A DNA stretch of 43,389 bases, taken from the IMG/VR virus record IMGVR_UViG_3300032238_000960, positions 1 through 43,389 of that record; one strand, written 5' to 3'. Positions 1 through 43,389 of the stretch are shown here, piece after piece. Positions within the stretch are counted from its first letter, which is position 1, and each line of letters opens with the position of its first letter. Source of the DNA: a virus. A program made the position numbers and the translations under genes. The notes below the pieces were generated by a model, which saw only the letters and a program-made list of their open reading frames with translations, did no database searches and was not told where the DNA came from.

Positions 1-2511
1 ATGATCAGGAAGAACAACTTCATGCCCATATTTATTCTTACCAACAACAATGGCATCTTGTGCTGGCATACCTTTAAACTTACCAAAGTCTGGCACTTTT
101 ACGGTGACTACTGCGCCTTCTGGAAGGTCAATAGAAGTTGGTTCAAACAACCCTTGACGATCAATCTCATTTGCAATCTTATTGTGCAAGACATCAATAG
201 CAGCTTGACGTTTCTCAGCGTTTGGCTCACGCATAATCGCTTGACGATCAGCGTCAAACATATTACTGACTTGCTTCCAGGTGCGACCAAATCCAGTATC
301 AGTCAACTGAAGATGTGTAGCCTTATCGCCCTCACCAACACGTACATGGCGATCATATCGCTTACGTTGTGGCATGAGGTCAGACAGGCTTTGCGGGAAC
401 ATGGATTCTTCTATCCTGCCTCGGACAATAGGCTCTGCTCCCTGTGTATTAATCATTCCGGCATTAGCTCGGATATGTGTACCGTCAGGCAATGCAACCA
501 AATATGCGTTGGTTGCTTTACCACCGATTTTACTTACAACCCTCGCAGGTATTGCTTCAAATTTAGAATCTAGTGAAACGGTATCTGGGAATACAGACTT
601 ATCCGCAGATAGCATTACGTCTGGCATAAATGGTGCTGGAGCTGGGTTAGGTTTAACTCCTTGAGCTGCCATTGCTTCTACTAGTCGCTTGTTGATCTTT
701 TCATTGCGGATTTGACTGACTGGTACAGTAGATACAGATGATTGTCCTGTAGGCGTAATGTCACGGACAACAACGCCAGCATCGCGCGTAATGCCGAGAA
801 TCATTCTGTCTTGATTCGTACTAGCGTCTTTGTAAATGAGAATTGGGTTACGCCGGAAAACTGTGTCCGTACCACCCAAGCTAAATGCAGCAGCTTTAGT
901 GCGTTCTCCAGCTAGTGCAAAGTCATTGTCCGTATGAATCCACGCCTTACGTGTTTTAGGATCATAGACAGCATACCTAGCACCCTTGATAACTGGTTCA
1001 CCTGCGGCGTTTGTAGCAGACTCCAACCTTCCACCGAGGTTGATTCGCCTCATACCTTCTGGAAGCTGTTGAGCGTTAGCAACAGGTTGCTGTGCCATTG
1101 CAGATTTACCAGCCATCTTGGTAAGTGCGCTTTGAGTTATTCGATCTAGACCCTTATTAAGTCCACCATAGACTTGTCTGCCTAGACGTGTTTCACCCTG
1201 CATAAATACGCCCATTGCGCCTTCAGCAAGGATGTCCCATGCAGTCTTACCTGGTCCACCACTTTGACGTTCACGTTCAGACTGACGAGCTGCCATGACT
1301 ACGTTCATAGCGCCTTCGCCGAATCGTTCACCAAGGTCAGCAACTAATGCGTTTTGATCGGTAATACCTTTACCAAGGCCTCGTAAGCCAGATCGTTTAA
1401 AACCACTAATAGCTTTCTTAGCACTGAATCCATGTGCTTTAAAAGACGGCCCAAACATTGCTAGGTCAGGAGCTTCATCACCAAGACGTGCGGCAAATGG
1501 ATATTGAATCTGCAAACTTTCACGTGTTGCTTTCATCGCCTGATTAGCATCACGCCCTAATGCCATATCGGCAATTTTCTCGTTTGCAAGTTCACCAAGA
1601 TAGGAACCGCCGACCATACCGGCGATACCACCCATAACACCACCAAGGATAGCACCAGTTGGGCCGAATCGAGCGCCCAGCTTAGCACCACCAATAGCAT
1701 TGCCAAGTGCTGATGTAGCCGCTCCAAACAGAAGCGATGAGCCACGAGTTAATGCTCTACTACCAATGATTCCATATGGAATTGTTGCGGCACGGTTGAT
1801 GGCTGATTCGCCAATAATCTGTCCAGAATCAGTAAGTGGGTTGCCAGTTTCCTGTAACGCAAAGCTGGGGTCTTGTCCAGTAAACCTACGTCCGAGTGCT
1901 TCAAACGGTGTTGCAAAACCTTCGCTAACACCTGATGCAATTTTGCCAGATTGATAAACTCCAATGCCAAGTTCACGCAATGGATCTTGCTTAAACGATT
2001 CACTAAGAAACGGTACTTCTACACGTCCAGCAATTGGTAGGTCTCTGTATCCACTTTTATCCTGCTCAAATCGTGCATAGTCTTCTGGGGTGTATCCCAT
2101 CTGGTTGAGTGCGTAATCACGTTCTTGCCTAGCAAAACCCATCTGATCACGTAGATCAGCTTTGATTGATGCACGTTGTTCTGCAATACGATCTTCAGAA
2201 GCGTCTGGTCTATATTCTCGACCTACAAAGTATTTACCTTTACCTTCTTTGTAAAGGTCAACTACTCGATCAGTTCTATACTTTTCGATAGCACGTGCGT
2301 CAGCTCTATCAATAAGACCTTTTGCTTTAGCCTCATTAAAAATGCCATCAAAATCTTTGCTGAATAATTGATCGTCGAACTTAGTTGCGTTAAACAACGC
2401 ATTTGTCATACCCTCTTTGGTGTTGACGTTAGTTCGTTTCGATGCAATGTCGATACGCTGAGAAAGTGGTAGTTCTGACCAACCATTGGAAAAACGCTTT
2501 GAGCTGTCCAT
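1..2511 (-). CDS. Internal virion protein (partial, continues beyond window start)
   Basis: The frame is open from an ATG at 2511 to the window edge, giving 837 codons without a stop, so the C-terminus lies outside the window. An in-frame stop lies four codons before this ATG, which fixes the start; only a weak ribosome site is visible. The N-terminal 250 residues are charged and probably helical. Residues about 270-305 form a Gly/Ala-rich zipper (GGVMGGIAGMVGG) as seen in membrane-inserting ejection proteins. It is the third large gene after the nozzle, the usual place for internal virion proteins in podoviruses. The family is not recognised by name. The role (ejection into the cell) is inferred from position and the glycine zipper. 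Confidence 0.7.
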   Translation of the reverse strand, partial: MDSSKRFSNGWSELPLSQRIDIASKRTNVNTKEGMTNALFNATKFDDQLFSKDFDGIFNEAKAKGLIDRADARAIEKYRTDRVVDLYKEGKGKYFVGREYRPDASEDRIAEQRASIKADLRDQMGFARQERDYALNQMGYTPEDYARFEQDKSGYRDLPIAGRVEVPFLSESFKQDPLRELGIGVYQSGKIASGVSEGFATPFEALGRRFTGQDPSFALQETGNPLTDSGQIIGESAINRAATIPYGIIGSRALTRGSSLLFGAATSALGNAIGGAKLGARFGPTGAILGGVMGGIAGMVGGSYLGELANEKIADMALGRDANQAMKATRESLQIQYPFAARLGDEAPDLAMFGPSFKAHGFSAKKAISGFKRSGLRGLGKGITDQNALVADLGERFGEGAMNVVMAARQSERERQSGGPGKTAWDILAEGAMGVFMQGETRLGRQVYGGLNKGLDRITQSALTKMAGKSAMAQQPVANAQQLPEGMRRINLGGRLESATNAAGEPVIKGARYAVYDPKTRKAWIHTDNDFALAGERTKAAAFSLGGTDTVFRRNPILIYKDASTNQDRMILGITRDAGVVVRDITPTGQSSVSTVPVSQIRNEKINKRLVEAMAAQGVKPNPAPAPFMPDVMLSADKSVFPDTVSLDSKFEAIPARVVSKIGGKATNAYLVALPDGTHIRANAGMINTQGAEPIVRGRIEESMFPQSLSDLMPQRKRYDRHVRVGEGDKATHLQLTDTGFGRTWKQVSNMFDADRQAIMREPNAEKRQAAIDVLHNKIANEIDRQGLFEPTSIDLPEGAVVTVKVPDFGKFKGMPAQDAIVVGKNKYGHEVVLPDH

Positions 2512-2544
2512 GGTCTGATTTTACCAAGAACAGCTCATTGTTTC

Positions 2545-4188
2545 TTACCTTCTGTTGTAATCTCTGCCAGGACGTGAAGCACCTGGTCCTGGATGTTGAC
2601 CAGGTCTTAGGTTAAGTGGATTGTTGGTTCTAATCTTTCTAGCAGCTTCTGCCGCGCCTTCTGCACTTGGGTTAGTACCTGGCATAACAACATTTCGCTT
2701 GACATTATTTTTTATACCTGTGTATACAGGGTTAGCTCCCGGAGTAAATGGTCTATCACTTACGCTTACACCAGTACTCCATCCAACAAGTTTGTTCAAA
2801 GCAGCTTCGTCAGTCATTCCTTGATTTGTTGTCAAATCCATCATGCTATCCATGAACGCACCGTTTTGATCATTGAGCATAAAATGCAATGCTTCGAAAC
2901 GTTGTTTGTCTTTTCTGGCTTCACCTATAAGTTTGTCAATGTTAGCTAAATCAGCCGGTTGTAAACCAGGTGCACCCTTAGCTTGTACAAGTTTACCGAT
3001 ACTGACTTCTGCGGCTGCAGCTAATCTTAACGGCTGAATAGTAGAGTTCAGTTGCAATCCTGCCTCCTGCAAAGCTAATCGTTTATCACCTTGAGAAAGT
3101 TTTGCATTATCAATTGCAATTCTGGCATTACCTATAGATTGAGCAAGTGCAAGTTTACCAGCATTGATCTCCACCATTGCTTTTCTATACTCAGGCATAG
3201 ACGCAATGTTTAAAATGTTTGCCGTCATCAGCTTAGTTTTTAGTTCAGCTTGTTTAATGATTTCAGGCTTAGTAGCATCTACAATTTGGAATTTCTGCCT
3301 TTTCAAATTTGTGTCAGCTTGCTTTGATTCAATGCCAGCTTTATCAATAGCTCCTAAGTCATAGCTTGCAACTGCTGGTACTTCTCCCATCTTTGTAGAC
3401 ATAGGCATTTGATATGTGAACCTATCATCATTAACGCCAGCTGCTTGTGGGTTATACATTGCACCAATAGAACCCGCTAAATTTGCCATACCAACTGGGT
3501 TCATGCCACCACGGCTTGCCATGCCACCAGCTAACATTTTCATCATTGCATCTTGACGTGGATCAAATTGACTACTTCCTACTTGGAAAGCAGTTTTTTT
3601 AGCGTCATCGATAAACGTAGGCGTCTCACCAGGCATCAGTTCTTTACCACGTGTTTGTTCAAACTGTTGTCTGTTTATTAATTGTGGGTCACCAGATTGT
3701 GCATCTGGAATTAAACCGGGCTGAGTTATACCAGGTATAATGCTTCCAGGCTTAGGCAAGACAGATCCAACGTGCTGTTCAATGTCTTCTGGTTTGTATA
3801 CGCCAGACAAAATTTGCCGTTGTTTATTCTGTGCAGTATTCCAAGCACGAATCTGATCAGGGCCTTTTAATCCAGAAATGACTTTAATATCTTCACTCAG
3901 TGCATTAGCCGCGGCAATGTTAGCTTGATTACGCAGACCTAACGCACGATCATTAGCTGACAATTTATCTGATGCACGACGATCAGCAGCCGTTTGCCTA
4001 GCATCTTCCATCTGCCATTTTCGAAAAGCGTCATTTGATAGTTCTTGAGAACGCCTAAATGCAAGATCATCTTGTTTAAGCTTAGTACCAAGGTAACCTT
4101 GCTTTTGACGCTCACCAAATTGCAGAGCGTTGAGATAACCTTTACCAAAACCTGTAAGTGCGGATCCAAATCCAGAATTAACTGCCAT
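2545..4188 (-). CDS. Internal virion protein, 547 aa
   Basis: The ATG at 4188 follows the stop of the upstream gene by two bases and has an AGAGGA ribosome site inside the end of that gene. Residues 30-110 are rich in Gln, Lys, Asp and Arg and look helical or coiled-coil. The middle has a Met/Gly/Ala stretch (MLAGGMASRGGMNP). The last 30 residues carry KIRTNNPLNLRPGQHPG, which resembles the opening motif of phage muramidase-type domains (NNPGNIR), but the protein ends there. It lies between two other Gly-rich virion proteins. A structural, ejected role is inferred from context; no enzyme domain is complete. Confidence 0.65.
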   Translation of the reverse strand: MAVNSGFGSALTGFGKGYLNALQFGERQKQGYLGTKLKQDDLAFRRSQELSNDAFRKWQMEDARQTAADRRASDKLSANDRALGLRNQANIAAANALSEDIKVISGLKGPDQIRAWNTAQNKQRQILSGVYKPEDIEQHVGSVLPKPGSIIPGITQPGLIPDAQSGDPQLINRQQFEQTRGKELMPGETPTFIDDAKKTAFQVGSSQFDPRQDAMMKMLAGGMASRGGMNPVGMANLAGSIGAMYNPQAAGVNDDRFTYQMPMSTKMGEVPAVASYDLGAIDKAGIESKQADTNLKRQKFQIVDATKPEIIKQAELKTKLMTANILNIASMPEYRKAMVEINAGKLALAQSIGNARIAIDNAKLSQGDKRLALQEAGLQLNSTIQPLRLAAAAEVSIGKLVQAKGAPGLQPADLANIDKLIGEARKDKQRFEALHFMLNDQNGAFMDSMMDLTTNQGMTDEAALNKLVGWSTGVSVSDRPFTPGANPVYTGIKNNVKRNVVMPGTNPSAEGAAEAARKIRTNNPLNLRPGQHPGPGASRPGRDYNRR

Positions 4189-4190
4189 GT

Positions 4191-5627
4191 TTAACGTCCT
4201 CTATAATAATCAGGTTTTTGCCCTGCATTGTATGAATTGTAAAAACCTGTACCTTCAGACATTGGACTTCCGCCAAACATTTGTTGAAGGAATTGCATAT
4301 ATTGGTCACGATTCATCATATTTCCCTGTGTATAACGAGGATCTAAACTTTGATCAGGATTTTCTTCTTCAGGACTACGTGTTCCAAATTGTCTGTTATC
4401 TGGAGCTTGATAATATTCGGGTGAGAAACTACCTTCCGTATCAGGCATGACACTATATGAACCATCTGGATTAGTTGGTGTTTGACGGACAGGACTACTA
4501 TTTACGTTTCCGCTATTAATGCCAGAATTTGCATTTGGTCGTAATCCAAGTGCAGTAAGAAATTCGTTATTGGCCCTTCGTGATTGTTCCATTCCCATAG
4601 CCGTTCCAGCCATGTTCATTACTCCACCAATCATGTTAGCTTCTCGATCACGATTCGCCTGTGAAAGAGCATCAGCACGTGCCTTCTCTTGTGCATTTAA
4701 ACTATACAAACTTTGATCAAGACCCATCATTCCTGATCGACCCATGTTGTAGTAGTTATCTCCACGTCCAACTTGTGATCCTGCCATATTAGCCAATGTT
4801 TGTATGTAGCCAGGTTGGCTATTCATATTGGTTTGCGCGGCGTTATAAGCACCTTGTGCCATACCACCAACCGCTGCTTGGTTAATGCCTCCAAAACCTG
4901 ATACAGCCTGACCGCCACCAATCATCCCACTAGTGGCTTTCATGCGAGCTTCAGCCGCACGACGAGCGTTTTCTGTGTTTGCAGCTGCTCCAGCCATTTG
5001 ACGTGTGTTGTATTCTGTAGATAGACCTCTATCTGCCAGCTCCTGCATACGTCCAATCTGGTTTTCGATCATAGGGTTATACTTGTCCCTAAGAGCTTGA
5101 CCAGCGCCCATATCAGCACCGTATGTGCCACGCATACCAGCTAAGTTACCCTTAGCCTCACCCATAGCCATTTCTTGTGCGGATGGGCCTCGATGTCCAC
5201 CACCAATACCCAACGTACGACCAAGGCTACTTAAACCTTTAGAAATCATAGGCATAGCAGCCATAGCTGCCATTCCCCAAGGTCCACCAAGAGCACCTAG
5301 TGCCTTTCCACCCAATGCAGTACCAAGCCCATGAGTCAAACCATACTTAAGAAGTTCATTCTTAGCCGTACCCATACCAGCATTCATGAAAGATTCACCA
5401 ATGCTACGACCTGAAGCAAGACCCATACCAGCAGAACCTAGCATTGAACCCCATGGTGTTTTCATGAAGTTGCCCATGCCGCCCATTTGCCCACCACCTT
5501 GACCCTGAACGCCTTCTTGAAAATCTTCAGGATCTTGAGCCAATTGCATACCGCCTATACGTGGCTGTATTGGATTGCCATAAGGATTAAATATTGCTGG
5601 CATTCCATTCCAAGAATCGTTTCCCAT
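4191..5627 (-). CDS. Gly/Met-rich internal virion protein, 478 aa
   Basis: The start is the ATG at 5627, which shares one base with the stop of the previous gene (TAATG) and has AAAGG upstream; an in-frame ATG at 5645 would overlap that gene by 19 bases and is less likely. Residues 35-160 are very rich in Gly, Met and Ala (LGTALGGKALGALGGPWGMAAMAAMP), a glycine-zipper or membrane-active pattern. The rest is Asn, Gln and Met rich with few hydrophobic stretches. Proteins of this type sit after the tail genes in many podoviruses and enter the cell with the DNA. The function is inferred from composition and position. Confidence 0.65.
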   Translation of the reverse strand: MGNDSWNGMPAIFNPYGNPIQPRIGGMQLAQDPEDFQEGVQGQGGGQMGGMGNFMKTPWGSMLGSAGMGLASGRSIGESFMNAGMGTAKNELLKYGLTHGLGTALGGKALGALGGPWGMAAMAAMPMISKGLSSLGRTLGIGGGHRGPSAQEMAMGEAKGNLAGMRGTYGADMGAGQALRDKYNPMIENQIGRMQELADRGLSTEYNTRQMAGAAANTENARRAAEARMKATSGMIGGGQAVSGFGGINQAAVGGMAQGAYNAAQTNMNSQPGYIQTLANMAGSQVGRGDNYYNMGRSGMMGLDQSLYSLNAQEKARADALSQANRDREANMIGGVMNMAGTAMGMEQSRRANNEFLTALGLRPNANSGINSGNVNSSPVRQTPTNPDGSYSVMPDTEGSFSPEYYQAPDNRQFGTRSPEEENPDQSLDPRYTQGNMMNRDQYMQFLQQMFGGSPMSEGTGFYNSYNAGQKPDYYRGR

Positions 5628-6085
5628 TACGCTACCTTTACCCATCCGTTAAATGTGCCTACTTTGACACCAATGAATTGTCCAGCCTGATATTGCGATG
5701 ACAAGTTTGTAAATGATGAAAGCTTGTATATGGATTCACCAGATGCGGCATTGATTGTTACAGTGTTAGCTGTGGAATCGGTTTTCATAACTACGCATAG
5801 TTTACCAATACCGCTACCGGACACTGGTAACGTAACAGTTATTGCACCTGATGTGGCGTCCGCTAAAACAAGAAGAGGTGAATCATAAAACGTTGCAGAT
5901 GCTGTAATCGTTTTAGTAATCATGTTTACTGGTGCGTAGGGCAACAACGGAGTTCCAACAATCGCTATCTGTTCGATAGTGACTGATGTCATACCATTAA
6001 GTTGCGAGCCGACAGAAGATTCTGTACTACCGCTTCCAGTGTTTGTTGTGTCTGGGGTGATTACGTCACCAGTAGACATATCCAT
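5627..6085 (-). CDS. Fibre-tip-like beta-rich virion protein, 152 aa
   Basis: It starts with ATG 6085 at a TAATG junction with the nozzle-like gene. The N-terminal 40 residues are Ser/Thr/Gly rich and disordered-looking. Residues 55-150 are a beta-rich module (SGAITVTLPVSGSGIGKLCV, then KTDSTANTVTINAASGESI), the pattern seen in many phage fibre tips and receptor-binding modules: a short strand, a Leu-Pro turn, a Lys-Asp-Ser stretch and an ending in GWVKV. A small surface or fibre tip protein made with the tail is the best reading. The receptor cannot be predicted. Confidence 0.6.
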   Translation of the reverse strand: MDMSTGDVITPDTTNTGSGSTESSVGSQLNGMTSVTIEQIAIVGTPLLPYAPVNMITKTITASATFYDSPLLVLADATSGAITVTLPVSGSGIGKLCVVMKTDSTANTVTINAASGESIYKLSSFTNLSSQYQAGQFIGVKVGTFNGWVKVA

Positions 6086-9000
6086 TAAAGTGACCTAGCA
6101 ATTCTTGCATCCGTACAATGAATGTGAGAAGCAAATAATTTACCAGCGGAATATGACCAGCCATATAATTTGATCTGCATTACCGTTGCAAATGTGTCAC
6201 GTTGTACTGCTCGTATAGCAAAAGTGCGATTAAAGTTATTAGGCACGTACCAACGACCAGAACCGTGTTTATTAGTGCCTACCTCATCTTGTATTGCCCA
6301 ATAAAGAGAGTATGCGTATGAGACAGTAGCACCAACAGGATTCGTTATTGAACCTGTAACAGCAGATCCATCTAGGTTCTTGATTGTAAACGCACCTGGC
6401 CCAACTGTATCAACTATGTAAAACGTGTTTGCCGTTGCACCTGTCGTAGCATTGTAAGGAAGCATTACAACGTCACCAGATGAAAACGGATAACCTGGAC
6501 AAGTAATCAAAGATCCTAATGCGTTTATAGCGTAACCAGTAGGCGTACCACTATTTACATGGCAATCAAGTTGCGAGATTCTGTTTTGATTGTAGTAGGC
6601 AATACCTTCGCTGTAAGTCTGTCCATACTGCCTAGATGTAAAAGCCCAATAGATTGGGTTGAATACACTGGTAGTTTGCTTATCTACATTGCTAGTCAAT
6701 TTATAAATTTGACCGTTAGTTCCTAGTGCGTAAAAGTCTGCTTGGTCATTACCAAAGCTGAGTGAAACGCCACCAGTAAATCCAATGAAAGATGATGGAA
6801 CAGTTCCAGAAAGACCATTGGATGTATCAGATGGAATAGTACGCCACCTAGTCCAACCTCCAGTTCTAGTATCAAAGACATAAACGTACGTATTGTTTGT
6901 GTCACCAACGCCCGGAGCAAATACAAAAAGACGTCCGTTATGTAGCGCGTAACTTATTCCTCTGTAAGCAGAGGGTGTTAGATCTGGAGCGCCTGTTGCT
7001 TTATCCAAAGACAACATCTTACGCAATTCAACACTACGTGGAGTTATGGTTCCATCAGTAAATTGAACTACACCAAGTGGTGATTGCCACATTAGCTGTC
7101 CAAATACAGACATAGCAGCTCGTGGCGATATACAACCCGTACTTGCCTCAGTAATCATTGACTGAATAGTAAAGGTAGATGGATCCCAACCTAACAGCGG
7201 ATAAACGCTACGCTCTCTAACAACCAACATTGCGGCAGATGTACTGTTGTTGAAGAACATCTGATCGCCACCGTATGACAACAATGTAACAATCTTCTCA
7301 TTGTCAAACTTTGATGACAGAGTAAAGCTTGTACCTTTAAAGTCATGGTTAGGGTCTGTAACGTCTGGAACCATGGTTGTATATAGAGAATACTCATTCC
7401 CGTAATTTAGTACCCATGACCCATAAACAGTATTACCTTTAGATACCCACAGTCGTTTTTGATGGATTGCAAGTGACGTACAACCATTTGGGAATTGATC
7501 ACGACCTGGTTCAAAAAACTGACCTTGGTCGTATGGTGCACCTTCATAGAACAGATCACCATCAGGAACGTTGTCAAAGAATGTAATCTCATTCCATGTC
7601 CCTGATGTTGTTATTGAATTAATTGTTGTAGTCCAGTTACTCCCGCTTGATGCAGATGCAATAGGTACAACAGCTACTAGTCGAAACCTTCCATCAGGGA
7701 ATACGCCGGACGCCCTGCGATATACACAGATATGCGTGTACTTGTATGTTGATACTGATGTGTACGTTGGATTATGTCGTAGCCACAGCGTACCTGTACC
7801 AGTAAATGCAGTAACGTTCTTGACAGCATACGTGAGTGATGCGGGTACGTTAGCAGTTAATACAACAGTACGTCCGGTCACTCCGTTAGAATCCGTGTAT
7901 GTAACTGTCCCTGCTGTAGTAGAAACAATAGCCAATTGATTTGACGCAGGAACTGTATCTGTAACAAATTCAGATGGTGTTGACGATATTACTAAAGGAT
8001 ACGTATCCCATTGTGCATCACAGGCTGGATAGGTCTGCGGATTAAGTATCACAGAAGCTCGGCTGTAAGCAGCGGTAGTGCGTACAGTATTGCTTGCGTT
8101 ACAAGGCAATGTTTCCAAGCCAGTCTGATAGGTCGTACCCTCATGAAAGGTTGGTGGCCTAAGGTTTGTTTGATCGCTACTATACCAACGAGTAAAGGTA
8201 TATTCGTAATCAGTGTCAGGTGTCAAGTTTCCGTTGCAGGACAGCTCACCTATTGAAAACAAAATTGTATTGTGGGTTACATCTGGATATTCTGTTTCAC
8301 AACGTACGTACAAGTACTGAACGTTATTACGTTTATTCTGGCTGATTCCGTATATCTTCCATGTCATGTATCCCTTGTCGGAATCGTATATGCCATAACC
8401 AGTCCATTCAGGCGTAGCCGCACCCGTGTTCAATACCCCCAGGCTTAGATAAGGCAAGTTTGTTTTGATAGCCGTAGGGAAATCCATACGAAGACTAATA
8501 GTGTCGTTACGTGATAAATCTGTTGTCGTTAGATTACTTAGGCGTAACGTAGATCCTTTTAGATAACCAGCTCCGCTAGGGCTAAGAGAGTCATTTACAC
8601 ATTTGGCTCTGATATTGACCATGTTGATAGGGTCAAGTGCGTTCATAGCATCAGGAGCCATGTGATCTAATATGCCCCAAATACCAACGTTATCAACAAG
8701 AATTCCTTGGTCAGATCCAGTTCCTTGAGCCGGGTTGCCTGTTTGCAACTTAATACTAATTTTGCTTAGTGTAGATTGCCACGCTCGAAGGTCAACAATA
8801 ACAGTAATTGCTTTCCAGTCAGCAATACTTGTAGCCACAGCTGGGGAAATGTTTTGTGTAAATATTGCTCCTGGAATGTTAGTGCCAGAGCTATCTTTAC
8901 CAGTTACCGTAATACGTACAGATTGATTACGAGGTGCTGTCATTGAGTCATTGTTAAACATGACGCACTTGAACATAAATAAGGCTACTTTTTTAGTTTC

Positions 9001-10371
9001 CGACCCAACAGTATAGGATGGTACTAATTTGTCAAATGAGGTAACTGCATCAGAGCCACCGTCAAGTAGCATTGCAAGTGTGCCTGTGTCATAAGACAAC
9101 AGTGTTCCAGCACCTCCGTACCACTGAACCGCCGTAATAGTTTTACACGTTGGACTTGACGTTGACTGCCAAAACGTAGAGCTTGGGTTTGAGCCTGATG
9201 AATCAGATTCAAATGTGTAACCAACGTTGGTTGCTACATTGGTAATTAATTCGTTTGATCCAGCATTAGATATTGTTGCAGTGTGTACTCCACTTTGCGA
9301 TCCTGTAGCAGTAATTGCTGTTCCACCAGGTGATGCCGATACGGTAATAATTGACGTAGTGGCACTTACTATGTAATAAGTGCCTGATATGGAAAAACCT
9401 GTAGGCAATGATCCAGTAGTTGCAAACGTTACCTGAGACCCAACTGCAACATTGGTAAGGTTAAACGTACCACCTATGTTGGCAGAACCAATCGTAAATG
9501 TAACAGTAGGTGTTGCAACAGTAGTGTAATTAAATGTGGGGTCAACGCCACTAACAATAGCGTTGTCAATTCCACGCAAAGAAAATACGCTGTAGGAACC
9601 AGCCACTGATGGTGCTAATGACGTCGATCCACTAGATACAGAAGAAACCTCAAATGAGCTGCTAGATAGGTTAGTCGATCTTACATAGTAAACCGTGTTA
9701 GGTTTAATGACAGTGTCGTTAGCCGAGTTCAAAAATACTACCGGCTCATTAGCTACAAAATTATTTGCACCAGTAATAGTTACATTTGATGCTACGAATG
9801 TCACAGTTAATGCGTTTTGAGCGATAGGTCTAATAGGATTGGTTAGAACAGAAGCTAGTGGAGTAATTAGATCTGTGCCGTTTTTATACATCGGCTTAAC
9901 GGTAGGCACTACATCGAGGATTGTGCCATCTGTTCGAAATACGTTTCCACCACCTTCTCCTGGTACACCATAGATGTACTTACCAAACTGAATCATCCTA
10001 ACCTTTGAAGGATCAGCAGTTACAGTTCCAAGGAGAGTAGTAGACGTACCACCAGCTACAAATTTACGAATGTTAGCTGTCGTTCCACCAGCAGTGCCCT
10101 CAGCATAGATGATGAAGTTAGATGAGTTGTCTGCCTGACGATATGCAATTGGCTCATAACTAGATGTTAAACCAGTAAGTGATGTGAGCTGTGCTTGCCA
10201 ACCAGGACGCACTACAAGAGCACCACCATCGTTCCATAAATTAATGGCGTCTTGAACATATCCGTCTTCTAGGTTGTTTGGCTGTATGTTTGTATTGATG
10301 CCAATAAATCGTCTATCACCAAACGTATATGTTTGGTTTACAACCTGGGCACTTCGAGTTGTATCAGCCAT
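6085..10371 (-). CDS. Large tail nozzle-like protein, 1428 aa
   Basis: ATG 10371 has AAGGAAGG six bases upstream. The N-terminus (residues 18-60: RFIGINTNIQPNNLEDGYVQ, then NLWNDGGALVVRPGWQ) matches the start of podovirus nozzle or tail tubular B proteins. The C-terminal part has propeller-like repeats (HQKRLWVSKGNTVYGSW near 1000, FYALGTNGQIYKL near 1250). Residues about 190-375 hold two copies of a beta module with a VYYVRSTN or TYYIVSAT core, and a third lies near 1320 (TFYIVDTVGPGAFTI). The length is well above the 700-900 residues usual for nozzles; the insertions account for much of this. It probably closes the tail tube. Confidence 0.75.
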   Translation of the reverse strand: MADTTRSAQVVNQTYTFGDRRFIGINTNIQPNNLEDGYVQDAINLWNDGGALVVRPGWQAQLTSLTGLTSSYEPIAYRQADNSSNFIIYAEGTAGGTTANIRKFVAGGTSTTLLGTVTADPSKVRMIQFGKYIYGVPGEGGGNVFRTDGTILDVVPTVKPMYKNGTDLITPLASVLTNPIRPIAQNALTVTFVASNVTITGANNFVANEPVVFLNSANDTVIKPNTVYYVRSTNLSSSSFEVSSVSSGSTSLAPSVAGSYSVFSLRGIDNAIVSGVDPTFNYTTVATPTVTFTIGSANIGGTFNLTNVAVGSQVTFATTGSLPTGFSISGTYYIVSATTSIITVSASPGGTAITATGSQSGVHTATISNAGSNELITNVATNVGYTFESDSSGSNPSSTFWQSTSSPTCKTITAVQWYGGAGTLLSYDTGTLAMLLDGGSDAVTSFDKLVPSYTVGSETKKVALFMFKCVMFNNDSMTAPRNQSVRITVTGKDSSGTNIPGAIFTQNISPAVATSIADWKAITVIVDLRAWQSTLSKISIKLQTGNPAQGTGSDQGILVDNVGIWGILDHMAPDAMNALDPINMVNIRAKCVNDSLSPSGAGYLKGSTLRLSNLTTTDLSRNDTISLRMDFPTAIKTNLPYLSLGVLNTGAATPEWTGYGIYDSDKGYMTWKIYGISQNKRNNVQYLYVRCETEYPDVTHNTILFSIGELSCNGNLTPDTDYEYTFTRWYSSDQTNLRPPTFHEGTTYQTGLETLPCNASNTVRTTAAYSRASVILNPQTYPACDAQWDTYPLVISSTPSEFVTDTVPASNQLAIVSTTAGTVTYTDSNGVTGRTVVLTANVPASLTYAVKNVTAFTGTGTLWLRHNPTYTSVSTYKYTHICVYRRASGVFPDGRFRLVAVVPIASASSGSNWTTTINSITTSGTWNEITFFDNVPDGDLFYEGAPYDQGQFFEPGRDQFPNGCTSLAIHQKRLWVSKGNTVYGSWVLNYGNEYSLYTTMVPDVTDPNHDFKGTSFTLSSKFDNEKIVTLLSYGGDQMFFNNSTSAAMLVVRERSVYPLLGWDPSTFTIQSMITEASTGCISPRAAMSVFGQLMWQSPLGVVQFTDGTITPRSVELRKMLSLDKATGAPDLTPSAYRGISYALHNGRLFVFAPGVGDTNNTYVYVFDTRTGGWTRWRTIPSDTSNGLSGTVPSSFIGFTGGVSLSFGNDQADFYALGTNGQIYKLTSNVDKQTTSVFNPIYWAFTSRQYGQTYSEGIAYYNQNRISQLDCHVNSGTPTGYAINALGSLITCPGYPFSSGDVVMLPYNATTGATANTFYIVDTVGPGAFTIKNLDGSAVTGSITNPVGATVSYAYSLYWAIQDEVGTNKHGSGRWYVPNNFNRTFAIRAVQRDTFATVMQIKLYGWSYSAGKLFASHIHCTDARIARSL

Positions 10372-10588
10372 CGCAAGCCTTCCTTATCCATCCATTAGCT
10401 AGTGTTGCTGGCTTAGTGTACGACAAACAGGTTGTGTCATTTTGACGTGTAAAAGCATTGGTTAATGTCTGTGGTTGTTTGTAGTCAGGGCAGTCGCAAA
10501 GATCCGGAGGAGGAGTCGGCCCTGAACCACCAGGAGCCGATATTCCTCCAATCCATAGAAAGAATGGCGAGCGAAACCCTGCTGCCAT
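10364..10588 (-). CDS. Small virion-associated protein with GFRSPFFLWIGG N-terminus, 74 aa
   Basis: The start overlaps the stop of the upstream gene (TAATG at 10588) and the end overlaps the nozzle-like gene by 8 bases. The N-terminal MAAGFRSPFFLWIGG pattern is common in short phage proteins encoded among tail genes. A Pro/Gly linker and a Cys pair (LCDCPDY) follow, with two more Cys residues later, so a disulphide or metal site is possible. The function is unknown. The tight coupling suggests it is made together with the nozzle or the fibre-like protein. Confidence 0.6.
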   Translation of the reverse strand: MAAGFRSPFFLWIGGISAPGGSGPTPPPDLCDCPDYKQPQTLTNAFTRQNDTTCLSYTKPATLANGWIRKACDG

Positions 10589-12183
10589 TATGCAGGATCA
10601 ATCCCTGTTACTGGTATTGCCGCTGAATCTGTAGATAAGCTTGCAGTCCAAGCAGATGGCAGTGTTGCGCCATCATCTTCTTGGTACACAGTCAGCGTTG
10701 ATCCTGAAATGGATGTTTTGTTTCTTAGTACACGCAAAGCACTTGTAACTGTACGTCCACCGTCAGCGGCTCCTGCAATAGAACGTCCCAGCAGTTTGTC
10801 TGCAATCGCACCACGTAAGTGAACGTGCATTGGAAGAATCATAAACTCATCACCAATATTAGGTGCTTGATGCAATGGCTCATCAAACGTGAGCGTTCCT
10901 GATGCGTTAGATGAACTGATTATTGTGCATGAACCAGCAACATTTGCTCCTGTTAAAAAGACAATTGTCTGATCAACAAATGCACTATTAGTATATGAAG
11001 TAAGTGATGTCTTACACCCATTAACTGTTGGTGATGGAGAACCTACTACTGTTCCATAGATCGCACAGTATCCTCTAGCAAGTAGAGCCATTACGTCAAC
11101 CATCTTGTAACTACTTAAGTTTCCGTATGTAGCAGAATCAGATGTAATAATGCTCGTCCAGACGTTTAACGGCATATTCAACAAACTGTTGAGCAAGCCT
11201 GTAGTTTCTGTATATACACTACGCACATAACCACCAGCGGTTGTTGCAGTTGGATATGTTACAGAACTAGAAATATCTGTCAACCAAGGGTTACCAGCAG
11301 CTCCAGCATTCTTCAGATATGTGCCAGCAAGCCCAGCGGTTGCATATGCACTGATGTTATAGTCCCAAATTTCTTGTACAGCACTAGAAGCAAGTTCGGC
11401 ATTAGTAATAGCGTCTGTAGCAATAACCGTTGATGTAATTGCATCAGCCGCAAAGCGAATCTTATTACCTGTTCCAGCCGCAGAAGCAATGACCAGAGCA
11501 TCATCCGCAAATGTAGTTGATGAAATTGCACCCGTTGCATAACGTATCTTAGTGCCTGTACCTGCCGCGTTTTGAATGACTAGAGCATCATCTCCAAATG
11601 TGGCAGATGTAATAGATGCGGCATTAATTGTTACAGCCTGAGTTCCAGATACTGCGAGGTTTCGGTTAGCAGTTGTCGTGCGACAAATCTTAGTGCCATA
11701 CGTGTCTGTGCCAAGAGTTTCACCAGTACCAGCGGTTGCATACGATGCAACCTGTGCATTCCATACACCGGATGCAATCCACGATTCACCAGCACCTGTC
11801 AACTGTACTTCAGCCATCATTGGTGCAACGCCCGTGGCTTGCACGGAAATTAATAACTGTGAAGCGTTAGTTACTGCAAATCGCGCATCTGCAATTTGCA
11901 TTTCGTAAACACCAGGGAAGTTAGTAGCGTCAACTTCTCTAAACCTAACTTTTGTTGCGGTAGGTGCTGAATAAGTACCAAGAGTAGTTACAGTTTCTAC
12001 AGTTGAGCCAGCTGCTGTATATGTTGTAGCTGTTGCTTCTGTATTTGCTATTGTGCCAATTATTAATCCTGAACTACTAAATGTAAGTCCGGTTTTACCT
12101 GCACCTGTAGTACTTGTGGAGTCCAACAAGAACACGCGCAATATATTGCTTGTGTTGCCGTTTCGTATTATAAATTTAGCCAC
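10588..12183 (-). CDS. Beta-rich virion (fibre or head-surface) protein, 531 aa, GTG start
   Basis: The start chosen is GTG 12183, because GGAGG lies five bases before it and it overlaps the previous gene by only 8 bases. The N-terminal domain (FLLDSTSTTGAGKTGLTFSS, then ATKVRFREVDATNFPGVYEM) is a conserved phage module found in surface proteins of many tailed phages. Residues 175-290 contain three copies of a short repeat around TFGDDALVIQNAAGTGTKIR, with bases repeating as well, which suggests a beta-solenoid shaft. The C-terminal part (VVGSPSPTVNGCKTSLTSYT) looks globular. It is likely a trimeric fibre or surface protein; attachment to head or tail is not resolved. Confidence 0.65.
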   Translation of the reverse strand: MAKFIIRNGNTSNILRVFLLDSTSTTGAGKTGLTFSSSGLIIGTIANTEATATTYTAAGSTVETVTTLGTYSAPTATKVRFREVDATNFPGVYEMQIADARFAVTNASQLLISVQATGVAPMMAEVQLTGAGESWIASGVWNAQVASYATAGTGETLGTDTYGTKICRTTTANRNLAVSGTQAVTINAASITSATFGDDALVIQNAAGTGTKIRYATGAISSTTFADDALVIASAAGTGNKIRFAADAITSTVIATDAITNAELASSAVQEIWDYNISAYATAGLAGTYLKNAGAAGNPWLTDISSSVTYPTATTAGGYVRSVYTETTGLLNSLLNMPLNVWTSIITSDSATYGNLSSYKMVDVMALLARGYCAIYGTVVGSPSPTVNGCKTSLTSYTNSAFVDQTIVFLTGANVAGSCTIISSSNASGTLTFDEPLHQAPNIGDEFMILPMHVHLRGAIADKLLGRSIAGAADGGRTVTSALRVLRNKTSISGSTLTVYQEDDGATLPSAWTASLSTDSAAIPVTGIDPA

Positions 12184-13306
12184 GTATTCCTCCAGCCATA
12201 CCGGGATGAACAAGCAATCCGCCTGAACTACCACCAGGTGTAACTACATCTTCTAGAACTATTGTAGCAATTGGTATTCCAACACTTGGATTAGTTACTT
12301 TAGTAAATGTACCAGTAGTACCATTTCGATATCCAAATTCAACTGAATTCAACATAGTTCTATAAGCAGTTTTATATGTATCTCCAGCAGTGAAATACTT
12401 TAATGATTGGTTTCCAACGCCTTCACCTACAACCCAATATATGTTAGATGGAGTTATTGTTGCAGGTGACAAAAAAGATGCTCGATAACTTGCAAAACTT
12501 TGAGATGTACCAAACATAACATTAGATGATGATGATTGTATAGTTGTATTTGTTGTTTGATCTATGAGTCTAAAGATGACGCCACCAGAAGCCCAGCCAT
12601 ATTGGTAACCAGCTATAATGACTTCTGATACTCTGGCTGATGTTATTGTGCTAGGTAGTTGAAAACTAAAGCCAACTTGATTTGTTGAACCACCACCAGT
12701 ACCAGCAGATGTTAACGTAGCCGATGGACTAGGTAATCCATACCAGTTGGTTCCATCACTAATGCCAAATACTGGGAATCCACTATAAATCGTGCTTGTA
12801 GTTGTTGTTCCATTAAATGATTGTTCTACTGGATACCATGTTGCTTGAGTACTAAGAGGTGTATTTGTAATGGATCCATTAACAGTGAAATTGTAACCAG
12901 TAGACCATAGAGTATCCGGATACATAACGAACGCATATTTTTCACCCTGTGTTACAGCAAAGCTCATACCAGTAAGCTCTGCATAATCATTAGGATTAAA
13001 TAAACTAACGTCCGTGGTTCCTTGTGTACCAGATACCCATGTCCCAGATGGAATACCAGCAGGTCCAAATCCAGCACCGTTAGTAACAACTGTTTGAAGA
13101 CCGTAACGCAATGTAGACAATCCACCTACTGCATTTGCTGTCACATAAACAACTGCTTTAGTGATTGTCATAGTAGCAGGTGCAGTAAACACCATTGCTT
13201 GAATAGCTCTGTTACCACCTACGTTACCAATTTGCTTAGTTGTGAAAGCAAAACTAGTATCGTGAAATGGCATAAAGGTATCAAGATTACATTTAAACGC
13301 TGCCAT
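12176..13306 (-). CDS. Putative tail or surface beta protein, 376 aa
   Basis: ATG 13306 lies after an AGGTGAGAG ribosome site and overlaps the preceding gene by 14 bases. The protein is rich in Thr, Ser, Gly and aromatic residues throughout, with repeated jelly-roll-like strands (MTITKAVVYVTANAVGGLST near residue 50, and a second similar unit near 220-300: VGFSFQLPSTITSARVSEVI). Two tandem beta domains, each with a Tyr-rich turn (EKYAFVMYP, NIYWVVGEG), can be seen. No catalytic motif was recognised. Its place between the holin-like block and the fibre-like protein supports a virion surface role. Confidence 0.55.
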   Translation of the reverse strand: MAAFKCNLDTFMPFHDTSFAFTTKQIGNVGGNRAIQAMVFTAPATMTITKAVVYVTANAVGGLSTLRYGLQTVVTNGAGFGPAGIPSGTWVSGTQGTTDVSLFNPNDYAELTGMSFAVTQGEKYAFVMYPDTLWSTGYNFTVNGSITNTPLSTQATWYPVEQSFNGTTTTSTIYSGFPVFGISDGTNWYGLPSPSATLTSAGTGGGSTNQVGFSFQLPSTITSARVSEVIIAGYQYGWASGGVIFRLIDQTTNTTIQSSSSNVMFGTSQSFASYRASFLSPATITPSNIYWVVGEGVGNQSLKYFTAGDTYKTAYRTMLNSVEFGYRNGTTGTFTKVTNPSVGIPIATIVLEDVVTPGGSSGGLLVHPGMAGGIRG

Positions 13307-13583
13307 CTCTCACCTTTACTATGTTTCCATCAGGATCATCTACATCAAATATAAATTGCTTACCAATAAGATTAGAACCAAGAGTATCAATGTAATGCGT
13401 AAATATATAGTCCCAAGGTGAACCAAAGGTAAATGGATCTGACTGCACATTAGTGCCGTTCCAGATCACAGCGGTTTTTTCACTGACGTTGATAAAGTAT
13501 TCGTCGTGTGTACTTGAGGATCCATCATCTGTATTGATAGTGACTGTACGTTTACCACAATCAAGAACGTTTACGGTTTGCAT
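13293..13583 (-). CDS. Small beta-rich virion-context protein, 96 aa
   Basis: It starts at a TAATG junction with the membrane protein gene before it. It is acidic, with strands visible from residue 1 (TVNVLDCGKRTVTI) to the end (KQFIFDVDDPDGNIVKVRDG). There is no signal peptide or transmembrane segment. The family is not recognised. Its tight coupling to neighbours on both sides suggests a small structural or chaperone role for the beta protein that follows. Confidence 0.5.
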   Translation of the reverse strand: MQTVNVLDCGKRTVTINTDDGSSSTHDEYFINVSEKTAVIWNGTNVQSDPFTFGSPWDYIFTHYIDTLGSNLIGKQFIFDVDDPDGNIVKVRDGSV

Positions 13584-13867
13584 TATTCACTTACCTTTTT
13601 CCATCTAATTCTGTGCCAGGCAAATGCCCAAGAAAACAATCCAGCCAATCCGACATTTAAAACTATTTCCGATACAGGAGGCGTAGATAATGACAAAACA
13701 TTCATCAATGAACCAGCTGCTGTTCCAGCAAGTGACAATTTAATCCACAAACGTAAATAAAACGGCATCCCAGAGACAGGATTACTTTCAGATTGAAGCA
13801 TTGCTATAAATCCTGTAATTGAAATGGTTATAAAAAATGAGGCCACAGCATTAATCAGAGTTGCCAT
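13583..13867 (-). CDS. Small membrane protein, holin candidate 3, 94 aa
   Basis: ATG 13867 is preceded by GAGGTG. Three hydrophobic segments are visible: residues 8-25 (ASFFITISITGFIAML), 40-58 (WIKLSLAGTAAGSLMNVL) and 64-83 (EIVLNVGLAGLFSWAFA). The tail is basic (HRIRWKKVSE). It is the third of three adjacent small membrane proteins between the adaptor and fibre genes, so a holin, antiholin or spanin-like role in lysis is inferred. The sequence does not allow a family name with certainty. Confidence 0.55.
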   Translation of the reverse strand: MATLINAVASFFITISITGFIAMLQSESNPVSGMPFYLRLWIKLSLAGTAAGSLMNVLSLSTPPVSEIVLNVGLAGLFSWAFAWHRIRWKKVSE

Positions 13868-14168
13868 CCTTTTTCACCTCAGTAGTACTTTTAGTTAACT
13901 TTAATTTATCGGTAATAAGTTCTACGCCACGGAGACCTAATGTACCCATAAGAAAACTTAAACCTAGCATATACTTAGGGTCACTTATTTTCAACTGATC
14001 GGCAATTATCGGAGTAAGGTATGTGGCACTAGCTGTGCCAGACAATGTAGCAATAATCAATCCTGTTAAGTTTTTGTGACTTTGACGTGAGACGCCTACA
14101 AGACTTCCAAAAAATCCAGCAACAATTTGCTGAATTTCTTCTGCGGATAAACCTCTATCAATTGCCAT
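13851..14168 (-). CDS. Holin-like membrane protein, 105 aa
   Basis: The start chosen is ATG 14168, with GAGGGA upstream; a GTG at 14192 would add eight residues and more overlap. Two hydrophobic segments are seen: LTGLIIATLSGTASATYLTP (about residues 34-53) and YMLGLSFLMGTLGLRGVELI (about 66-85), followed by a charged Lys/Asp-rich tail. This two-helix plan with a charged tail is typical of phage holins. It lies between two further membrane proteins. No gene for a standard endolysin is next to it, so the partner enzyme may be elsewhere. Confidence 0.6.
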   Translation of the reverse strand: MAIDRGLSAEEIQQIVAGFFGSLVGVSRQSHKNLTGLIIATLSGTASATYLTPIIADQLKISDPKYMLGLSFLMGTLGLRGVELITDKLKLTKSTTEVKKDGNSD

Positions 14169-14460
14169 CGTGCATGTCCCTCGTCGCTTCACTGACTTTA
14201 GTTACCTCCGGTAGTTTTGCCGAGAAAACAGGAAGACTACTATCTTGCCTCATGAAGAAAGCAATCAACGCGGTTGTCATAGCGGGTATACCAGCACGGA
14301 GTCCTTCAATGCCAGAAATTAGTAGAGCTTTGGTCACCACTCCATACGTTGCATTGTCAGCAATATGAAGTTGCTTCCAAGCGGCATCGAACTCTGGGGC
14401 AGCACTAGCCATGAATGAAGCTAATGCAACAAGAACAACTCGTCCCCAGGCAATGTTCAT
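14158..14460 (-). CDS. Small membrane protein, holin candidate 1, 100 aa
   Basis: It starts at a TAATG junction with the second adaptor-like gene. The N-terminal segment VVLVALASFMASAAPEF (residues 8-24) could be a membrane helix or signal anchor, and residues 45-70 (ALLISGIEGLRAGIPAMTTA) form a second hydrophobic stretch. The tail is polar. It is the first of three consecutive membrane proteins. A holin or lysis-regulator role is inferred; a virion membrane role is also possible. Confidence 0.5.
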   Translation of the reverse strand: MNIAWGRVVLVALASFMASAAPEFDAAWKQLHIADNATYGVVTKALLISGIEGLRAGIPAMTTALIAFFMRQDSSLPVFSAKLPEVTKVSEATRDMHDGN

Positions 14461-15185
14461 TAACTTTGCCCTAAAACTGGTGGCACTGAGAATGGGCCAC
14501 CCGCCTGTCGAAGACCAGCATCTAGTTGCATATACAACTTCATACGACCTTCGTTATACCAGTTACGCCAGAACATACGTTGTGAAACGGTTGGGTCATC
14601 GATATTCTTCATGGCTAATTTAGTTGCCACATATGAAGGGATCATTTGCTTCATAAGATCATCAGGAATGAACGTAAACTGTGTAGAATCAGATATTGTT
14701 ACGTCAGGTATGCCATACCCATAAACTGTAACTGACCCTACGCTTGTTGTTGAATATGGATACAAACTGACAGAGAAGTTATCGAGGCGATACCAATGAG
14801 TAATGCCAGTAGATGAAGAAACAACAGTGGATGCATAAGCTAGATCGTTAGCACGTACACTAGACTCTGATGCGTGTAGTAATCGAGTGGATCCAATGTA
14901 TGTGTCAGTCGGAAACCACATTGTTGCACTGCTTGGCGATGTGCTGGTCATACTCGTAAGTAGCACATTACGTGTGTTAGCACCAAACGTTAGTGTTCCA
15001 CTAACTTGATAAGCAACGCACGTACGGCAGATTTCAGCTACAGCCTCTGCAATAAAATTGTTAGCAGTAGTATCGGATGACACCGATGCAGTGCCGTCTC
15101 CAGCACCAACAATACCTAGAGTTGAGTTTGTTGCTTCGTTAAGTAGCTTGTAAGTTTCAGTTCGAAGCTGAGCCATTGTAAGCAT
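14460..15185 (-). CDS. Second head-tail adaptor-like protein, 241 aa
   Basis: ATG 15185 is at a TAATG junction; a second ATG at 15176 is also possible. The plan is that of phage adaptor proteins: an N-terminal helix (MAQLRTETYKLLNEATN), a beta sandwich in the middle (SVTVYGYGIPDVTI at about 160-175) and a C-terminal helical part with DDLMKQMIPSYVATKLAMKN. It shares the YGIP turn and overall order with the 215-residue protein encoded just before it, so the two are probably tandem paralogues. It likely stacks between the portal and the nozzle. Confidence 0.6.
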   Translation of the reverse strand: MLTMAQLRTETYKLLNEATNSTLGIVGAGDGTASVSSDTTANNFIAEAVAEICRTCVAYQVSGTLTFGANTRNVLLTSMTSTSPSSATMWFPTDTYIGSTRLLHASESSVRANDLAYASTVVSSSTGITHWYRLDNFSVSLYPYSTTSVGSVTVYGYGIPDVTISDSTQFTFIPDDLMKQMIPSYVATKLAMKNIDDPTVSQRMFWRNWYNEGRMKLYMQLDAGLRQAGGPFSVPPVLGQS

Positions 15186-15832
15186 TACACAGCTCTCCTA
15201 ATATACGTAGCAGCAAACGACTCAACCATTCCAAGCCGATCCACATACTGCGCTTGATACATCTGGAATCCGTCAGCATCTTTTGATTGCATAGCACGTT
15301 GAGCCAGTACACCGTAAACCAAACAGTCATGAGCGATGTTTGGTAAGGGGCATTCAGTTGTATCTGTAATCGGTTGGGCAACACCATTAACATCGTATTC
15401 CCAGTAGTCTCCAGGGATGCCATAACCTTCAAGCATTAACCCTTGAGTAATGGCAGCTGCTGGAGGCGGATATAGTGCGATTTTATTTGGACCAGAGAAT
15501 ACAGCTAACGTAGGATAAGCTGATGATCCATCATTTCGCACCATATCTACTTTGCGATTGTATGCGTCAAATATACGCATACGCTCCCAGGCTCCACCTG
15601 TGTTCTTGACCTGGACATTACGAATTCTGTACAGGTCAGGCGAACAGTATTCCGATGTATTAGCTACTAGGTCTAAATATCTCCTGCCGTTGAAACAGTC
15701 TGTAGACCTAGCAATTTGATTAGCAACTTCCACAATGAGGAGGTCAAGACCAAACGGATCCTGATCAGAATCAGAACCAAAGTAGTGCCGTCCAAGAAGA
15801 CGGATACGGCGTTTGATCTCACCTCTAGTCAT
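15185..15832 (-). CDS. Head-tail adaptor-like protein, 215 aa
   Basis: It starts at a TAATG junction. The N-terminus (TRGEIKRRIRLLGRHYFG) is a basic helix, the centre has LYRIRNVQVKN and YPTLAVFSGPNKIALYPPP, and the end is helical (HDCLVYGVLAQRAMQSKDAD). This order matches the adaptor (gp6-like or SU10-type) family that binds under the portal. The EGYGIPGDYWEY turn resembles a turn in the next gene product. The position after capsid and cement genes and before the lysis block fits. The assignment to the adaptor class is fairly firm; the subfamily is not. Confidence 0.65.
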   Translation of the reverse strand: MTRGEIKRRIRLLGRHYFGSDSDQDPFGLDLLIVEVANQIARSTDCFNGRRYLDLVANTSEYCSPDLYRIRNVQVKNTGGAWERMRIFDAYNRKVDMVRNDGSSAYPTLAVFSGPNKIALYPPPAAAITQGLMLEGYGIPGDYWEYDVNGVAQPITDTTECPLPNIAHDCLVYGVLAQRAMQSKDADGFQMYQAQYVDRLGMVESFAATYIRRAV

Positions 15833-16875
15833 TAGGAGTAAGCTCCGTCTCGGCTTGGGACAAGGTCACAACGAACCAATGCAATAGGTGCAATGGTGCT
15901 TGGAATCGTCAATTTTAGCCATCCACGTACATATTTGTATGCGTCTTGAATAGCACCATATTGATCGATGAAACCGCTGATAAGACCTACAGGAGCATAG
16001 AACTCTCCACCTGCATAGTTAGGTTGGACAAAGAATGATGCACCAGTAGAAATTGCTAATGTGGTAGTCGATGCTGACCCGCCAAGTGTATTACTGATTT
16101 TAATAACTTGTCCTGTGTAACTTGACGTAACAGAAATTACATAAAATCTTTGGATGTTACCACCACCAGTAACAATTGGAGGGACAACAGTATCGGCTGC
16201 CGCAGTTGGAACGTTAGTACCAGCAGCTGCTGTGCCTGTCCAGTAAATTACATCATTGACTGCGTAATTAACTTGATTGGACAAATACTTAGTTGCTACA
16301 GATGTACCTGTAGTACCAGTTGCAACAAGTGGAGTTCCTCCAGGAGTTGCCGCAACTTGAACTGTTGCAGTTGTTGTACCTGTTGGTGTCATACTGACAA
16401 CGTAATAAGGAGTTGCTGTTGCGATAGGAGCAATAGCTGCTGTGAAATACAACGCGTCACCAATACTACAAAGTGGAGCGGCTGTAATGTTTGCAGATCC
16501 AGTTGTAATTGTGGAAGTACTAGTTACAGTTGGATACGAAACTGTAAAGTCAGATCCACCTGCACCAGCTGAAAACGTATTTACAATATGCGTTTTAAAC
16601 GACTGAATGTCAGTAGGAGATTGATATGCAGTAGTCCACGTCGATCCATCTTTTGACACTTCAAAACCAAATTGAAATGCGGATGTTGTCGTAGCCGCAG
16701 GTAGGTTGTTGTATGTTGGCTGAGCCATCATCCACCTCATAAAGAGGTTGTTTACACCGTTACTACCAAACGGCTCAAGGCTAAGCGGTGCTGACGTATA
16801 GGTAGAACCTGTAGTCATACCTGCTGTACCAGCGTTAATTACGCCAAGCGTTTGAAGCAAAGCATCTTTTGCCAT
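15832..16875 (-). CDS. Capsid cement or decoration-like protein with inserted beta module, 347 aa
   Basis: ATG 16875 has AAAGGA upstream and lies just after a strong terminator hairpin. The core (FEVSKDGSTWTTAYQSPTDI at about 70-89, and YKYVRGWLKLTIP with a VPSRDGAYS end) resembles the 196-residue protein encoded before it, which suggests paralogy. Residues 110-270 are an insertion of one or two Thr/Ala/Gly-rich beta modules with the core TPYYVVSMTPTGTTTATVQV and then ATPGGTPLVATGTTG, similar to modules in the nozzle-like protein. The likely role is a capsid surface protein, the insertion projecting outward. Confidence 0.55.
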   Translation of the reverse strand: MAKDALLQTLGVINAGTAGMTTGSTYTSAPLSLEPFGSNGVNNLFMRWMMAQPTYNNLPAATTTSAFQFGFEVSKDGSTWTTAYQSPTDIQSFKTHIVNTFSAGAGGSDFTVSYPTVTSTSTITTGSANITAAPLCSIGDALYFTAAIAPIATATPYYVVSMTPTGTTTATVQVAATPGGTPLVATGTTGTSVATKYLSNQVNYAVNDVIYWTGTAAAGTNVPTAAADTVVPPIVTGGGNIQRFYVISVTSSYTGQVIKISNTLGGSASTTTLAISTGASFFVQPNYAGGEFYAPVGLISGFIDQYGAIQDAYKYVRGWLKLTIPSTIAPIALVRCDLVPSRDGAYS

Positions 16876-16884
16876 GTTATTCCT

Positions 16885-16912
16885 TTCAAAAAAGGGAGGG
16901 TTTCCCCTCCCC
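16885..16912 (-). terminator. Rho-independent terminator inside the virion operon
   Basis: On the minus strand GGGAGGG-GAAA-CCCTCCC is followed by TTTTTT. It lies between the two cement-like genes and should cut transcription after capsid and the first cement protein, raising their level over the tail genes. Confidence 0.85.
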
Positions 16913-16917
16913 TTATA

Positions 16918-17508
16918 TTAGATAGCGCCATCCTTGGCGTTGACGATTGCTGCAAATACGTTACCAGTGAAGCTATGAGCAGAACCAGCTCCAAATGCAC
17001 GACAGCATAATCGAACTCGAAAGAATCGATAGTTGTCATCAGCAACAACTGTGTTCTGTGCACCTCTAGGATCGGATGTTCCAGAAATAGTTACTAAGTT
17101 GTTGATTTGACCAGAAGGTCCGTAAAGTGGAACATACATCTGTACAGATGAATCACCACTAATTGTATTTAAAGTTGCATATGCAATTTTAAATGCTGTT
17201 ACATCAACAGGTAAAGTTGAAATTACACTATAGTTTGTGCCGTCTTTACTTGCTTCAACAACAGGATTAAATGTCCAATATGTTGTTGCATCACCACCAG
17301 TAGAACTGACAGCCGAAACGCTAATGTTCATTTTGACGAACAATTCAGATCGGTTGTTTTGTCCACCAATAGCACCCAAGTCAACTACAGATCCAACAAG
17401 CGAACCTGCTGGGCCAGTAACATAACTACCAGTGTATGTGGGCACAGGAATAGCAACCTGCGCAGAAAACGCAGTGCTGCCAAACCTAAGTAAAAAATCT
17501 TGTGCCAT
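16918..17508 (-). CDS. Capsid cement-like protein, 196 aa
   Basis: ATG 17508 is preceded by AAGGAG. It follows the capsid gene directly. The sequence is Ser/Thr/Gly rich with strands NRSELFVKMNISVSAV, then VVEASKDGTNYSVISTLPVD (about 85-104) and NYRFFRVRLCCRAFG, ending NAKDGAI. This small beta-rich plan is like capsid cement proteins such as BPP-1 Bbp16; that comparison is by pattern only. A strong hairpin terminator follows the gene. It is probably made in amounts close to the capsid protein. Confidence 0.55.
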   Translation of the reverse strand: MAQDFLLRFGSTAFSAQVAIPVPTYTGSYVTGPAGSLVGSVVDLGAIGGQNNRSELFVKMNISVSAVSSTGGDATTYWTFNPVVEASKDGTNYSVISTLPVDVTAFKIAYATLNTISGDSSVQMYVPLYGPSGQINNLVTISGTSDPRGAQNTVVADDNYRFFRVRLCCRAFGAGSAHSFTGNVFAAIVNAKDGAI

Positions 17509-17518
17509 CGGTTACTCC

Positions 17519-18568
17519 TTATGCAACCTTTACGTTGTAGACACGGCCTACAGCACGTACGTGAGGTGTCCAGAGACCAACGCCCCAGTCAAAGACGATG
17601 TTGTGAAGAACGCCGTTTTCTTTGGACAAACCAAGGTAGGTTGGTTTGAATGGACCGCTCTGCCAACCAGTAGCATAACCTGAGCCATAGCGAACAGCAT
17701 AGATGGATTCAAGTCCAGTAGCAGATGATGTTTCAATACCAGCTACTGTCTCATTACCAAGTACGTGCGTTACACCGTCTGCGCGGCGTCCAACTGAACG
17801 AACAGTTGCAGCCTTGTACTTTTCAACAGGACGATCGAAGGAATCGCGCGTAATGTCGAAACCTGCGCCGATGCCCATATTCCTGATCGCCCACTCAATA
17901 CGGCGTTTGGTACGCTCAGAAACGTACAAGACAACGCCGTCTCCATCAGGGCTGTTCATGTTATCCAACAACTGCTGAATATAAAGCATCATGTTGTTAG
18001 CAACAGTGGCAGGTGAAGACGTGGTTGTAAGGTCAGTACCGTTAGCGTTCACCGACATTTCAGCAGGGATGTCAAACTGATCTGGGTTCGACAAACGATA
18101 GCGAAGGCCAGGGAAACAGTCAGCATCACCCGTAGCTGCGGTCGGGTCGTTGTTAATGAATTTCGTATTGAAATCATACGCAAACGACTCCATAAAGATC
18201 TGAACCTGAGCTTCAATCGGATCCACAATGTTGTTCGGCTGATCAAGGAGGACGTGGTCAACCTGGATTTTGTTACGAACAAGGTACATGGATTCTTCGT
18301 ACTGCTTTGGTTTACCTTTGCTGACTGTCGGTTCTTCGTTGACCGTGGCCCAGTTGATGGTCGGAAGCGAACCAGCTTGGTTCGTAAACCGAACGCCGAC
18401 CTGGCGAAGCGATGGCGAAGTTGTCAGCGGGATGTCCTTAAGAGCATTCCACGTCTTGTGAAGAGCCTTCGTAATTTCTTTTACGAGAGGGTCGTTAGAG
18501 ATGATTGCCTGATCGGCGAGAGTAAGAGCCTGTGTGTCAAGCAGGACTGCACCGGATGCGATTGCCAT
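17519..18568 (-). CDS. Major capsid protein, 349 aa
   Basis: ATG 18568 has AAGGA ten bases upstream. The protein has the size, acid-rich helix and strand order of an HK97-fold capsid protein, and it lies between scaffold and cement genes, downstream of the portal. Visible parts include an N-arm (residues 1-60), RFTNQAGSLPTINWATVNEE, the spine-helix-like stretch IEAQVQIFMESFAYDFNTKF (about 120-139), NNMMLYIQQLLDNMNSPDGD and the C-terminal VFDWGVGLWTPHVRAVGRVY. It forms the head shell. The capsid subfamily was not identified. Confidence 0.8.
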   Translation of the reverse strand: MAIASGAVLLDTQALTLADQAIISNDPLVKEITKALHKTWNALKDIPLTTSPSLRQVGVRFTNQAGSLPTINWATVNEEPTVSKGKPKQYEESMYLVRNKIQVDHVLLDQPNNIVDPIEAQVQIFMESFAYDFNTKFINNDPTAATGDADCFPGLRYRLSNPDQFDIPAEMSVNANGTDLTTTSSPATVANNMMLYIQQLLDNMNSPDGDGVVLYVSERTKRRIEWAIRNMGIGAGFDITRDSFDRPVEKYKAATVRSVGRRADGVTHVLGNETVAGIETSSATGLESIYAVRYGSGYATGWQSGPFKPTYLGLSKENGVLHNIVFDWGVGLWTPHVRAVGRVYNVKVA

Positions 18569-18581
18569 TTGTTTCTATTCC

Positions 18582-19478
18582 TTATAGAGTTCCACGGCCC
18601 CGTCGAATCCCAAGCAATGCACCCCAGCCCGAAGACTGTTGCTGACCATTTCCACCGCCCGTAGGTGTTGCGCGAGCTACTTGCCCTTGCCCCATCGGTT
18701 GAGGATTTCGTCGGCTTGATTGCATTCTGCTTGCAATTTCAGGAACCAATGATCGAGTAAGTGTTTGCACTTGATTGTGGACTGCTTGTGTTGCTTGGTA
18801 TGGATCCCATCCAGCATCAATCAAGTTGTCTACCAATTCAGGTGCACGTTGAGCCAACGGGAACTGTTGATACGCAGCATCACGCTGTTGCATCGACATA
18901 TATCCCTGTACCTGTTGCATCTGTTGCTCATAGCGAAGCTTCATAATTTCAGCTTCTTGCTGTGCTTGCGCTAGAGCAGGATCCAACATTTGCGAATCTG
19001 CCAGTTGTTGATACCGATATCGAATTGCATTCTCTTGCGCTTCTTGTTGTTGTTTCGCAAGCATTTGATCGACTTGATCAGCATCTTGAAAGCCTTGGCT
19101 TTCCAACTGTTCGATTACCCGACCCCATCGATTTAGTCGGTCTTCATAAGCAGCGGCTTGCCGAGCACGTTCGTTTACTTCACGGAAACGTTCGTACGGG
19201 ACAGGATTTGGATCAACATGACCATCGTCATATTCATCGTCTTGTTGTCCTAGCCCAAGAATGTCATCAGCAACGGAATCATAATCATCCGCTTCCGAAA
19301 CATATTCTCCGTCATAACCACTGTCTTGATCCGCGTCTTGACCTTCGTACTCACTTATCGCCCATTGTGAGTTATCATCGGGACCGGCGTTATCCCGAAT
19401 AAAGTCTCCAACCGCTTCACCTAAACCTGTCGCTCCCGCTGGTGAATCGGGAGTTGGCATCACCATCTCGTCAGGCAC
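18582..19478 (-). CDS. Scaffolding protein, 298 aa, GTG start
   Basis: The start is GTG 19478 with AGGAGA seven bases upstream. The first 100 residues are highly acidic (Asp/Glu/Tyr rich). Residues 100-230 are Gln/Ala/Glu/Arg-rich and coiled-coil-like (AKQQQEAQENAIRYRYQQLA). The C-terminus is basic (RIQSSRR-type, ending in RRGRGTL), as in scaffolds that contact the capsid through a basic tail. Its place between portal and capsid genes is diagnostic for podovirus scaffolds. Confidence 0.75.
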   Translation of the reverse strand: MPDEMVMPTPDSPAGATGLGEAVGDFIRDNAGPDDNSQWAISEYEGQDADQDSGYDGEYVSEADDYDSVADDILGLGQQDDEYDDGHVDPNPVPYERFREVNERARQAAAYEDRLNRWGRVIEQLESQGFQDADQVDQMLAKQQQEAQENAIRYRYQQLADSQMLDPALAQAQQEAEIMKLRYEQQMQQVQGYMSMQQRDAAYQQFPLAQRAPELVDNLIDAGWDPYQATQAVHNQVQTLTRSLVPEIASRMQSSRRNPQPMGQGQVARATPTGGGNGQQQSSGWGALLGIRRGRGTL

Positions 19479-19502
19479 TTAGTTCTCCTATTTTAGCACA
19501 CC

Positions 19503-21794
19503 CTATTTTTTATTTTTACCCTGTTGCTTTTCAGTCGATGAGGTACTGGGTGAGTTGTGAATGCTTCCTGCAATCACATTGTTAGCTATGTCAGCTACGT
19601 GTTTAGCCGCATAACTTTCGTTTTGAGCCTGTGACTGAGCATTGATCTTTTCAATGTCCGCACGAGACTTAAGGTCGATTAACTGTTGTTGTTTAGCCAG
19701 ATCAAGCTGCATTTTCATCTGTTCAGCTTCAGGGTTAAATGCAACTTGCTTAGGCTGTGATTGCATAGCCATCTGCTGTTGTTGCATTTCCATCATCTGT
19801 TGTTGCATAGCCGCTTGCTTCTGTTGCTGTAAAGCCAAGACTTCCAATATGTCTGAGGTCTCAGGCAACTGTAGCATCTTGACAGTAAGTGCGTTAGTTT
19901 CTGGATCTGCTGGGTCACCAAATAGACCCATCTGTCGCAACATAACAATCTTTTGCAGCTTCTGATCCGGACTGTCAGCTTGAGATGAGCCTGGGATGTA
20001 AATGACACGGAATTGACCACCACTACGGATTTGGTCAAACGTAATCACTCCCTGCTTGATTTCATTACGTGGATTGACTTGATCGTCTACTGAACCAATA
20101 AATGGTGCAACTGCATACTGATCAACAAGAGCAATTTCCCATTCTTTAATTTTCTGTATAGACTTTTCAATGTCTGCACGGATGTAGCTGTGTTGCGTAT
20201 TATCAGCGCGTTGTAGTAATCGTACGGACTCGGCAGGAGTTCCAGCTTGGGCTAGGCCCTGCGAAACATCATGTAGTCCGGCAATGTCCATCATGTCTTT
20301 TTCAAGTGATTGCATAAATGACATCAAGTCTTGTGCAATACCTGGGGAGCGGACAATCTGTGGTGGATGGCTACCTCGATCAAAGTAAATTTTTCGAAGA
20401 ATACGGCTAGTGTCATCGATGTCATCACCAGCTTTATCAAATGCATCAGCACCTACACGACTGTTGCGCTCAATGTATACGTAGTCTTTTTGATTCTCAA
20501 ACTGCTCTAGCCATCGAGAATACAAGCGGTTATATGCCTGTTGTAGCGAACATAAGTCAAATCCAAGTGAGTGACCATATGGCGTACCAGACCTTGGTTG
20601 CCATCGAAGTGGAATGAATGGAAACTCATCTTTCTTCTTATATGGCCAGACTCCTGCGTACAACAACGCACTATTTGTACTTACGATAAAACGACCGTCA
20701 GGATACTTTGCAGATGGTTTTTCCCAATATTCATAAACAATAGCACTATGCTTTTTGCTATCAATATTGTTCATACGGACGCTAGATGGTTGAACCCATC
20801 CATTACCAGAACCATTAGCTCCTTCTAGGTAAGCATCGACGTAACCAGCATTTTGCCCAGCAATAGCATCAGGACGTACAGATTTACCAGCGTCTCCGTA
20901 ATTGTCTACAAACCACGATAATGGCTTAACAGATGCATGGATCAACCAGCGAACACCTTGATCGTTTTGAGCTGTTGGATCAAGAAGTACATTGAAACAT
21001 GGAACAATTTCCTCTTCCACGTCACCTAAATCAAGCTCTTCATAACCTTTGATTTCTCCGGTATCAAGAGCCATCTTAGGCATAATGACGGAACTGTTCG
21101 AATTCCAATAAACCTTTAGGAATGATGTGCCTGTAATACAAGCCCATCGCACTCGTTCTTTTGTTTGTGTTTCACGATCAAACTTTCGAGTGTAATGTCC
21201 CGCAATAAAGTTTGCTTCGTCTGCGGCACTCTGATCTTTTGGATTCATACTGAGTGGGACAGCACGTGCATCGGGAGCAACCTGTGTAAGTTTGCCAACA
21301 ACACCATCAATCAGAGGACGCATCTTATTAACCGTCATGTAACGGTTTGGTTCTGCGGGGTTCTGTAGTTGTACAAGATTACGTGTCAAACTGTTGATAC
21401 GAAACCATTGTCTACCTTCGAAGAACGCAAGTGCTTGTGCCCATTCAAGTTCAACTTCTTGACGAGCACGATAAGTAGTATTGAATTGATCTTTTACAAA
21501 GTTAACTACGTTGACTGCTTCTTCGGGTTGCTCTTTAGGAGATACCTTCCACTTGTTTGAATCGTGATCAAGCTTAAGGTCTTTTGGATCTTCCAGACTA
21601 AGGTTGCCAATATCAAAGCTACCAGGTGTACCAGAGTTGTCAGGCATCTTGTACGACAACATACTGGCTTGCATCTCAGCCATACCGCTTTGTAGCTGAT
21701 CCAACCCAGGAGGAGCCATAGGCACGGCTGTAGAACGGCTAAACATTCCCGGAGCCGCGCGTTTCCTTCCAAATTTAGGCAATGGAATACGCAT
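19503..21794 (-). CDS. Portal protein, 763 aa
   Basis: The ATG at 21794 shares the TGATG junction with the small gene before it; a TTG one codon earlier is unlikely. Residues 100-330 contain the typical portal start (RARQEVELEWAQALAFFEGR, NRYMTVNKMRPLIDGVVGKL) followed by VRWACITGTSFLKVYWNS. A central part has PYGHSLGFDLCSLQQAYNRL and later AGTPAESVRLLQRADNTQHS. The C-terminal 110 residues are Gln/Met-rich coiled coil (QQQKQAAMQQQMMEMQQQQM), a barrel-like tail as in P22. It forms the dodecameric DNA gate at one capsid vertex. Confidence 0.85.
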   Translation of the reverse strand: MRIPLPKFGRKRAAPGMFSRSTAVPMAPPGLDQLQSGMAEMQASMLSYKMPDNSGTPGSFDIGNLSLEDPKDLKLDHDSNKWKVSPKEQPEEAVNVVNFVKDQFNTTYRARQEVELEWAQALAFFEGRQWFRINSLTRNLVQLQNPAEPNRYMTVNKMRPLIDGVVGKLTQVAPDARAVPLSMNPKDQSAADEANFIAGHYTRKFDRETQTKERVRWACITGTSFLKVYWNSNSSVIMPKMALDTGEIKGYEELDLGDVEEEIVPCFNVLLDPTAQNDQGVRWLIHASVKPLSWFVDNYGDAGKSVRPDAIAGQNAGYVDAYLEGANGSGNGWVQPSSVRMNNIDSKKHSAIVYEYWEKPSAKYPDGRFIVSTNSALLYAGVWPYKKKDEFPFIPLRWQPRSGTPYGHSLGFDLCSLQQAYNRLYSRWLEQFENQKDYVYIERNSRVGADAFDKAGDDIDDTSRILRKIYFDRGSHPPQIVRSPGIAQDLMSFMQSLEKDMMDIAGLHDVSQGLAQAGTPAESVRLLQRADNTQHSYIRADIEKSIQKIKEWEIALVDQYAVAPFIGSVDDQVNPRNEIKQGVITFDQIRSGGQFRVIYIPGSSQADSPDQKLQKIVMLRQMGLFGDPADPETNALTVKMLQLPETSDILEVLALQQQKQAAMQQQMMEMQQQQMAMQSQPKQVAFNPEAEQMKMQLDLAKQQQLIDLKSRADIEKINAQSQAQNESYAAKHVADIANNVIAGSIHNSPSTSSTEKQQGKNKK

Positions 21795-21937
21795 CAAATA
21801 AACCTATCTTTCTCGCCGTTCTGGATTATTTTCTGTTCCCTATCAAACCTGATCCAACGCAATTCCCACCAATTTGCCATCAAAATGATGACAATACAAG
21901 CAAGCAATATACATTGAATAATATCACTGAGGCTCAT
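21794..21937 (-). CDS. Small membrane protein between terminase and portal, 47 aa
   Basis: This frame begins with ATG 21937, overlapping the TerL stop (ATGA), and ends with TGA at 21796-21794 sharing a base with the portal start (TGATG). The 47 residues start MSLSDIIQCILLACIVIILM, one transmembrane helix, followed by a basic and aromatic tail (NWWELRWIRFDREQK). The stop-start joins at both ends are good evidence that it is real and translated by coupling. No family was recognised. Its role is unknown. Confidence 0.6.
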   Translation of the reverse strand: MSLSDIIQCILLACIVIILMANWWELRWIRFDREQKIIQNGEKDRFI

Positions 21938-23664
21938 ACGTATTTGTCTTCCCCATTATCCTGTAGCCACGTTGGTTTCCAAGATTGAAGCTTTGCTGTT
22001 TCTGGACAGGTAACTGGGTACTCTCGCCACATTACGCCGTATCGACATGAGTCTAATGCGTGATCGGATTTTGTACCGCCATCGAGGTCTTCAACATCAC
22101 GTGGGTCAGACATGGCTGCTTTCATTTCTCGAATAAGATTTGGGCAAGCATGACGGACAATCTTGAACCTGGGTGTAGGTGCACCTTCTTTAATTCGACT
22201 TGCAGCTAACCATTCTTTTAACCTACGCCAACCGGCTTTACGATCTTTGACTGCTCTAACTGCCGGTAGTCCACGTCTCCACCAAATCTCAACTGGATAT
22301 TCACCAATGCGTTGATCAATTCTTTCTGGTGGGAAAGTATTAGCCCAGTCAAAAGCAATTGCCTCAAGCTTTGTCATATAGGCTCCATCAGGCTGGTTTC
22401 TTTTAGTAGGTTCTGCGTAACCTCTAGTTTTAAGCATATCTATGACTTCTTGTGCTTGAACCGATGAAACCATTCCAGATTTGTAGATCTCCCCAATAAC
22501 GTATACATCTTCGTTTTCATCTGATGCATACAGCAAGGTACAAGCAGGAGCGTTTGTACCAAAGTCATGACTTGCCCAAAGTCTCCACCAAGGTTTAACG
22601 TCTACCGAATCAACAACGTGCCAAGGTTTGCCTGTGACGTCAAACTCTCTAAACTCAGGAAAGAACAAACCACCAACGCCAACTTCGTGTTGGCATTCTC
22701 TTAAGAATGCAATGAGTCCATAATCGTCAATCTCACGTTGACATACTTCTATTGATTTATGACACCAGTTTGGAGTGCCACCTGTAATCTTGTAACTAAC
22801 ACGACCATCTTCACGCTCTACAGGCTCATACGTTAGATTCTCAATAGCCGGGACAATGGGTGATTGAATTCGATTCTGGAGCATATCCAATTCACCACTT
22901 AGTGTTTGTGCCATAACCGAGTTTGCGTGAATCTTATTCTGTACAAATACAATGGCACAGTCTGTGCTTTTAGCTGGAAGGATAGTCTGAGTAATGGTTG
23001 CTATCTTCTTTTCAACTCTATTAACGGAATCATCGAGTTCATCAATGTCATCAAGAATGATGAAGTCCGGTCGTAAATGATCAAGCTTAACACCACGAGC
23101 GCCAGTATCAAGACCAAAAGCAAGTACGTTAAAGCCGTTAGCAGTGCGTAACTTGCTTGCATTCCAGCCTTTAGAAAAGCCATAACGGTTAAGCGCCCTT
23201 TCAATACCGCATCGTTCCATTGTGTGCGCAATGTCCGATACGTGTCGGTCTGCGGCTTCCTGTGTTGAGCATACATACAGTAAAAATCGTCTTGCACCTT
23301 TGACTGCTATTCTGGCAGCAATGTGTTCCATTGTTGTTGATTTACCGCCACCTCGAAACCAACATTCAATTAGTGCCGGTGGTGGTGTGCCTGTAGTAAT
23401 GTTTTCAGCCCACTCCCAAGCACGGACATGATGATCACCAAGCTCACTACTTATAGCGTGTGGTGCAAACGTACGTAGCCAATGTCTATAATCCAATGAT
23501 GCTCCATCAATGGCTACTGCCTTGCCACTGTCGTAATCGCCAGTTTCTATCACTTGATTAATTTGTTCATTTAAAGCTTCAAGCAACGCTACTGCTAACG
23601 GTTTGTCGGCACTAGTTAGATGCCTGAATTCTTTAGGTGTATTTCGTTTAACTTGATTAGCCAT
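21934..23664 (-). CDS. terL: Terminase large subunit, 576 aa
   Basis: This is the DNA packaging motor ATPase and nuclease. Walker A is FRGGGKST (residues 103-110) and Walker B is IILDDID (202-208). The C-terminal RNase H-like nuclease has ASHDFGTNAP with the first acidic residue near D367, FDWAN near 430, and KSDHALDSCRYGV near 545. The length is usual for the family. It overlaps the small terminase gene by 8 bases and is followed by a small membrane protein and the portal, the standard packaging order. It binds the portal during head filling. Confidence 0.93.
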   Translation of the reverse strand: MANQVKRNTPKEFRHLTSADKPLAVALLEALNEQINQVIETGDYDSGKAVAIDGASLDYRHWLRTFAPHAISSELGDHHVRAWEWAENITTGTPPPALIECWFRGGGKSTTMEHIAARIAVKGARRFLLYVCSTQEAADRHVSDIAHTMERCGIERALNRYGFSKGWNASKLRTANGFNVLAFGLDTGARGVKLDHLRPDFIILDDIDELDDSVNRVEKKIATITQTILPAKSTDCAIVFVQNKIHANSVMAQTLSGELDMLQNRIQSPIVPAIENLTYEPVEREDGRVSYKITGGTPNWCHKSIEVCQREIDDYGLIAFLRECQHEVGVGGLFFPEFREFDVTGKPWHVVDSVDVKPWWRLWASHDFGTNAPACTLLYASDENEDVYVIGEIYKSGMVSSVQAQEVIDMLKTRGYAEPTKRNQPDGAYMTKLEAIAFDWANTFPPERIDQRIGEYPVEIWWRRGLPAVRAVKDRKAGWRRLKEWLAASRIKEGAPTPRFKIVRHACPNLIREMKAAMSDPRDVEDLDGGTKSDHALDSCRYGVMWREYPVTCPETAKLQSWKPTWLQDNGEDKYV

Positions 23665-24427
23665 CTACAATCTCCGCATCTTGAATTTCTTCCGCATCGT
23701 GCTTGTATTTTGGCAGCAACTTATTAATGCCAGTTTGTATTGCAGTCAGCACATCGACGTCTCGCACCGAACGTTTAACTACTTCCAGAATCTGCATTAT
23801 AAGCATAAAGGCTTGATCGGCTTCCAATGTATATGCTTTGGTTTGCATCATACGTTGTTCAGCTTCAACAAGATCAGCACGACGAGATATTAACTCTAAT
23901 ACGTCTTTAGATGCATCGTATTCATTTAAACGCTCCTGTAAAAGATCGCCTATCTGCTCAAATGCATCAATGAAATCTGGGCTACCTAGTTTTGATCTAG
24001 CAAGGTTGTATGCTGATTCAATCTTACGATATTGATCAATACTAACACCTTCACCAGCAGCTTCAGCACGAACGTCAACCAATGCTGTTAGGTACGCAGT
24101 GTCATCCCTAAGACTAAATAATTCTGGATCATCTCGATGTGCATCTACTTTTTCCAGTAAGTCTTTTCCAGCTTTTGCAAACCTACGTCTATTTACTTTA
24201 TAAGCATGAGCCAAAAACTTAGGTTGATCGTTACGTTTGATTAATTCAATGCCATGGTGTTTACAGTAATCATGACCTGATATTGCTATTGCACGGCAAC
24301 GTACACGTTCACCATTCTTCTCAATAATGGCATTGCATATTAGATGCTCACCATGTTGAGTAATGCGGTACATACGTCCGTCTCTCTCTACATAACGAGA
24401 GTCATTAAATTCTTGTGCATAGTTCAT
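23657..24427 (-). CDS. terS: Terminase small subunit (candidate), 256 aa, leaderless start
   Basis: It lies directly before terL with an 8-base overlap, the usual place for the DNA-recognition subunit. The N-terminal part has a Cys/His pattern (CNAIIEKNGERVRCRAIAIS then HDYCKHHG) like a small zinc finger; the middle and C-terminus are helical and charged. ATG 24427 lies six bases after a TATACT box (24439-24434), so the mRNA is probably leaderless. The subunit assignment is by position and size; the sequence family is not certain. Confidence 0.65.
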   Translation of the reverse strand: MNYAQEFNDSRYVERDGRMYRITQHGEHLICNAIIEKNGERVRCRAIAISGHDYCKHHGIELIKRNDQPKFLAHAYKVNRRRFAKAGKDLLEKVDAHRDDPELFSLRDDTAYLTALVDVRAEAAGEGVSIDQYRKIESAYNLARSKLGSPDFIDAFEQIGDLLQERLNEYDASKDVLELISRRADLVEAEQRMMQTKAYTLEADQAFMLIMQILEVVKRSVRDVDVLTAIQTGINKLLPKYKHDAEEIQDAEIVDG

Positions 24428-24433
24428 CTCGTA

Positions 24434-24441
24434 AGTATACT
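24434..24441. promoter_or_regulatory. Palindromic AGTATACT: shared -10 box for two divergent genes
   Basis: AGTATACT is its own reverse complement, so it contains TATACT on both strands (24436-24441 on plus, 24439-24434 on minus). The plus ATG (24451) lies nine bases downstream and the minus ATG (24427) six bases downstream. Both genes would start at or within a few bases of their mRNA 5-prime end. No -35 box is clear on either side. Transcription start mapping would settle it. Confidence 0.6.
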
Positions 24442-24450
24442 GTCAGGGTT

Positions 24451-24711
24451 ATGAAAACATCACCCGATCACTACCGTGCTGTAGTAAAAAAACATTTTCA
24501 ACCAGTTTACGTAGCCAAAGCCTGGAACCTTGGTTTTGAATTATTCACAGCTATTAAATACATTGCTCGTTGTGGACATAAACCTGGTGAAACTGAATTC
24601 GATGATTTGTCAAAAGCTATCTGGTTTTTGGCGTTCTATCTCACTAGTAATACTGACAAGTGTGATGAGATTGTCAAATTACTGACACCCGAAAAAACAA
24701 GCCTCCCGTAG
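24451..24711 (+). CDS. DUF3310-like protein, 86 aa
   Basis: The sequence MKTSPDHYRAVVKKHF, then LGFELFTAIKYIARCGHK and FDDLSKAIWFLAFYL, fits the DUF3310 pattern of phage proteins (HY near the start, GNAIKYI-like helix, DL-KA-W-L helix); the function of that family is unknown, possibly nucleotide related. It is the only plus-strand gene within the leftward virion operon and starts from the palindromic -10 at 24434-24441. A longer in-frame start at 24415 would include the promoter and is rejected. Its stop codon is inside a terminator hairpin. Confidence 0.65.
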   Translation: MKTSPDHYRAVVKKHFQPVYVAKAWNLGFELFTAIKYIARCGHKPGETEFDDLSKAIWFLAFYLTSNTDKCDEIVKLLTPEKTSLP

Positions 24712-24718
24712 GAGGCTT
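24692..24718 (-). terminator. Rho-independent terminator, mainly for the leftward transcript
   Basis: AAGCCTCC and GGAGGCTT form an 8-bp stem with loop CGTA. On the minus strand the stem is followed by GTTTTTTC, so it should end transcription after the repeat protein gene (stop at 24724). It also covers the last codons of the plus-strand DUF3310-like gene, whose downstream sequence has a weaker T-run, so it may work both ways. Terminase genes therefore need their own promoter. Confidence 0.75.
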
Positions 24719-24723
24719 GATCT

Positions 24724-26574
24724 TTATTTCTTGACTTGGTACTGAGTACCTTCTTCAGCTTTTTGTTTAATTCGTTCGTATTTTCCGCCCTTACCGTAAT
24801 CACCAGATCGGTAGTAGTTCAACAAGTTTTGTCCTCTACCTTCCATTTCTGAATTAAGGCGTTCAGTAATTCCTTGATCAGGATGTTGCTTAAGCGTCTG
24901 ATCTTCTCGGAACTTACCGAATTTCTGTCGCAAACTATTCCTGGTGTCCTCATCAAGATTATCCGCTTTCATCATGCGTTCAAGATGATTTGCACCAACA
25001 TTCAAACCTTTGCGCAATGTAGCATCAAATGCTTCACCAAGATATTCATCTGGCTTGCGGATTGCTCTTTGTGAAGCAACTGCTTGGCGTGTCATGACTG
25101 ATCCGCCTCCGTAAGATGGACTGCTAGGTCGCTGTGCGCCACCGCCTCCACCTTGGTTTCCGCCTCCTTGATTTCCACCACCAGGTGAATAGCTTGGGTT
25201 TCCTGCACCTGATTCCATAGGAGTAGTTTGTGGAGCTGGTGCTTGTGGCTTAGGCCCACGATTCATCCATGGAGCACGATACCAATCGGCTGGTGCAAAG
25301 CGATCGTAAAGTTCGGATGCCGTAGCTGCTGCCGCAAGAACGCCAGCGCCTTTACCAACGCCTTTAAGAATACGTCCTCCAGTTGCGACTGCAGCTGCTC
25401 CTCGACCAGCACGAGCCGCTGTTGCAGCTCCTGCACGTGCACCACCACGAGCCGCTGTTGTTGCTCCAGTTCGTGCCCCACCACGTGCACGGGATGTTGT
25501 AGCCGCTGGGGTTGGCGTTGCCGTTGTTGGTGCTGGCGTTGCGGATGCACGTCCTCGACCACGCCCTGTACCTGTTGCAGTTGCAGTTGGAGTTGGTGTT
25601 GGAGTTGCTGTTGCAGATCCACGTCCTCGACCACGCCCTGTACCTGTTGCAGTTGCAGTTGGAGTTGGTGTTGGAGTTGCTGTTGCAGATCCACGTCCTC
25701 GACCACGTCCTGTTGGCGTTGGAGTTGGAGTTGGAGTTGGTGTTGCTGTTGCTGTTGCAGACCCACGTCCTCGACCAGTACCCGTACCAGTTCCAGTGGA
25801 TGTACCAGTAGATGTGCCAGTAGATGCACCGCTTGTGCGTGAACCACGTCCACGTCCTGTGCCAGTACCCGTTCCAGTAGCTGTGCCAGTTCCTGTACTC
25901 GCGGTAGCTCCACCAGTGCGCGATCCTCGTCCCCGACCCGTGCCAGTACTTGTACCTGTTGCAGCAGTACCTGTACCTGTGGCGGTAGTGCCTGTAGAAG
26001 TACCAGTAGCAGTACCTGATGTAGATCCACTAGCACGAGATCCACGACCACCACGTGATCGTGTTGTGCCGGTTGCTGTACTTGCTGTACCAGTACCGCT
26101 AGGGGTTGCTGTTGCTCCAGGTGCGCCAGCAGCTGCTGCTGCTCCGCCGCCACCTATGATAGGGGATGGTCTTCGTGCCACGGTTGTTCCTCCAGAACTG
26201 TGATTGTTGTTTTGTGCATTTGCTAGCTGTCTTGCTCTTTTGCCTAATTTATGGGTTAGAACTCCCATACCTACTGATGCAACACCTAATCCCGCACCTA
26301 TTTTCATTAAGTTTGGGCCAAGATTCTCTAAATTTTTCCCAGACCAAAATCCAGCTTTTCTCTCAAATTCATCATGTTCACGTTGTTTTCGTCGTTGTGT
26401 TTTTGAATCAAACTCTCCACTATGATCTGGTACTACAAGGCCACTTTTTAATACAATATCCCGTTGATACCCTTTAATAAAATCTTTTCGATAATTTGTA
26501 TATCGTGATCCTTTAAATGGTCCAGGATGTGATTCTTCACTGGGCTTTTTAAAAACTGATTCTTCGCGTGGCAT
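24724..26574 (-). CDS. Gly/Thr/Arg-rich repeat protein of the virion operon, 616 aa
   Basis: ATG 26574 follows the small Cys-rich gene by one base. Residues 1-70 are charged; 88-110 are a hydrophobic Gly-rich stretch ([20 protein letters not shown]). Residues 140-410 are almost only Thr, Gly, Ala, Ser, Arg and Pro, built of repeats around [10 protein letters not shown] and [17 protein letters not shown]. Residues 410-440 are again hydrophobic. The C-terminal 100 residues ([20 protein letters not shown]) resemble the C-terminus of the 325-residue protein at 32626-33603. Role unknown; a basic, flexible, DNA-associated virion protein is possible. The repeats are prone to length change. Confidence 0.65.
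25549..25710. repeat. 72-bp tandem repeat in the Gly/Thr/Arg-rich gene
   Basis: The sequence acgtcctcgacc starts at 25549, 25621 and 25693, a strict 72-bp period. The stretch from 25561 is almost identical to the one from 25633. Each unit codes for 24 residues with a [12 protein letters not shown] core and a Pro-Thr run. Exact DNA identity between the units points to recent duplication or slippage, not just protein-level constraint. Confidence 0.85.
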
Positions 26575-26575
26575 T

Positions 26576-26671
26576 TTAGCAGTTCTTTTTTTTGCATCCA
26601 GCGCACTTACAACCTGCCGGATGTGGTTTTTCTACACCCATAATTTTGGACATTGATTTAACTTTAGCCAT
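26576..26671 (-). CDS. Small Cys-rich protein, 31 aa
   Basis: The frame starts with ATG 26671 at a TAATG junction with the gene before it and ends one base before the repeat protein start. The sequence begins [20 protein letters not shown] and ends in [11 protein letters not shown], with four Cys residues spaced as CxCxxCxxxxC, suggesting a small metal-binding knuckle. The part [13 protein letters not shown] resembles SMSQMMGIERKEH in the 81-residue protein encoded just before it. The joins to both neighbours support it as a real gene. Function unknown. Confidence 0.55.
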
Positions 26672-26916
26672 TATTTTGCCCTCGCTCGTCCTTTGTAGCC
26701 TTTACCAATAACAACTTTACCACCAGGACGCAGGTGTTCTTTGCGTTCAATGCCCATCATTTGTGACATAGAAGGAGTTTTCTTAAAGCCATGTTCCTTC
26801 TTTTCCATCTGTTGCATTTGAGCACGTGTTGGAGCTTTTTTCATACCGTGTTCTTGACGTTCAATTTCTGGAAGGTCACGGGTAAACGTTTGAGCGTGAT
26901 TGATATTTTTATTCAT
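26671..26916 (-). CDS. Small basic protein with internal repeats, 81 aa
   Basis: The start is ATG 26916, which overlaps the stop of the upstream gene (ATGA). The protein has two and a half copies of a repeat of about 20 residues: IERQEHGMKKAPTRAQMQQ, then MEKKEHGFKKTPSMSQMMG, then IERKEHLRPGGK. It is rich in Lys, Arg, Met and Gln and ends in a basic tail (GKGYKGRARAK). Short repeat peptides of this kind often bind nucleic acid or a partner protein. No family is recognised. It belongs to the same transcript as the DUF6321-like gene before it. Confidence 0.55.
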   Translation of the reverse strand: MNKNINHAQTFTRDLPEIERQEHGMKKAPTRAQMQQMEKKEHGFKKTPSMSQMMGIERKEHLRPGGKVVIGKGYKGRARAK

Positions 26917-27164
26917 TTGCAGTTCCATGCACGAAGGCTTTTATTGATCCTGCTATTGGGATCGTTAGCTGTTTTTGAAGACGTGTTAACGCGCTTCATC
27001 CCTTCCATTCTTGCGCAAAAGCTTTTACGCCTTGATGCGTCTTTAGGTGTTTTAGGATTTGGAGCTGGTGGTTTCAAATTTAAACCCTCGGTTTTTTTGA
27101 AATGAGCGCGACCAGCCGCGTTCAATCCACCTTTTGGATTTTGGTATTTCTTAACGACACCCAT
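26913..27164 (-). CDS. DUF6321-like small basic protein, 83 aa, leaderless start
   Basis: The sequence GGLNAAGRAHFKKTEGLNLK and ASRRKSFCARMEGMK, ending in NKSLRAWNC, matches a conserved small phage protein pattern (DUF6321-like) found near packaging or structural genes of podoviruses. Function unknown. ATG 27164 lies seven bases after TACAAT (27177-27172), so the mRNA probably has no leader. This is the first gene of the leftward virion operon and is divergent from the gene at 27233. Confidence 0.65.
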   Translation of the reverse strand: MGVVKKYQNPKGGLNAAGRAHFKKTEGLNLKPPAPNPKTPKDASRRKSFCARMEGMKRVNTSSKTANDPNSRINKSLRAWNCK

Positions 27165-27171
27165 AAATATG

Positions 27172-27177
27172 ATTGTA
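27172..27177 (-). promoter_or_regulatory. -10 box of the leftward virion operon
   Basis: TACAAT on the minus strand lies seven bases before ATG 27164. It is preceded directly by TG. No good -35 box is visible at 17 bp. With the plus promoter at 27198-27226 it forms a 68-bp divergent region between two leaderless genes. Confidence 0.5.
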
Positions 27178-27197
27178 CATCACTGTTTTAAACGACA

Positions 27198-27226
27198 TTG
27201 CACTAGCAAGTCAGCAAGTATATACT
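27198..27226 (+). promoter_or_regulatory. Promoter of the HTH-methyltransferase operon
   Basis: TTGCAC (27198-27203) and TATACT (27221-27226) are 17 bp apart, a near-consensus vegetative promoter. ATG 27233 lies six bases after the -10, so translation would start at or next to the first mRNA base. The spacer contains the tandem AGCAAGTC AGCAAGTA, part of an element also seen at other early promoters in this window (GCAAGTATA, or TATACTTGC on the other strand). Confidence 0.75.
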
Positions 27227-27232
27227 ACACGT

Positions 27233-27706
27233 ATGTTGTCATCAGTAGTGTATGACCAGTTAATAATTGAATCGTTACTTATAACAGCGTCTCTCCCGCA
27301 GGAGAAACAAGGAAAATGTAAATTAACGATCGTTAAAACAGTTAGCGGGACATACACTTTTGAGTTTACGAGACCTTATGAAATGTGGTTAGTAAGCATA
27401 AGCAACGATAAGCAGCGACCATTCTTTATGGTTAATAAAGAAGATGATCGTATCAGTCTTGAGTTTTATAAAACGGATAAAGCTGCATATACAGCTTGGA
27501 GAAATTATGAGCAACGATACAACGGAAACAGCAGTGATCTCAGCAGAAAAGCCAGGTCTAGTTCATCCACTGTCATCACGAGAGTTGGAGATATTGAAAC
27601 AATTAAACAGCAAGCGAACCGCAAAAATGATCGCCGCAACTCTGGGGATCAGTCATCGAACGGTTCAATTTCACACGGACAATCTGTATTGGAAATTGTC
27701 GGTTAG
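27233..27706 (+). CDS. Unknown protein overlapping the LuxR-type gene, 157 aa, leaderless
   Basis: ATG 27233 follows the -10 box by six bases. Residues 1-95 look like a compact alpha-beta domain (VYDQLIIESLLITASLPQEK, TFEFTRPYEMWLVSISND, RPFFMVNKEDDRISLEFYKT). Residues 92-157 are Ser, Asn and Arg rich and low in structure, and this part is encoded by bases that also encode the LuxR-type protein in another frame. The tail may be only the by-product of that overlap, or the true stop may matter for coupling. No family is recognised. Confidence 0.55.
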   Translation: MLSSVVYDQLIIESLLITASLPQEKQGKCKLTIVKTVSGTYTFEFTRPYEMWLVSISNDKQRPFFMVNKEDDRISLEFYKTDKAAYTAWRNYEQRYNGNSSDLSRKARSSSSTVITRVGDIETIKQQANRKNDRRNSGDQSSNGSISHGQSVLEIVG

Positions 27707-27767
27707 TGGATTAAATGCACGTGACCGAGCTGTTAAACGCGCACGTGAACTTAGCTTAATCGATTAA
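27507..27767 (+). CDS. LuxR-type (GerE) HTH transcription regulator, 86 aa
   Basis: ATG 27507 has GGAGA six bases upstream; a start at 27444 would add 21 residues of upstream-gene sequence. Residues 20-80 are a clear LuxR C-terminal HTH: PLSSRELEILKQLNSKRTAK, then MIAATLGISHRTVQFHTDNL and YWKLSV. It has no receiver or ligand domain, only the DNA-binding part, as in small phage regulators. It overlaps the preceding gene by 200 bases in another frame and lies three bases before the methyltransferase start. It probably controls phage transcription. Confidence 0.75.
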   Translation: MSNDTTETAVISAEKPGLVHPLSSRELEILKQLNSKRTAKMIAATLGISHRTVQFHTDNLYWKLSVSGLNARDRAVKRARELSLID

Positions 27768-27769
27768 GC

Positions 27770-29128
27770 ATGAAATACTTATCGGTTTGCAGTGGCATAG
27801 AAGCTGCTTCCGTAGCTTGGCATGAATTAGGTTGGACACCAGTGGGGTTTTCCGAGATTGAGAAATTCCCATCTGGTGTTCTTCACGATGCGTTTCCTGA
27901 TGTTCCAAATTACGGAGATATGACTCAGTTTAAGGAGTGGCCAATTGAAAGAGGTTCAATTGACGTTATCGTTGGAGGAACCCCCTGCCAAGCGTTCTCC
28001 GTTGCGGGTTTACGGAAAGGACTCGATGATCCACGAGGAAATCTCTCGCTCACTTTCGTATCAATGGTTGAACACTTTAAGCCAGAATTCTTTATCTGGG
28101 AAAACGTGCCCGGTGTTTTGTCATCCAGCGGAGGACGGGATTTTGGCTCCCTCCTCACAGCGGTGGGGTACATCGGGTATGGGTGGGCCTACCGAGTGCT
28201 TGACGCTCAATACTTTGGAGTCCCCCAAAGACGCCGTCGAGTCTTCCTTGTCGGACATATTAGTGGCGATCCCAGACGTGCCGGAGAAATACTTTTTGAG
28301 CAAGAAAGCTTGCGATGGGATAATTCGCCGAGCCGAAAAAAGACAGAAGGCATTACCTCCGCTACTACTACAGGCTCTGTTAGCTGTAAGTGGGCAAAAG
28401 GAACAGGCGGACCCGCAGGAGATGAAGCCTACAACTTAGTTACTGTTTTGTATGATCATCATCCAAATGACAGTCGTATTGTTGGACCTGTATCGGAATC
28501 ACCAACAGTTGCGGCCAGGTGGGGAACTGGAGGAAACAATGTTCCGATTGTTCAACATACTATGCAACCACTGGCATTCGAACCTGGGTCAATTGCTAGG
28601 AATGCAGGTCCATCAGACCTAAGTCCTTTATGCCCAACGTTGAGAGCTGATATGGGTGACAATCAACCAGCAGTAATTGCTCTTGCTGAAAACACTATAG
28701 GTAGACAACCTATGAATGGTGGTAACGGCGATGGCTTTACCGTTGGCGGTCCTATGTACACGTTAAACGCAACTGGCGTACATGGTATATGTCAAACTGA
28801 AGAGCATAAGTCGTTTACACCATCATGTGTTCGATTAGGTAACGAAGCTCATTTACGTGACACTACAGGCACTATATTAGCCAGCCAAGCTAAGAATGGT
28901 GATAACCAGCCATTAGTATTGAATACTGTGCAGATGCTTGTACGAAGGCTTATGCCTATTGAATGTGAGCGGTTACAAGGTTTTCCTGATAATTGGACAG
29001 ACATACAGCCGCGTGGAAAACCTACCCCTGATAGTCCCAGGTATAAGGCTATTGGGAATTCGATGGCTGTACCAGTGATGAAATGGATTGGTAAACGAAT
29101 CGATCAAAAAAGAAACCAGGAGATTTAA
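27770..29128 (+). CDS. dcm: DNA cytosine C5 methyltransferase, 452 aa
   Basis: It transfers a methyl group from AdoMet to C5 of cytosine. Motif I is SVCSGIEAASVAWHELGW (residues 5-22), motif IV has the catalytic Cys (GGTPCQAFSVAG, Cys73), motif VI is ENVPG (111-115), motif VIII is QRRRRVF (153-159) and motif X is YKAIGNSMAVPVMKWIG (about 427-443). The target-recognition part (about 170-410) has the GPxSxLxPTLRA-type repeats typical of phage enzymes. No restriction enzyme is nearby, so protection of phage DNA is likely. Its 3-prime end overlaps ThyX, which converges on it, by four bases. A second gene is embedded in it. Confidence 0.9.
   Translation: MKYLSVCSGIEAASVAWHELGWTPVGFSEIEKFPSGVLHDAFPDVPNYGDMTQFKEWPIERGSIDVIVGGTPCQAFSVAGLRKGLDDPRGNLSLTFVSMVEHFKPEFFIWENVPGVLSSSGGRDFGSLLTAVGYIGYGWAYRVLDAQYFGVPQRRRRVFLVGHISGDPRRAGEILFEQESLRWDNSPSRKKTEGITSATTTGSVSCKWAKGTGGPAGDEAYNLVTVLYDHHPNDSRIVGPVSESPTVAARWGTGGNNVPIVQHTMQPLAFEPGSIARNAGPSDLSPLCPTLRADMGDNQPAVIALAENTIGRQPMNGGNGDGFTVGGPMYTLNATGVHGICQTEEHKSFTPSCVRLGNEAHLRDTTGTILASQAKNGDNQPLVLNTVQMLVRRLMPIECERLQGFPDNWTDIQPRGKPTPDSPRYKAIGNSMAVPVMKWIGKRIDQKRNQEI
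27945..28439 (+). CDS. Overprinted gene inside the methyltransferase, 164 aa
   Basis: A second frame on the same strand runs from TTG 27945, with AAGGAG at 27932-27937, to a stop at 28439. The C-terminal part (residues 80-149) reads GPTECLTLNTLESP, then SLSDILVAIPDVPEKYFLSK and KACDGIIRRAEKRQKALPP. From memory, very similar stretches (LTLNTSE, SLSDIL, KYFLSxKACxGILRRAxKRGKxLP) are widely annotated in phages next to or inside C5 methyltransferases. Residues 50-80 are probably less constrained. This points to a true dual-coding region. No function is known. Confidence 0.6.
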   Translation: MKEVQLTLSLEEPPAKRSPLRVYGKDSMIHEEISRSLSYQWLNTLSQNSLSGKTCPVFCHPAEDGILAPSSQRWGTSGMGGPTECLTLNTLESPKDAVESSLSDILVAIPDVPEKYFLSKKACDGIIRRAEKRQKALPPLLLQALLAVSGQKEQADPQEMKPTT

Positions 29129-29778
29129 CTCTCCTGGTTGTTTTGTTTTTTATCCCAAGCTTCCATGATGATTGGAATTTCTGTTCGCAGAATATCCGTT
29201 ATCTTATTAGCTATTTCTCGATGTTCTTTTTGCGTATCGTCTTTGCTCCGCAGCTCAATATAATGTAACCAGGATCTGATGCTTCCTGTCATGTACAAAG
29301 TTGTAGGCGTACATAGAGGCAAAATAAACCTAGCTGTTTCAGTAGCAAATCCTACTTCAAGCAGTTCCTCATAACATTCCATTGCATATTGAATTGCACC
29401 ATCCGCATCAACCAGCGCCCTCATTTGCTTATCGGTCATGCTATCTACGTCAACCTCTAAACTTGATTGCCTATTAGTAGCACCAGCTAAACGTTGATCC
29501 GGGAGGTGAATTGCATTGTCTACAACAGCATAACGCTGACTGAATTCTTGAAACGTAAAGCTTCTATGCCGCAGGATTTGTGCACTGATTGCTCTTGTAG
29601 TTTTGATTTCAAAACAAGCATATGCGTGTTCAAATACTGACCAATGGTTCTTCCTAATGCAATATCCAAGTAGTCCCATTGACGTTGAGTTTTGATTTTT
29701 AGGATTACTGACACGTGCAATATATGCTGTCATTGGTTCAGCATTGGGAGTAATCCATACAATCTTTGCATCATTCAT
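29125..29778 (-). CDS. thyX: Flavin-dependent thymidylate synthase ThyX, 217 aa
   Basis: ThyX makes dTMP from dUMP using FAD, NADPH and methylene-tetrahydrofolate. The signature RHR-X7-S is present as RHRSFTFQEFS (residues 70-80), followed by QRY. The length is near the family norm of 210-250. It supplies dTMP for phage DNA synthesis, together with the dUTPase at 33624-34049. It overlaps the previous gene by 8 bases and faces the methyltransferase gene tail to tail with four overlapping bases. Confidence 0.92.
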   Translation of the reverse strand: MNDAKIVWITPNAEPMTAYIARVSNPKNQNSTSMGLLGYCIRKNHWSVFEHAYACFEIKTTRAISAQILRHRSFTFQEFSQRYAVVDNAIHLPDQRLAGATNRQSSLEVDVDSMTDKQMRALVDADGAIQYAMECYEELLEVGFATETARFILPLCTPTTLYMTGSIRSWLHYIELRSKDDTQKEHREIANKITDILRTEIPIIMEAWDKKQNNQES

Positions 29779-30223
29779 TTAATAGTTTTTCCCATCGAGA
29801 TTTGGTATCTGCCGGTTGATCTCGTCTTCGTGGTTTTCCATCACTGTGATTCCATAAACCGCCTTGTGTGCTGGCTACAAACTTCCATCCAGAAGCTTTC
29901 AGTGATGTGCCTGGTTCATCAGACAATATGTATGTCTGTATCTTTTTGAAACCCATTTCTTTTGCTACACGAGCAGCTGCACCATAAAGCTTAGAGCAAA
30001 CATTCGGCTGTCCATCAGTGCATAATCGTGTGACTTCGCAAACCTCTAGTTGATCACCAGAGTTACGGCATACAGGTCTACCAACAATAACAACTCCCAA
30101 GACTTCGTCATTATCGTTTACGCATTGTAATGAAAAGCGATGACCCACCACAGACTTGTGATGTCTATGATGGGCATCTATGTAAGCGTTGGCTACCCGT
30201 AAATTAATAGGTTTGATTTTCAT
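29771..30223 (-). CDS. XF1762-family (GNAT-like) protein, 150 aa
   Basis: The conserved core is seen as VVIVGRPVCRNSGD, EVTRLCTDGQPNVCSKLYGA (residues about 62-81), GFKKIQTYILSDEPGTSLKA and the SGWKF motif, ending in a basic DTKSRWEKLL tail. This is the XF1762 family of phage proteins, which looks like a minimal GNAT acyltransferase fold; no substrate is known. ATG 30223 overlaps the stop of the gene before it (ATGA), and the end overlaps thyX. Confidence 0.8.
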   Translation of the reverse strand: MKIKPINLRVANAYIDAHHRHHKSVVGHRFSLQCVNDNDEVLGVVIVGRPVCRNSGDQLEVCEVTRLCTDGQPNVCSKLYGAAARVAKEMGFKKIQTYILSDEPGTSLKASGWKFVASTQGGLWNHSDGKPRRRDQPADTKSRWEKLLNE

Positions 30224-30477
30224 TTCTTGGGGATATCTAGCTCATCGTAAAGGTTGTCTTTACGTACAGATTCCTTAAGGTCAGCAATTGTATTTTCCAA
30301 GACTTCCGTATAGGTTTTAGTAGTATGGATGTCAAGGTGCAGATTTTTAATTGTGGCTTTAGCGTCCGAAAGTTCTTTCTGCAATTTATCTGCACGTGTA
30401 ATTTCTTCAATAAGGCGCTTGTGTGTAAGTGCAAGCTTTGTGTGTAGTTCTCGTAGATATGTAAACGGATTTCTCAT
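30220..30477 (-). CDS. Coiled-coil protein, 85 aa
   Basis: The protein is helical with heptad-like Leu/Ile spacing from residue 5 to 70 (ELHTKLALTHKRLIEEITRA, LQKELSDAKATIKNLHLDI) and a short acidic-basic tail. No transmembrane segment is seen. It is the first gene after a hairpin terminator or attenuator at 30485-30512, so its level relative to ssb may be reduced. No family assigned. Confidence 0.55.
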   Translation of the reverse strand: MRNPFTYLRELHTKLALTHKRLIEEITRADKLQKELSDAKATIKNLHLDIHTTKTYTEVLENTIADLKESVRKDNLYDELDIPKK

Positions 30478-30484
30478 AATGAAC

Positions 30485-30512
30485 CTAAAAGGTGCAGTGT
30501 TTCCACTGCACC
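30485..30512 (-). terminator. Hairpin after ssb (terminator or attenuator)
   Basis: GGTGCAGTG and CACTGCACC form a 9-bp stem; the loop on the minus strand is GAAA. The stem is followed by TTTTAGG, a short T-run. It lies between ssb and the coiled-coil gene and could reduce downstream transcription without stopping it. Confidence 0.6.
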
Positions 30513-30519
30513 AATGTGT

Positions 30520-30912
30520 TTATGCAAACGGATCGTCGATGTCTTCTGTTGCAACGACCTTAGGTGCTGCAGATGATGCGGTGAATCCGCCAGGATCACC
30601 TTCCTTAGCCTTGTCAAGTGGAGTGAGGTCATCAACGATGATCTCGTACACTTTACGTTTAGTGCCATCCTTTGCTTCGTACTCACGTGTGCGAAGCTTG
30701 CCAACAACAGCTACCAACCGTCCTTTGCGAAGGTAGTCACCAGCAAAGGTTGCTGTCTGACCAAATGCGGATGCTTCAAAGAAGTCCGTTTCCTTTTCAC
30801 GACCACGACGATCAACAGCAATGCGAAGTCCGGCAACAACCTTGCCGTTAGCTGTGTTACGAATCTCTGGATCTGCGCATAAACGCCCAACCAGAGTAAT
30901 ACAGTTCATCAT
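30520..30912 (-). CDS. ssb: Single-stranded DNA-binding protein, 130 aa
   Basis: An OB-fold SSB: NCITLVGRLCADPEIRNTAN (residues 3-22), GLRIAVDRRGREKETDFFEA, AGDYLRKGRLVAVVGKLRTR and VYEIIVDDLTPL. The tail is Gly/Ala/Ser-rich and ends in DIDDPFA, an acidic tip with DDPF as in SSBs that recruit partner proteins, with one residue after the Phe. The start is at a TAATG junction (30912) with the gene before it; the next codon is also ATG. It protects ssDNA and works with the annealing protein and replication enzymes. Confidence 0.9.
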   Translation of the reverse strand: MMNCITLVGRLCADPEIRNTANGKVVAGLRIAVDRRGREKETDFFEASAFGQTATFAGDYLRKGRLVAVVGKLRTREYEAKDGTKRKVYEIIVDDLTPLDKAKEGDPGGFTASSAAPKVVATEDIDDPFA

Positions 30913-31196
30913 TATGCGTCCTCGTCATCCAAGTGGAAACTAGGGAGTGCCACTGGCTTAGTTGTAGACAAACTGTTGATAACTTCATTAGCCAACTCAA
31001 GCATTGTCTTTGTGGGACATTTGCCGTTCTGGTTAATAACGCTTTCGCTATAAAGGAAATTCCATGCCTGAACAGGAGTAAACGTGTACTCATCAGGATC
31101 GGAGCTTGGTGTGATGTGAAATACTGGCCCAGTGGACGTAAGTCGGAGCATAACATTGAAGTCCGAATCTCGTCCTGCCTTACAGATTGTAATCAT
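30912..31196 (-). CDS. Unknown protein with acidic tail, 94 aa
   Basis: ATG 31196 has AAGGA about 8 bases upstream and a promoter at 31230-31258. The protein has strands at the N-terminus (MITICKAGRDSDFNVMLRLT) and a helical C-terminal half (TKTMLELANEVINSLS), ending FHLDDEDA, an acidic tail like that of SSB. Together with the tight TAATG join to ssb this suggests a partner in DNA metabolism. No family is recognised. Confidence 0.55.
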   Translation of the reverse strand: MITICKAGRDSDFNVMLRLTSTGPVFHITPSSDPDEYTFTPVQAWNFLYSESVINQNGKCPTKTMLELANEVINSLSTTKPVALPSFHLDDEDA

Positions 31197-31229
31197 TCTG
31201 TAGTCCTTCCGTAAAAATCAAACAGAGAC

Positions 31230-31258
31230 ATTATACCCGCAAGTAAGCATAGCTTCAA
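31230..31258 (-). promoter_or_regulatory. Promoter of the ssb-thyX operon
   Basis: On the minus strand TTGAAG (31258-31253) and TATAAT (31235-31230) are separated by 17 bp. The spacer ends ACTTGCGGG just before the -10, matching the CTTGC element at other early promoters. The mRNA would have a leader of about 28 bases with AAGGA before ATG 31196, so this gene is not leaderless. Confidence 0.75.
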
Positions 31259-31275
31259 TAGATGGATATACCATT

Positions 31276-31284
31276 TGTTACAAT
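31276..31284 (+). promoter_or_regulatory. Extended -10 promoter of the 3D-domain gene
   Basis: TGTTACAAT carries the extended TG before TACAAT (31279-31284). ATG 31290 is five bases downstream, which predicts a leaderless mRNA. No convincing -35 box is seen. The promoter lies about 40 bp from the divergent ssb promoter. Confidence 0.6.
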
Positions 31285-31289
31285 GAGCA

Positions 31290-31862
31290 ATGACTAAAGA
31301 GTACACTTCCCCTGGGCAAATTATTAACGCTGATGTAAGTGCATACTATCCAGCTAATACACGTATGCAGGGTGGGTATAAAACATTCAATGGAAACCCT
31401 GTTGGTCGTGGGCGTATTGCAGTAGATCCAGACACTATTCCATTTGGGTCAAAAGTGTTTATACCAGGATACGGTTGGGCTATTGCCGATGACACCGGCG
31501 GTGCTATTAAAGGTAATAGAATTGATCTAGGGTATGGTCGTAATGAAGGCAAAGCTGCTCTAGCGTACGGAAGGCAAAAGCATCAAATTCACGTTTATCC
31601 ACCAGACACTGATTTGATGGGAGCTAAGGATCCAGCGCAGCTCGAAGAGTTTATGCGTAACAAGTATAACTTCGATACCGTCATTAAACCTATCCCAGTT
31701 AAACCTATTGAAAAGGCAATGAATCAACAGTTCGCTCCTAGTGCAATTAGCAACAAAAGTGCACTTGGATCAATGATGGTTAATAGTCAATCCGGAATGT
31801 TTCCAGAAGCTAACAACGCAGTCAGTATGCAACAGCTAATGAAAATGTATGGCAAGCAATAA
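31290..31862 (+). CDS. 3D-domain protein (possible cell-wall lysin), 190 aa
   Basis: Residues 15-105 carry a 3D (three-Asp) domain: DVSAYYPANTRMQGGYKTF, then GRGRIAVDPDTIPFGSKVF, IPGYGWAIADDTGGAIKG and NRIDLGYGRN. 3D domains occur in MltA-like and YocH-like wall-acting enzymes of Gram-positive and some other bacteria. The C-terminal 80 residues are Met/Asn/Gln rich and may attach to other virion parts. There is no signal peptide. It is the best candidate wall-degrading enzyme in the window but lies outside the late operon, so a virion-associated role is equally possible. Confidence 0.7.
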   Translation: MTKEYTSPGQIINADVSAYYPANTRMQGGYKTFNGNPVGRGRIAVDPDTIPFGSKVFIPGYGWAIADDTGGAIKGNRIDLGYGRNEGKAALAYGRQKHQIHVYPPDTDLMGAKDPAQLEEFMRNKYNFDTVIKPIPVKPIEKAMNQQFAPSAISNKSALGSMMVNSQSGMFPEANNAVSMQQLMKMYGKQ

Positions 31863-31864
31863 GT

Positions 31865-32107
31865 ATGAAATTTAAGATTTCAACTGAGGATGATATGTAC
31901 TTGGCGGTTACTGCTATACATAAACACTTTAAGGATAATCCAGACGAACCATACGTTGAGTTGATTGCTGACAAAGACGGCGTAATGGAAGTTGTTGGAA
32001 GGATTAATAACCCAGCATTTACCGAATTGATATACGCTGTAAGTTATGCAATGGGCAATCTAAAACGTAAAAACTCTGTACGCACGGTAAAAATAAACAC
32101 GAAATAA
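31865..32107 (+). CDS. Small unknown protein, 80 aa
   Basis: It starts two bases after the 3D-domain gene and is in the same transcript. The sequence has a helix with aromatic and acidic residues (EDDMYLAVTAIHKHFKDNPD), a strand-turn-strand part (YVELIADKDGVMEVVGRINN) and a basic tail (NLKRKNSVRTVKINTK). No family is recognised. It is followed by a region with a possible small RNA and a strong terminator. Confidence 0.5.
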   Translation: MKFKISTEDDMYLAVTAIHKHFKDNPDEPYVELIADKDGVMEVVGRINNPAFTELIYAVSYAMGNLKRKNSVRTVKINTK

Positions 32108-32117
32108 ACACGTGTTT

Positions 32118-32271
32118 AATGTAGAATAAACACGCCACCGAGAGGTGAGCATTGTATGAAAGCGTGAAAACCTCGTAAGTACTACCTGTCATACTAACTC
32201 TGCAAAACAAAAAACACCTGCTTCTTGATCCCGTAAACCCGGATGAAGATCAAGCTCTGCGGGTGTTTTTT
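32118..32271 (+). ncRNA. Possible small RNA or structured leader before the nuclease gene
   Basis: The 177 bp between genes contain TAGAAT (a -10 candidate near 32119), CACC-GAGA-GGTG (a small hairpin with a GNRA-type loop near 32135), a pair of short sequences (AGGT and ACCT) and the terminator at 32211-32271. A short peptide ATGAAAGCGTGA (three codons) sits inside. A transcript of about 140 nt ending at the terminator is plausible, but no known RNA family is recognised. Confidence 0.3.
32211..32271 (+). terminator. Strong rho-independent terminator after the 3D-domain operon
   Basis: The outer stem is ACACCTGC (32214-32221) with GCGGGTGT (32259-32266) and the inner stem CTTGATC with GATCAAG (32224-32230, 32248-32254). 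A T-run follows at once, and an A-run precedes it, so the minus strand may use it too. The -10 of the nuclease gene begins directly after the T-run. Confidence 0.85.
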
Positions 32272-32272
32272 G

Positions 32273-32278
32273 TATAAT
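32273..32278 (+). promoter_or_regulatory. -10 box of the SNase-like gene
   Basis: TATAAT is directly after the T-run of the terminator and six bases before ATG 32285, so a leaderless mRNA is predicted. The -35 region overlaps the terminator stem and is not clear. Transcription of the upstream operon could interfere with this promoter. Confidence 0.6.
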
Positions 32279-32284
32279 GCCAGT

Positions 32285-32629
32285 ATGAAAGCAACACTGT
32301 ACCAATACGCTCTTAAGAATATCTCCGTGGTAGATGGTGACACCCTAAAAGCTGATCTTGATCTAGGATTTGGCGTGTCTTTGACAGCTAAAAAGATTCG
32401 CCTCGAGCACGTTAATTGCCCCGAAAAAGATACACCTGAAGGTATTGAGGCCAGGAACTTTACAGCTGGTTGGATTATGGGCGGAAAAGACCTAGTGGTA
32501 ATTGTAAAGAACCACCGAGAAGACAAGTATGGACGTATCTTAGGATCCGTCATTATGGACGGCCAAAGCTTAGCTGATCTACTTAAAATTAATAATCATG
32601 GAGTAGATTACGAAGGCGGCAAACGTTAA
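32285..32629 (+). CDS. SNase-like (thermonuclease) protein, 114 aa
   Basis: The start is ATG 32285, because an ATG at 32243 lies inside the terminator. The staphylococcal nuclease core is seen: VVDGDTLKADLDLGFG (residues 15-30), KIRLEHVNCPEKDTPEGIEA (active Arg and Glu), and KYGRILGSVIMDGQ (second Arg), with SLADLLKINNHGV. It is short but has all core elements. There is no signal peptide, so it acts inside the cell or in the virion. It may digest host DNA. It converges on the following gene with a four-base overlap. Confidence 0.75.
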   Translation: MKATLYQYALKNISVVDGDTLKADLDLGFGVSLTAKKIRLEHVNCPEKDTPEGIEARNFTAGWIMGGKDLVVIVKNHREDKYGRILGSVIMDGQSLADLLKINNHGVDYEGGKR

Positions 32630-33603
32630 ACGCCAACCTCTCGATACCTACTCATGACCGCAGGATCAGAAATCATTCCAGAGTCGATACCTTTATCAAA
32701 TGCCTTCTGGTGATAAATCCTTGCAAAGAACAAATCCTCAAGCTCTTTGGCTTGTTGTTCTGTGAGCTTATCTCTTCGAGCTACGTGGTGTAAGTAATCT
32801 ACAGCTGGGTCAAGACCTCGTTGCAATGCAAAGTCAAAGACTTCTCCAAGTTGATTAAACACAGCAGGTCTTGATCCGCTTGCTCCACCAAGTTGCTTTG
32901 CAGCGGCAGGGTTAAAACCTCTACGTGTAAAGTCACCAGATGCTACCTGTCCTGATTCACCATAAATTTGTGCTCGTCTAGCAGCGCTTGCAGCTTCCTG
33001 CTCAGGTGTTTCATATAGCCCTAGAAACTTACCTAAAGGGATAGTAACGTCACGCTCAAATTGCGTAGCAGGTGGTGTCTTAGAGCGATCAGTAGGGGTA
33101 GTTGCAGCTTGAATGTTTGCGTTATAACGAGCGCTTTGACGTCCTTTATTCCACAGCTCAGGAAGATGAGGCAAGGTTTCCTGTGCTCCCAAAGCGACTA
33201 ATGCCGTATTTGGATTTCTAGCTCCTCTAAGTAATCCTGCACCTGCACCATTATAGTTGGATACAGCAGGGTTTAAACTAGCTAATCGAGCAATTGATCC
33301 AATGCCACCAACAACGTTACCAACTGACGGATCAAACTCTCCTTGAGCAATGCTTGCACCTTGATTCGCAAGGTTTAAAGCATCTCCAACAAGAAACGTT
33401 TTGCCACCAGGATAACGTGATAATGTCCCACCTGGCCCACGAACTTTAGTAGCAGGTGCTACTGGACGTGTCCTACCAGTTAAAGGACGTGTAGGTGTTG
33501 CAGCAGGTGCAGTAAAGTAGTTTGCAGCTTTCTCTGCACCATGCTTAATACCGCTGACAGCACGGCTTCCGTAGTCACGTAACGTACTCAAGTAATCAGG
33601 CAT
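32626..33603 (-). CDS. Virion-type protein related to the Gly/Thr/Arg repeat protein, 325 aa
   Basis: Residues 1-70 are basic and Pro/Thr/Arg rich (TAPAATPTRPLTGRTRPVAP), the middle is Ala/Gly-rich with a hydrophobic stretch (QGEFDPSVGNVVGGIGSIAR). The C-terminal 75 residues (LGEVFDFALQRGLDPAVDYL, then DKLTEQQAKELEDLFFARIY) resemble the C-terminus of the 616-residue protein. The gene is alone, on the minus strand, under its own leaderless promoter (TTGCTATAAT, 5 bases before ATG 33603). A virion or DNA-associated role is inferred. Confidence 0.6.
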   Translation of the reverse strand: MPDYLSTLRDYGSRAVSGIKHGAEKAANYFTAPAATPTRPLTGRTRPVAPATKVRGPGGTLSRYPGGKTFLVGDALNLANQGASIAQGEFDPSVGNVVGGIGSIARLASLNPAVSNYNGAGAGLLRGARNPNTALVALGAQETLPHLPELWNKGRQSARYNANIQAATTPTDRSKTPPATQFERDVTIPLGKFLGLYETPEQEAASAARRAQIYGESGQVASGDFTRRGFNPAAAKQLGGASGSRPAVFNQLGEVFDFALQRGLDPAVDYLHHVARRDKLTEQQAKELEDLFFARIYHQKAFDKGIDSGMISDPAVMSRYREVGV

Positions 33604-33608
33604 GATTC

Positions 33609-33617
33609 ATTATAGCA
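33609..33617 (-). promoter_or_regulatory. Extended -10 of the repeat-related gene
   Basis: TGCTATAAT on the minus strand (33617-33609) is an extended -10 (TG, one base, TATAAT) and ends five bases before ATG 33603. A leaderless transcript is predicted. The box overlaps the end of the dUTPase gene, so readthrough from that gene would also give mRNA with a longer leader. Confidence 0.65.
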
Positions 33618-33623
33618 ACTTGA

Positions 33624-34049
33624 TTACTGCTGTCCTGTACTGCCAAATCCACCTTGCCTGGGCTTTAATGCTGTAACAACATCAGGTGAGTCAGACAGCT
33701 TTGCAAACACCAGCTGAGCAATACGCTGATACGGTTCTATAACAAAATCTTTTGATCCCAGGTTCATCAATATAACCTTGACCTCATCTTCGTAATCACT
33801 GTCTATGACGCCAGGTGCATTCAATACAAAGACACCATGCTTAGCTGCCATTCCACTACGACTGCAAAGCAATCCAACAACATCATTGCCGAATTTTGTT
33901 GAGACTCCCGTAGGTATAATCGCATGAGATCCTTTAGTTAGGATATGTGTCTCAGGCAACGATGCACGTAGATCGTAACCAGCAGAACCACCCGTAGCCT
34001 TCTGTGGCATTAGGGCAAAGTCATTTGTTAAAAGAGTAAAAATCACCAT
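33624..34049 (-). CDS. dut: dUTPase, 141 aa
   Basis: It hydrolyses dUTP to dUMP, the ThyX substrate, and prevents uracil in DNA. All five trimeric dUTPase motifs are seen: AGYDLRA, SRSGMAAKHGV, GVIDSDYEDEVKVILMN, RIAQLVF and RQGGFGSTGQ. The start is ATG 34049, because the earlier ATG (34091) lies inside a terminator hairpin and the family starts a few residues before the ATGGSAGYDL motif. The start follows the T-run of the terminator by a few bases, with no clear ribosome site. Confidence 0.9.
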   Translation of the reverse strand: MVIFTLLTNDFALMPQKATGGSAGYDLRASLPETHILTKGSHAIIPTGVSTKFGNDVVGLLCSRSGMAAKHGVFVLNAPGVIDSDYEDEVKVILMNLGSKDFVIEPYQRIAQLVFAKLSDSPDVVTALKPRQGGFGSTGQQ

Positions 34050-34060
34050 AGTTAATAAAA

Positions 34061-34106
34061 AAGAGATGTAGCGCAGGGCGTTTCCATGCATGGCGCTACA
34101 CCTCTT
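34061..34106 (-). terminator. Rho-independent terminator between the HTH operon and dut
   Basis: AAGAGATGTAGCGC pairs with GCGCTACACCTCTT (5 bp, one A-C mismatch, 8 bp), with an 18-base loop. On the minus strand it is followed by TTTTATTA. It should stop most transcripts from the small HTH genes before dut, unless antitermination operates. Confidence 0.8.
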
Positions 34107-34123
34107 ATCCTCGTTTTACCACA

Positions 34124-34333
34124 TCAGTTTGCACGACAACGTTGAATGCTATTCAACAGTTGCTCGTGCTTAAGGCTGTTTAGCACTCGCTTGTGTTGAG
34201 TGCCAAGCAGAATACGTCGAATCTGCTCATACGATACACCAAACTTACTAGCAAGCATTAAACGCTTGTGACCTTCTCCGTGTAGGAGATGGATCTGTCG
34301 AACCTGGTTAGCAGAAAGCTTCTTTGTAGACAT
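34124..34333 (-). CDS. Small HTH DNA-binding protein, 69 aa
   Basis: Residues 6-50 (LSANQVRQIHLLHGEGHKRL, MLASKFGVSYEQIRRILLGT) form a helix-turn-helix like the short resolvase- or HNH-associated HTH found in phages. It is basic. It starts two bases after the stop of the preceding gene. A regulatory role is likely; target unknown, though the repeated TATACTTGC elements are candidates. Confidence 0.65.
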   Translation of the reverse strand: MSTKKLSANQVRQIHLLHGEGHKRLMLASKFGVSYEQIRRILLGTQHKRVLNSLKHEQLLNSIQRCRAN

Positions 34334-34335
34334 AA

Positions 34336-34515
34336 TTACAGACGCTTACGCAGCTCTTGACCAGCATAGCGAAATAGAGCTTTCAGAATGTCAATCTCTA
34401 GCTGTGGAATTTCATTCTCCAAATCACGCTTTGATAGATAATCGCCAATAGGCTGATCTTTGTGACGAGTCACGTTAAGTTTTTTGCAAATATAATCAAC
34501 CAATTTTTCCTTCAT
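34336..34515 (-). CDS. Small charged protein, 59 aa
   Basis: ATG 34515 has GGAGGT eight bases upstream and is the best start; a longer frame to 34539 would take in the ribosome site. The protein is helical (KEKLVDYICKKLNVTRH, then KRDLENEIPQLEIDILKALF). No family is recognised. It is the first gene after the promoter at 34547-34552 and is coupled to the small HTH gene. Confidence 0.5.
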   Translation of the reverse strand: MKEKLVDYICKKLNVTRHKDQPIGDYLSKRDLENEIPQLEIDILKALFRYAGQELRKRL

Positions 34516-34543
34516 TGTAAGTACCTCCAAGATTTGCACCCAC

Positions 34544-34552
34544 GCAAGTATA
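34544..34552 (-). promoter_or_regulatory. TATACTTGC element: promoter of the small HTH operon
   Basis: The minus strand reads TATACTTGCGTGGGTGCAAAT. TATACT (34552-34547) is a plausible -10, giving a start near 34540 and a leader of about 25 bases with GGAGG before ATG 34515. The same TATACTTGC core is found at 34924 and 38015, where it is immediately followed by a TGG extended -10. The -35 is weak (TGTGTA). Confidence 0.5.
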
Positions 34553-34648
34553 TCATTAGTTCATATGCATACACATTAAGGTTTCTACGGCGGGAGAAAT
34601 GAGGTTTTTTGGAGATGCTCTATAGGAGGAGGGGACAATATTTTTAAA

Positions 34649-34663
34649 GGTAGTAGGGGTACA
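34649..34663 (+). repeat. 15-bp direct repeat, copy 1
   Basis: GGTAGTAGGGGTACA, preceded by TTTTTAAA. An identical copy is at 36175-36189, also preceded by a T-run, both in non-coding DNA. Both are followed within ten bases by a CCACACC stretch. Confidence 0.7.
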
Positions 34664-34744
34664 TTGCCACACCCCCCACACAAAGCGTAAATAATAAAGC
34701 TAGGGGGAGGGGGGCGGTACGGGAAACACACGCACGTATATATC

Positions 34745-34776
34745 TCTCAGGGAGCGATAGCGACCTGAGACTATCG
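34745..34776. other. Two interlocked inverted repeats (alternative hairpins)
   Basis: TCTCAGG (34745-34751) pairs with CCTGAGA (34764-34770), and CGATAG (34755-34760) pairs with CTATCG (34771-34776). The arms are interleaved A-B-A-B, so the two stems exclude each other or form a pseudoknot; the single-base gap between the second arms makes a simple H-type pseudoknot strained. It could be a switch or a protein-binding DNA site. Confidence 0.45.
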
Positions 34777-34923
34777 ATGAGGAGGAGGGCGGACGGAGGA
34801 TGGATAGAAGATCAGATCAATACAGCTAAGCGGATACACACATACTAAGACCGAGCGAAGCGAGGTTTTTTGGGGCCCCACATGCCGGAAAAGTACAATA
34901 ATCGCCCGGAGTTGTTCAATAAT

Positions 34924-34946
34924 TATACTTGCTTGCTTGGTATACT
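34924..34946 (+). promoter_or_regulatory. Promoter with TATACTTGC element, lipoprotein operon
   Basis: TATACTTGCTTGCTTGG (34924-34940) is directly followed by TATACT (34941-34946), an extended -10 (TGG before it). The 17-bp element occurs with one change at 38015-38031, also directly before a -10. The leader to ATG 34993 is about 40 bases with AGGGGGA as ribosome site. Confidence 0.65.
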
Positions 34947-34992
34947 AGGGGTGCGGCACTTGGGCTTGCATTGTGAAACATTAGGGGGATAT

Positions 34993-35103
34993 ATGAATCC
35001 TAAACGGTTGTTTGTTTGGCTTTTGGTTTTGGCGTTCGGGCTTGCTACCTTCGGGGCTTGCAACGATGGCAGGATAGAGAATGCTACGGAGGTGGCACGA
35101 TGA
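34993..35103 (+). CDS. Small lipoprotein candidate, 36 aa
   Basis: ATG 34993 has AGGGGGA seven bases upstream. The sequence is MNPKRLFVWLLVLAFGLATF followed by GACNDGR: two positive charges, a hydrophobic core and a Cys after Gly-Ala, a near-consensus lipobox. The mature part would be only about 14 residues. Its stop overlaps the start of the next gene (ATGA). Phage lipoproteins often act in superinfection exclusion or as spanins; here only the membrane address is visible. Confidence 0.5.
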   Translation: MNPKRLFVWLLVLAFGLATFGACNDGRIENATEVAR

Positions 35104-35465
35104 CACAGGGTGACTTCTTCATTGTCTTGACTCTTGATGTCAAGGTAGGGCACAGTATTGATGCCCTCGAATCTAGGATTGCATCGGCGGGGGCTTGTGC
35201 TATCGCTTTTCAGGGGCTTGACATTTCGGCAGATAACTTCCAACGCTCTACCGATACGCAATTGCAAGTCGATGTAAACCTTGATGTGCTTGTACCTCAT
35301 CAATTCCGTAGGCTTGCTATGTGCTTGGCGGATATCGCTGTTGTTTCTATCGGCTATACCGGCGAAGTCTACATTTATAATGAGCTTATCAGAGTTGAGG
35401 GCGAATGTGACTTTGATGAGGTCGGCGGCTGGGACCATCACCAGAGGACAATAGAGAATGATTAG
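35100..35465 (+). CDS. Unknown protein of the lipoprotein operon, 121 aa
   Basis: The start is ATG 35100, with GGAGG upstream and an ATGA overlap with the lipoprotein gene. The protein looks alpha-beta (FFIVLTLDVKVGHSIDALES, CAIAFQGLDISADNFQRSTD, VVSIGYTGEVYIYNELIRVE) and is acidic. No family was recognised. It overlaps the next gene by 8 bases, so all three genes of this operon are coupled. Confidence 0.55.
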   Translation: MTQGDFFIVLTLDVKVGHSIDALESRIASAGACAIAFQGLDISADNFQRSTDTQLQVDVNLDVLVPHQFRRLAMCLADIAVVSIGYTGEVYIYNELIRVEGECDFDEVGGWDHHQRTIEND

Positions 35466-35649
35466 CGTACACCTGCATGATAAAGCTGCTTTATGTGGAT
35501 TGACTCTAGTGGATGCATCTAACCTATACGGGCATCACGGTCATACACTTCGCATTGCTGTTATGAAAGGGGATAGAGTCCTAAGTTTTGGGACTACCTC
35601 TAAGATTCAAGAGTACCTGCAAGGTTGGCTCGATTCCTCTAGGGTGTAA
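35458..35649 (+). CDS. Unknown small protein, 63 aa
   Basis: It starts inside the end of the gene before it (ATGATTAG overlap). The sequence reads MISVHLHDKAALCGLTLVD, then YGHHGHTLRIAVMKGDRV, with several His residues and a Gly turn. It is the last gene before a strong terminator. No family is recognised. Confidence 0.5.
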   Translation: MISVHLHDKAALCGLTLVDASNLYGHHGHTLRIAVMKGDRVLSFGTTSKIQEYLQGWLDSSRV

Positions 35650-35666
35650 AGCCTTTTGATTATATG

Positions 35667-35695
35667 AAGCCCCTGCTAGAATCTAGCAGGGGCTT
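35667..35695 (+). terminator. Strong rho-independent terminator after the lipoprotein operon
   Basis: AAGCCCCTGCTA and TAGCAGGGGCTT form a perfect 12-bp stem around a five-base loop, followed by TTGTTTTG. The stem is the longest perfect inverted repeat in this part of the window and could act on both strands. Confidence 0.85.
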
Positions 35696-36066
35696 TTGTT
35701 TTGCCTTAGCTCTTTTCTAGGGATCTGTGCGAGCTGCTTGCCAGCTAAGTAAACTTACCGGACCGAGGCTACCAGAGCCAAGCGAATCGAAACGACCCGG
35801 CCGGACGCACAAAGCCTATCGCATATCCACACGAATGCACCCACCGGAAGAAGAAGAAACAAAACAGGAATACCGGCAGTCAAGTGCAATGAAGCGAAGC
35901 ATTCTTGCACGATAGAACTGACGGTTAACTGTGTGTGGTTATTCTTTTATGGTTGCATTCCCATTCTTCACACCTCTCTATGTTCTCGATGTACCTTATA
36001 TGCTTTGTGTGTGGGGGTGTGGCAATGTACACATCTCTTATAGATTTCCCTCACACTCTGGATATC

Positions 36067-36092
36067 TCTATGCGAACGCACGTGAGTATAGA
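36067..36092. repeat. Structured repeat, copy 1 (TCTAT...ATAGA arms)
   Basis: A 16-base core (GCGAACGCACGTGAGT, 36072-36087) flanked by complementary arms TCTAT and ATAGA. Copy 2 at 36261-36286 has the same core but TCTAG and CTAGA, so one base pair differs on both sides in a compensating way. Palindrome CACGTG lies in the core. Confidence 0.75.
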
Positions 36093-36174
36093 CGTTCGGG
36101 GTGCTCTATGCTTGAGCGAATGCGAGAGGATACGGTCTCGGTATCTGGGTAGCTTCGGTCTTCTCTTATTTTTA

Positions 36175-36189
36175 GGTAGTAGGGGTACA
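36175..36189 (+). repeat. 15-bp direct repeat, copy 2
   Basis: GGTAGTAGGGGTACA, identical to 34649-34663 and lying between the two structured repeats. It is preceded by ATTTTTA and followed by CTCTCCCCACACC. Confidence 0.7.
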
Positions 36190-36260
36190 CTCTCCCCACA
36201 CCGCACACAGGACGCTGGTAAGTATCACACAGCACACAGAAGGAAAAGGTTTTGGTTGTC

Positions 36261-36286
36261 TCTAGGCGAACGCACGTGAGTCTAGA
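36261..36286. repeat. Structured repeat, copy 2 (TCTAG...CTAGA arms)
   Basis: The core at 36266-36281 is identical to that of copy 1, 194 bp away. The arms TCTAG and CTAGA keep pairing despite the change T to G and A to C. The flanking TGTC and GACA also pair around a two-base bulge, so the stem may be longer here. Confidence 0.75.
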
Positions 36287-36533
36287 CATAAGGCTCCCCT
36301 ATAGTTTTTTATATTTCTGCCCAGGTCTCTAACTCCGCCCTCTCTATGCCTGAGTGCACACGAAGGGATATGAAGGGGTCTCCGTCCCGCTTTAGCGGGA
36401 TCAGCCCGCCCTTAGATCTCCCCTAAGAAAAGCTTACACAAACTGAGATGTAATGTAGAGAAGAATTGTTTAACAAAGTGCAGAAACATACAGCCCCGCG
36501 CAGCGGAAAAAATTTTTTGGGGCTAAAAAAGCC

Positions 36534-36567
36534 TTCCGGTATTTTTTTGTATATTTCCGGTATTTTT
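36534..36567 (+). repeat. Two direct repeats TTCCGGTATTTTT
   Basis: The 13-mer occurs at 36534-36546 and 36555-36567, 21 bp apart start to start (two turns of DNA helix), in AT-rich non-coding DNA. This spacing is like iterons or operators read from one face of the helix. Only two copies are visible. Confidence 0.6.
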
Positions 36568-36726
36568 GACGCAGCTAAATTTGCTTTGCTGGTTCGCCTT
36601 GCAAGTACGGCTCCTTGGTTTTTGGCTGGTCAATCGGCGTTAGCGTCCATCCTCCCGAGCTGCCTTGCTTTGTTTTGTCCTCGTTTTGGGTGCTCTTGAT
36701 ATCCTGGCGTTTTGTTGTCTGTGCTC

Positions 36727-36757
36727 TTGTGATTTTATACCTACTGGGTGGTATAAT
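36727..36757 (+). promoter_or_regulatory. Promoter of the Cys-rich gene (leaderless)
   Basis: TGGTATAAT (36749-36757) is an extended -10 with consensus TATAAT. TTGTGA (36727-36732) is 19 bp upstream and is a weak -35. ATG 36764 lies six bases after the -10, so the first base of the mRNA is expected at or next to the start codon. Confidence 0.7.
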
Positions 36758-36763
36758 CCTTGC

Positions 36764-37558
36764 ATGTTTACTTTACCAATGGCAACGGCTCTGCCATCAA
36801 TGAGCCGCCCTTCCTCCTCTGACGTCCAAGCCGTCCTCGCCTCCATGGTGTCTGCCATCGAGATAAGCCGTAACGGTAAGATTGGCCCGATATCGGCTAC
36901 ATCTGCCTCTCAGTTATCGTGTCCCGGTAGCCAAGAGGGTGACCCGTTCCGCTGTCCGTTTTTGGGTGCTGGGTGCTTTGCGGAAGGCAATATGCAAGGT
37001 ATGCATACCCGCACCTTGAATGCTCTTATTCCAATGGTGGCGGCTTGGGCTACGGCTGAGGATGTCGCACGGGCCGAAGCTCTTGCCCTTGACGGCTTGA
37101 CGGGAAAGCGTCCTTGCCGTGTGCATGTTGTCGGGGATTGTAAGACACCTGCAGCGGCTCGAATCCTGAGCGAAGCCGCTGCCCGATATACCGCAAAGCA
37201 TGGTCAGGTCTGTTATACCTATACTCACGCGTGGCGGTCTGTTATGCGTTCAGACTGGGGCGGGGTGTCCGTGCTGGCGTCTACTGAGCGTCCGTCTGAT
37301 TTGCCTGATGCCGATGCTCGTGGGTTTGGCTGTGCGATGGTGGTGGACCACCACGAGGGTAAGGGGCTTGTAGACCTTGGCAATGGATTCAAGGGTATAC
37401 CGTGTCCTGAGCAAGTAGGCACGAAGGAAAGCTGCCTTGCCTGTGGTTTGTGCTTCCGGGCGGATTGGCTACGCTCTAAAAAACTGGTCATCCTCTTGGG
37501 TGCTCACGGTCAAGGCGTGAAAAAAGTCAAGGCTACGCTAGGCAATCTTAATGATTAG
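36764..37558 (+). CDS. Cys-rich phage protein (GP88/DUF7227-like), 264 aa, leaderless
   Basis: The start is ATG 36764, placed by the promoter; an earlier ATG at 36665 would include the promoter itself. Residues 31-62 have ISRNGKIGPISATSASQLSC, followed by CPFLGAGCFAEGN; the middle has RVHVVGDCKTPAAARILSEA and YTYTHAWRSV; the end has a Cys cluster (IPCPEQVGTKESCLACGLCF). The pattern fits phage GP88- or DUF7227-like proteins, whose role is unknown; the Cys pattern suggests bound metal. Base composition is visibly richer in G and C than in the virion genes, suggesting separate origin. Confidence 0.6.
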   Translation: MFTLPMATALPSMSRPSSSDVQAVLASMVSAIEISRNGKIGPISATSASQLSCPGSQEGDPFRCPFLGAGCFAEGNMQGMHTRTLNALIPMVAAWATAEDVARAEALALDGLTGKRPCRVHVVGDCKTPAAARILSEAAARYTAKHGQVCYTYTHAWRSVMRSDWGGVSVLASTERPSDLPDADARGFGCAMVVDHHEGKGLVDLGNGFKGIPCPEQVGTKESCLACGLCFRADWLRSKKLVILLGAHGQGVKKVKATLGNLND

Positions 37559-37619
37559 TCTGATGTGGTTCCTTTTGTTCTTCGCCTTGCTGGTCTTATA
37601 CGATAGGCTAACACGGTGA
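37551..37619 (+). CDS. Very small membrane peptide, 22 aa
   Basis: ATG 37551 overlaps the stop of the Cys-rich gene and the frame ends before the terminator at 37626. The product MISLMWFLLFFALLVLYDRL ends in TR: one hydrophobic helix with a basic end. It is too short for confident calling and could be chance, but the coupled start and location before a terminator support it. Function unknown. Confidence 0.35.
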   Translation: MISLMWFLLFFALLVLYDRLTR

Positions 37620-37625
37620 TGACAT

Positions 37626-37653
37626 CCCCCCGGCTCCGCTGGGGGGTTTTTTT
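37626..37653 (+). terminator. Strong rho-independent terminator
   Basis: CCCCCCGGC and GCTGGGGGG form a 9-bp stem (one G-T pair) with loop TCC, followed by seven T. It ends the Cys-rich gene transcript. Confidence 0.9.
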
Positions 37654-38014
37654 ATGCCTTGTGGATGTCTGGTAGGTCGGCAGGGTTTCCCGGCTTCCTG
37701 AGCCTTTCCGGGGCTTGCTGTCTGGTCGGCTGGTTTGTCGCTGCCTTGGTTTTTAGGGTTATGTGCTCGATAGGGGAGGGGAGGGGATATCGGCAGGAAA
37801 AAAAGCTCCGTAAACTTTCCAGCTAAAAAAAGCTGAGCGGTTTTTTTAGAGATCAGTTAGCCTGACCTACCCGACCCGCTGCCTAGGGCATCCTGCCCTC
37901 GATCCTTGGCGGGAGGCGATACATCCGGCCTCGTACCTCGGCCGGAGACACACACACACCCGCAGGTAAGCCGTACCGAATATCAGCCCAGAAACTTTCC
38001 CCATACTACTTGTA
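37654..38014. other. Non-coding stretch before the early operon
   Basis: About 360 bp with no credible gene. It contains CAGCT and AGCTG arms around an A-run followed by TTTTTTT (37818-37848), a CCGGCC and GGCCGG inverted repeat (37925-37945), and an ACACACACACCCGCAGGTA stretch (37949-37967) that returns with one extra base at 39921-39942. It may hold further control sites for the operon promoter at 38015. Confidence 0.45.
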
Positions 38015-38037
38015 TATACTTGCTTGCGTGGTAATAT
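38015..38037 (+). promoter_or_regulatory. Promoter with TATACTTGC element, rightward early operon
   Basis: TATACTTGCTTGCGTGG (38015-38031) is followed at once by TAATAT (38032-38037), with TG at -1 to -2 of an extended -10. It matches the element at 34924-34940 in 16 of 17 bases and in its exact distance to the -10. The leader to ATG 38072 is about 30 bases, with AGGTGA as ribosome site. Confidence 0.65.
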
Positions 38038-38071
38038 TCTCTGTCAGCCGATGCTGGCAAGGTGAAACACT

Positions 38072-38809
38072 ATGGAAAAAGAAAAGACAGTCGCAACCGT
38101 CTCAGTCGAGCAAGTCGCTGAGGCATTCGTACACGCCATCAAACTGGCCAACACTCTGGGCATTCAACAGAGCGCACATCTCAAGTCTGAAAACTACCAA
38201 GGCATGAGCACTCCTACCCGCAACAATGTTGTCAAGTCATGGTCGTATGTCATGGACGGTGACCCAACAGAGGAAGAATGCACCCATCGCTATGACATTT
38301 CCACATTCTGGACAGATGTCGATATCACTGATGAGGAGCCACAGGATGATGACAGCAACAGCACGGTCTGCGACCTTGCCTTCTGCATCAACATCGACGG
38401 CATCGAGGCTGGTTTGCTTAACCGCCTAATTGCCAAGGGCTTAGACAACGAGAATGACGTCTGGTATTCCGCACCAGAGTCTGATGACCCATGGACCGTG
38501 CCGGGTATTCGTGTTGTGCTGGCTGCCATCTCTGCTGGTGGTAAGACTCCAGCCGAGGTCGCAAACCTTGGTAATGCCATCGACCCATACATCGACACGG
38601 ACATGGTGCTCGAAGGGTTGGCAGACATTGCACACCGTGTCAATGGTGCAACGCTGGGAGACTTTCAAGCCACCTTGCAGCTCGGCTACGATGTAGCCCT
38701 CCATGAGTTCAATGAGAGCAAGTGTTCTTGCTGTGGCATCTGGAGCCGTGAGTACAGCAATGGCTGGAAATGCCCTAACTGCAACGCTGTTAGCGAGGCA
38801 TATCTGTGA
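38072..38809 (+). CDS. Early protein with C-terminal zinc ribbon, 245 aa
   Basis: ATG 38072 has AGGTGA seven bases upstream. Residues 1-50 are helical, residues 60-110 are acidic (YDISTFWTDVDITDEEPQDD), and 120-205 are alpha-beta. The end CSCCGIWSREYSNGWKCPNC (about 218-237) is a CxxC-CxxC zinc ribbon. No family is recognised. As first gene of the rightward operon under its own promoter it may take part in early takeover or regulation. Confidence 0.55.
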   Translation: MEKEKTVATVSVEQVAEAFVHAIKLANTLGIQQSAHLKSENYQGMSTPTRNNVVKSWSYVMDGDPTEEECTHRYDISTFWTDVDITDEEPQDDDSNSTVCDLAFCINIDGIEAGLLNRLIAKGLDNENDVWYSAPESDDPWTVPGIRVVLAAISAGGKTPAEVANLGNAIDPYIDTDMVLEGLADIAHRVNGATLGDFQATLQLGYDVALHEFNESKCSCCGIWSREYSNGWKCPNCNAVSEAYL

Positions 38810-39018
38810 AACAGCAACCCGTCTCCGTTGGAGACAAACTGATGTATCGTGGCAACCCCTTGCGGGTTGTCACGGTCCTTGCACCAGCCCCCGGCGTTGT
38901 CTCGTATGACGCCGCAGAGGTGCTCGTTTCGATGGAAGCTTGGCAATGGGGCAAGCCATGCGGGTTTGATGTGCAACGGTATATCCCCGTTGCAGACTTG
39001 GAGAGAATCGCAAAGTGA
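38806..39018 (+). CDS. Small early protein, 70 aa, GTG start
   Basis: GTG 38806 overlaps the stop of the gene before it (GTGA). The sequence VGDKLMYRGNPLRVVTVLA and EVLVSMEAWQWGKPCGFDVQ looks like a small beta barrel of SH3-like size. It ends overlapping the next start in the same way. No function is known; the coupling suggests it is made in step with its neighbours. Confidence 0.5.
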   Translation: MKQQPVSVGDKLMYRGNPLRVVTVLAPAPGVVSYDAAEVLVSMEAWQWGKPCGFDVQRYIPVADLERIAK

Positions 39019-39470
39019 ACAAACTATTTCTGACAGACACTGTCTACACGCCGACAAACGGCATCCGCATCGCCACCGTATTCGCATCAGCACTGCCAAC
39101 CTATGGCAGTGCATCGCTGTTCGTTGCTTGTGACATTCGCCGAACGCCGACAGTCGCACTCAGCCTCCCGGCGCTCAATTGCGACCCGTTCAGCGGTGAC
39201 TGGTTCACGCTGGAGACACTGCTCCGCATCCGCTTCAGCCGTGCAAACGGTATCCCCACGGCGATGTTTCAATTCAAGGCTGTTGGCTACAAAGTCGATG
39301 GCACTACCATCGCACCTAAGGTGCTCGAAGCCTGTAAATACGGCAAGACCGATGGCTGGATAACCGCTGCGGAATTCACCCTCGATCCTGAGAATTACCC
39401 TGCGTACCTCACGGACGGCATCGCCTGTGTTTACACGGAGCTTCGGTCACGCTTCCGCATCGACGAGTAG
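39015..39470 (+). CDS. Early protein of unknown function, 151 aa, GTG start
   Basis: GTG 39015 overlaps the stop of the gene before it (GTGA). The sequence has strands and few helices (NGIRIATVFASALPTYGSAS, GYKVDGTTIAPKVLEACKYG, TDGWITAAEFTLDPENYPAY). There is no membrane segment. The family is not recognised. A hairpin with a short T-run follows at 39481, which may limit transcription of the next gene. Confidence 0.5.
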   Translation: MNKLFLTDTVYTPTNGIRIATVFASALPTYGSASLFVACDIRRTPTVALSLPALNCDPFSGDWFTLETLLRIRFSRANGIPTAMFQFKAVGYKVDGTTIAPKVLEACKYGKTDGWITAAEFTLDPENYPAYLTDGIACVYTELRSRFRIDE

Positions 39471-39480
39471 ACGCCAACAC

Positions 39481-39513
39481 ACTACAGGCTGGCTTTGGTC
39501 AGCCTGTAGTTTT
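39481..39513 (+). terminator. Hairpin terminator or attenuator inside the early operon
   Basis: ACTACAGGCTG and CAGCCTGTAGT form an 11-bp stem with an 8-base loop, followed by TTTTA. The next gene starts 12 bases later with AGGAG, so it may be a partial terminator that reduces downstream levels, or be passed by antitermination. Confidence 0.7.
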
Positions 39514-39524
39514 AGGAGCATATT

Positions 39525-39920
39525 ATGGATAGAAACTTATTTGAGTGGGAGATGGGGGAGTCCGATCGTTGGGATGATCGCGGGCATTTCACTGTCGATG
39601 CTGGAGAGTTCGCAATCACCACACCTATGGCTGACGCCATCTACCCGTGGTTTTTAGCTGTCATGGATGTATTCCAGGGCATTGCAGATGCGGATGTCGA
39701 TGATAACTGGGAGTGCATGGCTGGAGCCATCCTGGCTGGAGTCATTGAACACGCTGACTCTTGCGGCGTTCCCGTGGATTTTATCTTTGATAACGATGAT
39801 GAATTCGACAGCTTTTTTAGCGACATGGTTGAAAACGCATTGACAGCTAACGATTACAAACGCACAGATAAAGAGGTCTACGACATCGTTGTGGATTATC
39901 TCGATCGTGTGATTGAATAG
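39525..39920 (+). CDS. Acidic early protein, 131 aa
   Basis: ATG 39525 has AGGAG seven bases upstream. The protein is strongly acidic (many Asp and Glu; stretch FDNDDEFDSFFSDMVENALT near 85-105). Such acidic early proteins in phages often mimic DNA or bind host enzymes (for example as anti-restriction or nuclease inhibitors); that is a suggestion from charge only. No family is recognised. Confidence 0.5.
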   Translation: MDRNLFEWEMGESDRWDDRGHFTVDAGEFAITTPMADAIYPWFLAVMDVFQGIADADVDDNWECMAGAILAGVIEHADSCGVPVDFIFDNDDEFDSFFSDMVENALTANDYKRTDKEVYDIVVDYLDRVIE

Positions 39921-39942
39921 CACACACACACCTCGCAGGTAT
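39921..39942 (+). repeat. ACACAC-GCAGGTA repeat
   Basis: A CACACA run, CCT and CGCAGGTAT. It returns as 37949-37967 with one base less (ACACACACACCCGCAGGTA). Both lie upstream of genes in the rightward early region. The shared GCAGGTA could be a control site; weak evidence. Confidence 0.4.
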
Positions 39943-39971
39943 GTTGCTGGTTGTATTGGAAGAAAAAAACT

Positions 39972-40397
39972 ATGAACATGAATGAGTATTACAAACTCAG
40001 TACTACAGTGCTGAATCGCATTAAAGACACTAGTCCTGGAGACATCGTGGACGGTTACAAGCAGATTGAAATCCGTGTTGGGTTCAAAGACGATAAGCCT
40101 GTGACCAGTCTCATCTGGAAGTCATGGAAGCTTCAGATTTGCAGCTTCGAAGCGAAGCCAACTACTGAGGTCATGCCTCTCAGCATCTTTGTTGATGACC
40201 AAATCTATATGCACCCCAATGGACAGGATTTGATCGTGCGAACACACACGGATGACAAGACACAGAATTGGGACCAGTTGCGCCGTGCTTATGTGTATGA
40301 GGTGATTGACGCTTTCTTGTCTGGTGATTGGACACCACCATGGAAGTGCGGTTTCTGCCGGGATCGAGTCAAAGGGCTGGTGAAGCCTCAGTGGTGA
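39972..40397 (+). CDS. Early protein of unknown function, 141 aa
   Basis: The start is ATG 39972, with GGAAG upstream; ATG 39978 is possible too. It has alternating strands (GYKQIEIRVGFKDDKPVTSL, WKLQICSFEAKP, SIFVDDQIYMHPNGQDLIVR) and a CxxC near the end (WKCGFCRD). No family recognised. The next gene overlaps its stop. Confidence 0.5.
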   Translation: MNMNEYYKLSTTVLNRIKDTSPGDIVDGYKQIEIRVGFKDDKPVTSLIWKSWKLQICSFEAKPTTEVMPLSIFVDDQIYMHPNGQDLIVRTHTDDKTQNWDQLRRAYVYEVIDAFLSGDWTPPWKCGFCRDRVKGLVKPQW

Positions 40398-40900
40398 TAT
40401 TCATGATATCTAGGCCAGGTGTGTCTGAATGGGTGGAAACACGCATTCAGGCACGTTTGCTTATGGCGGAATACATCGTAGCCATGCAGGAAGGAAAATC
40501 CACTGGCGTTGTACAGATGTGGTCAGCTATCACACCAAGGAAATATCAGTCAAAGGAATGGATTCGCTTCCTGAATGGTGCATACCCCTTGAAGCTCCGC
40601 TCATGTGTACACATCCGCTATGGTGCTATCGTCAAGCGTAGCCTGGAGAGAGATTACGCACCTAGTCGTGAATTATGGGACGTGACAACACACAGAAAGC
40701 CGCAGTTTGCGGCGTGGATTGATGTCATGCAAAAAGACCCAGGTTTACGTGAGTTGGTGTTCCGTGCTCCGGATGTTCGCTCACTTATGGTGGCAATGAA
40801 GGTTACTGGTTACAGACGTGCACACAATGTGCCAATCACCAGAGAAATACAAACATATTTATGGAGGTGGGTACATCTTACTAAAGATGATGAAACTTGA
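40394..40900 (+). CDS. Early protein of unknown function, 168 aa
   Basis: The start is uncertain. GTG 40394 overlaps the stop of the previous gene (GTGA), as for two other genes of the operon, and is chosen; ATG 40403 is the alternative, and a longer frame from 40328 overlaps too much. The protein is helical and basic (VETRIQARLLMAEYIVAMQE, PRKYQSKEWIRFLNGAYPLK), perhaps nucleic-acid binding. It is followed by a promoter candidate and a hairpin. Confidence 0.5.
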   Translation: MIFMISRPGVSEWVETRIQARLLMAEYIVAMQEGKSTGVVQMWSAITPRKYQSKEWIRFLNGAYPLKLRSCVHIRYGAIVKRSLERDYAPSRELWDVTTHRKPQFAAWIDVMQKDPGLRELVFRAPDVRSLMVAMKVTGYRRAHNVPITREIQTYLWRWVHLTKDDET

Positions 40901-40906
40901 TATTCT
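40879..40906 (+). promoter_or_regulatory. Candidate promoter of the recombination genes
   Basis: TTACTA (40879-40884) and TATTCT (40901-40906) are 16 bp apart, the latter with an extended TGA before it. It lies at the end of the preceding gene and leads into the 86-base gap before the VRR-NUC gene. Moderate match only. Confidence 0.4.
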
Positions 40907-40924
40907 ACGCTAGGTAGAAAAAGA

Positions 40925-40950
40925 GGGAGGCTTATGGCGGTAAGCCTCCC
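40925..40950 (+). terminator. Perfect 10-bp hairpin before the VRR-NUC gene (terminator or leader structure)
   Basis: GGGAGGCTTA and TAAGCCTCCC pair perfectly around TGGCGG. No T-run follows (gtctgatt), so it may be a stabilising or regulatory leader hairpin rather than a full terminator. The GGAGGCTT arm recurs in the terminator at 24692-24718. Confidence 0.5.
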
Positions 40951-40992
40951 GTCTGATTAGGCTCGAACAGAGGAGTTCAGGTGGAGTATATC

Positions 40993-41397
40993 ATGACCGA
41001 AAAAGCTTTACAGAACATGACACGCAGCTGCTTGGCGCTCCTTGGTTACACAATCATGGAAACTGGGAAGGCTCGTAGTAAGACACGTTGCAAGCGATGC
41101 GGGACAGAAGCGTACGCTACAGGCTGGCAGGGCAACACACCAGGCTTAGCTGATCTGTACGTCCATTCATCGTGGTGGAAAGTACCTATCGGTCTTGCCA
41201 TCGAAATGAAAACCTCAACAGGAGCCGTGAGGGATGCCCAAGCATCGTTGGCTCGTCAGGGCATGACCGTCATATGCCGTAACTTAACTGACGTATTGGA
41301 TGTGCTGATTAGTACAGAAACATTGTTAGGTAACCCCGAACAAGTAGAGAGGATTGAGAAATTTAAAAATGCAAACACTACCATTCTTGCCAATTAA
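40993..41397 (+). CDS. VRR-NUC nuclease, 134 aa
   Basis: ATG 40993 has GGTGGAG six bases upstream; an in-frame GTG at 40981 is less likely. The PD-(D/E)XK core is seen: GNTPGLADLYV (Asp), IEMKTSTGAVRDAQ (E-x-K) and GMTVICRN. It is preceded by CKRCGTEAYATG, a CxxC that may bind metal. VRR-NUC proteins are structure-specific nucleases in phages, acting on Holliday junctions or other branched DNA. Next to a candidate annealing protein and Gam it fits a recombination or end-processing set. Confidence 0.8.
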   Translation: MTEKALQNMTRSCLALLGYTIMETGKARSKTRCKRCGTEAYATGWQGNTPGLADLYVHSSWWKVPIGLAIEMKTSTGAVRDAQASLARQGMTVICRNLTDVLDVLISTETLLGNPEQVERIEKFKNANTTILAN

Positions 41398-42061
41398 GGC
41401 TGACAACTGGAACTACGATGTAGAAGGTCCACCACACAAGAACGTTTACATCATCAACCGCACCGACACACCTCCGACAAGCTTTAGTGCTTTGTGCACA
41501 GGTGACGAACACATCTCATTTGTTATCGTATCTGCAACTCGTGAGAAAGCTCAGGAGTACATTGATAGCACAGGTATTGGTGATCGAGAGAAGGTTGAAA
41601 TCTCATCGATCTCATGGCAAACACTCTGCTCATATGCTCGTGGCATCTTACTTGATGGTGAATTCCTTTGCGTTTCTGGTGGATGGGGATGGGTTGCCAG
41701 TGCACTAACTTGGACACCTACTAGCGGATTAGTCGCTGACCCATACACGTTAGCTGTAGGCTGCCGTGACAAGAAGACTGGTGAATTCAAGAGAGATGAA
41801 GACAACAATGTTTTTATTGACCAAGATGTACCATCGTTACTTGCGGGGATTGGCACATCTACCGTAGAATCTCCTGACGCTGATGATGTGGAGTTTGTAG
41901 TTAAAACGTTTATGGAGTGGGCAACTGATGACCGCTTTGTAAATGTTCAAGGTCGTGTGCATGACGTCAAGTTTGCACTGTATATACATCCAGTCATCCA
42001 AAAGTCTATATTCGGGTCTGACCCGGAAGAAGAATTGATTAGTAGAATTGAGGAAAAGTAA
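41369..42061 (+). CDS. Unknown protein in the recombination cassette, 230 aa
   Basis: ATG 41369 is chosen; it overlaps the VRR-NUC gene by 29 bases, so translation is probably coupled. The sequence is alpha-beta (FSALCTGDEHISFVIVSATR, ISWQTLCSYARGILLDGEF, LCVSGGWGWVASALTWTP). A motif GGWGWVASALTWTP is distinctive but not assigned. It lies between the nuclease and the annealing candidate; a DNA-metabolism role is inferred. Confidence 0.5.
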   Translation: MQTLPFLPIKADNWNYDVEGPPHKNVYIINRTDTPPTSFSALCTGDEHISFVIVSATREKAQEYIDSTGIGDREKVEISSISWQTLCSYARGILLDGEFLCVSGGWGWVASALTWTPTSGLVADPYTLAVGCRDKKTGEFKRDEDNNVFIDQDVPSLLAGIGTSTVESPDADDVEFVVKTFMEWATDDRFVNVQGRVHDVKFALYIHPVIQKSIFGSDPEEELISRIEEK

Positions 42062-42700
42062 TTGTTTAATCCAAACGATCATTTGATTAGCCTTAAAGGC
42101 AAGTCATACCTTGAGGTCAAGTACCGCCTCGTATGGTTTCGTGATGAGAACCCAGACTGGGCAATCACAACAAGCATCATCAAGCTTGACATGGATGCCA
42201 AGTACGCTATCTGCAAGGCATCGATCGCTGACCAGAACGGTGTAGTCAAGGCTGAAGGCACAAAGATGGAGGACATCAAAGGCTTTGGTGACTTCCTTGA
42301 AAAGGCTGAGACAGGCGCTATTGGCAGGGCACTTGGCATCTTGGGTTACGGAACGCAGTTCGCCCCAGAATTCGATGAGGTAGTACCTGGCGTTGAGAAC
42401 CCACGTATCGTAGATTCTCCAATTGAAACACCCAAGAAAGCTCCGGCAGCTCCAGCCCAACCTAAGCGTACGATGCGTGAGGGCGGTGTTCTTTTGAAGG
42501 CTGAGATTGTACGCTTGTGGGGCGAGATGGATAAGGAAGACAATGCTCGCATCTATCAGATGTTGAGCGGTCGTGATGACTACGAAATCGACGCTGTCTA
42601 TGCTGCAGCTAAGACGCTCAGCGAATGCGGTACGTTTGATGAAGCCAACGAACTTATCAACGGTCTGGTCGAAGGACGCATCATCAAGGTGGTGGAATGA
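42062..42700 (+). CDS. Single-strand annealing protein candidate (Rad52/Sak3-like), 212 aa
   Basis: TTG 42062 follows AGGAAAAG. The N-terminal domain (GKSYLEVKYRLVWFRDENPD, TTSIIKLDMDAKYAICKASI, EKAETGAIGRALGILGYGTQ at about 84-100) matches the Rad52-like annealing proteins of phages (KAET-AIGRAL is characteristic). Residues 115-140 are a Pro/Ala/Lys linker and the C-terminal 70 residues form a helical tail. It anneals complementary strands on SSB-coated DNA and would pair with the Gam-like protein next to it. Confidence 0.65.
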   Translation: MFNPNDHLISLKGKSYLEVKYRLVWFRDENPDWAITTSIIKLDMDAKYAICKASIADQNGVVKAEGTKMEDIKGFGDFLEKAETGAIGRALGILGYGTQFAPEFDEVVPGVENPRIVDSPIETPKKAPAAPAQPKRTMREGGVLLKAEIVRLWGEMDKEDNARIYQMLSGRDDYEIDAVYAAAKTLSECGTFDEANELINGLVEGRIIKVVE

Positions 42701-43299
42701 TGGAACCAATAGAATGGGTTGAGATTGAGGAAGATGGGGTGGTACATCTGTACCACCCTGAGACCGGCGAGTATGCCGGTCCAAAGTCTCGATGGCTTGC
42801 ACCTGAGGTGACATCCGAAGAAGAAGCTTTAGCTGTCATGAGGGCGATCACTGAGACCAAAGCAAAGATGGTTGGTATTCAAGCAAAGTATAACCTCCTT
42901 ATCAAACAGCAGGAGCGTGAACTCAGGCGGTTGCAGAATCGTGAGAACTGGTTGTTACAAACCTATCAGAACCAACTCGGACGCTACGCTGAAAACAACT
43001 TGCCACGTAAGGCTGATGGGTCACTCCGTGTAAAGACATTGACTACACCATGGGGTGACATCGCCATCCGTCAGAGCAAGGCAAAGGTTAGCATTGGACA
43101 CGAGGAAGCTGCGTGTAATTGGGCACATACATATTGTCCTGAATCAATCAAAGTAAAGACATCTGTATTGGTTAGCCTGATACCTGAAGACTTCAAGCAA
43201 GACCTGATTGAGAACCCATCTAAGGCAACGCTTCTTGGGTTTGATGTAACACCAGAAGAAACTAAGTACATCATCAAATCTGTTGGAGCTGATGAATGA
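42697..43299 (+). CDS. gam: Mu Gam-like DNA end-binding / host-nuclease inhibitor protein, 200 aa
   Basis: The start overlaps the stop of the annealing candidate (ATGA). Residues 50-100 are a long charged helix (QERELRRLQNRENWLLQTYQ), then PWGDIAIRQSKAKVSIG (near 125-141) and a C-terminal domain with helices and strands (KVKTSVLVSLIPEDF). This fits the Mu Gam family (PF07352), which binds DNA ends and blocks host RecBCD-type nucleases. The N-terminal 40 residues (VEIEEDGVVHLYHPETGEYA) are unusual for the family. Confidence 0.75.
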   Translation: MMEPIEWVEIEEDGVVHLYHPETGEYAGPKSRWLAPEVTSEEEALAVMRAITETKAKMVGIQAKYNLLIKQQERELRRLQNRENWLLQTYQNQLGRYAENNLPRKADGSLRVKTLTTPWGDIAIRQSKAKVSIGHEEAACNWAHTYCPESIKVKTSVLVSLIPEDFKQDLIENPSKATLLGFDVTPEETKYIIKSVGADE

Positions 43300-43389
43300 C
43301 CTGGGAAGTTGTAGCCTTGTTTATTGCTGCCGTAATCGGGGTGATGTTGATCACCCCGGTTTTGGTTTTAGCGTACATCAGTAACGTGG
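43296..43389 (+). CDS. Small membrane protein (partial, continues beyond window end)
   Basis: ATG 43296 overlaps the Gam-like stop (ATGA). The 31 residues in the window, MTWEVVALFIAAVIGVMLIT followed by PVLVLAYISNV, are almost wholly hydrophobic, a membrane helix. The gene is cut by the window edge. Function unknown. Confidence 0.5.
   Translation, partial: MTWEVVALFIAAVIGVMLITPVLVLAYISNV

Follow-up and report, generated by a model that had tools for sequence, protein, structure and literature searches.

Predicted leaderless starts at -10 boxes in an uncultured phage family, and a candidate divergent promoter built on one palindromic -10

How is expression launched at phage genes whose -10 boxes lie almost on the start codon? 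The window (the whole stretch of DNA analyzed here), from an uncultured freshwater phage, is identical to the IMG/VR record IMGVR_UViG_3300032238_000960, comprising 43,389 bases with a G+C content of 45%, which does not imply a complete genome; its landmark genes are given in Table 1. For the 15-kb stretch 22000-37000, no DNA-level match was found among 50,697 phage records. The first-pass annotation had listed eight ATG codons preceded at 5-9 nt by TATAAT, TATACT or TACAAT, and had read them as the starts of leaderless mRNAs coexisting with SD-led genes. Re-reading of the sequence reproduced all eight hexamers and gaps exactly. These ATGs open ORFs of 83-325 aa, and an SD match of at least 4 nt is found at 0/8 of them. 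Two of the eight, 24427(-) and 24451(+), are non-independent cases, their boxes using overlapping parts of one palindrome, AGTATACT. A ninth site, CTTGG-TAAAAT-6-ATG at 2511(-), had been overlooked; its ORF (1-2511(-)), of at least 837 codons, is truncated at the record's left edge and has this TGG-TAAAAT-6-ATG start of its own.

Table 1. Positions of the -10 boxes, the genes that they precede, and other features of the window and of outside-family loci.
Feature	Position	Strand	Remarks
Major capsid protein	17519-18568
Portal, P22-type	19503-21797
Large terminase	21934-23664
DNA cytosine methyltransferase	27770-29128
ThyX	29125-29778
-10 TAAAAT	2518..2523	-	TGG before hexamer; gap 6 to ATG 2511(-)
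-10 TATACT	24434-24439	-	gap 6 to ATG 24427(-)
-10 TATACT	24436-24441	+	gap 9 to ATG 24451(+)
-10 TACAAT	27172..27177	-	gap 7 to ATG 27164(-)
-10 TATACT	27221..27226	+	gap 6 to ATG 27233(+)
-10 TACAAT	31279..31284	+	gap 5 to ATG 31290(+)
-10 TATAAT	32273..32278	+	gap 6 to ATG 32285(+)
-10 TATAAT	33609..33614	-	TGC before hexamer; gap 5 to ATG 33603(-)
-10 TATAAT	36752..36757	+	TGG before hexamer; gap 6 to ATG 36764(+)
Gene, 256 aa	23657..24427	-	first of late (terminase, portal, capsid) operon; position of small terminase
Gene, 86 aa	24451..24711	+	divergent; matches phage families annotated as nucleotide kinase
Gene, 83 aa	26913..27164	-	conserved phage protein, first of unit; phrog_4689, 5.5e-26
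Gene, 157 aa	27233..27706	+	first of unit containing the DNA cytosine methyltransferase
Gene, 190 aa	31290..31862	+	N-terminal part like phage families including L-alanyl-D-glutamate peptidases
Gene, 114 aa	32285..32629	+	endonuclease; phrog_452, 2.2e-24
Gene, 325 aa	32626-33603	-	opened by ATG 33603(-); no match to a PHROGs family
Gene	36764-37558	+	opened by ATG 36764(+)
-10 box of leadered unit	31230..31235	-	about 33 nt before ATG 31196(-); SD GGAAGGA
Promoter-like TGG-TATACT	34941..34946	+	46 nt before ATG 34993; AGGGGG ahead of start
Palindrome AGTATACT	24434..24441	both	common -10 of divergent genes 24427(-) and 24451(+)
CAT-N6-AGTATACT-N6-ATG, outside-family loci	L170 517-542; L149 10657-10682; L104 3488-3513; L100 792-817; L199 307-332

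Boxes of these three hexamers at 5-9 nt before a start were counted nine times against 0.19 expected from the window density (50 window gene starts; Poisson p ~1e-12), a count that includes the doubtful GTG start of 34336-34539, so that eight stand. This GTG was set aside, a better ATG with GGAGGT lying downstream, as were boxes at 26166(+) and 10830(-), whose ORFs lie opposite other genes or within them. With a broader hexamer set and a gap of 5-7, the window ORFs of at least 60 aa gave 10 boxes versus 2.8 expected (p 6e-4). The base just before the hexamer is preferentially G (64%). A conserved -35 was not found, the best TTGACA match averaging 2.97 of 6 positions versus 2.88 in shuffled sequence, and promoter strength is therefore uncertain; most of the flagged sites had been missed by a generic promoter scan because that scan required a -35.

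The comparison was extended to relatives of the phage, obtained as 80 loci from a terminase scan of viral_contigs (70-92% identity of the terminase protein) and reduced, after near-duplicates were dropped, to 42 non-redundant contigs totalling 614 kb; many of the metagenomes among them are presumably of freshwater origin. A scan of these contigs for -10 boxes gave a sharp excess at gap 5-7 before ORF-opening ATGs, with 98 boxes versus 30.5 expected (p 2.5e-22). For the window and relatives together, observed and expected numbers were 107 and 25.5 at ATG, 6 and 10.9 at GTG, and 16 and 15.8 at TTG; there was no peak at GTG, TTG or CTG, and no second peak at longer distances from the start. The same scan showed no significant excess in lambda (0 versus 2.1 expected), P22 (1 versus 1.5), Pelagibacter phage HTVC104P (9 versus 9.9) or Roseobacter phage CRP-235 (6 versus 3.8). 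Could A+T-rich upstream sequences, together with the many hexamer variants allowed, have produced such boxes by chance? Upstream regions are indeed denser in hexamers than the genome overall, but reversed or complementary control hexamers gave no comparable peak, and the excess is limited to gaps 5-7 and to ATG and is kept in orthologues; the comparative data already refute this reading, to which we assign a negligible probability.

The Cutibacterium phage PA6 (L091) displayed a weak excess at gap 5-7 before ATG (6 versus 2.2 expected), which suggests that leaderless genes may occur in this actinophage too.

At orthologous starts the gap is kept although the flanks are replaced. A TANNNT box is found 6-9 nt before the ATG of 24427(-) in 31/33 distinct orthologous upstreams, and much of the family uses a start codon eight codons deeper into the gene, with the box displaced to match; 11 distinct upstreams have this shifted start with a strong box. 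The box is kept in 10/10 distinct orthologous upstreams of 27233(+) (gap 5-6), in 23/33 of 27164(-) (gap 5-9), in 4/5 of 31290(+) (gap 5), in 7/14 of 32285(+) (gap 5-7) and in 7/16 of 24451(+), for which the gap is 6 in most of the diverged orthologues keeping the divergent layout. Support from relatives amounts to one for 36764(+), where L085 keeps TGG-TATAAT-6-ATG while the upstream sequence diverges, and to zero for 33603(-), for which no relative with an alignable start was found in viral_contigs. Some of the exceptions at 32285(+), 24451(+) and 27164(-) look operon-internal, behind another reading frame, and in some relatives GGAGG-like sites replace the box of 27164(-). Alternatively, the boxes might be true promoters, with the ATG next to them incidental and translation starting from an SD-led codon further downstream; some ORFs do contain in-frame ATGs further in, and the start calls were made from homology alone. 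This we consider very unlikely, as several orthologues are homologous down to the first residues (for 26913(-), the gene opened by 27164(-), the shift is 0 in all 23 box-keeping upstreams), and promoter position alone would not give a peak at ATG without one at GTG, TTG or CTG.

The orthologues of 26913(-) differ among themselves in start type, leaderless-type or SD-led (L043, L046 and L058 versus L009 and L028), and offer a natural series for the study of switching initiation mode. In five other relatives (L066, L067, L069, L080 and L081), each with a predicted tRNA-Asn gene, a tRNA-like T-arm lies directly upstream of this leaderless-type orthologue, with the -10 box starting immediately behind the T-arm.

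Among all homology-anchored starts in the relatives, SD matches of at least 4 nt were found at 10/64 leaderless-type starts versus 218/305 other starts (p 8e-17); the 64 leaderless-type starts are all accounted for by six flagged genes, and none occurs in the other gene families tested. Together with the 0/8 of the window, these counts agree with the absence of SD sites that forms part of the sequence definition of leaderless genes (PMC3160421). The box is carried at 36/94 starts facing a divergent neighbor and at 20/468 starts within tight operons, where control hexamers numbered 4 and 5, respectively. Leadered units of the SD type coexist with these genes, as the first-pass annotation had stated: each of 31196(-), 34993(+) and 38072(+) is preceded at about 33-46 nt by a -10 box and also shows SD-like sites.

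A further motif, TATACTTGC, is enriched both in the window (4 versus 0.65 expected) and in the relatives (27 versus 2.3), and in the window it occurs at promoter-like places (27214, 34544, 34925 and 38016); it is possibly part of an operator or of an extended promoter motif. A 14-bp operator, GCAAGTATACTTGC, was rejected, its window matches being near chance (5 versus 2.4) though its half, TATACTTGC, is enriched. The over-representation of the TATACTTGC extension and the palindromic nature of AGTATACT would also suit a reading of the TATACT-like boxes as protein-binding sites such as operators, with leadered mRNAs issuing from true promoters further upstream. We judge this very unlikely: the hexamers differ (TATACT, TACAAT, TATTAT, TATAAT) and have in common only the -10 consensus, yet they keep the same gap; at 24427(-) and 24451(+) the sequence upstream in relatives is either unrelated or made up of the beginning of the opposite gene's coding sequence; and the SD sites usual in leadered mRNAs here are absent.

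A gap of 5-7 nt places a normal sigma-70-type transcription start on the A of the ATG. Taking the position of the boxes, their spacing and its conservation across relatives, the lack of SD sites and the exclusive use of ATG, all read directly from the sequences, leaderless mRNA is the best explanation, and we consider it very likely that the transcripts start on the ATG or only a few nucleotides away from it. The promoters would be of the sigma-70 type, with the -10 box so near the gene that the polymerase, presumably that of the host, starts at or near the A of the ATG; translation would then proceed from the 5'-terminal AUG without an SD, probably by 70S initiation, and the later genes of each operon would rely on their SD sites. 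The first-pass interpretation of leaderless mRNAs beside SD-led genes is strongly supported by the comparative evidence (gap peak, orthologues and lack of SD), except that the 9-nt gap of 24451(+) predicts a leader of 2-4 nt. Its claim that the first genes of both virion transcripts begin in this way stands for 24427(-), the first gene of the terminase-portal-capsid operon; the 325-aa protein of 33603(-) matched no PHROGs family that would tie it to a second virion unit.

Leaderless genes are generally recognized in sequence by a TANNNT located some 12 bp before the start (PMC3160421), a sign demonstrated experimentally in Deinococcus (PMC12340547). The first T of the phage hexamers likewise lies about 12 bp before the start, the gap being 5-7 at 7/8 sites and 9 at one. 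As in the leaderless genes of Actinobacteria and Deinococcus-Thermus (PMC3160421, PMC3898074, PMC12340547), the distance of the -10 is the same, SD sites and a clear -35 are lacking, and SD-led operon genes are found alongside; unlike those cases, the phage starts span a virus family and are located at orthologous first genes of units. The phage hexamers are near TATAAT, as has been reported for medium-G+C genomes (PMC3160421). M. tuberculosis uses leaderless ATG and GTG alike (PMC3898074), whereas the phage family uses ATG only, GTG falling below expectation. Leaderless transcripts of phages and mobile elements are likewise known for lambda cI and for the C-protein mRNAs of restriction-modification systems, such as AhdI (PMC3160421, PMC9031893, PMC5333194), but these are single regulators, while here several units of one genome are concerned, including the structural operon; lambda itself gave no peak by the same scan.

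That the host uses leaderless initiation, as the first-pass annotation had concluded, is not established, since the distant protein matches are split between Actinobacteria and Alphaproteobacteria and the restriction to ATG is unlike mycobacteria. The nearest isolates infect Microbacterium and Cellulosimicrobium for the portal (24% identity), Streptomyces and Rhodobacteraceae for the capsid protein, and Rhizobium and Roseobacter-type bacteria for the terminase. Terminase scans of genome_contigs found no relative, and WhiB is absent in 29 relative records. Frequent leaderless genes (19% on average in PMC3160421) would agree well with a host among the Actinobacteria, though the lack of leaderless GTG differs from mycobacteria (PMC3898074).

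The palindrome between 24427(-) and 24451(+) lies within 24428-24450, the 23 nt that separate the two back-to-back ATGs. It is kept in 22 relatives (among L001-L042) with 20-23 nt between the ATGs, whereas the spacers separating the box from the ATGs are variable in sequence. Published bidirectional promoters have symmetric -10 elements in common, with the polymerase bound one way at a time, and prefer divergent start distances of 18, 10 and 23 bp with small variations allowed (PMC12825309). AGTATACT likewise provides overlapping, symmetry-related -10 elements on both strands, and predicts a start separation of about 21-24 bp. The 24428-24450 region and its 22 related loci probably constitute a compact bidirectional promoter, leaderless both ways, in which one palindromic -10 would serve both strands, the late operon being read back-to-back with the small divergent gene, and the shared promoter of about 20 nt would be occupied by the polymerase in one orientation at a time. 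Similar to the bidirectional promoters of PMC12825309 and of earlier work cited there, the -10 hexamers overlap, the starts diverge around one short sequence and exclusive polymerase binding is expected; unlike them, both phage products are predicted to be leaderless, and the intergenic region therefore holds little beyond the shared -10 and two spacers.

Viral_contigs were also scanned for the layout CAT-N6-AGTATACT-N6-ATG, requiring both flanking ORFs to be at least 50 aa, with AGATATCT, a palindrome of equal composition to AGTATACT, as a control. Among the matches listed, both ORFs were present in 15/118 for AGTATACT versus 1/120 for AGATATCT (p 1.6e-4; p ~0.004 with family members removed). 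Ten of these 15 listed matches are outside the phage family and include a UvsX-like recombinase and a metallophosphoesterase; some are mutually related, leaving about seven independent ones as judged by eye. Whether the layout represents a minimal divergent phage unit, in which a single palindromic -10 would give two AUG-starting transcripts and launch two operons in a mutually exclusive way from about 20 bp, with unrelated phages sharing the design, is evenly balanced on present evidence. Neither leaderless genes nor bidirectional promoters are new in themselves; family-wide leaderless operon starts, and two of them fused on one palindromic -10, look new, and no prior description of this combination was found in the open-access literature.

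Most leaderless genes described so far in phages are isolated examples, lambda cI being one. In the present case, leaderless starts appear to open many units throughout a large uncultured virus family, the late structural operon among them. Standard gene callers that seek SD sites may misplace starts of this type, and the ATG-only rule and strict gap constrain the host translation machinery. The shared AGTATACT promoter would represent a very compact divergent switch, testable on a short synthetic fragment, and bears on the possible viral use of polymerase competition at bidirectional promoters.
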